From the NCBI RefSeq assembly GCF_036669915.1, contig NC_089322.1:16360219-16424218 (forward strand): a DNA stretch of 64,000 bases. Direction: 5' to 3'. The notes beneath the pieces were generated by a model. That model saw only the letters and a program-made list of their open reading frames with translations, ran no database searches and was not told the DNA's origin. This DNA is from Pocillopora verrucosa. Lineage: Eukaryota > Cnidaria > Anthozoa > Scleractinia > Pocilloporidae. Positions within the stretch are counted from its first letter, which is position 1; each line of letters opens with the position of its first letter. The translations under genes were made by a program, and so were the position numbers. Below, piece after piece: positions 1 to 64,000 of the stretch.

Positions 1-775
1 AACCAACACCAGCAGTTACAAAAAACGCACAAATTTGTCCACATTCAGTTTTTAATTCATATCTCAACAAATATTTACAGGAATAACACCTACAATATGT
101 CATTTTAAAGTGTATAGAATGGGCTTCTCAGGAAAAAAAAAATTCATTATTGAAACCCAGGACTTTCCTAAAAAGTAAAATTTAAAACACAAAATAAGTA
201 AGACATAGTGTAAAACTTGAGGTCAAAAGTCACTTTTCCTCACAGGTATAGGTTACTCAAGATTAATTGACAACAGAAGTTAATTATTGACATGTCAGCA
301 ACATTTCCTGAAAATCTGAAAGAAAAAGAATAAATAATGAATTTTTTATGAATTTTTATGTGCACCCATGTCATTCCAAAAAAATTAGCAAAAATTTGTC
401 CACATTCAGTTTTCAATTCATATCTTAACAAATATTTACAGGAATAACACCTACAATATGTCATTTTAAAGTGTATAAAATGGGCTTCTCAGGAAAAAAA
501 AAAATTCATCATTGAAACCCAGGACTTTTCTAAAAAGTAAAATTTAAAACATAAAATAAGTAAGACATAGCATAAAACTTGAGGTCAAAGTCACTTTTCC
601 TCACAGGTATAGGTTACTTAAGATTAATTGATAGCAGAAGTTAATTATTACCTTTTCAGCAACATTTCCTGAAAATCTGAAAGAAAAAGAATAAATAATG
701 AATTTTTTATGAATTTTTATGTGCACCCATGTCATTCCAAAAAATTAGCAGGAAAAAAAAAATTTGTTGGGAAAT
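1..775. repeat. Tandem repeat of about 361 bp, two copies plus a stub
   Basis: The motif AAATTTGTCCACATTCAG starts at 31 and again near 392. The following text (ACAGGAATAACACCTACAATA, GGGCTTCTCAGG, AAGATTAATTGA and so on) recurs at the same spacing with scattered substitutions. A third copy stops soon after about 759. Small open frames here are accidental. It adjoins the piggyBac remnant and could be part of that element's flank, which cannot be shown here. Confidence 0.85.
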
Positions 776-849
776 TCGACTTTATAACAGGAGGATGGGT
801 AGGCCCTGATGTGTTACTGGGTGAATGAATTTGCCTTTTAACATCCCTA

Positions 850-1505
850 CTAACTAATGAGAGTCCTCCCTGAGAAAACAAGGACCAAATCACAACTATT
901 CCCACTGACAAAGATAAAAGCAACAAGGTGAAAAAAGTTTTTTTTTTTTTTTCTGATATTTTTGAGAAACACAACATCTGAAAACATTGGAATAAACATC
1001 AGCAAAATTTGCCTGTGGTACTTCTTAGAGTGAAACACTGCAAAACAATCCCAATCCTTACTAACATGCATACACTTTTGACATTGAGGGGCATTGCAAT
1101 AAGATCGAACCCTGAAATCTCTCCTACCCTCTTTATAACATACCACACAGCGTCTCTGAGTATCAGAGAAAACTGGGATATGGACAGTTGTAAATTCCTC
1201 TGGGGTGGAAAGGGGTGATTTCAACATGGTATTCTCTGGTGGACTACCATAATCGGGTAAACCACAGAGTTGCCAACAATTTCTTCCCAGAAATCACCCA
1301 AAGAATACTGAGAGGGCCTTTTTAGAGCTTCATTGTCAGGAAACTGAGCCTGATGCTCTTTGAAAACGATAAAGCCATTGATTACAGCCATGTCAAATAG
1401 GTGGTAAACCATAGTTTTCCACCACTTCATGGACTTACGTAGTACACTATTTGTGGTTAGAATCTGGTAGCAGCAGAAGGAGCAGAGGGGCCACCAACAA
1501 CACAT
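850..1505 (-). pseudogene. piggyBac-type transposase, C-terminal part, frameshifted
   Basis: The - strand frame 1505 to about 1255 reads NSVLRKSMKWWKTMVYHLFD followed by MAVINGFIVFKEHQ. This matches the helix after the last catalytic Asp of piggyBac/PGBD4-like DDE transposases. A single-base shift near 1255 moves the frame, and 1227 to about 970 then encodes the cysteine-rich end with C-x2-C pairs (RRCVVCYKEGRRD, YCNAPQCQKCMH, SKDWDCFAVFH). That is the zinc cross-brace piggyBac uses to bind its ends. The DDE core upstream is missing because only about 150 bp separate this part from the N-terminal exons. It cannot be functional. Family call confident; exact ends unclear. Confidence 0.82.
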
Positions 1506-1655
1506 TCAAACAAAAATATAATTTTCAATGAATAAATCAATTATCCTCAACATTTATAGAATAATATCCTAAACAAATTCAAGTTATTCTATGGTATACG
1601 CATTCGGAAATTATACTTGTTGTTAAATTTCGCAGGTTGGAAATATTTCACTCAC

Positions 1656-2264
1656 CAGGAGCCATGGGTTCCTAAGTCGAAGCGCAAGCCTCCTCCGGCC
1701 GATCGTCATCTTCAACTTCTCCCTCGCTAAAAATATAAAATGTACACTGCTTATATTCCGTAAAATACTCAAAATTAACCGAATGAACAAGCGATACTAA
1801 ACTAAATCGCCAAATCGCCAACGAATTCCAAGCATCCGACGCGTTCGAAAAATGCATTTCTCCATAGCAACAACTAGCAGCTGATCGAATTACGCGTCTA
1901 ATATTTCGCTTGTGCAAATAGTTTGAATCGCATCACATCTCATCGCTAAAAACACACTCTTAGCGTAAATTATTGATTTTCAGAGTCGCAAAAATCAATT
2001 TGTAATCAAATTTCAAGAAGTACGCGAGAAATCAATCACAAAAGGGCTATCTGAGGCGAACAACTTCGCATTTCAAGACAACATGTGCGATGGCGACCAT
2101 TTCGCGATGGCCGATATTGACTTCTCACCTCGATCTGCCGGTCTAAATCACTTTCTTCTCCACTGTCCATCCCATCAGCGGTGTCTTCATCATAAAATAT
2201 TTTTTTCTAAAGCAATCTCTGCGGAGATAAAGCTCACCCGTGCACGCTTCGACGATGAGGCCAT
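1656..2264 (-). pseudogene. piggyBac-type transposase, two N-terminal exons
   Basis: On the - strand an ATG at 2264 opens MASSSKRARVSFISAEIALE. An A-run indel shifts it into FYDEDTADGMDSGEESDLDR and a GAG/GTGAGA donor after 2129. A second piece, 1722-1656, begins in the same phase after an AG, reads GEVEDDDRPEEACAST, has a TAG, and ends at a GTGAGT donor. Acidic Asp/Glu/Ser-rich N-termini before a DDE core are typical of piggyBac-derived proteins, and the order and strand fit the C-terminal piece at 850-1505. Likely one transposase gene that lost its middle. The exon model is inference. Confidence 0.55.
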
Positions 2265-2738
2265 CTTCGACGGTGAAATTTTAGCACTCAAATGAACGTT
2301 GTGTAGCACACATTTAACTGTCGCCCTTCAAACTCGCTACATGATTTGTTTAAACGGAAACTTGAAAGCTACAACAAAGCAAATGAAAAACGTCGGCCTG
2401 ACGTTTTCAATTTTGAACCCGTCTTTATCTTGTTAACACAGAATCAGTGTAACTTTTGAATTTCCATGAGTGTATGTAGTGAAGGTATGATTGGTGCAGG
2501 TGCCAAACAGCTGCCTTAAAATTCTATTTTGTAATATAGAACAACAATACATTGTTAGTCAAGCTTGAATTCACAAATAAAATAGGAATAAAATGTGACT
2601 GGTTATTGCACTACACGTCTCGGGGCGTGAAATTAATTTTTTTTTCTGATAGCCACTTGGCTCCTTAATTCTTCAAAGTGGTAGCCAAGTGAGAAAAAGT
2701 TGATCGCCATTTTCAAAGACAAACAAAACCTTTTTTAA

Positions 2739-2987
2739 GCTGTCAGCGTTCTAGATAGACCCTCCAAAATTAAGTTTGGGAAAAGATCTTTAGCGTACTA
2801 CAAGGTGGACACTGGGATAGACGATATACAATATCGGAACTCACCCAACTGCACTCTAAACCGAGTTTTGGGATTCACTGCCAAGGGTTCAAGCATCACT
2901 CTAACGTCTGAGGAGGACAATAGGCTCTGCAGGCTTGCTAATGGTGACCCTGATGACGAAGATGGCGGGCCATCTGAAACCTTATAG
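2739..2987 (+). other. Open frame of unknown nature, possible exon
   Basis: A frame open from 2739 to TAG at 2987 reads about 82 residues (KFGKRSLAYYKVDTGIDDIQ, later TSEEDNRLCRLANGDPDDED) with varied, hydrophilic composition. The last 60 residues are identical in the duplicate at 57380-57562, but that copy is young, so identity is weak evidence. There is no ATG at the start; a pyrimidine tract and CTGTCAG just upstream could be a splice acceptor. No family recognised. Confidence 0.25.
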
Positions 2988-3789
2988 AATCATTGCTCTG
3001 AAGGATTCATAGCCGACGTAATGCGATATGACTTGGCTAACCTTTTAAAGAAAAAAGGAAGTATAGAAAAGAGAATCTGTTATTCTTCAAAAATTACCGT
3101 GTAAATGAAGATCTTTCGCGATTTTTCAAAGGTTTAAGTATAGTTAAATTGGTTTAACACCGTTTTATGCGCAATCTCGTCGAACATCATCGCCAATTAC
3201 ATCTAGGAAAAAAAGCTTTTCTGTCCGCGATTTACTAGGAATGTTATTAAAATTATATTCCAGTTTACATTATTTCTTCAATACCACGGTTTTTGTTTAA
3301 AAGGAAAGTTTAAAAAGTAATTTGGGATGATAGGGAAATATTTTCGAGCTGTTTTCTTGCAGTTCTACGTCAATTTTATATTTAAAAAATGGCCATCTTT
3401 TCCCAGTCGGAACAATGTTATGCTGCACTAGAAAAACATTTTAGTCTAACAGTTATTTACAAATTTAAAATGGTAAGCAAAGATTTGAACTATTAGTTCT
3501 TTGTTACTGTTAAATCACTTGAAGAACCTCGAGGAACCTGTACAAAAGAAATGCGGCCTCGCCTCTTCAGAGTTGCTGAAAAGATGTGGAATGAATGGAC
3601 ATTGGACTTAAGTGACGGACAGTCAAAAATTTATCCCTTAATTTGCTGTTATACATTTCTCATAATTATCAAATGTTGTTATGGAAATATGAATAGACAA
3701 ACATGCATTCACAAACATGTCCTTCAATAGCGAAATCCGCCATTGAAGTCATTCCTAGAAAGCGAAATGCGAAAATTAAGGGCAAATCA

Positions 3790-3900
3790 GAAACTAAAAT
3801 CTGGAATCTTTTGTGTTTTGGAATCCGGAATCTGCAGTGGTAGAATCCGGAATCCAGCACCTGGAATCCGGAATCCACAGCGTGGAATCCAGAATCTAAT
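3790..3900. repeat. GGAATCC short-period repeat
   Basis: About eight imperfect copies of GGAATCC/GGAATCT spaced by 3-10 bp (for example TGGAATCCGGAATCCACAG). Repeated at 58371-58477 in the duplicate. Small open frames on both strands here derive from it. Confidence 0.75.
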
Positions 3901-4204
3901 ACTGTCCTGGATTACCTTACATGGGGCGAAACATTAGAGCTCACCTAAATCCAAGACGGCGTCTAGTTATCGATCAAGATGCATGTGTTGCGTTTTGGAA
4001 ACGAACTTAACGAGGAAGTTTGCCGCGGATTTATCTTTGCAAATCTTTTTAATTCACTATATCTCTTGTTAAGGTTATGATGAAACATTCTAGTCTCCAA
4101 TTTGGCGACTAATTTCCAGGATTTGGTCGCCAAAGTGTAAAATTTAGTCGCATTGGCGCTTGTATTAGGCGCAATTTCACGCCCAGCGTCTAATTGCTGT
4201 TTTA

Positions 4205-4690
4205 AATATTGTGGGTCTGGGATACTTTGTAGAAAATAGAATTAAAATAGGCTATTTAATACATATTTTGCAGTGGAATAGAATCCACCTCAAAAAATAG
4301 AAATGAAACAGTCTATTTTAGACCTATTTTGTAATTACTCAACATTTTCTTTGATAACCTATTTTTTCATATTTTCCAAAGGAAATGGCCATAACATGTC
4401 CTATCAGCAGAAAATATATATAAAACAGCCTATTTTATCACTATTTTACTCATGTAGGAATTAAAAATAGGAGTAAAATAGTCTGTTGTGCTGGTTATCT
4501 TTCCACTTGTTTAGAGAAAATAGAAATAAATTACACCACCTTGTTCAATCTTGCTTTAAAATAGGTTTAAAATATAAGTAAAACACAATTAAAATAGTGG
4601 CTTTCCTTTCCCTATCAGGTAAAATAGCAATAAAATACAAGTCTGAGGGAATAAAATAGTATAAAATAGATGGGACCCTAACCAGTCCAT
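4205..4690. repeat. Degenerate (T)AAAATAG-rich tract
   Basis: Dozens of AAAATAG/CTATTTT heptamers in both orientations, irregularly spaced over about 480 bp (for example AGAAATAAATTACACC, ATAAAATAGTATAAAATAG). The same texture recurs at 58785-59310 and 53889-54375. No coding. Confidence 0.8.
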
Positions 4691-5010
4691 TTTCTATCTT
4701 TTCCTGATAGTTTTGCTGTATAATTTTAAAACTTTTGAAAAGCCCATCTTGAATGAAAACAGAACTGCTTTACAGGCCTCTTAAGTTACCAGGATATTCC
4801 TTAAACTTGTCAATTAGACTGGCAAACCCATTTTGTAGTTCTTGTTCCTACAATCAAGTACCAGACTGCATCAAACAAGACCAAGTGTCAAGACTGAACT
4901 TCCCTCTGAATGCAGATAGACCTGTCAATCTTGTAAAATATTTTTTTTTATTTTTAGTTCACCCAGAAGTGTTGGAAGTTGGGCCTGCCATGTCTTCAAT
5001 TCCTTAGGTA
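4690..5010 (+). pseudogene. FHA-RING gene remnant: intron 1 joined to exon 8
   Basis: The sequence after 4690 (CCAGTCCATTTTCTATC, AAAGCCCATCTTGAATGAAAACAG) matches intron 1 of the U5 gene (39090-39370). At about 4960 it jumps to exon 8, reading HPEVLEVGPAMSSIP and then TAG where U3 and U5 have CAG before the donor GTACC. Exons 2-7, including the RING, are absent. The same remnant is at 59365-59673. Confidence 0.7.
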
Positions 5011-5012
5011 CC

Positions 5013-5375
5013 TTTTACCCCATAACATCAGTATAAATATTCTCCATAATGGTCTTTGTAGTGTTTAGTGGGGAAATAATGACTCCGGAGGTACAAACTC
5101 AACTTGGATTTTTATGGCGGCGAAGTAACAACGGTACAAGGGTTAATCTTGACATGCACGAGGTGAGTCACGTGATAAAGAAAACATTACATCATAACAG
5201 TCTTCATAAATTTTTAAAGAGGCTGACAAGGAGAATTTGTGTTACAGTCAAGAGCTGCTTTAGTTGGTGATCATTTCCTTTGTTCTAACGACTTTCATGT
5301 CTGATTCAGGGGTGATACAGTAAGGGGAAATTAGATGCGAGTCACTCTTAAGGGCTAATTATAAAGGGTTAATAG
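5013..5375. mobile_element. MITE-like dispersed repeat with internal insert
   Basis: Ends resemble a roughly 210-bp element found several times here: CCATAACATCAGTATAAATATTC at the left; GCTGACAAGGAGAAT, GATTCAGGGGTGATA, AATTAGATGCGAGTCACTCTTAAGGG at the right. About 150 unrelated bases (5055-5215) interrupt it. Other copies: 24553-24768, 26795-27005, 42503-42714, 43455-43680. Confidence 0.55.
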
Positions 5376-5410
5376 TTATTCTCCTGGGGCCAGTCATCAT
5401 CACCCGCAAA

Positions 5411-7503
5411 GACATGCACTGACGAGACAAAATCAAGGGCTGTATCCATGCCCCAAGTGTCAGGCACAACTTTGCATCCCTGAAAGAAAGCGTTTGGATG
5501 ACCTACAAAGCAGTTTGCACAATAGTTTGTTGAGTCTTCTTGCCGTTCGACGCAATGGCGAAGGAAATGAGATCAGCTCTAGTACATGCCAGAAGAAGAG
5601 CGCTGAGATCAACTACTGCTTCGATTGCGAGAAGTTTATGTGCCTCGACAGTGTGAAAGCACGCGAAGTGTTTCGAGAAACTATGTTTGAGGGACACAAA
5701 GTCACGCCAGTGCATCACTTTCAAGCCGCAGGCTACAAGGCCTTGTTAAAATGGCAGTCGTTTTGCTCCGTTAAGTATCACGAGAATTACCACAAAAGAG
5801 ATGTGACTCGGTTTTTTTGCGTGGACTGTCAAAGATGTGTATGTCAAGTTTGCATCACCACAGATCACAAAATCCACGACATTGTTCCGCTTGAAAAGGC
5901 AGCGAATGATAAAAAAGCAAAGATAATCGCACGAGCCGTGCTGTTGAAAGGGAAGAAAGAGGCTTGTCGAGGTGTTATTCGTAAATTTAGAAGACGGAAG
6001 CTCAGTTGGAAATGAACATTACCGCCGCTAAATGCCAAGTTTCCCAAGCAACTGAACAGATGATGGGAAAGCTTCGCTAATTGGAGCGTGGAGCCATTAC
6101 TGCCCTCGAGAAGACTCGCGTGTCAAGGATTGAGAAATTACATTCTGGAAAAGCATCGGTTGTCTCTTTGGAAAAGCAACTTGACCAAGCATTTGAATTC
6201 AGTAACAACCTGGTTGAAAGAAGCTCCAGCTCAGACATAATGCAAAACAAGAAGAATGTGGAAGAGAGAATCTACTGAGGACCTCATCAAGACGACAATG
6301 CCAGCACTTCCGGTAAGCGCGTGTGTAGAATTTGTGTCGACATGCGAACCAGAGAGTTTGAGTCTGGGATTTACGAAATTCAGCGAAACAGATGTACAAG
6401 GATCGACCATGGAAGGACTGGATCAGAATTTTCAAGCTGGTGTAGAAGCAGAGCTACTAATTTGTCCCAAAATAAGTGAAGGATAAATCAGAAACATTTA
6501 GCACACAGATCGTGTGAAGTACATATAGATCCTGCGAATCAGGTGAGGAGTTTTGTTACAAGTGAAAAAGAATATGGAGGTTTCCAGGAAAAATTTGTAG
6601 CGAAAGCACCAGGTACATATGAAACAGAAACTTGCCAAGAATCCATTTTCTAATCAGGTTAAAGCACGAGAGTTAAATGTTGTGGGCAAGTTGGACTTTC
6701 AGAGAAGTAGGCAACAAGGTCTTGCCGGCATTGCAGTGAACAGCAAAGGTGTTCTTGCTGTGGCTGATATGAATAGTCACTGTATCCTGGTATTTGATGA
6801 GACAGGAAGTTTGTGGAAAAACTTGGTTCTTATGGAGACGAGGATGGACAACTAAACAAACCAGTCAACGTCACATTCCTAAACGATGACGAAATTCCGG
6901 TGGCGGAGGAATGATCAATGTAATCACCGAATACAGCAGCTAAATGTACAGACAGGGAACTTTGTGAAAAGCTTTGGAAAACTGGGAATTGTAGATGGAG
7001 AGTTTGAGAATCTCGCAAGTGTTTGTTTTACAAGTGATGAACGTTTTATTGTTGTAGCGGATTATAATAACAGCAGAATTGAGGTGTTTTCAATTGATGG
7101 TGAACCTGTGTTTAAGTTTGGAGACAGTGACCCAGAAAGGCTGAATCATCCACTCAGCTGCGTTTGTTACGAGGAAAAGTTCTTTGTAACTGACTGCAAT
7201 AATAACTGTGTGAAAGTGTTTGATGGGAGAGGACGGTTCCTGTACAAGTTTGGAGGGAAAGGAAACGGTGCTGGACAGAGTAATGTGCCGTGTGGCTTAT
7301 GTGTTGACAAACATAACATTATCCTATGAGAGAATAATCGCATTCAACAGTTGACATTGGAAGGAACTTTCATTAGAAAGACAAGTACTAATATTCAATT
7401 TGGATGGCCCTGGAGTGTTACCACAATGCTAGATGACCAGATTTTGGTCACAGACTTCAAAGGGAAAGAAATTTACATTCTAAAAATTTACGGAAGATTT
7501 TGA
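5411..7503 (+). pseudogene. TRIM-A: TRIM-NHL pseudogene, 5' truncated
   Basis: Homologous to TRIM-D (48167-50370). It begins inside the RING with only the last Cys pair (LYPCPKCQ, 5440-5475). B-box 1 has lost two zinc ligands (Cys to Ser in SSSTCQKK and CLDS). B-box 2 (SFCSVKYH to VCITTDHK) is readable. Then come a frameshift near 5990, a TAA in the coiled coil (6078), a frameshift near 6268, a TAA in the filamin domain (6484), further shifts near 6615 and 6815, a TGA at 6912 and a TGA at 7327 within the propeller. The last blade reads DQILVTDFKGKEIYILK and runs to 7503. Non-functional. The copy at 60074-62134 shares these lesions, so it decayed before duplication. Confidence 0.92.
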
Positions 7504-8030
7504 CATGTCACGTGTCGCAATACAATTTGAAAGAAAATGGCTAGGATCAGAAACTTGCCTTCAAATTTTTCAAGGAGAGTTCAAAGAATTGTTGATTCAT
7601 CACTTCAGCAATGTGATTGTTTGTGCTTTTAATTAATTATAGTAATAGTACTGAGTGGAGTCCAATCCAGTCTGTAATCATACAGGTGATTGACTAAATT
7701 GGACCACCGTGCGAAGCGGGAGTCGGTTTTGTCAATCACAAGTTTAAGAAAGCAACTAGATATTGGTTATACATTATGTGTATGTAATCGCATGGGCCAG
7801 AGGGCTAATGTGATTACTTGTTATCAGTTAAAGACAAAATTTTTGAGGGAATTGCATTCGCACATGATGTCCACGCACTTCAGCCCTTTCATTGCCTCCA
7901 CAAATGACAAAACAAACGTAACTGACCAATGTATTCAGTGAAAATTTTATTCTAAAATACAGTTAACAGTGTTACATTTTTCAGTGTTAGAGAGAGATTG
8001 TCATATTCATTGAGCCACTTTTTCGTGCAG

Positions 8031-8135
8031 AAGGTTTCAATTTTGGAACAAATGCTGACGATGACTGAGAATAAACTACGAGAATGCCTGGATAACCAAC
8101 AGAAAATCGCTTTACAGATCAGACCAAATGAGTAG
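8031..8135 (+). pseudogene. POC1 last coding exon (copy a)
   Basis: After a TTTTTCGTGCAG acceptor the exon reads KVSILEQMLTMTENKLRECL, then DNQQKIALQIRPNE and TAG. This matches the conserved C-terminal coiled coil of POC1A/POC1B ([23 protein letters not shown]), WD40 proteins that stabilise centrioles. The exon itself is intact, but its partner exon (QLDVLTQ) has been deleted here, though present in U1' at 62961. No WD40 exons are in the window. Best read as a stranded 3' fragment. Confidence 0.68.
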
Positions 8136-8289
8136 CGTAATACAGCTTCAGTATCTAGAGACTTAATCGTTGGTCATGTTCAGAATTCCTTTTCAGACTA
8201 GTCCTTGTACATGGTAATGTTGTAAACTCTAAAATAAATTTTCAATTGAGTGTAAAAAGTTGTGATGGACTGCATTGGTTTAACTTGAC

Positions 8290-8720
8290 TTTAGTCTGTT
8301 ATTAGTTTAGAAAGCCTATGCCACCCTCTCGTCCAATTAGATAGGAGCTATATCAAGATTAATTGTGGAGTTGGGCCATTCATGTATTTCCAGTACTTCA
8401 GGCTCTTTGCCAGTTTTTTCTCTGAGTTATCTTTGGCCTTTTGTTATATTCCTTTGTTAGAGTAGTTTCCAGCTGAGTATCGAAAGTGGTGCCGGATTGC
8501 TTTGTTTTCTTTCACTTTGTTTTGTGATTGGTCCAGAAAACTCGCGTTACAATCTCAACCAATCAAATGTAAAACTAAAAACAGTGGTCACCCGCGTTTT
8601 CCCGCGCATTTGGGAGGTTGCCTGTTTCTACTTTGAGTTCTTCCTAGTTAATAATCATGGTAACCTTTTGTTCTGATTAACAGTTATGATTAATTTGGTT
8701 TTGATTTTTCGATACTCAGT
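8290..8720 (+). promoter_or_regulatory. CCAAT-box / E2F-like block downstream of POC1 (U1)
   Basis: Contains several ATTGG/CCAAT elements and TTTTCCCGCGC at 8597-8607, a match to the E2F consensus TTTSSCGC. The block lies between the POC1 exon and the FHA gene's 5' region in each module (also 17460-17875, 28730-29230, 52900-53400). Promoter function is inferred from motif clustering and position only. Confidence 0.4.
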
Positions 8721-9299
8721 TGAAAAGTGCTCGATTATTAGCAGTTGTGATCACTTTGGATTTGGTTGTAGGACACCCAGTTGAAATGCACTCTTTGAGA
8801 ATACAGTATTTTATATCCGCGTGTGTGTACATATCATATAAAGTTACCAAGGGAATATCAGAAACTGCAAGTAGACCAATAAACTATTTATACCGAGCTT
8901 TGCTGTATGTTTGGAATGAGAACTTGTTTTACATTTAGTTGGAGGTTGAAGTAGCTTTTCTGCGAGCTGATTTTATGTGCTGGTGTTTTGTGCATTCGAC
9001 GTTCTTATGTGTTTGAAAATTGTGTTTTGTTTTGATACATATTCAGTAACTATGGATCTAGACTGAACAGAACATTATTTGTCCACTAGTGGATACAAGT
9101 TCATAATATTTCTCAAGAGTGAGAAATATTGTTGATACTTGCGGATAAACACGTATTAATCTGCGGCCAAGTAATGCCTTTCCAGGGTTATAAAAAATAT
9201 TTTGAGTAACTGGACTGTGATTCAAAGAAGGCGGCTTTTTTTCCCCATCATTGTCATGCTTCCATGCCTGTTACTGGCTTAGTAATGTAGAAAGGGCTT

Positions 9300-10170
9300 A
9301 TCTAGAATTGTTATGCTTTAGGTTTTAGATCAAACGTTCAAAATTTCGAACAATGAAAGCATTAGGGGCAAAATCTGTTATTTGGTGCATACACTGTGTG
9401 AACAGACTGTGTTCCTAAATGTAGAATGATTCTGAATGAAGAGGGTTATCTTAGGGAAGGAATGGGCAATGAGAGCCTGTATCACCAAGTGAAGTACTGA
9501 GGTATGGGTAGTAAAGATGGAGATAGGGCTACTTGACTTAGAAGGGTACTATACAGAGAGGTCAGTTCTCTGGAAATTTTTTTCAAGGGGCGGTGTGGGT
9601 TTATGCAGAAATAAACAACAACAACATCTTATGCCTCTTTCGCCTCCTTAGTGGATACTATTTCAAGTTGTCTTTAACTTTAAAGCTGGATCAAGATTAA
9701 ACCCCATTTTTTTTTTTCTGATTCTGCAGCAAGACTATTATCTTCCTACCAAGGTCAAAAAGAAATTTTCGCCAAAGGGGTAGGGCCATCTTCATGTATT
9801 ACGTTCAGGGGCTTGTTTCTTGAAAGTACCAGTAACTTAACGGACCCCAAACCATATTTTATAGTTAATATTTAAAGAGCAGAGAAGTAGCCAGTCCATT
9901 TTCTATCTTTTGTGGATAGTTTTACTTTATAATTTTCAAACTTTTGAAAAGCCCATCTTGAATGTAAACAGAACATCTTCACAGGTCTCTTTAGACATTC
10001 GAGAAAAAGGCCCCCACTCATTATACTTCTTAAACTTGTCAATTAGACTAGCAAACCTATTTTGTAGTTCTTGTTCCAACAATGAAGTACCACACTGCAA
10101 TAAACAAGACCAAGTGTCGAGACTTTATCTGAATTTCCTACTGAATGCTAAGAGACCTGTTTGTATCACG
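9300..10170 (+). pseudogene. FHA-RING gene remnant (U2): 5' flank, tail of exon 1, part of intron 1
   Basis: 9300-9420 matches the U5 5' flank (TTGGTGCATACACTGTGTGAACAG; compare 37640). It then jumps into the last part of exon 1 (AATGATTCTGAATGAAGAGG; compare 38366), so the FHA domain is missing. GAGGTATGGG at about 9500 is the exon-1 donor. 9840-10170 is intron 1 (CTTTTGAAAAGCCCATCTTG). No coding capacity is left. Confidence 0.65.
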
Positions 10171-10931
10171 CGAAAACCGCGCCAGCTGCGAAAAAAAAAA
10201 GCGTGTGCCCATAGAAATAATGGGCTTGTAGATTCTATGCCATTCACAGGCTTCGTAAAAGGAGGGAAAAGGAGGGAGGAGTGTCCGAAGTCTAGTGCTG
10301 ATATCGCCGGTTACGCTAAATAAAATTCTGTAGTTTGGTTTGAAATGTTCATACAGGTTTGAACTAGTTTAAGTTCTCTAAACTCAAATATAAAAGAACA
10401 GAAATCAATTTTTCAAAAAGAGTTAATCACTAACACGTTGACCGAACGCTAATCAATGTGGTATTCATTGCGTTTTGTTCACCTTTTCTCACTAGACAGA
10501 ATCATTTACCAGATTTTAGCCGTTTAAAATGTTTAGAGTATCAATTAGTGTATTCTAAAAGCTCTGTCCTACGATCTTTTCTTTTTCGTTAGATAAATCG
10601 TTATACGGTGGACAACGCTATATGTTTTGCATTCACTTATCCGCCGGATAGCGATTTATCTGTTGGATAGCGTTATCCAACCTATATACAACTGGGCTCT
10701 GGTCTGGACTTGAGAAATATCACCCATTAAGAAAGAAAGAGTACTTTTTACCAATTTCAGAAAGCGTTCTTACGTGTGTTTTTAAATAAATTATGGCGAA
10801 CCTCTGAATGAACACATATAAAAATTGAGATGCTTTCCCAACCCCTTAGATATCACACAATTTAGGAATACAAACGATTTCTTGCTACCGGAGTGTGTTA
10901 CGAGGAGCGAGCTTGTCACTTTTATATTTTG
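10171..10931. other. Non-coding upstream region of TRIM-B, first part
   Basis: Matches 30980-31720 and 46620-47480 in other modules (GCTGTAGTTTGGTTTGAAATG, AACTCAAATATAAAAGAACAG, TTGCTACCGGAGTGTGTTACG). A GC-rich patch near 10180 and a palindromic scrap with TAGCGATTTATC/GATAAATCG (10595-10690), probably a MITE remnant, are the only other features. Confidence 0.5.
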
Positions 10932-12567
10932 GCTGTGACTAAATGCCCGGCAGCCGGGCACGGTCTCAAATAGACTAAATGCCCGGCAGTCAGAAATTAT
11001 CACGCAACTTCCACTGAAAGGTTCTTTCAAACTTCTTAAGAGTATCAGATGTTTATTGAGAAATGTCTAAGTCTTAACAAAAGTGGAGACTATTACATTG
11101 AACTCAATCTTATTTTCTAATTTTAACGAATATTAACCGTTGAGGAATCCGAAATAACACCTTTACAATTACGAAGACGTTTAGAGTCTAGAGTTCTGCA
11201 GACAGTGCAGAGCCACTCGCCCTCCGGGGCAGTCTTAAATCCCTCGTAGCTCATGTGCAACCATTCCTCGCACACCTTGCACTGTACCATGTCGTCCTAC
11301 CACTCGGACATTGAATAAAAACAAAATAATTTAGTGTCAAAAGTTTGTCTCGAATTGAATCCAGCGGTGTTCGACTATCGCGGAAAAGGTTAAAAAACGA
11401 CCTTCCTCCCAGCATTAAACTGAATGCTTGCGCATTTTCCCTTGGTCAAAAGAAACATCCGACGGGTCATTTCCAGCTGCCAGTCGCATGTTTTGAATCA
11501 AAAACATACTTTAGTACGCACTAGAACGTAAAGTATTATCTAATTCTATTAGAACGTCAAGGGTGATGTTTTCACTCAGTTTTGTTGTGGGGTCCAAATC
11601 CGCTAGGACACCCGGCAGTCTGTTCAAGAGTCGGCAAATCGAGCGATTTTGTGGTTCGATCAGCTCGGAAAATTTGTCCTCTGAATAATTTTAGAATCAC
11701 TCGGGAAATCTAAACAAACATCGATTACTGGATTATCAATAGGTTTATTTGAGGTTTTTTTTGTACTGTTTCCCGCCAATTTTTTTTTCAAAACTGAAGG
11801 TGTTCTGACATACTGCATTCTGGCCCTTGCTGTCACGAAGACAACATATTGAATGAAACTAGCCTGACCTCCCAAGCTTTATGACATGTTCATGTGGTTC
11901 AAGCTTGATCACTGAAAAACCAATGCAATTTTTAGCATCGCTTGACATTTCTAAACAAACATCTGCTACTCTTTAGAAGTTTGAAGGAGCCTTTCAGTGG
12001 CATTTTGATGAAAATTTCTGACTGCCGGGCATTTAGTCTATTTGAGACCGAGCCCGGCGGTATGATCAGAAGCGTAGAATTTCAGTGACGACAACCAAGC
12101 AATACTGTAGTATGCACAAGCTCGGAGAATTATCCACTAAAAACAATTAATTTTTGGAATCGCTTTACATTTCTTAACCCAAACATCACATTTGGTGTGA
12201 AAGTTATCTTTACCTAATTAGAAAATACATCTGCATTATTCCTTTAGTTTTGTTATCACGCTCTCATTTGGTTTCGTTTCGTTTTGTTTCGTTTCGCAAA
12301 ATAGTGTGAGCCCTCTGATAAGAAGCGTAGAATTTCCAAGTTGTCGACAACCGAACGATATTATAGTATGCACAAGCGCAGAGAATTTGTCCACCAAAAA
12401 ACCAAATATATTTCTGGAATCGCTTGACATTCCTCAACAAACATTTGATATTCTTAATAAGAAGTTTGAAAGAACCTTGCGGCGGAAATTGCGTGAAAAT
12501 TTTTGACTGCCGGGTATTTAGTCTGTTTGATACCGTACCCGGCTGTCTAGCATTTAGTCACTGCGTT
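10932..12567. mobile_element. Non-autonomous transposon with long inverted ends and internal copies
   Basis: Left end GGCTGTGACTAAATGC and right end (reverse complement) CGCAGTGACTAAATGC open imperfect inverted repeats of about 100 bp (GACTAAATGCCCGGCAGTCA). A third, internal copy lies at 11960-12070, and about 150 bp around GCGTAGAATTTC is repeated (12075, 12325). U4 lacks the element: its sequence around 31725-31750 (TTGTCACCTATTAAAATTTTCGATG) corresponds to both flanks here. TTATATTTT and TTACATTTT at the edges could be a target duplication. A TIR beginning CAGTG would fit hAT, but no transposase is present. Confidence 0.65.
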
Positions 12568-12677
12568 ACATTTTCGATGTCATCCACAAGAGCTCAAGAA
12601 AGGGTCTTCGGCGGCTTTAAATGTTGAGAGCTCTCAATAACCCTCAATCCTTAATCCTCGATGCTTCGAGAACGAGG

Positions 12678-13195
12678 TATCGAGGGCCACGATTTAAGTG
12701 TTTAACTTGTGCTAATAAGAAAATCATGCCTCAAAACTGCTGTGTTCAGGGTGTACAAGGAAGGTTTACGAAGAGAGTGGATTGAAAATACCTTTCAACA
12801 AGTTCCCAGAAGACAAAGATCTGTTCACAAAATGGATAGTCGCGATACGGAGAGATGTTGGATGAGATGGGAAATACCTGCTTCCATGCAGTCCATCACT
12901 CCGAAAGAGAACAAACCCCATGAGCTGCAAGGCCATGACAACCATTGTTTTCAAACCATAAATCCGAAAGATTTCTTACCGTTTGCAAAGTTGCGCTTTT
13001 GTGAAGAATCCTTTGCAATTATCACCTCGACATTGAAGCCAAAACTTTTAACTCTGAATTTTTCAATTGACTGGGATCTTCGTTCTTAACTGAAGACGAT
13101 ATTCCTAGAAGTTCTTTAAATGGGAGAGAACACAGCAGTTTTGAGGCATGAGTTTCTTATTAGCATAAGTAAACACTAAAATCGTGGCCTCCCTC
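12678..13195. mobile_element. Inverted-repeat element carrying a THAP-domain fragment
   Basis: About 70-bp inverted repeats: the left reads GGCCACGATTTAAGTGTTTA and on through ATGCCTCAAAACTGCTGTG; the right is its complement (13123-13193). Inside, + strand 12727-12868 reads MPQNCCV and then, one base shifted, GCTRKVYEESGLKIPFNKFP and EDKDLFTKWIVAIRRDVG: the first part of a C2CH THAP zinc finger, the DNA-binding domain of P-element-type transposases and THAP proteins. The inverted copy restarts the same MPQNCCV. Later Cys/His ligands are not preserved. It is a decayed transposon fragment. Confidence 0.65.
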
Positions 13196-13893
13196 AACCC
13201 AACATCAACCCTAACTTGCTATCGGTTTACTGGTTTGGGTTAGGAGAAGGGTAGGTGCGCAGTTCCATTGACTTTGATCCCAATCCACGATCTGCATCAA
13301 ATACGACAGGCAAACGAATAAAAATAGGTTATAACCTTTAAGCTAGTTTCTGTTCCCATAAGAAAGCAGATTTTACCTTTCCGTTTATCTCTCGTGACAG
13401 CACATGAAAACCAGACATTTGTTTATTGTTACTTTCCTACGCTTCCCTAGAAACATTGAAATCCAAAACTGAAGCTATCAAATACCGCCCTGGAGAATAC
13501 GACATCTCTTCTGATGAGATCCGATTCGCTGCTTTTAATAGAATACTGATTATTTCTCGTGTGGTGTCAAACAAGTTTCTTAGAATCTCAAACTCACTAA
13601 ACGGCGGTAAATGTAGCGACGACAAAATGAGCTAGATGGTTTATTTCCAAACCTTCGTAGCGTGTTGTTGTTCGTAAAACAGTGGCTAGAGCGACACATT
13701 CGTTCACGATTTTACTACTCAGTGATCGTAATAGTACACAATAGGTGGACAAGATTGCTAGACTGTCGATCTCTGCGCGAAGATCACGCGATCCTACAGT
13801 GATCTGATTCGCTGCTTTAAATAGCATGCTAATCCAAGTTCAATTTCTAGGTATCTTAAACAAACCAGGGCTGTGTTTTTGTCAGCAATTCGT
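13196..13893. other. Upstream region of TRIM-B, second part
   Basis: Matches 32080-32795 and 47530-48166 (ATCCAAAACTGAAGCTATCAAATA, GGTTTATTTCCAAACCTTCGTAG, GATTCGCTGCTTTAAATAG). It is conserved ahead of all three TRIM genes that keep a RING start, so it probably holds their promoter or 5' UTR. No TATA box or coding frame stands out. Confidence 0.45.
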
Positions 13894-15089
13894 GATGGAG
13901 TCGCTTCTAAAAAACCTCAAAGAGCATGTAACATGTTCGATTTGTTTGGATACTTACACGAAACCGAAGACCATTGCTTGTCTTCATACGTTCTGCTGTG
14001 AATGCCTGGAGAGACATGCACTAACGAGACAAAAACAAGGGTTTTTATCCATGCCCCGAGTGTCAGGCACAAATTGGCATCCCTGAAGGAAAGCGTTTTG
14101 ATAATCTGCCGAGCAGTTTTCTACACAATAGTCTGTTGAGTCTTCTTGCTGTTCGACGCAGTGGCGAAAATTTGTAGCGAAAAGTACCAGTTACCTATAA
14201 AATGAAAGTGAAGATAAATGGACAGAAACTTGCCAAGAGTCCATTTTCTATTCTGGTCAAAGCACGAGAGTTAAATGTTGTAGGCAAGCTGGATTTTCAG
14301 AGAAAAATGCTTCAAGGTCCAACCGGCATTGCAGTGAACAGTAAAGGTGTTATTGCTGTGGCTGATTCTGAAGGTCACTGTATCCAGGTATTTGACGAGA
14401 CAGGAAAGTTTGTGCGAAAACTTGGTTCTCATGGAGACGAGAATGGACAATTAAGAATTCCAGTCGACGTCACGTTCCTAAACGATGACGAGATTCTGGT
14501 GGCGGATCAATATAATCACCGAATACAGCAGTTGAATGTACAGACAGGGAACTTTGTGAAAAGCTTTGGAAAAAAGGGAAGTGGAGATGGAGAGTTTGAG
14601 AATCTTGCAAGTGTTTGTATTACAAGTGATGGGCGTTTTACTGTTGCAACGGATTTTAAGAACAGCAGAATTCAGGTGTTTACAATGGATGGTGAACCTG
14701 TGTTTAAGTTTGGGGACAGCGGCCCAGAAAGGCTAGATAATCCTGTCAGCTGCGTTTGTTACGAGGAAAAGTTCATTGTAACTGACAGGAATAATAACTG
14801 TGTTAAAGTGTTTGATGAGAAAGGACAGTTTTTGTTCAAGTTTGGAGAAAAAGGAAACGGTGATGGACAGATGGATATGCCGTTTGGCTTATGTGTTGAC
14901 AAACATAACAACGTTTTCTTATGTGACAAGGGGAATAATCGAGTTCAACAGTTTACATTGGAAGGAACTTTCATCGGAAAGACAAGTACTAATATTCAAT
15001 TTGGATGGTTCTGGAGCGTTACCCCAATGCTAGATGATCGGATTTTGGTCACAGATTACAAAGGGAACGAAGTTTACATTCTGAAATAA
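13894..15089 (+). pseudogene. TRIM-B: RING stub joined to an intact NHL propeller
   Basis: ATG at 13894 opens MESLLKNLKEHVTCSICLDT and the first six RING zinc ligands (C..C, C-L-H, C..C). A one-base insertion near 14045 shifts the frame before the last Cys pair. At about 14166 the gene jumps from GTGGCGAA to AAATTTGTAGCG, deleting both B-boxes, the coiled coil and most of the filamin domain. After one more inserted base, 14202-15089 is open for 295 residues: the end of the filamin repeat (KVKINGQKLAKSPFSILVK) and six NHL blades ending GNEVYILK, TAA. The propeller is undamaged. If an internal start were used it could make a propeller-only protein, but this is unproven. Confidence 0.88.
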
Positions 15090-16495
15090 TGCCCTTTTTT
15101 GAAAGTAACAATCAATTCTTCGTAAGCAAACCTTTTGCGAATATCTTTAAGTTTTATTAATTTACGGAAAACTGTGACATGTAACGTGTCGCAAGAGAAT
15201 TCGAAAGAAAAAGGCTAGAATCAGCAACTAGCCTTCTAATTTTTTAAGGAGATTTCAAAGAATTGTTGATTTATCACTGTAGTAATGTGATTGTTTGTGC
15301 TTTAAATTAATTGAAGTAATAGGGCTGAGTGAAGTCCAAATCGGTCTGTAATCATACAAGTGACTGACAAAGTCGGATGACCGCGAAGCAGGAGTGCGAT
15401 TTGTCAATCACGAGTTTAAGAAAGAAACTAGACATCGGTTATACGTTTTCATGAAAAAACAACGGTTCGGTTCAGTCGCCGAAATGCGCGATAACAGCGC
15501 ATGCATATGACACGCACTGTCCACCTACACAGGCATGACATGTCAACTGTTCAATTCAATAGTCCAGTTACAAGCATGACACCTGCACTGTCCAATTGGT
15601 ACTCAAATTGAGCTGGTGATAACCAATCACATGCAAGAATTTTGTTATAGTTTTGACAGACCACAAAATCGATTTCAAACGAGATTAAGCTTTGTAGGAG
15701 TATTGTAAAGGCAAAAAAATACATTTCTGCAAAACAAATGTACAGCGGCATTGATGGATGTAAATTTTTCAGCATGTTTAAGTAGTCTTTCCATGAGCAT
15801 ATTTTGGTGGAGTTTTGGCTAAGTTTAATAATATTAATTCTCTCATCAGATGGAGCATGCCTTTGTATCAAATTTTTTAATTAACACATTGACAGCAGCT
15901 TGCATGATTAAGCTGTAAACAATTCAACAATTTCGTAGTACTTTGTTGTTTTTGGAGGAATAACATTTAAAATGTTATCAGAAACTGTCTAAAGGCTGAG
16001 GAGTGTTTTGAATGCATCAAGTTTGCATTTCTATTTAGGTATTTTATACATGGAGGAGTTTTCATGAATAAGTTTCTTTAAGTATTATGAAAATGTAGAT
16101 TGATTGAATGAATTACTGATAATATAGGATACTTTCCATTGTATTCATGAACTGTTCCACAGTACTTATCCTTTAAGTTTCTATAGCATTGACCATTGTT
16201 GATATGATATCTTATTGAATGCATTGTGAATAAATTTACTTGTTTGATTTGCAAAAGTGTGTTAACTGTGCAACAAGAATGGCTGCATGAGTAATGGATA
16301 AATTTTCTCTCTTTTTTTTGTACTTAAAACTCTTCTTTGGATGAAGTAGACTATAGTGAATTATTTTTTAACTTTGCCAGATTGCATCAGTTGAAAGCTA
16401 AGATGTGAAGTTCACGAGAACCCCTTTCGCATTGCTTGGTTCAGTTTAAGAGCAAAGTTAACCGAGATGTTGTCTTGCGAATTTTCATTGTTCAG
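15090..16495. other. Non-coding flank between TRIM-B and POC1 exons
   Basis: No gene seen. The stretch aligns with 33933-35384 and 50371-52158 (GTGACATGTAACGTGTCGC, TGCATGATTAAGCTGTAAACAATTC, AATGAATTACTGATAATATAGG). It is AT-rich intron- or spacer-like DNA that travels with the module. Confidence 0.5.
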
Positions 16496-16666
16496 AGACA
16501 GAGCAAATTAGATGAAGTAACAGGGAGGACTGGGGAGGCTGATGATTTGGGATGCATTCCAGCTACACAGCCTCCCCTCACCACATCCCTAGAAAGAAGA
16601 GATATTCCTCCACAACTGAGCATGACACTGGAGCTCATTGTCGGCCTGCTGGATGTGCTAACACAT
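16496..16666 (+). pseudogene. POC1 penultimate exon (copy b)
   Basis: After a TTCAG acceptor, 171 nt in phase 0 read RQSKLDEVTGRTGEADDLGC, then IPPQLSMTLELIVGLLDVLTH. The end matches the POC1 motif TLEHIVGQLDVLTQ. There is no stop, but Q to L and the last codon CAG to CAT destroy the consensus donor (ACACATTTTT instead of ACACAGGTTT). Splicing to the next exon is therefore unlikely. Confidence 0.65.
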
Positions 16667-17312
16667 TTTTGGTGCGCAAACATTTCTGAAAAAGGGAAGT
16701 ATTGTAGAAACCAAGAGCCTTGAGGGTGGGGTGGGATGCACTCCTGTCGATGACCCCATCATGCTGCCACACATTGAGGAGAATACCAGGGGTTGAAGTG
16801 GGACCCATGTTAGGGGGAAAGGAGCAAAAGAGTTTGGCCCAATGAAAAGTTTACACATATCAGCCACGAATCAATATCCAGTTTAAAACACCCTTCCTTA
16901 AACAAGACACAAATCCTAGAAACGGGGGGCACGGCTTTTGGGTACCCAGTTTTTGCTACTACCTTTTACCAGTCTTTGAGAAGCATGGACTCATTTAGCT
17001 TAAATTAGGCAGTTTTTTTTAGGAGGGGGGGGGATGGTAGGGAAGCACTACAATTGCTCTTTCTCGTTCTTCCCCCTTTCCTTAAAAGGAAAACTTGATC
17101 GCAACATGGGGCTTAGTCGGGAAAGAGGTCATGAAAGAGGTCTTAAACAGTTGGGTTTTTTTTTTTTTTTTTGTACACAGACGAGGCAAACATTTCGTGC
17201 AATGTGGAGAGGTATTAGCTTACGCTTGAACGCAATGATATTTTATCTTTTTAAAGACATTTTCCAGTGAAGGGGAGAGACTGTAATATTCATCGAACCC
17301 TTTTCCTTGCAG

Positions 17313-17420
17313 ACAGTTTCGATTTTGTAACAAAGGGTGATGATGACGGAAAATAAACTACGAGAATGCATGGATAACCAGCAGAAAATAACTCTACATA
17401 TCAGACCTAACAAGTACCGC
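17313..17420 (+). pseudogene. POC1 last exon (copy b), nonsense
   Basis: The TTCCTTGCAG acceptor is kept, but the frame reads TVSIL and then TAA in place of the Glu codon, followed by QRVMMTENKLRECMDNQQKI. With the lost donor at 16666, this copy is dead. Confidence 0.7.
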
Positions 17421-17459
17421 AATACTATGTCGAAAATAGTCAATGATTCTATTGGTTTC

Positions 17460-17875
17460 AATCATCTTCGGTCTGTTATTGGTTTAGAAAGCCTATGCCG
17501 CCTTTCCGACCAGTCAGGTAAGAGCATTCACATATTTCCAACGCTTCAGGCTCTTTGCCAGTTTTTTTCTTTGAGTTATCTTTGGTTTTTTGTTATATTT
17601 CTTTTGTTAGAGCAGTTTCCAACTGAGTATCGAAAGTGATGCTGGATTGTTTTGGTTTTGATTTACTTCGTTGTGTGATTGGTCCTGAAAACGTATGTCA
17701 CAATCTTAACCAATCAGATGTAAAACTAAAACTAAACACAATTTGGTCACCCGCGTTTTCCCGCGCTTCAAGGAGGTTGCCAGTTTCTACTCTGGGTTCT
17801 TATTGGCTAATGATGATGGTAACCTTTTGTTCTGATTGTCACTTTTGACCACTTTGGTTCAGGTTTTTCTATACT
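17460..17875 (+). promoter_or_regulatory. CCAAT-box / E2F-like block (U2/U3)
   Basis: Inverted and direct CCAAT elements (TTATTGGTTTAGAAAGCC, TGATTGGTCCTGAAAACG, AACCAATCAGATG, TATTGGCTAATG) flank TTTTCCCGCGC at 17756-17766. It sits about 650 bp upstream of the FHA gene's 5' region. CCAAT plus E2F sites typify promoters of cell-cycle and DNA-damage genes. Regulatory role inferred. Confidence 0.42.
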
Positions 17876-17979
17876 TAATTAAAAAGTGCTCGATGATCAG
17901 CAGTTGCCATCACTTTAGATTTGGCTTCAGGACACTTAGTTGAATTGTACTCTTTGAGAATACAGTTTTTTATATCCGT

Positions 17980-18578
17980 GTGTACATACCATATAAAGTT
18001 ACTACGGCAGCACAAGAACCGCAACTAGATGAATTAACTAATTTATTTATTATTTATACCGACATTTGCTGTATATTCAAACTTTCAAAACGCGCACAAC
18101 GACAGCATCAAGGAGCAAAATTCCCTATTTTGTGCAAACACTGTCCGAACAGACTGGGTTCCGAAACGTCTAAATTCAGTTAAAAGTTCAAAACTTTGCA
18201 TGCTGATCAACACAGTTCGCGTGTTTCCAGTCGAGGAGCGATGTAAGCGTGAGAATGGTCTGCAATAAAACAAAACATCACTTCCCTTTCATTCCTGATT
18301 TCCGTTTTCCTTTTCCTTATTCCTGATTTTGCCAACGAAAAGCTACACCCGAGCTTCTCCGATCTTGTGCGAAAGATTTCCGAATATCGTGTCGTACTGT
18401 TAAAATGGCCGCTTGGAGAGTAATTCAAGAACACTGGAAGAATCTTGAAGTGGTATAAGAGGCTTTTGCACACTGAAACAGAGGAGAAAAATGCTCTGTC
18501 TGCAGAGGGTCGAAGGGAATTGCTATGATCCATCTCTACAACCAGAAAAAATTTTGCTAAAACCGACTGTCACTCGTC
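17980..18578 (+). pseudogene. FHA-RING gene 5' region (U3), cut by DIRS insertion
   Basis: Matches U5 37480-38083: CGACAGCATCAAGG, CAAACACTGTCCGAACAGACTG, ATGGCCGCTTGGAGAGTA, and the start codon context GCTATGATCCATCTCTACAACC at 18525. After CCGACTGTCACTCGTC (18578) the U5 text continues TCGGAAGC, whereas here the retroelement begins. Only about 16 codons of exon 1 remain. Confidence 0.8.
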
Positions 18579-18675
18579 GAGTAATCATTGATTAATGATG
18601 GTTAATTAACTAGTGATAGAGATATCGAATTTCCTTTATAATCTAGCGCGTGGCCTAGCGTCTCATCTTTTGTCA
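18579..18675 (+). repeat. DIRS left inverted terminal repeat
   Basis: Starts GAGTAATCATTGATTAATGA and ends ATCTTTTGTCA. It pairs with 21167-21263 over all 97 positions with two mismatches that I can see. The outer end abuts host exon sequence. Confidence 0.9.
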
Positions 18676-18740
18676 GATCCGGAGACGAGGCGTAATCTCT
18701 TATTCCTTCACGTTCTTTTCTCCAAACTCTTTCGTTCCTA

Positions 18741-19683
18741 ATGGCACTCTCCGCAGGCGCACGTCAAAAACGCCGCTCCAAGAAGGTGTCTGATCCAGAC
18801 TTCGTGTACGATTTTCCAACGGACTCGCTGTTTCATGACGCTCTCATTCTGGAGCAGAGCAATCCCGTTGACCCCGTTCTCTTCGAACAGTCTCCCAAGT
18901 CAAAACAGACCAGTTACAGTACCTGGAGCTTCTTCACCGCCATTCGTTCCTGACGCCGATACCAATCCTTCTCTTTCATTCGACCAGCAGCTTCAGTTGA
19001 TCAAACTACAAAAGGACAAGTTGGAGCTGGAGGTGAAAGTACTTGCCATGAGCCGCCAGGAACGCTCTCTCGAAAATTCGTTCGCAGATCTCTCCACGCG
19101 AGACGCCAGAGATGCTATTGCGCCAGGACGCACCAAGCGCAACATCGACTGGCCACAGGATTTTGTTCCGTCCATTCAAGGTGAATATGATAAGTTAGAA
19201 CTGCCTGAGTTTGTTTCGGGTTTCTTGATTATGATCAAAACCTATGATTCTTCGCTAAAGGATGCCATGTTAGCTCATCTCGAGTTACTACTCACTAAAG
19301 CAATTAGTTATTCGTGGATTAGCGTTCGTGGTTTTCATAAATTTATCGCCAAACAGGTCGAACAGCGTCGTTCGGAATGGCAGGATTTTAAGTCTATCCA
19401 AGATCAAGCCACAACCTTTTTTCGTCATTCAGATTTACGAAATACACGACAGCGAATTGACAACCCGCGTCAACCCTCTCACAACGCATCCTCGGGTGAT
19501 CGTCAACAGGCGGTTCCACCCACAGTCAAAAAAGCTTGCAAAACCTGGAATTACACTGGCTCTTGCGATTGCGATCCGCAAGATGAAGTTAATTACAAAG
19601 AACATCACCGCTGTCGAGTGTGCAAGGCGGATCACCCGATGCTTCGTTGCTCAAAACGTCGCACACCAATCCCACCTCAATGA
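18741..19683 (+). pseudogene. DIRS gag, one frameshift
   Basis: ATG at 18741 opens MALSAGARQKRRSKKVSDPD. The frame changes near 18895 to the one that stays open to TGA at 19683. The middle has a coiled-coil-like LIKLQKDKLELEVKVL. The C-terminus has a Cys/His cluster (CKTWNYTGSCDC, then HHRCRVCKADHPMLRCSKRR) like the zinc-knuckle tail of DIRS-type Gag proteins that binds element RNA. A single indel is enough to disable it unless it is a programmed shift or a base-calling error. Confidence 0.75.
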
Positions 19684-19728
19684 CAACTAGGCCGAGTAAT
19701 TCCAGACGAAATTTCCTCAGCGACCTCT

Positions 19729-21240
19729 TTGACCCGGAACGGAAACGGACATGAACAGTTTAAAAATTCAGCAGTTGTTCGACATTTAATTGCTTTGCAG
19801 CCAAATGCCTTCGGTGCCAAGGTTTTGGTTCCTACTTCGCTCTTGCTTTCGAACTGGAGAACACTGCTTTCCAATTATCATGATAACATTGTGATCGATT
19901 TTCTTTCGTACGGTTGGCCTGTTGATTATACAGCACACACTCCTCCTGTTTCATCATTGCATAATCATCCATCTGCTACGAACTTTGCTTCGCATGTGCA
20001 AACCTATCTTGACACTGAATTATCTTGGAATGCTATAGCCGGACCCTTCGATCATCCTCCATTTGCAGACGATTTCGTATCCTCGCCTCTTCAAACAGTG
20101 CCCAAACGTGGTACCTCGACGCGGCGCGTGGTTATGGACTTGAGTTTCCCTCACGGCTCCTCAGTCAACGATGGCATTTCTCAAGACACCTATCTGGGCG
20201 AGCATTTTAAGCTACGTTTGCCTGGCATTGATCGCCTCGTTGAATTCATTCTCGAGAAAGGTCGTAACTGTCTCATTTTCAAGAAGGACTTGCGTCGGGC
20301 TTATCGACAGTTTCCTGTAGACCCCAAGGACTATAATTTACTGGGCTTTTGTTATAAGGGTAAATTTTATTTTGACACTCGTTGCCCTTTCGGTTTGCGT
20401 TCGTCAGCTATGATTTGCCAACGCACGACAAAGGCGGTCGTCCATATCTTCACTGAACAGGGGTTTTTCGCAGACGTTTATCTTGACGATTTTTACGGCG
20501 CGGAATATCCATCTCTTGCAGCCCAGGCCTTTTCCTGTCTCGGTCAGCTATTCCAACATCTCGGCTTAGATTCTTCTCCTGCGCAGGACTCGCCTCCTTC
20601 AACGTCCATGATTTGTCTCGGTCTTCTTGTTGACACTGCAGCGTTCACCCTCGAGGTTCCTCCTTCACGTCTTGACGATTTACAGGCCGAACTCAAACTT
20701 TGGCAATCCTCTACCTGTTTTACTAAGAAACAACTTCAGTCCCTTTTAGGGAAGCTCTCTTTTGTTACCGCTTGCGTTCAGCCCGGTAGAATCTTCATGG
20801 CTCGACTCCTCAATAGTCTTCGCGAGTGCACGCAGCCAGCCCGTCACCGATACCCCATTTCTGCTTCTCTGCTCTCAGATATTCAGTGGTGGCTCGATTT
20901 TCTTCCCCGGTTTAATCGTGTATCGCTCATCAAGCCTTCCTCCTGGGACTTTGAGAGCCTTAACTTCTCGACTGACGCCTGCCTTTCTGGAGGCGGCGCT
21001 ACTTGTCAAACGGAGTGCATTAGCTTTGTTTTTCCTGATTGTATTTCTCCTGCCAATCTTCATATCAACGCGCTGGAACTTTTCACGATCATTGTTTCAC
21101 TCAAGCACTGGGCTCCTCAGTTACGCGGACGCAAATTCATCATTGCCTGTGATAACTCCGCTGCGGTGACAAAAGATGAGACGCTAAGCCACGCGCTAGA
21201 TTATAAAGGAAATTCGATATCTCTATCACTAGTTAATTAA
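19729..21240 (+). CDS. DIRS reverse transcriptase / RNase H, C-terminally truncated
   Basis: One open frame of about 500 residues without an ATG at its start, suggesting expression by shift or read-through from gag. RT motifs are in order: RRVVMDLSFPHGSSVNDGIS, FKKDLRRAYRQFPVDP (first catalytic Asp), CPFGLRSSAMICQR, and VYLDDFYG (catalytic DD). RNase H follows: STDACLSGGGA (Asp), INALELFTII (Glu), FIIACDNSAAV (Asp). The frame then enters the right terminal repeat and stops, so the last RNase H acidic residue is lost. The RT core looks intact; the element as a whole is defective. Confidence 0.88.
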   Translation: MTRNGNGHEQFKNSAVVRHLIALQPNAFGAKVLVPTSLLLSNWRTLLSNYHDNIVIDFLSYGWPVDYTAHTPPVSSLHNHPSATNFASHVQTYLDTELSWNAIAGPFDHPPFADDFVSSPLQTVPKRGTSTRRVVMDLSFPHGSSVNDGISQDTYLGEHFKLRLPGIDRLVEFILEKGRNCLIFKKDLRRAYRQFPVDPKDYNLLGFCYKGKFYFDTRCPFGLRSSAMICQRTTKAVVHIFTEQGFFADVYLDDFYGAEYPSLAAQAFSCLGQLFQHLGLDSSPAQDSPPSTSMICLGLLVDTAAFTLEVPPSRLDDLQAELKLWQSSTCFTKKQLQSLLGKLSFVTACVQPGRIFMARLLNSLRECTQPARHRYPISASLLSDIQWWLDFLPRFNRVSLIKPSSWDFESLNFSTDACLSGGGATCQTECISFVFPDCISPANLHINALELFTIIVSLKHWAPQLRGRKFIIACDNSAAVTKDETLSHALDYKGNSISLSLVN

Positions 21241-21263
21241 CCATCACTAATCAATGATTACTC
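21167..21263 (-). repeat. DIRS right inverted terminal repeat
   Basis: Reverse complement of 18579-18675. The inner end TGACAAAAGATGAG fuses to RNase H codons; the outer end GATTACTC is followed by AATCACCCACGTTACC, which is not FHA-gene sequence. Confidence 0.9.
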
Positions 21264-21475
21264 AATCACCCACGTTACCAAGACGACGCAACAGTTTGGG
21301 CAAAATGAGTTTATTGCACAGTGCGAGAACTGCCTGACAAAATACTGGACAATAAACAAGAACGCCAAAGTGCCCAAACTGGAGTGTAGAAAAAGGGAGA
21401 GTGAGGTGATTGAGGAGAATACGAAAAGGTTATAAATGAAAAAAGAAAAAATAATGGAAATCTATTAAGAAATCA

Positions 21476-22129
21476 TTATTCTGGAAACATAGTCTGAAGC
21501 TTGTCCGCCATAGCTTGACCCGCGCGCTGTTTCTGCTGCTGAGATAATTCTAGATACACGAGATATGCGTCGCTTTGCCAATCGCCCTGCAATTTGATGA
21601 TTTCCGAGGGAATATGACAGTCAAAGGCAAAAGTAGCCCCGCCCCGTCGAAAACTATGAGGAGAAAATTTAGAGGGATCTAAGTGGAGACTAGAAATAAC
21701 CCGAGAAAGAAAGGCGCAAAATTGCTTGTAAGTAATTGGTTGTAGACCAGACCCCGATATAACTGAAAAAAGGGGAGCAGAAACTGGCCCGGGATTTAGG
21801 GATAAATGGCGACGAAGAGCGAAAATGGGGCAAAGACGAGACCCAGGGACCCTGGGGATGGGCAAATCTAGAGAACGTTGCTGACACTGAATGGTCTTGG
21901 TAGCGGAGACATGGATGTTAGCGCCCACAGGTGTAAAAGCCAAACTTGCCCTAGTGATGACCTTAGGAGAAATTCGCCGCGGGTTGTCTGGTACTAAATT
22001 GGATTTGCGTAAAAAAGTAAAAAATGCAACTAGAAACAAAGCCCACATAGCTGCGTGCAGCGGAAGTGAGAGATTGAAATGGTCAAATGCGGCGTGCAAA
22101 ATAGAAGGGTAATAGCATATTTTCGACAA
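21476..22129 (-). pseudogene. Tyrosine recombinase fragment, opposite to the DIRS RT
   Basis: The - strand frame of about 217 residues has the recombinase catalytic set: Arg in TFLRKSNL, HSFRR in KFSPHSFRRGGATFAF (His and second Arg), Trp in LQGDWQSDAYLVYLE and the Tyr nucleophile. The N-terminal arm is missing: host intron sequence resumes at about 22125 (compare TTGACAATGTTCAC at 39703), so the gene is cut. It matches DIRS/Crypton-type recombinases in general form. It lies outside the DIRS right repeat. It may be the same element's recombinase in reverse orientation (an arrangement known from Kangaroo-type DIRS elements) or a second element's remnant. Confidence 0.8.
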
Positions 22130-22456
22130 TTTTCACAAAAACAAATGTTCAGATGAAAGTTCCAGCTAAATTGAAGATTATTTAGGATGAGGTCTTGTGA
22201 AATAATGGCTAATAATCAGATCAAGAAAGCAACTTCTATGGATAAGTTTTAGTACTGTGTATTCTAATATTTACCGGATAGCATATGGACATTATTAAGT
22301 TACAGACTTAATCACTTCTGAAAATCCAAGAGTTAAAAGAGATGAATTTTACATTTTATCAGGATTATCAATTTCTCAGGGTATCATTCAGTGTTGAGTA
22401 GTACATTGTGTTCTGTGGCATGTATCAAAACCATTAATATTCTTTTGCAATCTCAG

Positions 22457-22511
22457 GTTTTTGAAGTTGATCAAAAAGCTGATCCACAGGAAGAAGTAAA
22501 CATCACTGAAG
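22457..22511 (+). pseudogene. FHA-RING gene, exon 3 (U3)
   Basis: TCTCAG/GTTTTTGAAG to CTGAAG/GTACAT. Reads VFEVDQKADPQEEVNITE, 55 nt, leaving phase 1. It matches exon 3 of U5 (40040-40094). Exons 1 and 2 are gone in this module because the DIRS-recombinase block replaces them, so any transcript would lack its 5' coding part. Confidence 0.7.
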
Positions 22512-22841
22512 GTACATTTAACTCCAAGAAGTGAATTAAACTGAACTTTATCTTATGTAATGTTACAAATGTAGGATGCAACTCTCCACTGAAGGCATCT
22601 GTCTATTGTTGAAGGGATGTGAAGAAAAAAGCCCTTAATGCCACTTTCGGTAAAAAAGAGTAAATAAAGTCTGTTTGTAAGCAAAGTGACCCAACTAGTG
22701 GGAGATTATTCTGGCTTCCTTAGCATGAAGCAACTAGGAGTTTCACTACTCCCCCCCTACCGCAGATGGGATATCAGTCCATCACAAGGTTATCCCCCAG
22801 CATTTTATCAGGCTTCCCTGAAAATTACCCAGTACCCAGTT

Positions 22842-24212
22842 TTATTGTTTTTTTAGAGGGCACGGTAACGAATCTTGCAATCTGATTGGTTCTTTACCCG
22901 GTCAGTATTTTCCTATCTCTGCCCACGGGCCGCGGTAACGCTTTCGTGAGTCGCCGAGTACATCCCAACTTTCGTTGTCATTTTTCATAAATATACCTCG
23001 TTTTCCGGCTGGGCAGTATTTTTAAGCAAACACGTCGGTCACTACCTCAAGCCGATAAATAACTTATGAATCCTCTCTTTTCTCTCTCTCAAATCACTTT
23101 GGTTGACAGAAAAATATTGGTTTCAGAATGAATTTGTATAAACAATAGTGTCATTACGTTGGTTGACGAGCGGCCTAAAAACCGTCTGCAATTAATTTTA
23201 ATCGTTCACAAAAAGTACCCAGAAAGTTGAAACGTGAGGTATTTGGTTACAGTTAAACTGAACGATGGAACTTTCATTCATTTAATATCTGAATTTTCTC
23301 GAGCAGTTTGTTCATAGTGAAAGAGCGAGCGAAGTTTTAATTTAAGTTCTACAACAAATATACGCTCCTGGTGAGTCTTTCCAATTCCGTTCAATTTGGA
23401 CATTTGTACCTTAAATTGCACAACAGAAATTGAAGGAATTTTTTGAGAAAAGGCCGCATTACATTCCCTTGTGTCTCGTTGGAGTGTGCCGTTCGAATTT
23501 AGTTTTTGTGAAGGAAGATCAGAGTTAAACACGCCATTACAGCAAACAAACGAGCAAACTCTCACAACTTCAAAATAAAAAAATTGAATTTACTCACAAT
23601 TACTTTCCTCGCCGTTTACTTAATGAACAGAGGTAAATCTTCGTACATGAATGAATGGTCGATGAGAGTGAATAATACTTTCTGTTAGATCATTAACTGA
23701 TTTTGAAGAAAACATTGTTGTGACAGTCCTTGCCAAACTAGTTCTGTTGGTTTTCAAATGTTCCTACGCTTTTTTTTTCTTGCGCGCTCTCTAATTGACA
23801 GGTGTCAGATTGTGACAGATACTTGTAAAAATAATGTTTCAAAGTTTGTTTGGAAGCCTTTTAAATCACCTTTATCGTTACGGAAATGAAAATGTTTCGC
23901 TGAGGCATCTCTCTTAAATTTGCATCACCTCTATTTTAACTACATTTACCCACTCAAAAATTGTTCAGTTTATGGAAGATCTTGCCGTATTTACGTCCAT
24001 AAATCATTCGGGTTCTTTCGGAAAGAATTTCGTCAAGTTTAAAAACAATAAATATGTTATTTACCGGCTAAGGGTCGGTCCGTATGGTGAAAAACTGTGA
24101 CCTCGGTCTTGAAAATGCTGCCCTCGGCCTACGGCCTCGGGCAGTATTTTCAAGACCTCGGTCACAGTTTTTCACCATACGGACCTCCCAGCCGGCAAAT
24201 AACATATATATA
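22842..24212. mobile_element. 1.4-kb insertion ending in a foldback palindrome
   Basis: U5 reads straight through TACCCAGTTATACTCCTCTC (40410-40432). Here the same text is interrupted after CCCAGTT (22842) and resumes at ATACTCCTCTC (about 24212). The insert holds short repeats of CGGTAACG and CCGGCTGGG type and ends in a strong palindrome (24056-24203). The - strand open frame 23565-23278 has no recognisable family. Non-autonomous element; class unknown. Confidence 0.7.
24056..24203. repeat. Near-perfect 148-bp palindrome (hairpin)
   Basis: The left arm GTTATTTACCGGC then GTCCGTATGGTGAAAAACTG is mirrored by CAGTTTTTCACCATACGGAC then GCCGGCAAATAAC around a GGCCTACGGCC centre. DNA or RNA from it would fold into a single long hairpin. 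Confidence 0.9.
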
Positions 24213-24351
24213 CTCCTCTCACTACATGACTTTGTATATTCTCCATCAAAATTGCAAGTATTCTTCTAACAGAAGTCTGGGAGAAAATTATTATCAATTA
24301 CATTAAAGGTTAACATAGCCAGGGCTCATGTTTAATTTTTATTTCATATAG

Positions 24352-24496
24352 TAGATGACAGCAGATCAAAGAAGTGCCTAAAAGATTTAAATGAGGAGCT
24401 GCTTTGCTGTATCTGTTGTGAACTGATGGTATTGGCACACACTTTGCCTTGCTCAGTACACACTTTCTGTTTTGGTTGTATCAGGGACTGGCTTTG
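24352..24496 (+). pseudogene. FHA-RING gene, exon 4 (U3): first half of the RING
   Basis: CATATAG/TAGATGAC to GGCTTTG/GTAAGC. In phase with exon 3 it reads VDDSRSKKCLKDLNEELLCC, ICCELMVLAHTLPCSVHTFC and FGCIRDW. These are zinc ligands 1-6 of a C3HC4 RING similar to RNF8 (LQCIICSEYF..). An extra GTA codon sits between ligand 3 (Cys) and ligand 4 (His), giving C-S-V-H where family RINGs and the U5 copy have one residue between. Splice sites intact. Confidence 0.72.
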
Positions 24497-24552
24497 GTAA
24501 GCCATATCACAGAGCATTTTTTCAGTTCTAAAGTCATCTTAACCTGTAACCT

Positions 24553-24768
24553 TTTAACCCCTAAGGGTGATTAGCATCTAATTTCTCCTTACAATGTCAC
24601 CCTTAAATTACGCATTAAAGTTGTGACAATAAAGGAAACAATCAGCAACTTAAGAAGTCCTTGATTGTGAAACAAATTCTCCTTGTCAGCACCTTTGGGA
24701 ATGTATAGAGAACAGTATGGAGAATATACACTGTGATGTTAGAGTGTAAAGGTTTAAGGTAAATCTGT
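24553..24768. mobile_element. MITE-like dispersed repeat
   Basis: Runs from AACCCCTAAGGGTGATTAGC through AATTTCTCCTTACAATGTC, CTTGTCAGCACCTTTGGGAA and AGAACAGTATGGAGAATATAC to GTTAGAGTGTAAAGGTTTAA. Related copies: 25198-25283 (partial, reversed), 26795-27005, 42503-42714 (reversed), 43455-43680, 5013-5375. In U5 the same copy is split by another transposon at 40831. Confidence 0.65.
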
Positions 24769-25120
24769 TGGGTCATTTGAAATTATTTAACAGCACATTA
24801 TTTAATTCAGAAACAACAAATTAGTCATAGGTCAAACAGAGTCATTATTTTATAAAAACTTAATAGTTCACTTTTTTTTTGCAAAGAAAAGAACTTTCAT
24901 ACAATTGATGTGTAATCTTCAACTGCAGAGGCATAATGTGTGGACTCTATCCTATTGGTTCTTAAATTGAGCTTCTAACCAATCACATTTGAGAATTTTG
25001 TTTCAGTTTAATTCACTAATGTGATTGTATTGATTGATATAATTGAAAGAGTGCTTAGAATAAAATGGAATGTTAATGAAGCAAAAAGTAAATAAGTTAT
25101 TTTTCTTGTTTTCTACTTAG

Positions 25121-25184
25121 TCATTCAAAAGACTGTCCAAACTGTAGAGCAAAGGCTCAACTCAAGTCTGCTGTACCAGTGAAG
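25121..25184 (+). pseudogene. FHA-RING gene, exon 5 (U3): second half of the RING
   Basis: CTACTTAG/TCATTCAAAAG to GTGAAG/GTGAGT. With the TG left by exon 4 it reads CHSKDCPNCRAKAQLKSAVP and VK: the last Cys pair (C-P-N-C) of the RING. U5 has lost CPN here. This is the better preserved of the two copies. Confidence 0.75.
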
Positions 25185-25811
25185 GTGAGTGAATCCTTTA
25201 CACCCTAACACCCTAATGATTCAGGGGTGATATTGCAAGAAGAAATTAGATGCTTGTCACTCTTAGGGTTCAAAGGATTAACAGATGAAGGGGTGATTAG
25301 AAAAGAGCCTTAAGGTTATTTTTAGAGGAAAACCAACTTTTTCTCTCTCTTTTGTGAGGCAGTACCAGACAATTTGAAAGGAGAATCTTATAGTTCATCA
25401 TAAGTCACTTCTGGCTTTTTCTCTCCACCTCTTCAATTTTGCTTGCGCAGTTAGTGAAAGTGAATTGTATCCTACAAGACACTCTCATGTTATTTAAGGG
25501 TGATGTTTTGACAAATTGTGACATCCCAAAATAGGGGTGGGTTTTAAACACTGTACTTGAGATGTATTTGTTTGTCTGTCAAGACCAGTCTGTGTCAGGT
25601 CTAGATGCATTCTATTCAAGTTTAACATGCATATTTTTGCACTCTTATCTGTGAACTGCACTATAAACCTACTCAGTGACTCAATTCTTATTCACATGTA
25701 AACCATTTTGTTCTTCATTTTTGTGACATGTCCTGTATTTTGCGTATCAGAAACAATAATTTAATTGTAATGACAATGGGAAAGTGTTAAGCTTTTTTTT
25801 TGACCTTCCAG

Positions 25812-25892
25812 GTGCTAGACAATACAATAAACAAAGTAGCAGAAGAAGTTCTTTCTCCAGAGGAACTTGAAGAAAGGCAGCTAAAAATTTAG
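25812..25892 (+). pseudogene. FHA-RING gene, exon 6 (U3)
   Basis: TTCCAG/GTGCTAGAC to ATTTAG/GTGAGC, 81 nt in phase 0: VLDNTINKVAEEVLSPEELE then ERQLKI, then TAG as the last codon. A helix following a RING is usual in ligases (compare N-x-LDNLV segments). The terminal TAG could be a mutated AAG, so the frame is either truncated here or dead. The exon is deleted in U5. Confidence 0.55.
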
Positions 25893-26608
25893 GTGAGCAG
25901 TGATTTGAAACAGAAACCTTCAATTTTGCTGTTGCAGTTAAGTTTTGTATTGGATCTTCATCAAATTCTGGTGAACCGAACAAATCTTTCTTATAACATT
26001 TTTCTTCTCTTTCTAACACAATTAAAACAAATAATTAACAATAATTATATTTCACCTCAGTGGAAGTGAACAATGGTGGATATATATGTACCTTGCCTCT
26101 TTGTGGCTCAGTTAATATCCACTAATATTCACCAACACTTTGGTGAAAAATTGGTTTGATATATACCACACAGAAACCAAAAAAAAAATGGTTCATTCCT
26201 GCCAATTCAACAAAAAAGTGGTTGGAAATTGATTTTGTCTCTTTGCCTGCTTGGCAGTGAATAGTACTTGCTGATCGCTTCTGAACAAATGAATCTGTGC
26301 ACATGAAATGCACTCTTCACCTGTGTGGTATTTTCTGACAAGTGATATTTGTGAATATAAGATTCTTTGTGAACTGCTGTGCACAAAAGATTAAAAAAGC
26401 AAAATCAAATTTACCAGTATTAATTTTTCATGTCATTGCACTTTTGTTTATGGGAAACTGCATTTAATATTTCTTGTCAATTCTCTGAAACTTATCAGAT
26501 ATTTTTGTCTTCAAGATTCTTCTTGTTTGTTTGTTTTTAATTTTTAGCTGCTTTAGCCTTCTACATGTGACTGGTAGTGTGTTAAATAGCTTTTTGTGAT
26601 GCTTTCAG

Positions 26609-26710
26609 TGCTACTGACTCCCACAGAAAAAGAGCAGCATCTCCATCTGTACCTACACCCCATACTCATGACCCCCTCCAAGGACTACACCCAAAGAGGC
26701 TGCTCCCAAG
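26609..26710 (+). pseudogene. FHA-RING gene, candidate exon 7 (U3)
   Basis: GCTTTCAG/TGCTACTGAC to CCCAAG/GTAAGT. Two frames together make sense: TDSHRKRAASPSVPTPHTHD, then one base shifted PPRTTPKEAAPK, which would lead into exon 8. It has a Pro/Ser-rich linker composition. In phase 0 it has two TGA codons. Splice sites are good, coding integrity is not. Confidence 0.45.
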
Positions 26711-26794
26711 GTAAGTCTGGACAAGCTGTGAATTCATCAAATAGGAAATTTTAAGAACAAATAAGAAGGTTAAGTATGAGATGGTGGCTTAACC

Positions 26795-27005
26795 TGTTGT
26801 TCTCTTAAGAGTGACTAGCATCTAATTTCTCCTTTCAATATCACCCCTGAATCAAACATTAAGGTCATGAGAAAATAGGAAATGATCACAAACTAAAAAA
26901 CCCTCTTGATTGTTAATCAAATTCTCCTTGTCAGCACCTAAGGAAATGTTTAGAGAACAGTAGGGAGAATATGTATTCTAATGTCAGGGAGTGAGGGGTT
27001 AAAGG
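26795..27005. mobile_element. MITE-like dispersed repeat
   Basis: Same family as 24553-24768: AGAGTGACTAGCATCTAATT, TTTCAATATCACCCCTGAAT, CTTGTCAGCACCTAAGG, AGAACAGTAGGGAGAATATG, GGAGTGAGGGGTTAAAGG. Confidence 0.6.
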
Positions 27006-27493
27006 TCTACAGCTCTGAGTTAAAGACTTGGACATGTTGCTGTGTTCTTGGGTGATACACTTTACTTTCACAGCACCCCTCTCCACTCAGGATTATAAAT
27101 GGGTACTGCTGTCAAGGAAACCTGATGAAATGCGGGGGGGGGGGACTTCCAATGGACTGACATCCAATCTGGGGAGGGGGGGGTGTAAAACCAAAACCTA
27201 AAAATCTCCTAGACCAACCAGATGAAAAGAAAATAACATGAGCTAATGAGAACTAACAGTGAAAACAAACAAACTGGCTGAGGAGTGAGAAAACGTGAAT
27301 GATCAGGCCACACCTGATTGGAGTTTTGAGTCTGATTGGTCCAGAAAGTGACGTAAATTATCTTGACCAATCACAGAGTGAAGTGAATAAAAACCAAAAC
27401 AATCTTGGATCACCTTTGACATTCAATTCATAATTGCTTGAAAATGCTGAATATGTTTAAAAAGGTTCTTAATTAATTTGTTTGATTTTACAG

Positions 27494-27580
27494 GTCAGAG
27501 CTGCAGCAGAGCCCAGAAATCTTGCTATTAGTGACCCAGAAGTGGTGGAAGTTGGCCCTGCCATGTTTTCAATTCCTCAG
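27494..27580 (+). pseudogene. FHA-RING gene, exon 8 (U3)
   Basis: TTTTACAG/GTCAGAGC to CCTCAG/GTACCC, 87 nt, phase 0, no stop: VRAAAEPRNLAISDPEVVEV then GPAMFSIPQ. Homologues: 44172-44243 (shortened), 4965-5007 and 59628-59670 (ending in TAG), 30665-30710 (decayed). Function of this segment unknown. Confidence 0.62.
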
Positions 27581-27918
27581 GTACCCTTTTAACACTTTTT
27601 CCTCTGGGGCTGGTCATCATTTATTGTGGGGGGAGGGGTTGGGGTTGAGGGCAAAGGAAGGGATGGAGGATTTTGGTTGTGTTACCTGATCTCTCCATAA
27701 GGCTTTGCGATATTTTTTGATCCCTCTTCTCATTAGCAGTCAATTTTTCTATAGTCCCCTTAATCATCATCAGCAGTCCATTGCAGGCGATGTTGACTAA
27801 GAAACAGTTAAGTGCTGCAGGCACATTGATGCACTGCAAGTCCAGTGTGAGCAGCACAATCTACTGCAATGGTTGCATTTAAGACTATCAGTTGTTGGTG
27901 TGTGCCTCCTGTTGTGAG

Positions 27919-27997
27919 CTGCTTGATACTCCGTTTGCGACAGCTGATTCCCCTCCACCATATCCAACCCCATCAATAAATAATGACTGTCACCTCG
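27919..27997 (+). pseudogene. FHA-RING gene, candidate exon 9 (U3), Pro-rich
   Basis: TTGTGAG/CTGCTTGATA to CACCTCG/GTAAGA. In phase 0 it reads LLDTPFATADSPPPYPTPSI then NNDCHL. Its first half is the part that has been multiplied in the U5 minisatellite. An alternative acceptor (CTATCAG, about 27888) keeps the same frame. Confidence 0.5.
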
Positions 27998-28495
27998 GTA
28001 AGATTTTTCAATGATTTTTACTTTCCCAAACTTAATCTCACTGGATGCACTGCTTTTATTAGTTTCTGTTTAAGGAGATAATAGCATAGCACCTACCTAA
28101 CTTAGTTGCTTTTGCAGGAATTGCATTTGAAATGTATTGAGAAACTGTCTTTAGACTGAGGGGTATTTTGAATTCATCAAGTTGGCATTGCTATTGAGGT
28201 ATTTTATGCATGCAGGAGTTTTCATGAACAAGTTCCTTTAAGTATTATGAAAATGTAAATTGAATGAATGAATTACTGATATTATAGGATACTTTTCACC
28301 GTGCTCATGAACTGAGTACAGTTATCCTTTAGGTTCAGATAGTGTTGACCATTGTTAAAGTGATATCTTGCTGAATGCATTGTGGATGGAGATGCATTAG
28401 CTTACGCTTAAACTCAATGATATTTGAATTTTTTCATGACATTTTTTATTGTTAGGGAGAGATTGTCATATTCATTGAGCCCCTTTTTCTTGCAG

Positions 28496-28621
28496 ACAGT
28501 TTCAATTTTGGAACAAAGGCTGATGATGACTGAGAATAAACTACGAGAAAGCCTGGATAACCAACAGAAAATAACCCTACAGATCAGACCGGACGAGTGG
28601 CGCAATACTGTGTCAGTATAA
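28496..28621 (+). pseudogene. POC1 last exon (copy c), intact
   Basis: TTTTTCTTGCAG acceptor, then 42 codons with no defect: TVSILEQRLMMTENKLRESL, DNQQKITLQIRPDEWRNTVS, V, TAA. This is the best-preserved copy of the POC1 C-terminal coiled coil here. The penultimate exon is missing: the flank jumps from text matching 51895 to text matching 52547 at about 28385. It could serve as a terminal exon only if spliced from something else. Exon 9 of the FHA-RING gene, 500 bp upstream, ends in phase 1, whereas this exon starts in phase 0. Confidence 0.7.
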
Positions 28622-28729
28622 AGAGGCTTAATCATTAGTTAAGACTAGCCCCTGTATGGTAATATTGTAAAATTTGAGAGAAATTTTCAACAAGTATCGA
28701 AAATAGTCATGGATATAGTCATGGGCGTT

Positions 28730-29230
28730 AGTTTAGCTTGACTGTAGTCTGTTATTGGTTTAGAAAGCCTATGCCGCCCTCTTGACCAATCAGGTACGAG
28801 CCTTATCAAGATCGAGTGTGGAGTAGGGCCATTCGTATATTTCCAGCTATTCAGTCTCTTTGCCAGTTTTTTTCTTTGAGTTATCTTTGGCATTTTGTTA
28901 TATTTCCTTTGTTAGAGCAGTTTCCAATTGAGTATCAAAAGTGATGCTGGATTGCTTTGGTTTTGCTTTACTTTGTTGTGTGATTGGTCCAGAAAACTCG
29001 TGTCACAATCTTAACCAATCAAATGTAAAACTAAAACCAATCATTGCATGGTCACTCGCGTTTTCCCGCGCTTTAAGGAGGTTGCCTGTTTCTACTCTGT
29101 GTTCTCATTGGCTAATAATCACGATAACCTTTTTTCTGATTGGCAGTTGTCATCACTTTGGATTTGGTTTTTCGATACTCAATTGAAAAGTGCTCGATGA
29201 TTGGCAGTTGTGATCACTTTGGATTGGGTT
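28730..29230 (+). promoter_or_regulatory. CCAAT-box / E2F-like block (U3/U4)
   Basis: TTATTGGTTTAGAAAGCC, TTGACCAATCAGGTACG, GTGATTGGTCCAGAAAAC, TTAACCAATCAAATG, CTCATTGGCTAATAATC and TTTTCCCGCGC (29061-29071). Same arrangement as 17460-17875. Confidence 0.42.
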
Positions 29231-29389
29231 GTAGGACACTTAGTTGAAATTCACTTTTTGAGAATACAGTGGTTTATATCTATGTGTAAATATCATAAAA
29301 AGTTACTAAAGCAATATCAGAACTTCAAGGAGGTAAATAAACTATTTATACCAACCTTTGCTGTATGTTTGGAATGAGAACTTGTTTTA

Positions 29390-30830
29390 CATTTAGTCAG
29401 AGGTTGAAGTAGCTTTTTTGTGAGCTGATTTTATGTGCTGGTGTTCTCTACATTCGATGTTCTTTTGTGTTTTAAATTGTTTTAAGTTCAAATACGTATT
29501 CAGTAACTATAGATCTAGACTAAACAGAACATTATATGTCCGCTGGTGGATACAAGTCAATGATATTTCTCACGAGTGAGAGATATTGTCGACACTCGAG
29601 AATAAATTTGTATCAACCCACAGCTGAGTGATGCCTTCGAAGGGTTGTCAAAAAGATTTGGAGTGACCGGACTGTGATACAAAGAAAGCAGCACTAAAAA
29701 GTTTTATTCCATCATTGTCATGCTTCCATGCCTGTTACCGCCTTAATGTAACAAACCTGCCTTCTGTGTAGAAAGGGCTTATCTAGAGTTGTGACGTATA
29801 GGTTTTACATCAAACTGAATGATTCTGCAAAGTAAATGATTCTGAATGAGGTGGGTTCCGTCAGGGAAGGAACAAGCGATGAAAGCTAGTATCACCAAGT
29901 GAAGTACTAAGGTATGGGTACATGACATAGAGATAAGGGCAGTAAAGATGGAGATAGTGCTATTGGACTCAGAAAAAGGAGTGCAGGGTGCTAGACAGTG
30001 AGGTCAGTACTCGGGAAAAATTTTTAAGGGGGTCGTGTGGGTTTGGATCATAGAACGATGCCGAAATAAACAACAACATCTCATGCCTCTTTCACCTTCT
30101 TAGCGGATACTATTTTGTCTCTAAGTCCTAAGCAGGACCAGGAACAAACCCCAGTTTTTCATTACTGATTTTGCATCAAGACTATCATCTTTCTGCCAAG
30201 GGTCAAAAAGAAATCTTCGCCAAAGTTGTGGGGCCATCTTCATATATCAAATTCAGGTGCTTGTTTCTTAAAAGTACCAGTAACTTAACGGGCCACAAAA
30301 CCTGTTTTATAGTTAATATTTAAAGTATAGAGAAGCGGGTTTGGATACCCTGACCAGTCCATTTTTAATATTTTGCTGATAGCCGGTTAAACTGTATAAT
30401 TTTCAAACTTCTTTATAGCCCATCTTGATTTTAAACAGAACTGCTTTACAGGCCTCTTAAGTTACTAAGGCCTCTCAAGGAAAAGGCCCCAATCATTACA
30501 CTTCTTAAACTTATCAATTAGACTAGCAAACCCATTTTGGAGTACTTGCTCCTACAATCAAGTACCAGACTGCAACAATCGAGACCAAGTGTCAAAGACT
30601 TTATTAAACTTCCTACTGAATGCTGATAGACCGGTCAATCTTGTAATATTTTTCAAATTTTTAGTTCACCCAGAAGTGATGGAAGTTGCGTCAGTAATGT
30701 TTTTATCCCCCCCCCCCCCATCGATTAATAACAACTGCTCCCTTAGTCAGATTGATTTCCCCTTTCCCAAACTTAACCTCTTTGAATGCGCTGCTTCTGT
30801 TACTTTCCGTTTAAGGAGGTAAAAGTGTAG
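29390..30830 (+). pseudogene. FHA-RING gene remnant (U4)
   Basis: Scraps in order: 5' flank, tail of exon 1 (AATGATTCTGAATGAGGTGG at about 29837, donor TAAGGTATGGG at about 29910), intron 1 (30290-30640, with TTAACGGGCC matching the MITE site of U5), exon 8 (CACCCAGAAGTGATGGAAGT at 30666) and exon 9 after a C-run (CATCGATTAATAACAACTG at 30719). The FHA domain and RING exons are absent. Confidence 0.65.
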
Positions 30831-32795
30831 CGTTTGCCTTTCAGCCTTCCTAAGTTTGTTATCGGAGCTTAGTTAAGTGGGCGACTCCTCCATCTCTTGT
30901 CCCTCTTTTTTGACCCATTATTCCCATTAATTTTTTTCTTCACTGATATTTTTCGACTCGCTGGACGGACTTTGCCGAAAATGAGGGACTGCTCGTAGTC
31001 TAGTGCTGTTATCGCCGGTTACACTAAATAAAATGCTGTAGTTTGGTGTGAAATTTTCATAAAGGTTTGAACTAGTTTAAGTTCTCTGAACTCAAATATA
31101 AAAGAACATAAACCAATGTTAAAAAAAAAAGTTAATCGTTAGCACAGTGACCGAACACAAATCAACGTGATATTCGTTGCGTTTTGTTTACCTTTTTCGT
31201 CACGAGACAAAATCATTTTCCAGATTTTAGTCATTTAAAATGTTTAGAGTATCAATCGATGTATTCTAAAAGCTCTGTCCTACTATCTTTTCTTCTTAAA
31301 ATGGTTCAAATCAAGATTTATAAAGCAACCAGTATAAAACGGTCGGCGTTTACTCGACAGATAATTTGCACAATTTACTGTCACGCTAGCAAAATCACCA
31401 AAAGTTTGAAGTCCCTACGGCGGAGGAAATTAGGAAGGAACATGCAAGATGTTTTTGTATTTCTATGCTTTCGAACATCTTACTAATGGAATCAGCCGGA
31501 GTTTTTAATGGTCTGATCTGCACTTGAGAAATATCACCCAAGTAAGAAAGAGTACCTTTAACCAATTTCAGAAAGCTTTCTAACAGGTGCTTTAAATAAA
31601 TAATGGCAAACCTCTGAAAAAACACCTATCAAAAATGAAATCCTTTCCCAACCCTTTAGATATCACACAATTTAGGAATACAAACGATTTCTTGCAGCAT
31701 GCAGTGTGTTACGAGGAGCAAGCTTGTCACCTATTAAAATTTTCGATGTCGCAAGAGGTCAAAAAGAGGAATTCTACAGCTTTGATTATTGAGATGTCTC
31801 AATTATTTTTTAAGGTATTTCCAGAAACCAATGTGGTTTTATTTACTTACTTCAAAAGATAATAAATGGGCAAAGTTTGAGGCAAAACTCTTTTCCGATG
31901 CAAAATGCCCTGGACCGCTGTTACAGAGACTGCCACTTATTGAAAATAGTGTGGCAGAGGAGAATCGCAACCGAGCGTTTTTTTTTCCCCTTAATTTAAC
32001 TTTCACCTAAATTTACTTGACACAATAACTGCAACAATTGGTTGTCTATATGACCAACTGTGCACCTACCCCTCCCCTTACCCAACATTAACCCCAACTT
32101 GTTATTAGTTGAGTGTTTTTGGGTTAGGGGAAGGGTAAGGGCGCAATTCCTTTAACATTGATCTTGGTCCACGAGCCGCACCAAATGCAATACGCAAACG
32201 AATCAAAATAGGTTACAACCTTTAGAGAGCTAGTTTCCCTTAATATAGGAAAGCAGATTTTACCTTTTCGTTAGTCTCTCGTCACAGCACATGAAAACCA
32301 AACATACGTTAATTGTTTCTCTCAAGCTTCCTTAGAAACATTGAAATCCAGAGCTGAAGCTATTAAATGCCGCTCTAGAGAACACAAGATCTCTTCTGAA
32401 GAGATCCGATTCGCTTCTTTTTATAGAATCCTGATTATTTCTCGTGTGGTGTCAAAGACGTTTCTCGGAATCCCGAACTCACTAAACGGTGGTAAATGTA
32501 GCGATGATAAAATGAGGTAGATGGTTTATTTCCAAACCTTCGTAGCATGTTGTTTTTCATGATACAGCGGGTAGAGCGACACATTCGGTCACGCTATGAA
32601 ATCGATTTTACTACGCAGTGACAGAGAAAGCAGACAATAGGTGGATAAAATTCCAATGTAAAACTGTCAATCTCTGCGCAAAGATCACGCGATCCTACAG
32701 AGATCTGATTCGCTGCTTTAAATAGAATGCTAATACAAGTTCAGTTTCTCGGAATCTCAAACGAAACAGGGCTGTGTTTTTCTCAGCAATTCGTG
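30831..32795. other. Upstream region of TRIM-C
   Basis: Module spacer matching 10171-10931 plus 13196-13893 and 46500-48166. Two overlapping open frames at 31635-31862 and 31789-32010 have plausible composition but do not persist in U2 or U5, so I do not call them genes. Best view of the empty site for the transposon at 10932. Confidence 0.5.
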
Positions 32796-33932
32796 ATGGA
32801 GTCGCTTCTAAAAAACCTCAAAGAGCACGTAACATGTTCGATTTGTTTGGATACTTACACCAAACCCAAGGATCCGTCGTGGAAGGACTGGATCAGAATT
32901 TTCAAGCTGGTATAGAGGCAGAGCTACTAATTTGTCCCAAAACAAGCGAAGGAGAAATCAGAAACACTCGGCACAAAGATCGTGTTGAAATACACTTGGA
33001 CCCTGCGGATCAGGTGAGGAGTTTGGCGACGAGTGAGAAAGAAGATGGAAATTTCCAAGCAAAATTTGTAGCGAAAGTACCAGGTACTTATAAAATAGAA
33101 GTAAAGATAAATGGACAGAAACTTGCCCGGAGTCCATTTTCTATTCTGGTCAAAGCACAAGAGTTAAATGTTATAGGCAAGTTGGACGTTCAGGGAGAAA
33201 TGCTGCAAGGTCCTGCCGGTATTTCAGTGAACAGTAAAGGTGTTATTGCTGTGGCTGATCGGGAAGGTCACTGTATCCTGGTATTTGATGAGAAAGGAAC
33301 GTTTGTGCGAAAAATTGGTTCTTATGGAGACGAGGAGGGACAATTAAAGAATCCAGTCGACGTCACGTTCGTAAACGATGACGAGATTCTGGTGGCAGAT
33401 GAATGTAATCACCGAATACAGCAGTTGAATGTACAGACAGGGAACTTTGTGAAAAGCTTTGCAAAAAAGGGAAGTGGAGATGGAGAGTTTAAGAATCCTG
33501 CAAGTGTTTACAAGTGATGGACGTTTTATCGTTGTAGCGGATTTTAATAAGTTTGGAGACAGCGGTCCAGAAAGGCTGGATCATCCACTCAGCTGCGTTT
33601 GTTACGAGGAAAAGTTCATTGTAACTGAGAAGAATAATAACTGTGTGAAAGTGTTTGATGAGAAAGGACAGTTTTTGTACAAGTTTGGAGAAAAAGAAAA
33701 CGGTGATGGACAGATGGATCAGCTGTATGGCTTATGTGTTGACAAACATAATAACGTTTTCTTATGTGATGGGAGAAATAATCGAGTTCAACAGTTTACA
33801 TTGGAAGGAACTTTCACTGGAAAGACAAGTTCAAATATTCAGTTTGGATGGCCGTGGAGTGTCACACCAATGCTAGATGATCGGATTGTGGTCACAGACT
33901 ACGAAAAGAAAGAAGTTTACATTCTGAAATGA
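32796..33932 (+). pseudogene. TRIM-C: deleted TRIM-NHL pseudogene
   Basis: ATG at 32796 opens MESLLKNLKEHVTCSICLDT and YTKPK, then at about 32868 the gene jumps out of frame to the filamin domain (VEGLDQNFQAGIEAELLICP), deleting most of the RING, both B-boxes and the coiled coil. The filamin repeat and NHL blades 1-2 stay open to about 33510. A small deletion (GTGTTTACAAGTG against GTGTTTGTGTTACAAGTG) shifts the frame, and a further 45 bp or so of blade 3 is missing (ADFN to KFGDSG). Blades 4-6 are readable to EVYILK, TGA at 33932. No functional ligase possible. Confidence 0.9.
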
Positions 33933-35384
33933 ATGCCCATTTTTGAAAGTAACTATCAATTCTTCGTAAGCAAACCTTTTGCGAATATCTGTAAGTTTTA
34001 ATGTTTTATTAATTTACGGAAAACTGTGACATGTCACGTGTCACAAGAGAACTTGAAAGAAAATGGCTAGAATCAGCAACTTGCCTTCTAATTTTTCAAG
34101 GACAGTTTCAAAGAATTGTTGATTCATCACTTCAGAAATGTGATTGTGTGAGCTTTTATTAAATTATAGTAATAGGACTGAGTGGAGTCCAATTCGGTCT
34201 ATAATCATACGAGTGATTGACAAAATAGGACGACTACGAACAGGGAGTCCCATTTGTCAATCACCAGTTTAAAAAAGAAACTAGACAAACGTTTTCATGA
34301 AAAGACAACGGTTCAGTCGCCGAAATGCGCGACAACAGCGCTTGCATATGACACGCATTGTCCATTTACACAGGCATGACATGTCAACTGTTCTATTCAA
34401 TTGTCCAGTTACAAGCATGACATCTGCACTGTCCAATTGGTGCTCAAATCGAGCTGGTGATAACCAATCACATGCCGGAATTTTGTTATAGTTTTGACAG
34501 ACCACAAAATCGATTTCAAACGAGATTAAGCTTTGTAACCGCTCAAAGATTTAGGAGTATTATTAAGGCAAAAAAAAAAAAACATTTCTGCAAAATAAAT
34601 GTACAATGGCATTGATTAATGTAAATTGTTGATGATAAATTTTACTTATCAACTTTACATTCTTCCAGCATGTAGTTTACTTTTCCGTGAGCATATTTTG
34701 GTAGAGTTTTGGTTAAGTTAAATAATAGTAATTCTCTCATCAAATGAAGCATGCCTTTGTATCAAATTTTTAAATTAACACATTGACAGCAGCTTGCATG
34801 ATTAAGCTGTAAACAATTCAACAATTTCGTAGTGTTTCGTTACTTTTGGAGGAATAACATTTAAATTGTTATTAGAAACCGTCTAAAGACTGAGGAGTGT
34901 TTTGAATGCATCAAGTTTGCATTTCTATTTAGGTATTTTATGCATGCAGGAGTTTTCATGAATAAGTTCCTTTAAGTATTATGAAAGTGTCGATTGATTG
35001 AATGAATTACAGATATTACAGGATATTTTCCACTGTATTCATAAACTGTTCTAAAGTGCTTATCCTTTAAGTTTCTATAGCATTGACCATCGATAAAACA
35101 AATATCTTATTGACAGCATTGTGAATAAATTTACTTGTTTGATTTTCAAACGTGTGTTACTGTGCAACAAGAATGGCTGCATGAGTAATAGATGAATTAT
35201 CTTTTTGCTGTCCTAAAAATTTTTCTTTGGATGAAGAAGGGTATTTAGGATTATTTTTGACTTTGCCAGATTGCATCAGTTGAAAGCTAAGATGTAAAAT
35301 TCACAAAAACCCCTTCTGCCTTACTTGGTTCAGTTTAAGAGCCAAGTTAACCAAGATGTTGAATTGCACATTTTGATTGTTCAG
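33933..35384. other. Non-coding flank between TRIM-C and POC1 exons
   Basis: Aligns with 15090-16495. Small open frames only, not conserved between copies. Confidence 0.5.
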
Positions 35385-35555
35385 AGACAGAGCAAATCAG
35401 ATGAAGTAACAGGGAGGACTGGAGAGGCTGATGGTTTGGGAGGCATTCCAGCTACACAGCCTCCCCTCACCACACCCCTAGAAAGAAGACATATTCCTCT
35501 ACAACTGAGCATGACACTGGAGTAAATTGTGGGCCAGCTGGGTGTGATTATACAG
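35385..35555 (+). pseudogene. POC1 penultimate exon (copy d), nonsense
   Basis: RQSKSDEVTGRTGEADGLGG then IPLQLSMTLE and TAA, followed by IVGQLGVIIQ. The donor is also lost (CAGTCT). The matching last exon near 36150-36240 lacks its acceptor and has frame breaks (GGAACAAAGTCTGACTAGG). Confidence 0.7.
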
Positions 35556-36359
35556 TCTTTTGTTGTGGAAACATTTCTGAACAAGGTATTATTTTAGAAA
35601 CCAAGAGCCCTGGGGTTGGGGACGGGGGATACACTCCTGTTAATGACCCCATCACGCTGTTATTCATCGAGGAGAATACTTGGGGTTGAAGGGGACCCAT
35701 GTTAGGGAGAAAGGAGCGAAAGGGTGTGGCCTGATGAAAAGTTTACACCTATCAGCTATTAATCAATATCCATTTTAAAACACCCTTCCTTTAGCCTGGA
35801 TCAGGTGCCGGGAGTGGGGGTGGGGGGGGGGGGGGAGGGAAAAGATGGTGGGGAAGCACTATAGTTGCTCTTTCTCTCTTCCCCCTCCCCCTAGAAAAAG
35901 GAATACCTGGTAGCGAGATGAGGTTCATTTCTGAAACAGCAATTAGCTATCAAGTCCATGGCTCCCGTCGGGAAAAAGGTCATGAACAGTCTTATATGAG
36001 TTTTTTGTTGTACAGAGACGAGTCAAAGATTTCGTGCAACGTGCAGATTTATTAGCTTACGCCTAAACTCGATGATATTTGAGTTTTTTACGATATTTTT
36101 TGGTGTAGGGGAGAGATTGTCATATTCATTGAGCCACTTTTTTGTTTGGAACAAAGTCTGACTAGGACTGAGAATAAACTATGAGAGTGCCTGGATAACC
36201 AACAGAAAATAACTCTACAGATCAGACCTAACGAGTAGTGCAATACAGCATCAGTATCTAGAGACTCAATCATCAGTCATGTTCAGAATTATTTTAAGAC
36301 TAATTTTTGTATGGTAATATTGTAAACTATAAAAGAAATTTTCAATTGAGTGTCGAAAG

Positions 36360-37164
36360 TAGTCATGGATATAGTCATGGGTATTAGTTTACCTTGACTG
36401 TAGTCTGTTATTGGTTTAGCGAGCCTATGCTGCCCTCTTGACCAATCAAGTACGTGCCTCATCATGATCGAGTGTTGGAATAGGGCCATTCGTATATTTC
36501 CAGCGCTTCAGGCTCTTTGCTAGTTTTTCTTTTGAGTTATCTCTGGCCTTTTGCTATATTTCCTTTTTTAGAGCAGTTTCCAACTGAGTATCGAAAGTGA
36601 TGCTGTATTGCTTTGGTTCTGCTTTACTGATATTATAGGATATTTTTCACCATATTCATGAACTGTTCAACAGTGCTTATCCTTTAGGTTTGTATAGCGT
36701 TGACCACTGTTAAAACAAATATCTTACTGAATGCATTGTGAATAAATTTACTTGTTTGATTTGCAAAAGTGTATTACTGTGCAACACTGTGAATAATAGG
36801 TAAATGATCTTTTTTGTTGTACTTAAAACTCTCCATTGGATGAAGTAGGCTATTGAGAATTATTATTTGACTTTGCCAGATAGCATCAAATGAAAGCTAA
36901 GAGTTGAAGTTCACAAGAAACCCTTCCACCTTACTCGGTTTAGTTGAAGAGCAAAGTTAACCAAGATGTTGTCTTGCAAATTTTCATTCTTCAGAGACAG
37001 AGCAAATTAGATCAAGTAACAGGGAGGACTGGGGAAGCTGATGGTTTGGGAGGCATTCCAGTTACACAGCCTCCCTCACCACACCCCTGGAAAGAAGAGA
37101 TATTCCTCCACAACTGAGCATGACACTGGAGCTCATTGTGGGCTAGCTGGATGTGCTAACACGT
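36360..37164 (+). pseudogene. Second POC1 3' fragment in U4 (copy e)
   Basis: Part of the CCAAT block (36400-36620) joins at about 36628 directly to pre-exon flank (ATATTATAGGATATTTTTCACC) and then to another penultimate exon, 36995-37164 (RQSKLDQVTGRTGEADGLGG, a one-base deletion in CCTCCCTCACC, and TAG before LDV). U4 therefore carries two POC1 penultimate exons, a partial duplication or unequal exchange. Confidence 0.65.
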
Positions 37165-37439
37165 TTGGTGTGCAAACATTTCTGAACAGGGAAGTATTTT
37201 AGAAAACCAAGCGCCTTGGGGGTGGGGTGGGATGCACTCCTGTTAATGACCCCATCATGCTAACACACATTGAGGAGAATACCAGGGGTTGAAGAAGGAC
37301 CCATGTCAGGGGGAAAGAAGCAAAAGAGTTTGGTCCAATGAAAAGTTTACACATATCAACCACGGATCAATATCCATTTTAAAACATCCTCCCTCCAACA
37401 AGACACGAGTCTTAGAAACGGGGGACACGGCTTTTGGGT

Positions 37440-38028
37440 ACCCAGTTTAAGAACACGAAGAATACACTGTTTTATATCTGTGTGTACATATCATATAAAG
37501 TTACTATGGCAATATAAGAACCGCAATCAGATTAATTAATTAATTAATTAACTATTATTACCGACCTTTGCTGTATATTCAAACTTTCACAATGCCACAC
37601 AACGACAGCATCAAGGGGAAAAATTCCCTATTTTGTGCATACACTGTCCGAACAGACTGGGTTCGGAAACATCTAAATTCAATTGAAAGTACAAAACTTT
37701 GCATGCTGATCAACACAGTTCGCGTGTTTCGAGCCTACGAACGATGTGAGCGTGACAGAGATCCGCGAGAAAACAAAACATCACTTTCACATTCATTCCT
37801 CATATCCGTTATCCTTTTCCCTATTCCTGATTTTGCTAACGAGAAGTTACACCCGAGCTTGTCCGATCTTGTCCGAACGATTTCCGAATATCGTGTCGTA
37901 CTGTTAAAATGGCCGCTTGGAGAGTACTTCAAGAACACTGGAAGAATCTTGAAGTGGTATAAGAGGCTTTTGCACACTGAAACAGAAGAGAAAAATGTTC
38001 TGTCTGCAGTGGGTCGAAGGTAATTGCT
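37440..38028 (+). promoter_or_regulatory. 5' flank / probable 5' UTR of the FHA-RING gene (U5)
   Basis: Conserved with 17980-18530, including MAAWRVLQEHWKNLEVV, a 17-codon upstream open frame at 37909. Antisense and sense open frames of about 100-150 codons across it are broken in the U3 copy, so they are not counted as genes. No TATA box stands out. The start site is not determinable from sequence. Confidence 0.4.
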
Positions 38029-38468
38029 ATGATCCATCTCTACAACCGGAAAAAAATCTTGCTAAAACCGACTGTCACTCGTCTCGGAAGCAGTAATGAA
38101 TATTCAGATGTTGTTATTGACAGTGTGATATCTCCTTTAATGATCAGTCGTGTTCACGCTGAAATTCATTTCAGCAATGGAAAATTCAGAATTGATTGTA
38201 AAGGACTGAACGGGCTGCTAGTCAACAAAACAAAGCGTAGCTCTGCTGTCCTATGCGATGGTGATGTTGTTGTCTTTGGAGGTGCTGGCGTTAAAACGAA
38301 AGAAGGACAGAGTTTGTCAGCTTACGATTCGGAGCTTGTGTATGTTTTTAATGAGGTCTGCCAGAATGATTCTGAAGAAGTGGGCTCCCTTGGGGAAGGA
38401 ATAAGCGATGGAAGCGTGCGAAGGCGAAGCAAACGGAAAAAGCCCGTATCACTAAGTGAAGGAGTGAG
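38029..38468 (+). CDS. FHA-RING gene (U5), exon 1: FHA domain
   Basis: ATG at 38029, then KILLKPTVTRLGSSNEYSDV and the FHA core VISPLMISRVHAEIHFSNGK, FRIDCKGLNGLLVNK, LCDGDVVVFGG. The conserved Arg (RLGSS), S-R-x-H (MISRVHAEI) and Asn (LNGLLVN) that bind phosphothreonine are present. PLMISRxH and SLNG resemble RNF8. A basic tail (RRRSKRKKP) ends at a GAG/GTATGG donor in phase 2, matching exon 2. With the RING exons this would be an RNF8/CHFR-type phospho-dependent ubiquitin ligase. It is the only complete exon 1 in the window, but downstream RING lesions suggest the gene may no longer make an active ligase. Confidence 0.8.
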
Positions 38469-38843
38469 GTATGGGTACATAACACTCAGAAGTAGGGGTA
38501 GTAATGATGGAGAGTAGGGTCACTTGACCTAGAAAAGGAGTGTAGGGTACTAGACAGAGAAATAAATACTTTGGAAAAAAATTTCAAGGGGGTGATGTGG
38601 GTTGAGATCATAGAAATTACAACAACCTCTTGGCTCTTTCACTTCCTTAGCAGATACTGTTTTGTCTGTAACTCTTAAGTAGGATCAATATCATATCCCA
38701 GTTTTTTATTATTTTATGATTTTGCATGAAGACTATCATCTTTCTTCCAAGGGTCAAATATAAATTTTCCCCAAAGGTGTAGGGGCATCTTCATATCTTA
38801 AGTTGGGGGGCCTGTTTCTTGAATTACTGTCCCAGTAACTTAA

Positions 38844-39014
38844 GGGCCTATTTACACGGTACGACTTTGTCGCATGCGACAAGCTTACGACAGGCTTACG
38901 ACACGAATTGTTTCGTGTAAATCAAACCTACAACTCGCTTACGACTCTTAAGTCATGTCGTAGGCCTGTCGTAAGCTTGTCGCATGCGACAAAGTCGTGC
39001 CGTGTAAATAGGCC
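38844..39014. mobile_element. 171-bp MITE with TTAA target duplication
   Basis: TTAA (38840-38843) and TTAA (39015-39018) flank inverted repeats of about 70 bp starting GGCCTATTTACACGG and containing GTCGCATGCGACAAGCTTAC. The same locus in U2 (9837), U4 (30285) and U6 (53855) shows the empty site AGTAACTTAACGG, AGTAACTTAACGG and AGTAACTTAAAGG. TTAA targeting is typical of piggyBac and Kolobok elements. Confidence 0.92.
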
Positions 39015-39374
39015 TTAACAGGCCCCAAACCATATTTTAAAGTCAATATTTAAAGCCAATAGAGAAGCAGATTCTAACACCCTAACCAGTTCATTGTTAA
39101 TATTTTGTTGATAGTTGTATTGTATAATTTTCACAACTTTTGAAACCCTCATCTTGAATGAAAACAGACAGCTGTACAGGCCTATTAAGTTACCAGGATC
39201 TCCCGAAACAGGTTCCCACTCATTACACCTCGTTAACATAACCATTTTGTTGTATGTGTTCCTAAAATCAAGTTCCAGACTGCTAAAAATAAGACCAAGT
39301 GTCAAGACCTAATCTGAACTTCCTATTGAATGCTGATAGGCCTGTCAAACTTCTAATATTTTTGTAATTTTCAG

Positions 39375-39420
39375 CTCTCCATGTGAAAAGAAGACTAAAG
39401 GCAGCATGGACGATAAGCAG
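39375..39420 (+). CDS. FHA-RING gene (U5), exon 2
   Basis: TTTTCAG/CTCTCCATG to AAGCAG/GTAGAT, 46 nt: completes Ser from exon 1, then SPCEKKTKGSMDDKQ, ending in phase 0. Short basic linker. The call rests on splice sites and phase agreement with both neighbours. Confidence 0.6.
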
Positions 39421-40039
39421 GTAGATAAACTTGGGCTTCTGATTTAATGATTATCAAGTGGCAAATTACTTTTTTTATATCATTTTTAAAGAAAAGGCAA
39501 AGAGAAAACAAATTTACCTTATATCTTTACCACTGAAATTAAATTTATTGGGTTAAGGACAGGACAGGGCTAAGGACAGGTTATTTTCAGAGATCTAACC
39601 CAAACCATGGTTTTACACATTCAGTGGATCCAAGGCTTTCTCTATAACAGGGTTGTTGATTTTATTAAATTGTCATCTCCATCTACTGTCAGCTTTTGGC
39701 CCTCTTGACAATGTTCACAAAAGCAAATGCTTAGATGAAAGTTCTAGCTAAATTGAAGATTATTTAGGATGAGGTCTTGTGAAATAATGGCTAAACTTTG
39801 TTTAAATAATCAGATCAAGAAAGCAGCTTCTATAGATAAGTTTTAGTACCATGTATTCTAATATTTACCAGGTAGCATATGGACATTATTAAGTTACAGA
39901 CTTAATCACTTCTGAAAATCCAAGAGTTAAAAGAGATGAATTTTACATTTTATCAGGATAATCAATTTCTCAGGGTATCATTTATACATTGTGTTCTGTG
40001 GCATGTATCAAAACCATTAATATTCTTTTCCAATCCCAG

Positions 40040-40094
40040 GTTTTTGAAGTTGATCAAAAAGCTGATCCACAGGAAGAAGTAAACATCAGTGGAG
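40040..40094 (+). CDS. FHA-RING gene (U5), exon 3
   Basis: ATCCCAG/GTTTTTGAAG to GTGGAG/GTACAT: VFEVDQKADPQEEVNISG, 55 nt, phase 1 out. One codon differs from U3 (ISG against ITE). Acidic linker before the RING. Confidence 0.65.
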
Positions 40095-40571
40095 GTACAT
40101 TTAACTCCAAGAAGTGAATTAAACTGAACTTTATCTTATGTAATGTTACAAATGTAGGATGCAACTCTCCACTGAAGGCATCTGTCTATTGTAGGGATGT
40201 GAAGAAAAAAGCCCTTAATGCCACTTTTGATAAAAAAGAGTAAATAAAGTCTGTTTGCAAGCAAAGTGGCCCAACTAGTGGGAGATTATTCTGGCTTCCT
40301 TAGCATGAAGCAACTAGGAGTTTCACCACTCCCCCCCTAGATGGGATATCAGCTCATCACAAGGTTACCCCCCAGTATTTCATCAGGCTTCCCTGAAAAT
40401 TATCCAGTACCCAGTTATACTCCTCTCACTTTCGATTTAATGCTACATGACTTTGTATATTCTCCATCAAAATTGCAAGTATTCCTCCAACTGAAGTCTG
40501 GGAGAAAATTATTATCAATTGCATTAATGGTTACATAGCCAGGGTTCATGTTAAATTTTTATTTCATTTAG

Positions 40572-40713
40572 TAGATGACAGCAGATCAAAGAAGTGCTTG
40601 AGAGATTTAAATGAGGAGCTACTTTGTTGTATCTGTCGTGAACTGATAGTATTGGCACACACTTTGCCTTACTCACACACTTTCTGTTTTGGTTGTATCA
40701 GGGACTGGCTTTG
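40572..40713 (+). CDS. FHA-RING gene (U5), exon 4: first half of RING, one ligand lost
   Basis: TTTAG/TAGATGAC to GCTTTG/GTGAGA. Reads VDDSRSKKCLRDLNEELLCC, ICRELIVLAHTLPYSHTFCF, GCIRDW. The spacing is canonical, but ligand 3 is Tyr (PYSH) where U3 has Cys. Zinc site 2 would be impaired. Splice sites and phase are correct. Confidence 0.68.
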
Positions 40714-40830
40714 GTGAGACATATCACAGAGCATTTTTTTAGTTCTAAAGTCAAAGGGTGATAAGCATCTAATTTCTCCTTACAATATCACCCTTAAATC
40801 ACGCATTAAAGTTGTGAGAATAAAGGAAAC

Positions 40831-41923
40831 GGTAATTGTGAAGAAGAGCTCCCCAAAAAACCTGTCGGCCGACTGTCGGTCAACTGTCGGCCGACAGGTT
40901 ACCGACTGTCTACCGACAGCTAACCAACAGGTTACCGACAGGTTAAGAAAAAAGAAAAATTGTGTTAAAAACGAACAGTTAACATGACATAACAATCCGT
41001 AATGGTGATGTATGACTCGACAGACTTCACCTACTTACCGATCGACGGCAAAGTTGAAAGTATGTAAAGAAACGTTTCTTCCAAAATGTTGTTATCAGAT
41101 GCGTATAGGATATATCACTTGCGTAATTTACAACACACCAGACAATCTAAGAATCGCATTGGAAGATAATTTAATCGAAAAACTCGGCCAAAAACTCTGA
41201 TAACCATAAGCTACGTATCAATACAAACACTTTCGTTCAAATCGCCCAACAATGCAACGCTGCCTCTTATGGTATGTTATGTATCAATAATGTTTACCTT
41301 GTGCATTTGTGTTGCTTACATCGTCCTCTATCTTGCAGGTTTGGGATGAATTGCTATTTCCAATTTCAAGTTTAATAAATGATACAACTGTGAATCTTTT
41401 TACTCGTTATGTTAAGTAATAAATTACTATACGCAACAATTCGATAATTAGACTTGGATGCGTGATGCGATAATTGATTTAGGTGCGCGCTGCTAAAATC
41501 ACGATTCTACGAGTGAAGTATCTTGTATATTTCACCACTCACAAAACGGCTCCTTTAGGAGCCACCAAATCTTGAAAGTCAATTGTCAACGTATTACACA
41601 TGTTGGATGTTGTATCAAGTGAAAACCGAGAGAAAACATTAAGGTTTGTGTTAATGTTTCACGGACAAGCTACCGACAAGCTACCGACAGGTTACCGACA
41701 CATTACCAACAGTCGGCCGACTGTTGTCCGACTGTCGGTCCACTGTCGGCCGACAGGTAGCCTATATTTCGGGCAAAATCTGTCGGCCGTCTGTTGGCCA
41801 ACTGTCGGCCGACAAACGGCCGATAGTCGGCCGACTGTCGGCCGACAGACGACCAACTGTCGGCCGACAGTTGACTAACAGTCGGCCGACAGGTTTTTTG
41901 GGGAGCTCTTCTTCACAATTACC
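40831..41923. mobile_element. 1.1-kb transposon with GTCGGCCGAC subterminal repeats
   Basis: An exact 8-bp duplication AAGGAAAC (40823-40830; 41924-41931) flanks terminal inverted repeats opening GGTAATTGTGAAGAAGAGCT and identical for about 46 bp. Inside each end are many copies of CTGTCGGCCGAC. U3 has the empty site AAGGAAAC at 24632. The host here is itself a MITE (nested insertion). No transposase frame is seen, so it is non-autonomous. The 8-bp duplication would fit hAT, P or Merlin; the TIR does not decide. Confidence 0.92.
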
Positions 41924-42436
41924 AAGGAAACAACCAGCAACGTAAGAAGTATTTGATTGTGAAACAAATTCTCCTTGTCAGCACCTTTGGGAATGTATAG
42001 AGAACAGTATGGAGAATATGCACAGTGATGTTAGGCTGTAAATGTTTAAGGTAAATCTGTTTGGTCATTTGAAATGATTTGACAGCACATTATTCAACCA
42101 CACACAATAGTAGGATGTTTTGATTAAGAAATAACAAAATAATCATAGGTCAAACAGAGGCTCTATTTTATAAAAACTTATTAGTTCACTTGTTTTTGTG
42201 AAGAAAAGAACCTTCATACAATTGATGTGTAATCTTCAATTACAAAGGCATAATGTGTGGACTCTATCCTATTGGTTCTTAAATTGAGCTTCTAACCAAT
42301 CACATTTGAGAATTTTATTTCAGTTTGATTCACAAATGTGATTGTATTGATTGATATAATTGAAAGAGTGCTTAGAATAAAATGGAATGTTAATGAAGCA
42401 AAAAGTAAATAAGTTATTTTTCTTGTTTCTACTTAG

Positions 42437-42491
42437 TCATTCAAAAGACTGTAGAGCAAAGGCTAAACTCAAGTCTGCTGTACCAGTGAAG
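42437..42491 (+). CDS. FHA-RING gene (U5), exon 5: RING end, damaged
   Basis: CTACTTAG/TCATTC to GTGAAG/GTGAGT, 55 nt, phase 0 out: CHSKDCRAKAKLKSAVPVK. Relative to U3 a 9-base deletion removes Cys-Pro-Asn, so the last zinc pair is broken. Frame is kept. The exon-6 homologue is absent downstream. Confidence 0.62.
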
Positions 42492-42502
42492 GTGAGTGAA
42501 TC

Positions 42503-42714
42503 CTTTACACCCTAACATCAGTATGCATATTCTCCATACTGTTTGCTCTACATTTCCTAAAGTGCTGACAAGGAGAAATTGTTGAACAATCGGAAGGGCT
42601 TCTTTAGTCAGTGCCTATTTCCTACAGGTATTCTCATGACCTTAATGTGTGATTCAGGGGTGAAATTAGGAGAAGAAATTAGATGCTTGTCACTCTTAGG
42701 GTTGTAAGGGTTAA
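42503..42714. mobile_element. MITE-like dispersed repeat (reverse orientation)
   Basis: ACACCCTAACATCAGTATGC, ATTCTCCATACTGTTTGC, GCTGACAAGGAGAAATTG, GATTCAGGGGTGAAATT, TTAGATGCTTGTCACTCTTAG: the reverse of 24553-24768. In U3 the matching site (25198-25283) holds only its inner part. Confidence 0.6.
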
Positions 42715-43281
42715 CAGTTGAAGGAGTGATAAGAGAAAAGCCTCAAGGCTATTTTTGGGCAGAACATCAACTTCCCTTTTTTTTGTGAGGTAATACAAAA
42801 CAATTTGGAAGGAGAATCTTGTAGTTCATCACAAGTCACGTAAGGCTTTTTTTCCCTCCACCTCTTCAATTTTGCTTGTGCAGTTAGTGAAGGTTAAGGT
42901 GAATTGTATCCTATAAGACATTCTCACATTATTTTAGGGTAATGTTTGACAGATTGTGACATCCCAGAATTGCTTGTCTGTCAAGACCAGTCTGTGTCAG
43001 GTCTAGATGTGTTCTATACATATTTAACATAGTTACATATTTTGGGGCTCTTATCTGTGAACTGCACCTAAACCTACTCAATGACTCAATTCTTATTCAG
43101 TGCCACATGTAAACAATCTTTTTTTCATTTCTGTGACATGTCCTGTATTTTGTGTATCAGAAAGAAGAATTTAATTGTAATGATAGTGGGTAAGTGCTGT
43201 TGTTTGTTTTTAATTTTTAGCTGCTTAAGCCTCCTACATGTGACTGGTGGTGCGTTAAATAGCTTTTTGTGATGCTTTCAG

Positions 43282-43381
43282 TGCTACACTCCCACAAAAA
43301 AAGGGCAGCATCTCCATCTGTACCAACACCCCATACTCATGACCCCCTCCAAGGACTCTGCCTAAAGAAGCTGCACCCGAG
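43282..43381 (+). pseudogene. FHA-RING gene (U5), candidate exon 7, out of frame
   Basis: CTTTCAG/TGCTACAC to CCCGAG/GTAAGT, 100 nt against 102 in U3. SPSVPTPHTHD and LPKEAAPE are readable in different frames. The shared frame break between SVPTP and PKEAAP occurs in both modules. Confidence 0.4.
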
Positions 43382-43454
43382 GTAAGTCTGGACAAGCTGT
43401 GAATTCATCAGATAGGAAATTTTAGGAACAAACAAGAAAGTTAAGTATAAGATG

Positions 43455-43680
43455 GCTGCTTAACCTGTTGTTCCTTTAAGAGTGACTAGCATGTAATTTC
43501 TCCTTTCAATATCACCCCAGAATCAAACATTAAGGCTATGAGAAAAAAAGGAAATTATTGTAAACTAAATAACCCCTCTTGATTGTTAATCAAATTCTCC
43601 TTGTCAGCTCCTTGGGAAACGTTTAAAGAACAGTTGGGGGAATATGCATACTGATGTTAGGGAGTAAGGGGTTAAAGGTC
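43455..43680. mobile_element. MITE-like dispersed repeat
   Basis: TAAGAGTGACTAGCATGTAA, CTCCTTGTCAGCTCCTTGGG, GGGAGTAAGGGGTTAAAGG; orthologous to the U3 copy at 26795. Confidence 0.6.
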
Positions 43681-44171
43681 TAGAGCTCTGGGTTCAAGAC
43701 CTGGACAAGTCATTGTGTCGTGTTCTAGGGTGAGACAGTTAACTATCAGAGTGCTCCTCTTCACACGCGATTATAAATGGGTACTGCTGTCAAGGAAACC
43801 TGATGAAATGCAAGGATGGTAACCTGCAATGGACTGATATCCCACCTAGGGGGTAGGGTTGTAAAACCAAACCCAAGAAATCTCAAAGACCAACCAGATG
43901 AAAAGAAAATAGCATGAGCAGCTAATGAAAACTGATAGTGAAAGCAAACAAACTGGCTGAAGCATGGGAAAATGCGGGTAATCAAGTCACACTTGGTTGG
44001 AATTTTGAGTCTGATTGGTTCAGAAAGAGATGCAAGCTTTCTTGACCAATCACAGAGCAAAGTGAGTTAAAACCAAAGCAATCTCAGATTACCTTCAACA
44101 TTCCATTAATAATTGCTTGAAAACGATGAACATGTTGAAAAGGTTGTTAATTAATTTGTTACATTTTACAG

Positions 44172-44243
44172 GTCAGAGCTGGAGCAGAGCCTGGGAATCT
44201 TGCTGTTGGTGACCCAGAAGTGGTTGAAGTGGGGCTTGCTCAG
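44172..44243 (+). pseudogene. FHA-RING gene (U5), exon 8, shortened
   Basis: TTTTACAG/GTCAGAGC to CTCAG/GTACCC, 72 nt, open: VRAGAEPGNLAVGDPEVVEV then GLAQ. It lacks the PAMFSIP codons of U3 by an in-frame 15-bp deletion. Confidence 0.55.
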
Positions 44244-44366
44244 GTACCCTTCTAACACTTTTTCCTCTGGGGCTAGTGATTATTTATCATGGTGGGGGTA
44301 GATAGGGTTGGAGGATTTTGGTTGTGTCTCAACGAAATTTATCTGATCCCTCCATAAGGTTTTGCA

Positions 44367-46150
44367 GTATTTTTATGATCCTCCTTCTCATTCACAGTCA
44401 ATTTTCTATAGTCCCCTTTAATACTCTGTTGGTGACAGTAGATTTCCCCCACTATAACCCCCCCACCTCCCCCCTGATATTTTTATGATCCTCCTTCTCA
44501 TTCACAGTCAATTTTCTATTGTTCCCTTTAATACTCTGTTGGTGACAGTAGATTTCCCCCACTATAACCCCCTGGCCTCCCCCCTGTGATATTTTTATGA
44601 TCCCCCTTCTCATTCACAGTCAATTTTCTATATTCCCCTTTAATACTCTGTTGGTGACAGTAGAATTCCCCCACTATAACCCCCTGGCCTCCCCCCTGTG
44701 ATATTTTTATGATCCTCCTTCTCATTCACAGTCAATTTTCTATTGTTCCCTTTAATACTCTGTTGGTGACAGTAGATTTCCCCCACTATAACCCCCTGGC
44801 CTCCCCCCTGTGATATTTTTATGATCCCCCTTCTCATTTGCAGTCAATTTTCTATATTCCCCTTTAATACTCTGTTGGTGACAGTAGATTTCCCCCACTA
44901 TAACCCCCTGGCCTCCCCCATGATATTTTTATGATCCTCCTTCTCATTCACAGTCAATCTTCTATAGTTCCCTTAAATACTCTGTTGGTGACAGTAGATT
45001 TCCCCCACTATAACCCCCTGGCCTCCCCCCTGTGATATTTTTATGATCCTCCTTCTCATTCACAGTCAATCTTCTATAGTTCCCTTTAATACTCTGTTGG
45101 TGACAGTAGATTTCCCCCACTATAACCCCCCCGCCTCCCCCCTGTGATATTTTTATGATCCCCCTTCTCATTCACAGTCAATCTTCTATAGTCCCCTTTA
45201 ATACTCTGTTGGTGACAGTAGATTTCCCCCACTATAACCCCCTGGCCTCCCCCCTGTGATATTTTTATGATCCCCCTTCTCATTTGCAGTCAATTTTCTA
45301 TATTCCCCTTTAATACTCTGTTGGTGACAGTAGATTTCCCCCACTATAACCCCCTGGCCTCCCCCCTGTGATATTTTTATGATCCTCCTTCTCATTCACA
45401 GTCAATTTTCTATAGTCCCCTTTAATACTCTGTTGGTGACAGTAGATTTCCCCCACTATAACCCCCTGGCCTCCCCCCTGATATTTTAATGATCCTCCTT
45501 CTCATTCACAGTCAATTTTCTATATTCCCCTTTAATACTCTGTTGGTGACAGTAGATTTCCCCCACTATAACCCCCTGGCCTCCCCCCTGTGATATTTTT
45601 ATGATCCCCCTCTTCATTTGCAATCAATTTTCTATATTCCCCTTTAATACTCTGTTGGTGACAGTAGATTTCCCCCACTATAACCCCCTGGCCTCCCCCC
45701 TGTGATATTTTTATGATCCCCCTTCTCATTCACAGTCAATTTTCTATAGTCCCCTTTAATACTCGGTTGGTGACAGTAGATTTCCCCCGCTATAACCCCC
45801 TGGCCTCCCCCCTGTGATATTTTTATGATCCTCCTTCTCATTCACAGTCAATTTTCTATAGTCCCCTTTAATACTCTGTTGGTGACAGTAGATTTCCCCC
45901 ACTATAACCCCCCCGCCTCCCCCCTTTAATACTCTGTTGGTGACAGTAGATTTCCCCCGCTATAACCCCCTGGACTCCCCCCTGTGATATTTTTATGATC
46001 CTCCTTCTCATTCACAGTCAATTTTCTATAGTCCCCTTTAATACTCTGTTGGTGACAGTAGATTTCCCCCACTATAACCCCTGGCCTCCCCCCATGCAAT
46101 ATTTTTATGATCCCCCTTCTCACTAGTAGTCAATTTTCTATAGTCCCCCT
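44367..46150. repeat. 112-bp minisatellite, about 16 units, containing exon-9 sequence
   Basis: Unit: ATTTTTATGATCCTCCTTCT, CATTCACAGTCAATTTTCTA, TAGTCCCCTTTAATACTCTG, TTGGTGACAGTAGATTTCCC, CCACTATAACCCCC, TGGCCTCCCCCCTGTG. Starts recur near 44367, 44477, 44587, 44699, 44811, 44921, 45035, 45145, 45257 and so on to 46097, mostly 112 bp apart with 110-bp variants; one unit near 45927 is partial. Degenerate units continue to 46480 after a repeat of the flank (46185-46290 copies 44260-44366). U3 has a single copy split between 27710-27760 and 27919-27965. About 65-residue - strand frames here are by-products. Confidence 0.93.
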
Positions 46151-46489
46151 CGATACTCTGTCGGCGAATGCTGATTCCCCCCCTTTTTCCTCTGGGGCTG
46201 GTGATTATTTATCATGGTGGGGGTAGATAGGGTTGGAGGATTTTGGTTGTGTCTCAATGAAATTTACCTGATCTCTCCATAAGGTTTTGCAATATTTCTA
46301 TGATTCCCCTTCTCTGTTGGCGAATGCTGATTCCCCCCACTATAACCCCAGCCCCCCCCCCCCCCCCCCATGCAATATTTCTATGATCCCCCTTCTCATT
46401 AGCAGTCAATTTTCTATAGTCCCCTTTAATACTCTGTTGGCGAATGCTGATTCCCCCCACTATAACCCCTCCTATCGATAAATAGTGAT

Positions 46490-48166
46490 TTTCCTTTTCC
46501 CAAACTTAATCTCACTGAAAGCGCTGCTTCTGTTACTTTGCATTTAGGAAGGGTAGAAATATAGCGTTTGCCTTTCAAAGTCTGTTCAGGTGGAGATGGT
46601 AAGGGGAAGAAATTGCGCATGACCGGTTTGTGTCACGCGAAAAGCGCGCGGGCTGCGTGAAAAAAGCGAAGTGCCCATAGAAATACTAGGGTTTTAGATT
46701 CTGTTATTCACAGACTTTGTATTTTATCTTCAATCATTGTTCAGAGCGCGAGAGAAGGAAAGAGCTGCAGGGTATTTAAAGAACACGAATTTTATGCGAA
46801 CAGTTATGGACAGAAGGCGAGACCACACCAGCCTCATCCTCTGTTAGGCTGTCACCGAGCGCTTGAAAAGAGAAAAGCTTAGTTAAGAAGGTGACTCCTT
46901 CATCTCCTCTCAATTGAGTCCCTTTTTTTCAGCCATTATCCCTTCCCCCCATTCTCGCACTCCGTTTACATTTGTTGAACCGGAAGGCTGATGTTTGACA
47001 GTTGCATGGTCACAAGAATGAACTGAAAATAGTGTGGCTGCGAATAACTGCAGCCAAGCGGTTTTTTCCCTTTTGGGCGAAGTCCGTTGCGCGAGTTAAA
47101 AGAAAAAAAATCAGAGCTGAAAAAAGAGAAGATGTTCACGCGCCGCTCTGAGCCCTGGGAGTGAGCATTAACAATTTTTTCTTCACTGACTTTTTTCGAC
47201 TCGCGTAACGGACTTTGCCGAAAAGGAGGGACTGCCCGTAGACTTCGCTGGTTACGCTAAATAAATGCTGTAGTTTGGTTTGAAATGTTCATACAGGTTT
47301 GAACTAGTTTAAGGTCTCTAAACTCAAATAAAACAGAGCCGGCGCCAATTTTTTAAAAAGAGTTAATCATTAACACTTTGACCGAACGCTGTCAATGTGA
47401 TATTTGTTACGTATTGTTCACCTTTTTCGTCTCGAGACAGAATCATTAGCCAGATTTTAGCAGTTTAAAAAAGCGAGAATATAAATCAGTGTATTATTAA
47501 AACTTTGCCCTACTATCTTTTATTTTTAAAATGGTAGGGACGCAGTTCCCCTGACATTGATCCTAGTCCACGATCCGCACCAAATGCAATACGGAAGCGA
47601 TTCAAAATAAGTTACAACCTTTAGAAGCTAGTTTCCGTCCTCATAAGAATGCAGATTTTCCCTTTCCGTTAGTCTCTCGTGACAGCACATGAAAACTAGA
47701 CAACTGTTTATGGTTACTCTCTCACGCTTCCTCAGAAACACTGAAATCCAAAACTGAAGCTATCAAATACCGCACTAGAGAACACGAGATCTCTTCTTAA
47801 GAGGTCCGATTCGCTACCTTTAATAGAACACTGTTTATTTTTCTTGTGGAGTAAAACAAGGTTTGCTTAATCCTAAACTCACTAAACGGCGCTAAATGTT
47901 GCAATGATAAAATGAGGTAGATGGTTTATTTCCAAACCTTCGTAGCATGTTGTTCTTCGTGATACAGTGGCTAGAGCGACACATTCGGTCTACAGAACGA
48001 AGACATTCGGTTAAAAAAATTGCAATGTCACTCCGTCAATCACTGCGCGAAGATCACGCAATCCTACAGAGATCTAATTCGCTGCTTTAAATAGAATTCT
48101 AATCCAAGTCAGTTTCTCGGAACCTCAAACAAAACAGGGCTGTGTTTCTCTGTACAATTCGTGATC
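46490..48166. other. Upstream region of TRIM-D
   Basis: Module spacer. It contains a GC-rich patch at 46620 (CACGCGAAAAGCGCGCGGGC) and a 22-bp inverted repeat, 47075-47096 against 47199-47220 (GGGCGAAGTCCGTTGCGCGA), not seen as a pair in U4. From 47540 it matches the leader found before TRIM-B and TRIM-C (TTCCAAACCTTCGTAGCATG, TTCGCTGCTTTAAATAG), so the promoter or 5' UTR probably lies within the last 650 bp. Confidence 0.45.
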
Positions 48167-50370
48167 ATGGAGTCACTTCTGAAAAACCTCAAAGAGCATG
48201 TAACATGTTCGATTTGTTCGGATACTTACACGAAACCGAAGACCATTGCTTGTCTTCATACGTTCTGTTGTGAATGCCTAGAGAGACATGCACTAGCGAG
48301 ACAAAACCAAGGTGTTTATCCATGCCCTGTGTGTCAGGCACAAATTCGCATCCCTGAAGGAAATCACTTTGATGATCTGCCAAGCAGTTTTCTGCACAAC
48401 AGTTTGTTGAGTCTTCTTGCTGTTCGACGCGGTGGCGAAGGAAGCGAGATCAGCTGTAGTACATGCCAGAAGAAGAGCGCTGAGATCAACTACTGTTTTG
48501 ATTGTGAGAAGTTTATGTGCCCCGACTGTGTGAAAGCACACGAAGTGTTTCGAGAAACTATGTTTGAGGGACACAAAGTCACACCAGTGCAAAAGTTTCA
48601 AGCTACAGACTACGAGGCTTTGTTCAAACGGCAGTCATTTTGCTCAGAGAATTACCACAAAAAAGATGTGATTCGTTTTTATTGCGTGGACTGTCAGAGG
48701 TGTATATGTCAAGTTTGCATTGTCACAGATCACAAAAGCCACGACGTTGTTCCGCTTGAAAAGGCAGCGGACGATGAAAAAGCAAACATCATTGCCAGAG
48801 TACAGCTGGTCAAAGGGAAGAAAGAGGCTTGCCGAGGTGTTATTCGTGAATTTGAGAAGACGGAACTTGAGTTGGAAACGAACATTACCACAGCTAAACG
48901 CCAAGTCTCTCAAGTAACCGAACAGATGATGGGAAAGCTTCGTCAACTGGAGCGTGAAGCCATTTCTGCCCTCGAGAAGACTCGCGTGTCAAGGATGGAG
49001 AAATTACATTCTGGAAAAGCATTGGTTGTCTCTTTGGAAAAGCAACTTGACCAAGCATTTGAGTTCAGTAACAACCTGGTTGAAAGAGGCTCAAGTTCAG
49101 ACATAATGCAAAACAAGAAAAATGTAGAAGAACGAACCGAAGACCTCATCGAGACCACAATGCCTGTACTTCTGGTTAACTCGAGTGTGGAGTTTGTGTC
49201 GACATGTGAACCAGAGAGTTTGAGTCTGGGATTTACGAAATTCGGCGAAACAGATGTGCAAGGATCGACCGTTGAAGGACTGGATCAGAATTTTCAAGCT
49301 GGTATAGAGGCAGAGCTACTAATTTGTCCCAAAACAAGCGAAGGAGAAATCAGAAACACTCGGCACACAGATCGTGTTGAAATACACTTGGACCCTGCGG
49401 ATCAGGTGAGGAGTTTGGCGACGAGTGAGAAAGAAGATGGAAATTTCCAAGCAAAATTTGTAGCGAAAGTACCAGGTACTTATAAAATGAAAGTGAAGAT
49501 AAATGGACAGAAACTTGCCAAGAGTCCATTTTCTATTCTGGTAAAAGTACGAGAGTTAAATGTTGTAGGCAAGTTGGACTTTCAGAGAGAAATGCTCCAA
49601 GGTCCTGCCGGCATTGCAGTGAACAGTTATGGTGTTACTGCTGTGGCTGATCTTAAAGGTCACTGTATCCTGGTATTTGATGATACAGGAAAATTTGTGC
49701 GAAAACTAGGTTCTTATGGAGACAAGGATGGACAACTAAACACACCAATAGGCGTCACATTCCTAAACGATGATGAGATTCTGGTGGCAGATGAATGTAA
49801 TCACCGAATACAGCAGTTGAATGTACATACAGGGAACTTTGTGAAAAGCTTTGAAAAAAGGGAAGTGGAGATGGAGAGTTAAAGAATCCTGCAAGTGTTT
49901 GTGTTACAAGTGATGGACGTTTCATCGTTGTAGCGGAGTACGAGAACAGCAGGATTAAGGTTTTTACAATGGACGGTGAACCTGTGTTTAAGTTTGGAGA
50001 CAGCGGTCCTGAAAGACTAGATCATCCTCTCAGCTGCGTTTGTTATGAGGAAAAGTTCGTTGTAACTGATCTCTATAATAACTGCGTGGAAGTGTTTGAT
50101 GAGAAAGGACAGTTTTTGTACAAGTTTGGAGAAAAAGGAAACGGTGATGGACAGTTGAATCAGCCGTTTGGCATATGTGTTGACAAACATAACGTTTTCT
50201 TATGTGAGAGGGGGAATAATCGCATTCAACAGTTTACGTTGGAAGGAACTTTCATTGGAAAGACAAATACTAATATTCAATTTAAAGCGCCTTGGAGTGT
50301 TACCCCAATGCTAGATGATCGGATTTTGGTCACAGACTTCAAAGGGAAAGAAGTTTACATTCTGAATTGA
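48167..50370 (+). pseudogene. TRIM-D: full-length intronless TRIM-NHL gene with one missing base
   Basis: ATG at 48167. RING with all C3HC4 ligands (C14, C17, C29, H31, C34, C37, C53, C56). B-box 1 from C97 (CSTCQKKSAEINYCFDC, CPDCVKAH). B-box 2 about 156-205 (SFCSENYH, YCVDCQRCICQVCIVTDH). Coiled coil about 205-330. Filamin repeat about 355-480 (EAELLICPKTSEGEIRNTRH to SPFSILVK). Then six NHL blades to EVYILN, TGA. This is the TRIM2/TRIM3/TRIM71 architecture: ubiquitin ligases and/or RNA-binding repressors. Near 49853 AGCTTTGAAAAAAGGG lacks one G of the AGCTTTGGAAAAAAGGG in TRIM-B, stopping the frame at 49882 in blade 3; blades 3-6 continue open in the other frame. Total about 734 residues if the base were present. 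Either a very recent pseudogene or a sequencing error in a live gene. Confidence 0.92.
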
Positions 50371-52158
50371 ATGCCCAATTTTGAAAGTAAAAATTAATTC
50401 TTGACAGGCAAACCTTTTGTGGATATTTTCAAGTTTTATTATTTTGTTAATTCATTTTGTTAATCACAAGTTTAAGAAAGCAACTAATCATCGGTTATAC
50501 ATTATGTGTCTGTAATTGCATGGGCCCAAGGGCTCTTGCAATGACTTGCTTATCACTGAAAAGGCAATATTTTTTAGGAAATTGCAATTTCCCACAATGT
50601 CCTAGCATTTAAGCCCTTTCGTTGCTGTCACAAATGTCAAAACAAGCATAACTGACCAAAGGACTCAATGAACATTTTATTCTCAAAATACAGGTAACAT
50701 TGTTACATGGCTTCATTTAGATAAATTACAATCAATAAATCATTGCAGCAAACAACAAAAAGGCTTAACCCTTTAACTCCCATGACTCACCAAGACAGAA
50801 TTTCTCCTTACAATATCAATACAAAATCAAGAAGACATGTGATGAGAACCAAGAAAAGTATCAATTAGGCGATCATTAGTTGATCCAATATCAAATTCTC
50901 AGAAGTAACATCAGAAGAATTGTATAGCAGACAGTCAGGATAATTACTAATGACATATTGGGAGTTAAAGGGTTAATCAGCATCAAGTAATTGTGCCCTC
51001 TTAATTATTAAAAATGCTGTGGTGATTAAGAAAAAATGCCCTCTGTCTCAGCCAGTCAGCATTCAGTAATTTTGCCCCACATCTGATAACATAAAAAAAC
51101 AACATTGACTCTCCAAAATGCACCATAACTGCACATGCATATGATACACACTGTCCACTTTCACAAGCATGATGTGTCTACTCTACTATTCAATAATTTT
51201 TATGCAATTACAAGTATGTTGCCTGCACTGTCTTATTGGCACTCAAATAAGCTGGTGATAACCAAACATGTGGGAGAATTTGTTTTAGTTTTGATTAAAT
51301 TGATTTCAAATGTGATTAAGCTTTTTAATTGTTAAAGACTTTGGAGTGTTGTAAAGGCAAAATATACATTTTTGCAAATAACTGTACAGTGGCACTGATT
51401 AGTGTTAATTGGTGTTGATAACTTTTACATGTCAACTTTACATTTTTTTAGCAAGAAGACTTTTTCATGAGCATATTTTGGAAGACTTTTAGTTAAGTTT
51501 GATAATAGCAACTTGGTCATCAGATGGATCATGCTTTTATTTAGAATTTTTAAATTATCACTTTTGGATAGAAGCTTGCATGATTACGCTGTAAACAATT
51601 AAACAATTTCATAGTGCTCGGTAGCTTTTGGAGGAATTGCATGTGAAATGTGATCAGAAACTGTTTATAGACTGAGGAGTCTTGGATGCATCAAGTTATT
51701 ACTCTTTAGATATTTTATGCATGCAGGAGTTTTCATGAACAAGTTCCTTAAGTATTATGAAAATGTAAATTGATTGAATGAATTACTGATATTATAGGAA
51801 TTTTTCCACTGTATTCATGAACTGTTCTACAGTGCTTATCCTTTAGGTTCGTATAGCATAGACCATTGTTAAAACAAATATCCTACTAAATACATTGTGA
51901 ATAGATTTACTTGGTTGTTTTGCAAATGTGTGTTACTGTGCAACAAGAATGCTTGCATGAGTAATAGATCGATTCTTTTTTGTTGTACTAAAAACTCTTC
52001 TTTGGATGAAGTAGGCTAGTTAGGACTATTTTTTGACTTTGATTGTATCAGTTGATGGCTAGGATGTAATGTTTGCAAGACCCCCCTCCCACCTTACTTG
52101 GTTCAGTTTAAATGCCAAGTTAACCAAGGTGTTTTCTTGTAAATTTTTCATTCTTCAG
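50371..52158. other. Non-coding flank between TRIM-D and POC1 exons
   Basis: Aligns with 15090-16495 and 33933-35384, with an extra MITE (50765-50976). No gene seen. Confidence 0.5.
50765..50976. mobile_element. 212-bp MITE with TTAACCCTTTAACTCCCA ends
   Basis: The left end TTAACCCTTTAACTCCCATG is mirrored by ATTGGGAGTTAAAGGGTTAA at the right. The interior resembles the other MITE family only in AATTTCTCCTTACAATATC. TTAA at both ends may be target sequence or part of the TIR. Confidence 0.85.
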
Positions 52159-52329
52159 AGAAAGAGAAAATTAGATGAAGTAACAGGGAGGACTGGGGAG
52201 GCTGATGGCTTAGGAGGCATTCCGGCTACTCGGCTTCCCCTTACCACACCCCTGGAAAAAAGAGATATTCCTCTACAACTGAGCATGACACTGGAGTACA
52301 TTGTTGGCCAGCTGGATGTGCTCACACAG
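52159..52329 (+). pseudogene. POC1 penultimate exon (copy f), intact
   Basis: TTCTTCAG/AGAAAGAG to ACACAG/GTTTGT, 171 nt, no stop: RKRKLDEVTGRTGEADGLGG, IPLQLSMTLEYIVGQLDVLT, Q. This is the clearest match to the POC1 motif TLEHIVGQLDVLTQ, and both splice sites are good. Its partner exon is broken at 52705. Confidence 0.72.
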
Positions 52330-52656
52330 GTTTGTTGTGGAAACATTTCTGAACAGGGAAGTATTTTAGAAATCAAGAGCCATGGGGTGGGGATGCACTT
52401 CTCCTAATGACCCCATCCACCTGGTAAAAGGAACACCTGATCACAAGATAAGGTTCATTTCTGAAACAGCAGTTTGAAAAAAGGTCATGAACAGTCTCAT
52501 ATGATTTCTTTTTGTTGTACAGTGACAAGGCAAACATTTTGTCCAATGTGGAGATGAATTAACTTGGGCTTGGACACAATAATATTTGATTTTTTAAAGA
52601 CATTTTTCAGTGTAGGGGAAAGATTGTCATATTTATCGAGCCACTTTTTCTTGCAG

Positions 52657-52770
52657 ACAGCTTCAATTTTGGAACAAAGGCTAATGATGACTGAGAATAA
52701 ACTGTGAGAATGCTTGGATAACCAACAGAAAATCACTCTTCAGATCAGACCTAATGAGAAGCGCAATACA
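52657..52770 (+). pseudogene. POC1 last exon (copy f), CGA to TGA stop
   Basis: TTCTTGCAG acceptor, phase 0: TASILEQRLMMTENKL and then TGA where other copies have CGA (Arg), cutting off ECLDNQQKITLQIRPNE. Seventeen codons of the 35-42 remain. Confidence 0.72.
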
Positions 52771-52899
52771 GCATCAGTATCTAGAGACCATCATTAGTCA
52801 TGTTCAGAATCTGTTAAGAATATTCCTTGTATGGTAGTGTTGTAAACTGTAAAATAAATTTACAATTGAGTGTCAAAAGTGGTCATGGATTGCATTGGT

Positions 52900-53400
52900 T
52901 TATCTCAACTTTAGTCTGTTATTGGTTTAGAAAGCCTATGCTGCCCTCTTGACCAATTAGGTGGGCCATTTGTGTATTTCCAGCGCTTCGGGCTCCGCCA
53001 GTTTTTCTTTGAGTTGTCTTTGGCCTTTTGTTATGTTTCTTTTGTTAGAACAGTTTCCAACTGAGTACCAAAAGTGATGCTGGATTGCTTTGGTTTTGCT
53101 TTACTTCATTGTGTGATTGGTCCAGAAAACTTGTGTTACAATCTCAACCAAGGAAATTTAAAACTAAAATCAATCATGACCTGGTCATTGGTGTTTTTCC
53201 ATGTTTTTAAAGGAGGTTGTCTGTTTTTACTCTGAGTTCTCTTTGGCTAATAATTAAGGTAACCTTTTGTTCTGAATGGCAGTTGTGATTACTTTGGTTT
53301 GGGTTTTTTGATACTCAATTGAAAAGTGCTCGATGATTGGCAGTTGTGATCACTTTGGATTGGGTTGTAGGACACTCAGTTGAAATGCACCCTTTGAGAA
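52900..53400 (+). promoter_or_regulatory. Decayed CCAAT / E2F-like block (U5/U6)
   Basis: Same layout as 28730-29230, but the E2F-like site has become TTTTTCCATG (about 53195) and one CCAAT has become CCAAGG (53148). It precedes a module whose FHA gene is almost entirely deleted, consistent with relaxed constraint. Confidence 0.4.
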
Positions 53401-53489
53401 TAAAGTGTTTTATATCCAGATGTACATATCATATAAAGTTACTAGGGCACCTAGTAAACCTGCCTTCTGTGTAGAAAGGGCTTATCTAG

Positions 53490-53888
53490 AATTATTATGT
53501 ATTATTTTTTACATCAAACTTTCAAAAGGCCAAACAATGACGGCATTAGGGGGCAAAATGTCTTATTTGGTGTGTACACTGTTTGAACAGACTGGGTTCC
53601 GAAACGGAGTGGGCTTAGATCATAGAAAGATGCAGAAATAAACAACAACCTTATGCTCTTTTGCCTCCTTAGTGGATACTATTTTGTCTGTAACACTTAG
53701 GCAGGATCAAGATCAAACCCTAGTTTTGTATTACTGATTTTGCTTCAAGATTATCATCTTTCTGCTAAGGGTCAAAAAAAAAATTTTCGCTTAAGGCGTA
53801 AGGCCATCTTTATACATTTAGTTCATGGACCTGTTTCCTGAAAGTACCAGTAACTTAAAGGGCCCCAAATCATATTTTAAAGTTAATA
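53490..53888 (+). pseudogene. FHA-RING gene remnant (U6 stub)
   Basis: Matches the FHA 5' flank (CAATGACGGCATTAGG, TGTACACTGTTTGAACAGAC, at about 53535-53605), then jumps to intron 1 (TAGAAAGATGCAGAAATAAAC, 53850 AGTAACTTAAAGGGCC). No coding left; the rest of the module is replaced by repeats. Confidence 0.6.
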
Positions 53889-54375
53889 TACTAAAATAGT
53901 GCCTATTTTATATCTATTTTTTAAACAATTTTTTCCTTATTTTCCAGACTATTTTAAAATTATTTTAAAACTATTTTAAACCTATTATTCTGAAACAAAA
54001 AATGGTAAAAAAATAGTCTGGTTGGCAAGGCATAACTACTGTATAGATAACTTTAAAATAGCTTTAAATGGAGAAAAAGGGGAATGCAATTTGATGATAA
54101 AATAGGATTAAAATAGCATTAATGAAACATTAGTTAGAAAAGAAAATAGACATAAAATAGAGAAAAAATACAAAAAATTGGGAAAAATAGGATATAAATA
54201 CCTACATTTAAAATAGGTTTAAAATATACATAAAATAGGAATAAAGGAGGAAAAAATAGGAATAAATATATAAAATAGTTATAAGAGACATAAAATAGAC
54301 ATAAAACAGGGATAAAATAGGAAAAAAACTTGAAAAAATAGGATAAAAATACACTTATAATAGGTTTAAAGTAGA
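53889..54375. repeat. Degenerate AAAATAG-rich tract
   Basis: Starts with CTATTTTA forms (53890-54000) and passes to TAAAATAG forms (ATAAAATAGACATAAAAT). Compare 4205-4690 and 58785-59310. Confidence 0.8.
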
Positions 54376-54660
54376 GCCTCATGTATATGCAATTCCAAGG
54401 AAAAAATGTAATTCTTAGGAATAGCAGGTGTGAATTTTCATGGTAAATTCAAAAAGGGAATTCCTAGGAATTCCAAACTATAACAACACTGGTTCTAAAA
54501 ACCTAGAAATTCCCAGAAATTCCAAGTTAATAGCCAACAGAGCACCAACGACCTTCCCTAAAAGGCTTATAAATCTAAAAACTTGCCAGAAATTCCTAGG
54601 AATTTTCAGGAATTTCTAGGAATGTTAAGAATTACTGGAAATTTTAAGCAAAAATTGAGG
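54376..54660. repeat. AATTCCTAGGAATT-type palindromic repeat cluster
   Basis: Repeated variants of the self-complementary word GGAATTCCTAGGAATTCC: AATTCTTAGGAA, GGGAATTCCTAGGAATTCC, CTAGAAATTCCCAGAAATTCC, AAATTCCTAGGAATTTTC, AGGAATTTCTAGGAATG. No gene. Confidence 0.75.
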
Positions 54661-56187
54661 CAACTAACATGAAATAAATACTAAAAATTTAAAAATCCCA
54701 ACTAAAAATTCAAGTATTCAATGAAATTTATTTACACACTTCACTTAGGTTTACATGTAAAATATTTTGATTGTATTTTAACATAAACAAGTAGTAATGT
54801 TAGGACAGAATTTGATTTCTTTTTCTTCTCTGGAAAACTTCATGAGAATTATCCTCAATTAAAATCTTGTTGTAACTGTAACAATAAATTAGAATGAAGT
54901 TATCCTAAGCTGGTGTTTGCCTTTTTTTCCTAGGCTTACAGCTTTCTCTGCAGGCCTTGAATGAGTCTACAAGAAGCCTTTCCATTTTGTATCTGGATTC
55001 CATGGCATAAAAAAAAAATTATGAGCTCAGACAAAGCCTTAGATAGCTATAAGGAAAAGGGCATTCATTGGAATCCTAATTTAACAAAGTGCACTGGGAT
55101 TGGAACTTCTGCTATTTTGAATGACTTTCATCTTGGAGTTAGCACATCTCTTCCATAGATTTTAATTTAAAAAAAAGGGCTGAATATATTATTTTGTTTT
55201 TTATCAAGGAGGGCTTCTTTATGTTATCAGGTTTGGTTAATCACAGTTTGTTTTATGAATCTAGAATGTTCCAAAACGTGACTAAAGTATGTAACCTTCA
55301 AAGGTTACTAGTGTAGCGGAGAAGACAATCCGAACGCACAATATAATTCACGGTTTAATCAAATGAAGTACGTAATCAAAATTACAAACGAAATTAAGGA
55401 GATCGGAGTGAAATCACAGATGAAGAGGGCGAGGTAAGATTGAAGATAGCGTAATTATGATTGATGGTAACGTTGTAGCTGAATTTGTGTGGTCCAAACT
55501 AAAAGAAAATGCAGCAGAAACTAAACTAAGAAAATATCCCTGAGAAATGTAACACTAGCCTAATTAACAATGAAGCGATTATAAAGTGAACTGAAAGCGA
55601 AAAATAAATCGATGTCCGTATCAAAAGAAAGGGAAATATCTTAAATGTGAAATAAAGAAAACATACTTTGGTCTAGCTCCTAATGATTGTAGATAAAATC
55701 GCCGATAGCGGATCGTACGTGAATAGCAGACAAAATGAAATATGAAACACAATATTTGGTACGTGTGCTTAAATGAAACTGATTGAAATAAAAAAAACTT
55801 ATTAAGTAATAATCATTAACCAACGAAGAAATAATAGACTGGAACAAACATAACAGGAAAGTACACAAGTTACGCGCTTCGAAACTAACAAAGTAATCTT
55901 GAAACCTTACTGATAGATTTATGGTAAAATTTCCGCACGGCCCCATACTACTGTATAAAAAAAAATCTGTTTTCCCAAAGGCAATCTATTGTTTTTGTAA
56001 TTGTTTTCTCTATCCAAGAACTGAATGCATAATTTAGCATGGGCTGTGCGAAAATTTTACCAGATTTATTTCATTGTAAAGTGTAAACTTAAGAAACTGT
56101 GGCATGCAAGTGACTGTTTCCATTCTCAGAATTATTTGAGTTTCAGTTGCGCTGAGCGTTATGTAAGCTTAATTCAAGCCGTTATAT
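54661..56187. other. No recognisable gene
   Basis: AT-rich. A + frame at 54961-55158 (MSLQEAFPFCIWIPWH..) has no family resemblance. TGTAGCGGAGAAGACAATCC at 55313 could begin an LTR-like element, but I find no matching end. Confidence 0.4.
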
Positions 56188-56463
56188 CTATTTCTTTGGT
56201 AAGATTTTGATCACGTAACGAATATCGCAATTTTTACTCACCTCAACTTTCAAATTCGTAGCTTTATAAATGGCCATTCGACCCTTGTTCGTACCAGTCG
56301 ATATGTCAACTGTTGTCCCTTCTTTTAACACCACGGCGCCAACGACTTCCTTTTCACCTACAAACTCACGCTCTTCTCGTTTTCTCATTGAACCACAATA
56401 AAACCCATCTTTAGAAATGTCATATAAGGTAAAACAGTTAAGTAAAGAAATAACACGAAGCAC
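56188..56463 (-). other. Possible first exon of a - strand gene, unknown
   Basis: The - strand frame from 56390 reads MRKREEREFVGEKEVVGAVV, LKEGTTVDISTGTNKGRMAI and YKATNLKVE, then a GAG/GTGAGT donor at about 56240. Composition is protein-like and the donor strong. I recognise no family and see no second exon before the window's repeats. An upstream ATG at 56463 is in frame. Confidence 0.3.
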
Positions 56464-56499
56464 GAGCTATCAACCGTTGAAAAGTGCATTCAAAGATGA

Positions 56500-57043
56500 G
56501 CGCGAAATGGAGTCTTCTTTGTTTCTGATTTCGGACGTGATCACGTGGATCTTTTGGGAATTGTCATTGGCTAGTAAAGAGAATCCACTGGCTTGCCCGA
56601 TTGCAGTTTCAAGAGAAGCGCGTAAGTACATGCTGACTTCAACCTTAGATCCATGTTATGACGACGATATAAATAATGTGAACTCACTCTATGTAGCAAT
56701 AATGGACAAGAATCGATCGTATTACAAATACACGATTTGTGGCCGAAAGTTGTCGAGGAAATAAAGACTCAAAGCCCACTTCTGAGCAAGCTTGGTTGCT
56801 GTGCTGATCGATTTGTTGATCAGTTTCAGTTAAACATGACCCAAGCGACGATCCGGGCAATAAAAAGTGGAGATTCGACGCTAAAGGCAAGCCTTCGCGT
56901 TCAACTCTTTGGCAAAGAAAGAAACTTAAACGGAAACTTGAAAGCTACAACAAAGCAAATGAAAAACGTCGGCCTGACGTTTTCAATTTTGAACCCGTCT
57001 TTCTCTTGTTAACACAGAATCAGTGTAACTTTTGAATTTCCAT
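56500..57043 (+). pseudogene. Decayed coding region of unknown family, cut in copy 1
   Basis: Coding-like text in three frames: 56639-56760 TSTLDPCYDDDINNVNSLYV; 56737-56823 KVVEEIKTQSPLLSKLGC; 56820-57030 SVKHDPSDDPGNKKWRFDAK, STLWQRKKLKRKLESYNKAN, EKRRPDVFNFEPVFLLLTQN, TGA. The charged, helical C-terminus looks like real protein. The U1 copy begins at LKRKLE (2350), so the duplication breakpoint falls inside this frame. Possibly a transposon protein. Confidence 0.4.
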
Positions 57044-60000
57044 GAGTGTATATAGTGAAGATATGATTGGTGCAGGTGCCAAACAGCTGCCTTAAAATTC
57101 TATTTTGTAATATAGAACAACAATACATTGTTAGTCAAGCTTGAATTCACAAATAAAATAGGAATAAAATGTGACTGGTTATTGCACTACACGTCTCGGG
57201 GCGTGAAATTAATTTTTTTTCTGATAGCCACTTGGCTCCTTAATTCTTCAAAGTGGTAGCCAAGTGAGAAAAAGTTGATCGCCATTTTCAAAGACAAACA
57301 AAACCTTTTTTAAGCTGTCAGCGTTCTAGATAGACCCTCCAAAATTAAGTTTGGGAAAAGATCTTTAGCGTACTACAAGGTGGACACTGGGATAGACGAT
57401 ATACAATATCGGAACTCACCCAACTGCACTCTAAACCGAGTTTTGGGATTCACTGCCAAGGGTTCAAGCATCACTCTAACGTCTGAGGAGGACAATAGGC
57501 TCTGCAGGCTTGCTAATGGTGACCCTGATGACGAAGATGGCGGGCCATCTGAAACCTTATAGAATCATTGCTCTGAAGGATTCATAGCCGTCGTAATGCG
57601 ACATGACTTGGCTAACCTTTTAAAGAAAAAAGGAAGTATAGAAAAGAGAATCTGTTATTCTTCAAAAATTACCTTGTATATGAAGATCTTTCGCGATTTT
57701 TCAAAGGTTTAAGTATAGTTAAATTGGTTTAACACCGTTTTATGCGCAATCCGTCGTCGAACATCATCGCCAATTACATCTAGGAAAAAAAGCTTTTCTG
57801 TCCGCGATTTACTAGGAATGTTATTAAAATTATATTCCAGTTTACATTATTTCTTCAATACCACGGTTTTTGTTTAAAAGGAAAGTTTAAAAAGTAATTT
57901 GGGATGATAGGGAAATATTTTCGAGCTGTTTTCTTGCAGTTCTACGTCAATTTTATATTTAAAAAATGGCCATCTTTTCCCGGTCGGAACAATGTTATGC
58001 TGCACTAGAAAAACATTTTAGTCTAACAGTTATTTACAAATTTAAAATGATAAGTAAAGATTTGAACTATTAGTTCTTTGTTACTGTTAAATCACTTGAA
58101 GAACCTCGAGGAACCTGTACGAAAGAAATGCGGCCTCGCCTCTTCAGAGTTGCTGAAAAGATGTGGAATGAATGGACATTGGACTTAAGTGACGGACAGT
58201 CAAACATTTATCCCTTAATTTGCTGTTATACATTTCTCATAATTATCAAATGTTGTTATGGAAATATGAATAGACTAACATGCATTCACAAACATGTCCT
58301 TCAATAGAGAAATCCGCCATTGAAGTCATTCCTAGAAAGCGAAATGCGAAAATTAGGGGCAAATCAGAAACTAAAATCTGGAATCTTTTGTGTTTTGGAA
58401 TCCGGAATCTGCAGCGGTAGAATCCGGAATGCAGCACCTGGAATCCGGAATCCACAGCGTGGAATCCAGAATCTAATACTGTCCTGGATTACCTTACATG
58501 GGGCGAAACATTAGAGCTCACCTAAATCCAAGACGGCGTCTAGTTATCGATCAAGATGCATGTGTTGCGTTTTGGAAACGAACTTAACGAGGAAGTTTGC
58601 CGCGGATTTATCTTTGCAAATCTTTTTAATTCACTCAGTATCTCTTGTTAAGGTTATGATGAAACATTCTAGTCTCCAATTTGGCGACTAATTTCCAGGA
58701 TTTGGTCGCCAAAGTGTAAAATTTAGTCGCATTGGCGCTTGTAATAGGCGCAATTTCACGCCCAGCGTCTAATTGCTGTTTTAAATATTGTGGGTCTGGG
58801 ATACTTTGTAGAAAATAGAATTAAAATAGGCTATTTAATACATATTTTGCTGTGGAGTAGAATCCACCTCAAAAAATAGAAATAAAACAGTCTATTTTAG
58901 ACCTATTTTGTAATTACTCAACATTTTCTTTGATAACCTATTTTTTCATATTTTCCAAAGGAAATGGCCATAGCATGTCCTATCAGCAGAAAATATATAT
59001 AAAACAGCCTATTTTATCACTATTTTACTCATGTAGGAAATAAAAATAGGAGTAAAATAGTCTGTTGTGCTGGTTATCTTTCCACTTGTTTAGAGAAAAT
59101 AGAAATAAAATACACCACCTTGTTCAATCTTGCTTTAAAATAGGTTTAAAATATAAGTAAAACACAATTAAAATAGTGGCTTTCCTTTCCCTATCAGGTA
59201 AAATAGCAATAAAATACAAGTCTGAGGGAATAAAATAGTATAAAATAGATGGGATAACATTAAAATAGACATAAAATATAAATAAAATAGGATTGTTTTT
59301 GCAAGGGTGTTGAAAGAATAGAGAAGCAGGTTGGGATACCCTAACCAGTCCATTTTCTATCTTTTCCTGATAGCTTTGCTGTATAATTTTAAAAATTTTG
59401 AAAAGCCCATCTTGAATGAAAACAGAACTGCTTTACAGGCCTCTTAAGTTACCAGGATATTCCTTAAACTTGTCAATTAGACTGGCAAACCCATTTTGTA
59501 GTTTTTGTTCCTACAATCAAGTACCAGACTGCATCAAACAAGACCAAGTGTCAAGACTGAACTTCCCTCTGAATGCAGATAGACCTGTCAATCTTGTAAA
59601 ATATTTTTTTTTATTTTTAGTTCACCCAGAAGTGTTGGAAGTTGGGCCTGCCATGTCTTCAATTCCTTAGGTACCTTTTACCCCATAACATCAGTATAAA
59701 TATTCTCCATAATGGTCTTTGTAGTGTTTAGTGGGGAAATAATGACTCCGGAGGTACAAACTCAACTTGGTTTTTTATGGCGGCGAAGTAACAACGGTAC
59801 AAGGGTTACTCTTGACATGCACGAGGTGAGTCACGTGATAAAGAAAACATTACATCATAACAGTCTTCATAAATTTTTAAAGAGGCTGACAAGGAGAATT
59901 TGTGTTACAGTCAAGAGCTGCTTTAGTTGGTGATCATTTCCTTTGTTCTAACGACTTTCATGTCTGATTCAGGGGTGATACAGTAAGGGGAAATTAGATG

Positions 60001-60073
60001 CGAGTCACTCTTAAGGGCTAATTATAAAGGGTTAATAGTTATTCTCCTGGGGCCAGTCATCATCACCCGCAAA

Positions 60074-62134
60074 GACATACACTGACGAGACAAAATCAAG
60101 GGCTGTATCCATGCCCCAAGTGTAAGGCACAACTTTGCATCCCTGAAAGAAAGCGAAAGAGAAAGTCTTCTTGCCGTTCGACGCAATGGCGAAGGAAATG
60201 AGATCAGCTCTAGTACATGCCAGAAGAAGAGCACTGAGATCAACTACTGCTTCGATTGCGAGAAGTTTATGTGCCTCGACAGTGTGAAAGCACGCGAAGT
60301 GTTTCGAGAAACTATGTTTGAGGGACACAAAGTCACGCCAGTGCATCACTTTCAAGCCGCAGGCTACAAGGCCTTGTTAAAATGGCAGTCGTTTTGCTCC
60401 GTTAAGTATCACGAGAATTACCACAAAAGAGATGTGACTCGGTTTTTTTGCGTGGACTGTCAAAGATGTGTATGTCAAGTTTTCATCACCACAGATCACA
60501 AAATCCACGACATTGTTCCGCTTGAAAAGGCAGCGGATGATAAAAAAGCAAAGATAATCGCACGAGCCGTGCTGTTGAAAGGGAAGAAAGAGGCTTGTCG
60601 AGGTGTTATTCGTAAATTTAGAAGACGGAAGCTCAGTTGGAAATGAACATTACCGCCGCTAAATGCCAAGTTTCCCAAGCAACTGAACAGATGATGGGAA
60701 AGCTTCGCTAATTGGAGCGTGGAGCCATTACTGCCCTCGAGAAGACTCGCGTGTCAAGGATTGAGAAATTACATTCTGGAAAAGCATCGGTTGTCTCTTT
60801 GGAAAAGCAACTTGACCAAGCATTTGAATTCAGTAACAACCTGGTTGAAAGAAGCTCCAGCTCAGACATAATGCAAAACAAGAAGAATGTGGAAGAAAGA
60901 ATCTACTGAGGACCTCATCAAGACGACAATGCCAGCACTTCCGGTAAGCGCGTGTGTAGAATTTGTGTCGACATGCGAACCACAGAGTTTGAGTCTGGGA
61001 TTTACGAAATTCAGCGAAACAGATGTACAAGGATCGACCATGGAAGGACTGGATCAGAATTTTCAAGCTGCTGTAGAAGCAGAGCTACTAATTTGTCCCA
61101 AAATAAGTGAAGGATAAATCAGAAACATTTAGCACACAGATCGTGTGAAGTACATATAGATCCTGCGAATCAGGTGAGGAGTTTGGTTACAAGTGAAAAA
61201 GAAGATGGAGGTTTCCAGGAAAAATTTGTAGCGAAAGCACCAGGTACATATGAAACAGCAACTTGCCAAGAATCCATTTTCTAATCAGGTTAAAGCACGA
61301 GAGTTAAATGTTGTGGGCAAGTTGGACTTTCAGAGAAGTAGGCAACAAGGTCTTGCCGGCATTGCAGTGAACAGTAAAGGTGTTCTTGCTGTGGCTGATA
61401 TGAATAGTCACTGTATCCTGGTATTTGATGAGACAGGAAGTTTGTGGAAAAACTTGGTTCTTATGGAGACGAGGATGGACAATTAAACAAACCAGTCAAC
61501 GTCACATTCCTAAACGATGACGAAATTCCGGTGGCGGAGGAATGATCAATGTAATCACCGAATACAGCAGCTAAATGTACAGACAGGGAACTTTGTGAAA
61601 AGCGTTGGAAAACTGGGAATTGGAGATGGAGAGTTTGAGAATCTCGCAAGTGTTTGTTTTACAAGTGATGAACGTTTTATTGTTGTAGCGGATTATAATA
61701 ACAGCAGAATTGAGGTGTTTTCAATTGATGGTGAACCTGTGTTTAAGTTTGGAGACAGTGACCCAGAAAGGCTGAATCATCCACTCAGCTGCGTTTGTTA
61801 CGAGGAAAAGTTCTTTGCAACTGACTGCAATAATAACTGTGTGAAAGTGTTTGATGGGAGAGGACGGTTCCTGTACAAGTTTGGAGGGAAAGGAAACGGT
61901 GCTGGACAGAGTAATGTGCCGTGTGGCTTATGTGTTGACAAACATAACATTATCCTATGAGAGAATAATCGCATTCAACAGTTGACATTGGAAGGAACTT
62001 TCATTAGAAAGACAAGTACTAATATTCAATTTGGATGGCCCTGGAGTGTTACCACAATGCTAGATGACCAGATTTTGGTCACAGACTTCAAAGGGAAAGA
62101 AATTTACATTCCAAAAATTTACGGAAGATTTTGA
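60074..62134 (+). pseudogene. TRIM-E: duplicate of the TRIM-A pseudogene
   Basis: Shares TRIM-A's truncated start and its frameshifts and stops (for example TAA at 60709, TAA at 61115, TGA at 61543 and 61958). Its own changes: about 41 bp at 60151-60158 replaced by AAAGAGAAA (removing PSSFLHNSLLSL codons), Cys to Phe in B-box 2 (QVFITTDHK) and a handful of substitutions. Confidence 0.92.
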
Positions 62135-62960
62135 CATGTCACGTGTCGCAATACAATTTGAAAGAAAATGGCTAGGATCAGAAACTTGCCTTCTAATTTT
62201 TCAAGGAGAGTTCAAAGAATTGTTGATTCATCACTTCAGCAATGTCATTGTTTGTGCTTTTAATTAATTATAGTAATAGTACTGAGTGGAGTCCAATCCA
62301 GTCTGTAATCATACAGGTGATTGACTAAATTGGACAGTACGAAGCGGGAGTCGGTTTTGTCAATCACAAGTTTAAGAAAGCAACTAGATATTGGTTATAC
62401 ATTATGTGTATGTAATCGCATGGGCCAGAGGGCTCATGTGATTACTTGTTATCAGTTAAAGACAAAATTTTTGAGGGAATTGCATTCGCACATGATGTCC
62501 ACGCACTTAAGCCCTTTCATTGCCTCCACAAATGACAAAACAAACGTAACTGACCGATGTATTCAGTGAAAATTTTATTCTAAAATACAGTTAACAGTGT
62601 TACAAGGCTTCATTCAGTTCAATTGCAATCAATAAATTGTCGTTTGTTATTCTTCAGGTTCGTATAAAATTGACCATTGTTAAAAGAAATATCTTACTGA
62701 ATGCATTATGAATAAATTTACTTGTTTGTGTTACTGGGCGACGAGAATGGCTGCATGAGTGGTGAATAAATTATCTTTTTTGTTGTACTAAAAACTCATC
62801 TTTGGATGAGGTAGGCTGTTGAGAATTATTTTTTGACTTAGCCAGATTGCATTTCTTGAAAGCTGAGATGTAATGTTCACGAGAACCCCTTCCACCTGAC
62901 TTGGTTCAGTTTAAGAGGTTTGTTAACCAAGATGTTTTCTTTCAAATTTTCATTCTTCAG

Positions 62961-63131
62961 AGACAGAGCAAATTAGATGAAGTAACAGGGAGGACTGGGA
63001 AGGCTGATGGTTTGGGAGGCATTCCAGCTACACAGCCTCCCCTTACCACACCCTTGGAAAGAAGAAATATTCCTCCACAACTGAGCATGACACTGGAGCT
63101 AATTGTGGGCTAGCTGGATGTGCTAACACAG
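62961..63131 (+). pseudogene. POC1 penultimate exon (copy g), nonsense
   Basis: TTCTTCAG/AGACAGAG to ACACAG/GTTTGT, 171 nt, RQSKLDEVTGRTGKADGLGG, NIPPQLSMTLELIVG, then TAG (63111) where QLDVLTQ should continue. Splice sites intact. It lies in the segment missing from U1. Confidence 0.7.
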
Positions 63132-63515
63132 GTTTGTCGTGGAAACATTTCTGAAAAGGGTGGTATTTCAGAAATTAAGAGACTTGGGGGTTGATGGGGA
63201 TGCACTCCTGTTGAAGACCCCATCATGCTGCCATGCATTTGGGAGAATGCTAGAGGTTGAAGGAGGACCCATGTTAGGGGGAAAAGAGCAAAAGTTGTGG
63301 CGCGATGAAAAGTTTACAGATATCAACTACGAATCAATGTCCATTTTAAAGCACCCTTCCTTAACCAAGATACAAGACTATGAAACGGTGGGCACGGCTT
63401 TCGTGCATTCATTTTTTGCTAGATCTTTTTACCAGTCATTTAGAAACTTGGATTTAAGACATTTTTCAGTGTTAGAGAGAGATTGTCATATTCATTGAGC
63501 CACTTTTTCTTGCAG

Positions 63516-63620
63516 AAGGTTTCAATTTTGGAACAAATGCTGACGATGACTGAGAATAAACTACGAGAATGCCTGGATAACCAACAGAAAATCGCTTTAC
63601 AGATCAGACCAAATGAGTAG
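63516..63620 (+). pseudogene. POC1 last exon (copy g)
   Basis: TTTCTTGCAG acceptor, KVSILEQMLTMTENKLRECL, DNQQKIALQIRPNE, TAG. Same peptide as copy a at 8031. Intact, but its partner exon has a stop. Confidence 0.7.
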
Positions 63621-64000
63621 CGTAATACAGCGTCAGTATCTAGAGACTTAGTCGTTGGTCATGTTCAGAATTCCTTTTCAGACTAGTCCTTGTACATGGT
63701 AATGTTGTAAACTCTAACATAAATTTTCAATTGAGTGTAAAAAGTTGTCATGGACTGCATTGGTTTAACTTGACTTTAGTCTGTTATTAGTTTAGAAAGC
63801 CTATGCCACCCTCTCGTCCAATTAGATAGGAGCTATATCAAGATTAATTGTGGAGTTGGGCCATTCATGTATTTCCAGTACTTCAGGCTCTTTGCCAGTT
63901 TTTTCTCTGAGTTATCTTTGGCCTTTTGTTATATTCCTTTGTTAGAGCAGTTTCCAGCTGAGTATCGAAAGTGGTGCCGGATTGCTTTGTTTTCTTTCAC

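Follow-up and report, generated by a model that had tools for sequence, protein, structure and literature searches.

Evidence for past adaptive diversification of one NHL propeller face in a largely decayed TRIM-NHL cluster of Pocillopora verrucosa

TRIM-NHL proteins are known mainly for regulating development, and among immune TRIMs the fast-evolving ones are of the B30.2 type. A tandem TRIM-NHL cluster in P. verrucosa raises the question of whether the NHL propeller has also been diversified by selection at a ligand-reading face. The first-pass annotation had proposed that the copies differ mainly at two loop positions per blade and form a recognition repertoire under diversifying selection. 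Using tblastn and nucleotide alignment, we found five copies of a RING-B-box-filamin-NHL gene in the window (the whole 64-kb stretch that was analysed), all on the + strand: A (5410–7485), B (13889–15089), C (32790–33932), D (48167–50370) and E (60073–62116). Four of them, A to D, had been recognized before, and E lies outside the interval then covered. The copies are ~80–88% identical in DNA over matched stretches. It had been missed that none of the five has an intact full-length reading frame from which a complete protein could be made; D misses by a single 1-nt deletion.

Copy D is the best preserved. In Pfam searches it matched RING models, B-box (5.5e-14, two stretches) and filamin (1.2e-9), and its coiled-coil region was assigned from position between B-box and filamin alone; the NHL was matched in copy B (3.3e-33). 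The frame of D is open over a stop-to-stop stretch of 595 codons, which would speak against introns as a source of broken frames. Its 1-nt deletion (~49853) adjoins a run of A and may reflect either a sequencing error or a recent lesion. Copy A is a 5'-truncated pseudogene reaching from the RING tail to the NHL; its own lesions relative to D are six frameshifting indels and three stops in D's frame, and a seventh indel listed for A is D's own deletion viewed from A. Copy E is 98% identical to A over 3.2 kb and carries the same six indels and the matching three stops, plus an extra 35-nt deletion. Because A and E share these frameshifts and stops, A was already dead before its duplication. This segmental duplication (2350–8515, + strand, with a partner at 56926–64000 that holds E and runs to the window end) is recent, its four blocks being 98.8–99.1% identical.

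Copies B and C have both lost their B-boxes. In B, a RING with a broken frame and a stop at 14084–14086 is followed by an intact NHL ORF (14202–15089, 295 codons), the coiled-coil region and most of filamin being deleted. Copy C retains a RING fragment of 27 residues, with filamin and NHL following in a different frame; ~1 kb is missing between the RING fragment and filamin, and the NHL has 5-nt and 45-nt deletions. Sequencing error was rejected as the source of the broken frames in A and E, where the same lesions occur in both copies, and in B and C, which have kilobase deletions. The status of copies A, C and E as pseudogenes is clear, and the cluster as a whole consists of remains or near-intact members of class VII TRIM genes (RING-B-box-coiled coil-filamin-NHL). 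TRIM subfamily C, which includes RBCC-NHL proteins, is listed as animal-only in the section cited here (PMC3503706).

The window holds several further features. Retroelement-like ORFs occupy 18835–22129; one of them (19729–21237, + strand) matches reverse transcriptase (PF00078, 8.6e-8), and another on the opposite strand (21476–22129, − strand) had no Pfam match at E 0.001 and presumably encodes a tyrosine recombinase, judging from its appearance. With that assumed label, the region suggests a DIRS-like element. A 178-aa ORF at 37981–38517 contains an FHA domain (PF00498, 3.9e-10) and has no evident tie to the TRIM cluster. Between C and D lies a 14-copy array of a 112-bp unit (44368–45925, 94% matches), with related copies to 46161, and the 4-kb window 44001–48000 has a GC skew of −0.23. 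A repeat of ~130–190 bp recurs between copies (4800–4981, 10029–10160, 30504–30688 and 39242–39380), and another (5216–5358 and elsewhere) lies ~50 bp upstream of the start of A's homology to D. These intercopy repeats are possible substrates for rearrangements. The filamin stretches of C (32870–33050) and D (49259–49444) are 99% identical, as against 84–94% in most flanking and NHL windows, and C-D dS is 0.057 there versus 0.178 in the NHL, which suggests a gene-conversion tract or recombination.

Codons of the other copies were projected onto the frame of B, and NHL residues are numbered as in B. All blade and GQ residues quoted in the first-pass annotation were present. The pair after the VAD of blade 1 is SE in B, RE in C, LK in D and MN in A/E, and that of blade 3 is FK in B, YE in D and YN in A/E; variants are RN, KN, LY and CN in blade 4, and KG, GR and RG in blade 5. 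After GQ, the copies read LRIP (B), LKNP (C) and LNTP (D), with MDMP (B) and LNQP (D) in blade 5. At residues 56 (TCT/CGG/CTT/ATG) and 196 (AGG/AAG/CTC/TGC), the codons of A–D are all different.

These positions were compared with those by which a known TRIM-NHL protein holds RNA. The text of the zebrafish LIN41–RNA study names 14 contacting residues (PMC5908797), and all 14 of these named contacts fall at xxD+1 or +2, at GQ+2 or +3, or at the residue following P. The LIN41 numbering offset was fixed by 14/14 residue identities. Structural alignment gave a collinear register with 14 contact positions, and extending the rule to all six blades gave 30; the rule was derived from LIN41 alone, but by the time of its application the variable sites were already known. 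Mapping the contacts by way of phmmer alignments, which were circularly permuted, gave 12 positions and a larger omega (4.35–4.49), but the collinear register was preferred. Brat contacts given in the cited portion of PMC13245067 are F916, N933 and R875.

In copy B (+ strand), the contact-equivalent turn residues lie in the entry turn of blade 1 (14313–14324; residues 38, 39 and 41), after GQ in blade 2 (14454–14465; 85, 86 and 88), in the entry turns of blade 3 (14598–14609; 133, 134 and 136) and blade 4 (14736–14747; 179, 180 and 182), in that of blade 5 after GQ (14874–14885; 225, 226 and 228) and in that of blade 6 (15003–15014; 268, 269 and 271). The corresponding pairs follow the VAD of blade 1 (14367–14372; residues 56–57) and of blade 2 (14508–14513; 103–104), the ATD of blade 3 (14655–14660; 152–153), the VTD of blade 4 (14787–14792; 196–197), the LCD of blade 5 (14928–14933; 243–244) and the VTD of blade 6 (15057–15062; 286–287). 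Among A–D, 25 of these 30 positions vary, compared with 71 of the 242 others (Fisher P 1.4e-8). The paralogues thus differ chiefly after the blade xxD and around the GQ turn, beyond chance and as had been claimed, but the description of the remaining framework as almost constant was overstated, given those 71 varying positions. Within the collinear set of 14 contacts, four positions (38, 39, 134 and 136) never vary. The P residue of the turn, which lies outside the mask, has a grid omega of 2.29, equal to that of GQ+3, so the match to the LIN41 contacts is close rather than exact.

An AlphaFold2 model of the B NHL, built from that domain plus window fragments (8 rows), was a confident propeller (mean pLDDT 86.6, pTM 0.84). 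Its strand order gave six blades, and the modelled domain resembled Thin, LIN41/TRIM71, TRIM2/3 and Brat. According to the strand list of the model, xxD+1/+2 residues lie in the B-C strand loops and GQxxxP residues in the inter-blade loops. Both sets are predicted to share one propeller face, with faces assigned by model strand order and standard propeller topology rather than by coordinates.

Selection was measured with our own codon likelihood model, in which dS was common to the site classes, under all three topologies, on the five copies of the window, in effect four independent sequences. Omega was 2.49–2.62 at the 30 positions versus 0.46 elsewhere, and omega = 1 was rejected (LRT 18.3–21.3). 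No random mask out of 20,000 and no cyclic shift out of 271 reached the observed omega, and among scanned offsets the highest was xxD+1 (grid omega 7.5). A parametric bootstrap under one topology gave 0/56. The 14 collinear positions alone had an omega of 3.0–3.2, and the remaining 16 blade equivalents 2.0–2.2. When A and E were left out, the values were 2.54 and 0.35 (P 1.7e-4). In pairwise comparisons, dN at contact positions exceeded the NHL-wide dS in 6/6 A–D pairs (ratio 1.43–2.22), and the same ratio outside these positions was 0.24–0.52. Omega was 0.23–0.51 in the RING/B-box, coiled-coil and filamin regions.

Divided by face, omega was 1.03–1.07 in the top loops, 0.30 in the bottom loops and 0.49–0.50 in the strands. 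Taken whole, the top-face loops are therefore at about 1, not above, and their non-contact residues were at 0.57–0.58. Equality of top and bottom was rejected (LRT 21.2–23.6, P 1.2e-6 to 4.1e-6), so that on the predicted structure the variable positions would lie on a single face, as the first-pass annotation had suspected.

The estimates were also examined under less favourable models. A model that permits double and triple changes gave an omega of 2.17–2.28 (LRT 11–13, P 1.3e-4 to 3.9e-4), and with codons 56, 196 and 226 dropped it was 1.88–2.01 (P 0.001–0.003). A free rate at contact codons gave an omega of 3.55–3.83 with a relative rate of 0.67–0.70 (omega = 1, LRT 6.6–7.4); the relative rate was 2.0–2.1 when omega was forced to 1. 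Site models (M1a, M2a, M8a and M8) were significant, but two or three codons drive their signal: the positive class of M2a and M8 comprises ~1.2% of sites, chiefly codons 56, 196 and 226, where multi-nucleotide changes can inflate it. For this reason we relied on the partitions. At the 27 positions singled out earlier, pairwise omega with local dS was 0.74–2.39 and below 1 in 2/6 pairs (B-C and C-D), with few synonymous sites and an unsteady dS. Recombination was handled solely by trying the three topologies, and with three of the five copies clear pseudogenes, change after death is mixed into the omega estimates. Among the window copies, dN/dS thus exceeds 1 at the contact-equivalent positions, and the data, in effect four sequences, support adaptive diversification at a single NHL face.

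The reading that we favour, with a probability of about 0.8, is that this TRIM-NHL cluster evolved by birth and death and that its recognition face underwent adaptive diversification, with most of the copies decaying afterwards. While the lineages were functional, diversifying selection would have acted on one NHL face, at the xxD+1/+2 and GQxxxP-turn residues, with the strands and the opposite propeller face kept conserved; most window copies would have decayed later. The omega excess would date to the functional period, because substitutions accumulating in a dead copy push omega towards 1 but never beyond it. As the varying positions are those with which LIN41 grips RNA, each copy probably combined the common E3-ligase chassis with a ligand-reading surface of its own. 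We infer that this face bound a ligand and that the ligand differed from copy to copy; the driver may have been conflict (with a virus, microbe or transposon) or target change. By analogy, a cluster in which the E3 chassis stays constant while one face changes, and whose copies arise by tandem and segmental duplication and often decay, has the look of a birth-and-death recognition family. The proposed recognition repertoire is supported in part, as past diversification, but not as a present repertoire in this window, where the copies are pseudogenised, truncated or frameshifted.

One alternative rivals the cause (conflict) and not the selection itself. Each copy could have been fitted to another self RNA or protein target by ordinary functional divergence after duplication, without any parasite conflict. 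We consider this explanation possible but rather unlikely. Rapid duplication, decay and change are more typical of conflict genes than of such self-target divergence. In its favour, the TRIM-NHL proteins characterized to date control self mRNAs, and the residues that contact RNA vary from one subfamily to another (PMC9070667, PMC5908797): of 15 Brat residues that matter for RNA binding, 11 lack a conserved counterpart in Mei-P26 (PMC9070667).

Relaxed constraint, under which exposed loops and dead genes drift and become variable without selection for change, seems improbable. Every copy is damaged to some degree, dead copies are expected to drift, and M2a puts 62% of sites in the omega = 1 class. 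However, drift yields an omega of at most 1, not 2.5; omega = 1 at the contacts was rejected under the plain, multi-nucleotide and free-rate models, and the low omega of the other top-loop residues and of the bottom loops also speaks against it. Most improbable of all is that the changes cluster at these codons through multi-nucleotide mutation, a hotspot of mutation or conversion by donor genes that were not seen: although 11 of the 12 A–D pairs at codons 56 and 196 differ by two or three bases, the fit is better with double changes allowed and C and D share the nearly identical filamin stretch, a pure hotspot was rejected (LRT 17.7–18.9), the relative rate was not raised, and omega was still 2.2 with multi-nucleotide changes allowed.

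If selected change was limited to LIN41-type RNA positions, the NHL propeller would add another recognition surface to that already known for TRIMs, one moulded by conflict or by fast-changing targets. A bolder version, to which we give somewhat less than even odds, is that in this animal lineage the propeller served as a germline-diversified recognition surface, comparable to the B30.2 loops in TRIM5alpha and finTRIM, by which E3 ligases of a birth-and-death family read foreign RNA or proteins and whose contact residues were under selection for change. The 30 positions provide a short residue list for testing, and the result bears on how fast NHL specificity evolves, a question arising from the LIN41/Brat comparison in the cited part of PMC5908797. 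Among the matches listed, no title or abstract opening reported diversifying selection on an NHL domain or face, and the viral-contig and genome-contig collections searched contained no stretch encoding relatives of the TRIM-NHL copies.

Among known systems, TRIM71/LIN-41 (6fq3, 6fpt) is likewise a class VII TRIM. Its text-named contacts include K/R at 8/14, whereas the collinear positions here have only 1–3 (B 2/14, C 3/13, D 1/14, A 1/14); across the 30 positions, each copy has 2–5 K/R and 2–5 D/E. The residue counts at collinear positions did not reveal LIN41-type basic contacts in A–D, and with so few K/R no basic pocket like that of LIN41 can be made out. A further difference from LIN41 is that the contact positions here change between paralogues that are otherwise so similar in DNA. 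For Drosophila Thin/Abba (NHL structures 6xg7 and 6d69), a diversified binding face is not reported in the Thin literature examined. In merulinid corals, NHL-repeat and B-box orthogroups show lineage-specific expansion (PMC11639872); this is the same kind of expansion, in a passage that deals with expansions only, not with selection or structure. That animal TRIM genes have expanded rapidly in tandem is also noted in PMC3503706. The nearest parallel, by analogy, would be the B30.2 TRIMs of fish: finTRIM, btr and hltr, together with TRIM5alpha (RBCC-B30.2), are likewise multigene TRIMs with positively selected ligand-binding loops, and the fast-evolving immune TRIMs of fish are of the B30.2 type (PMC3137616). 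Those families diversify B30.2, whereas the window copies appear to have diversified the NHL propeller.
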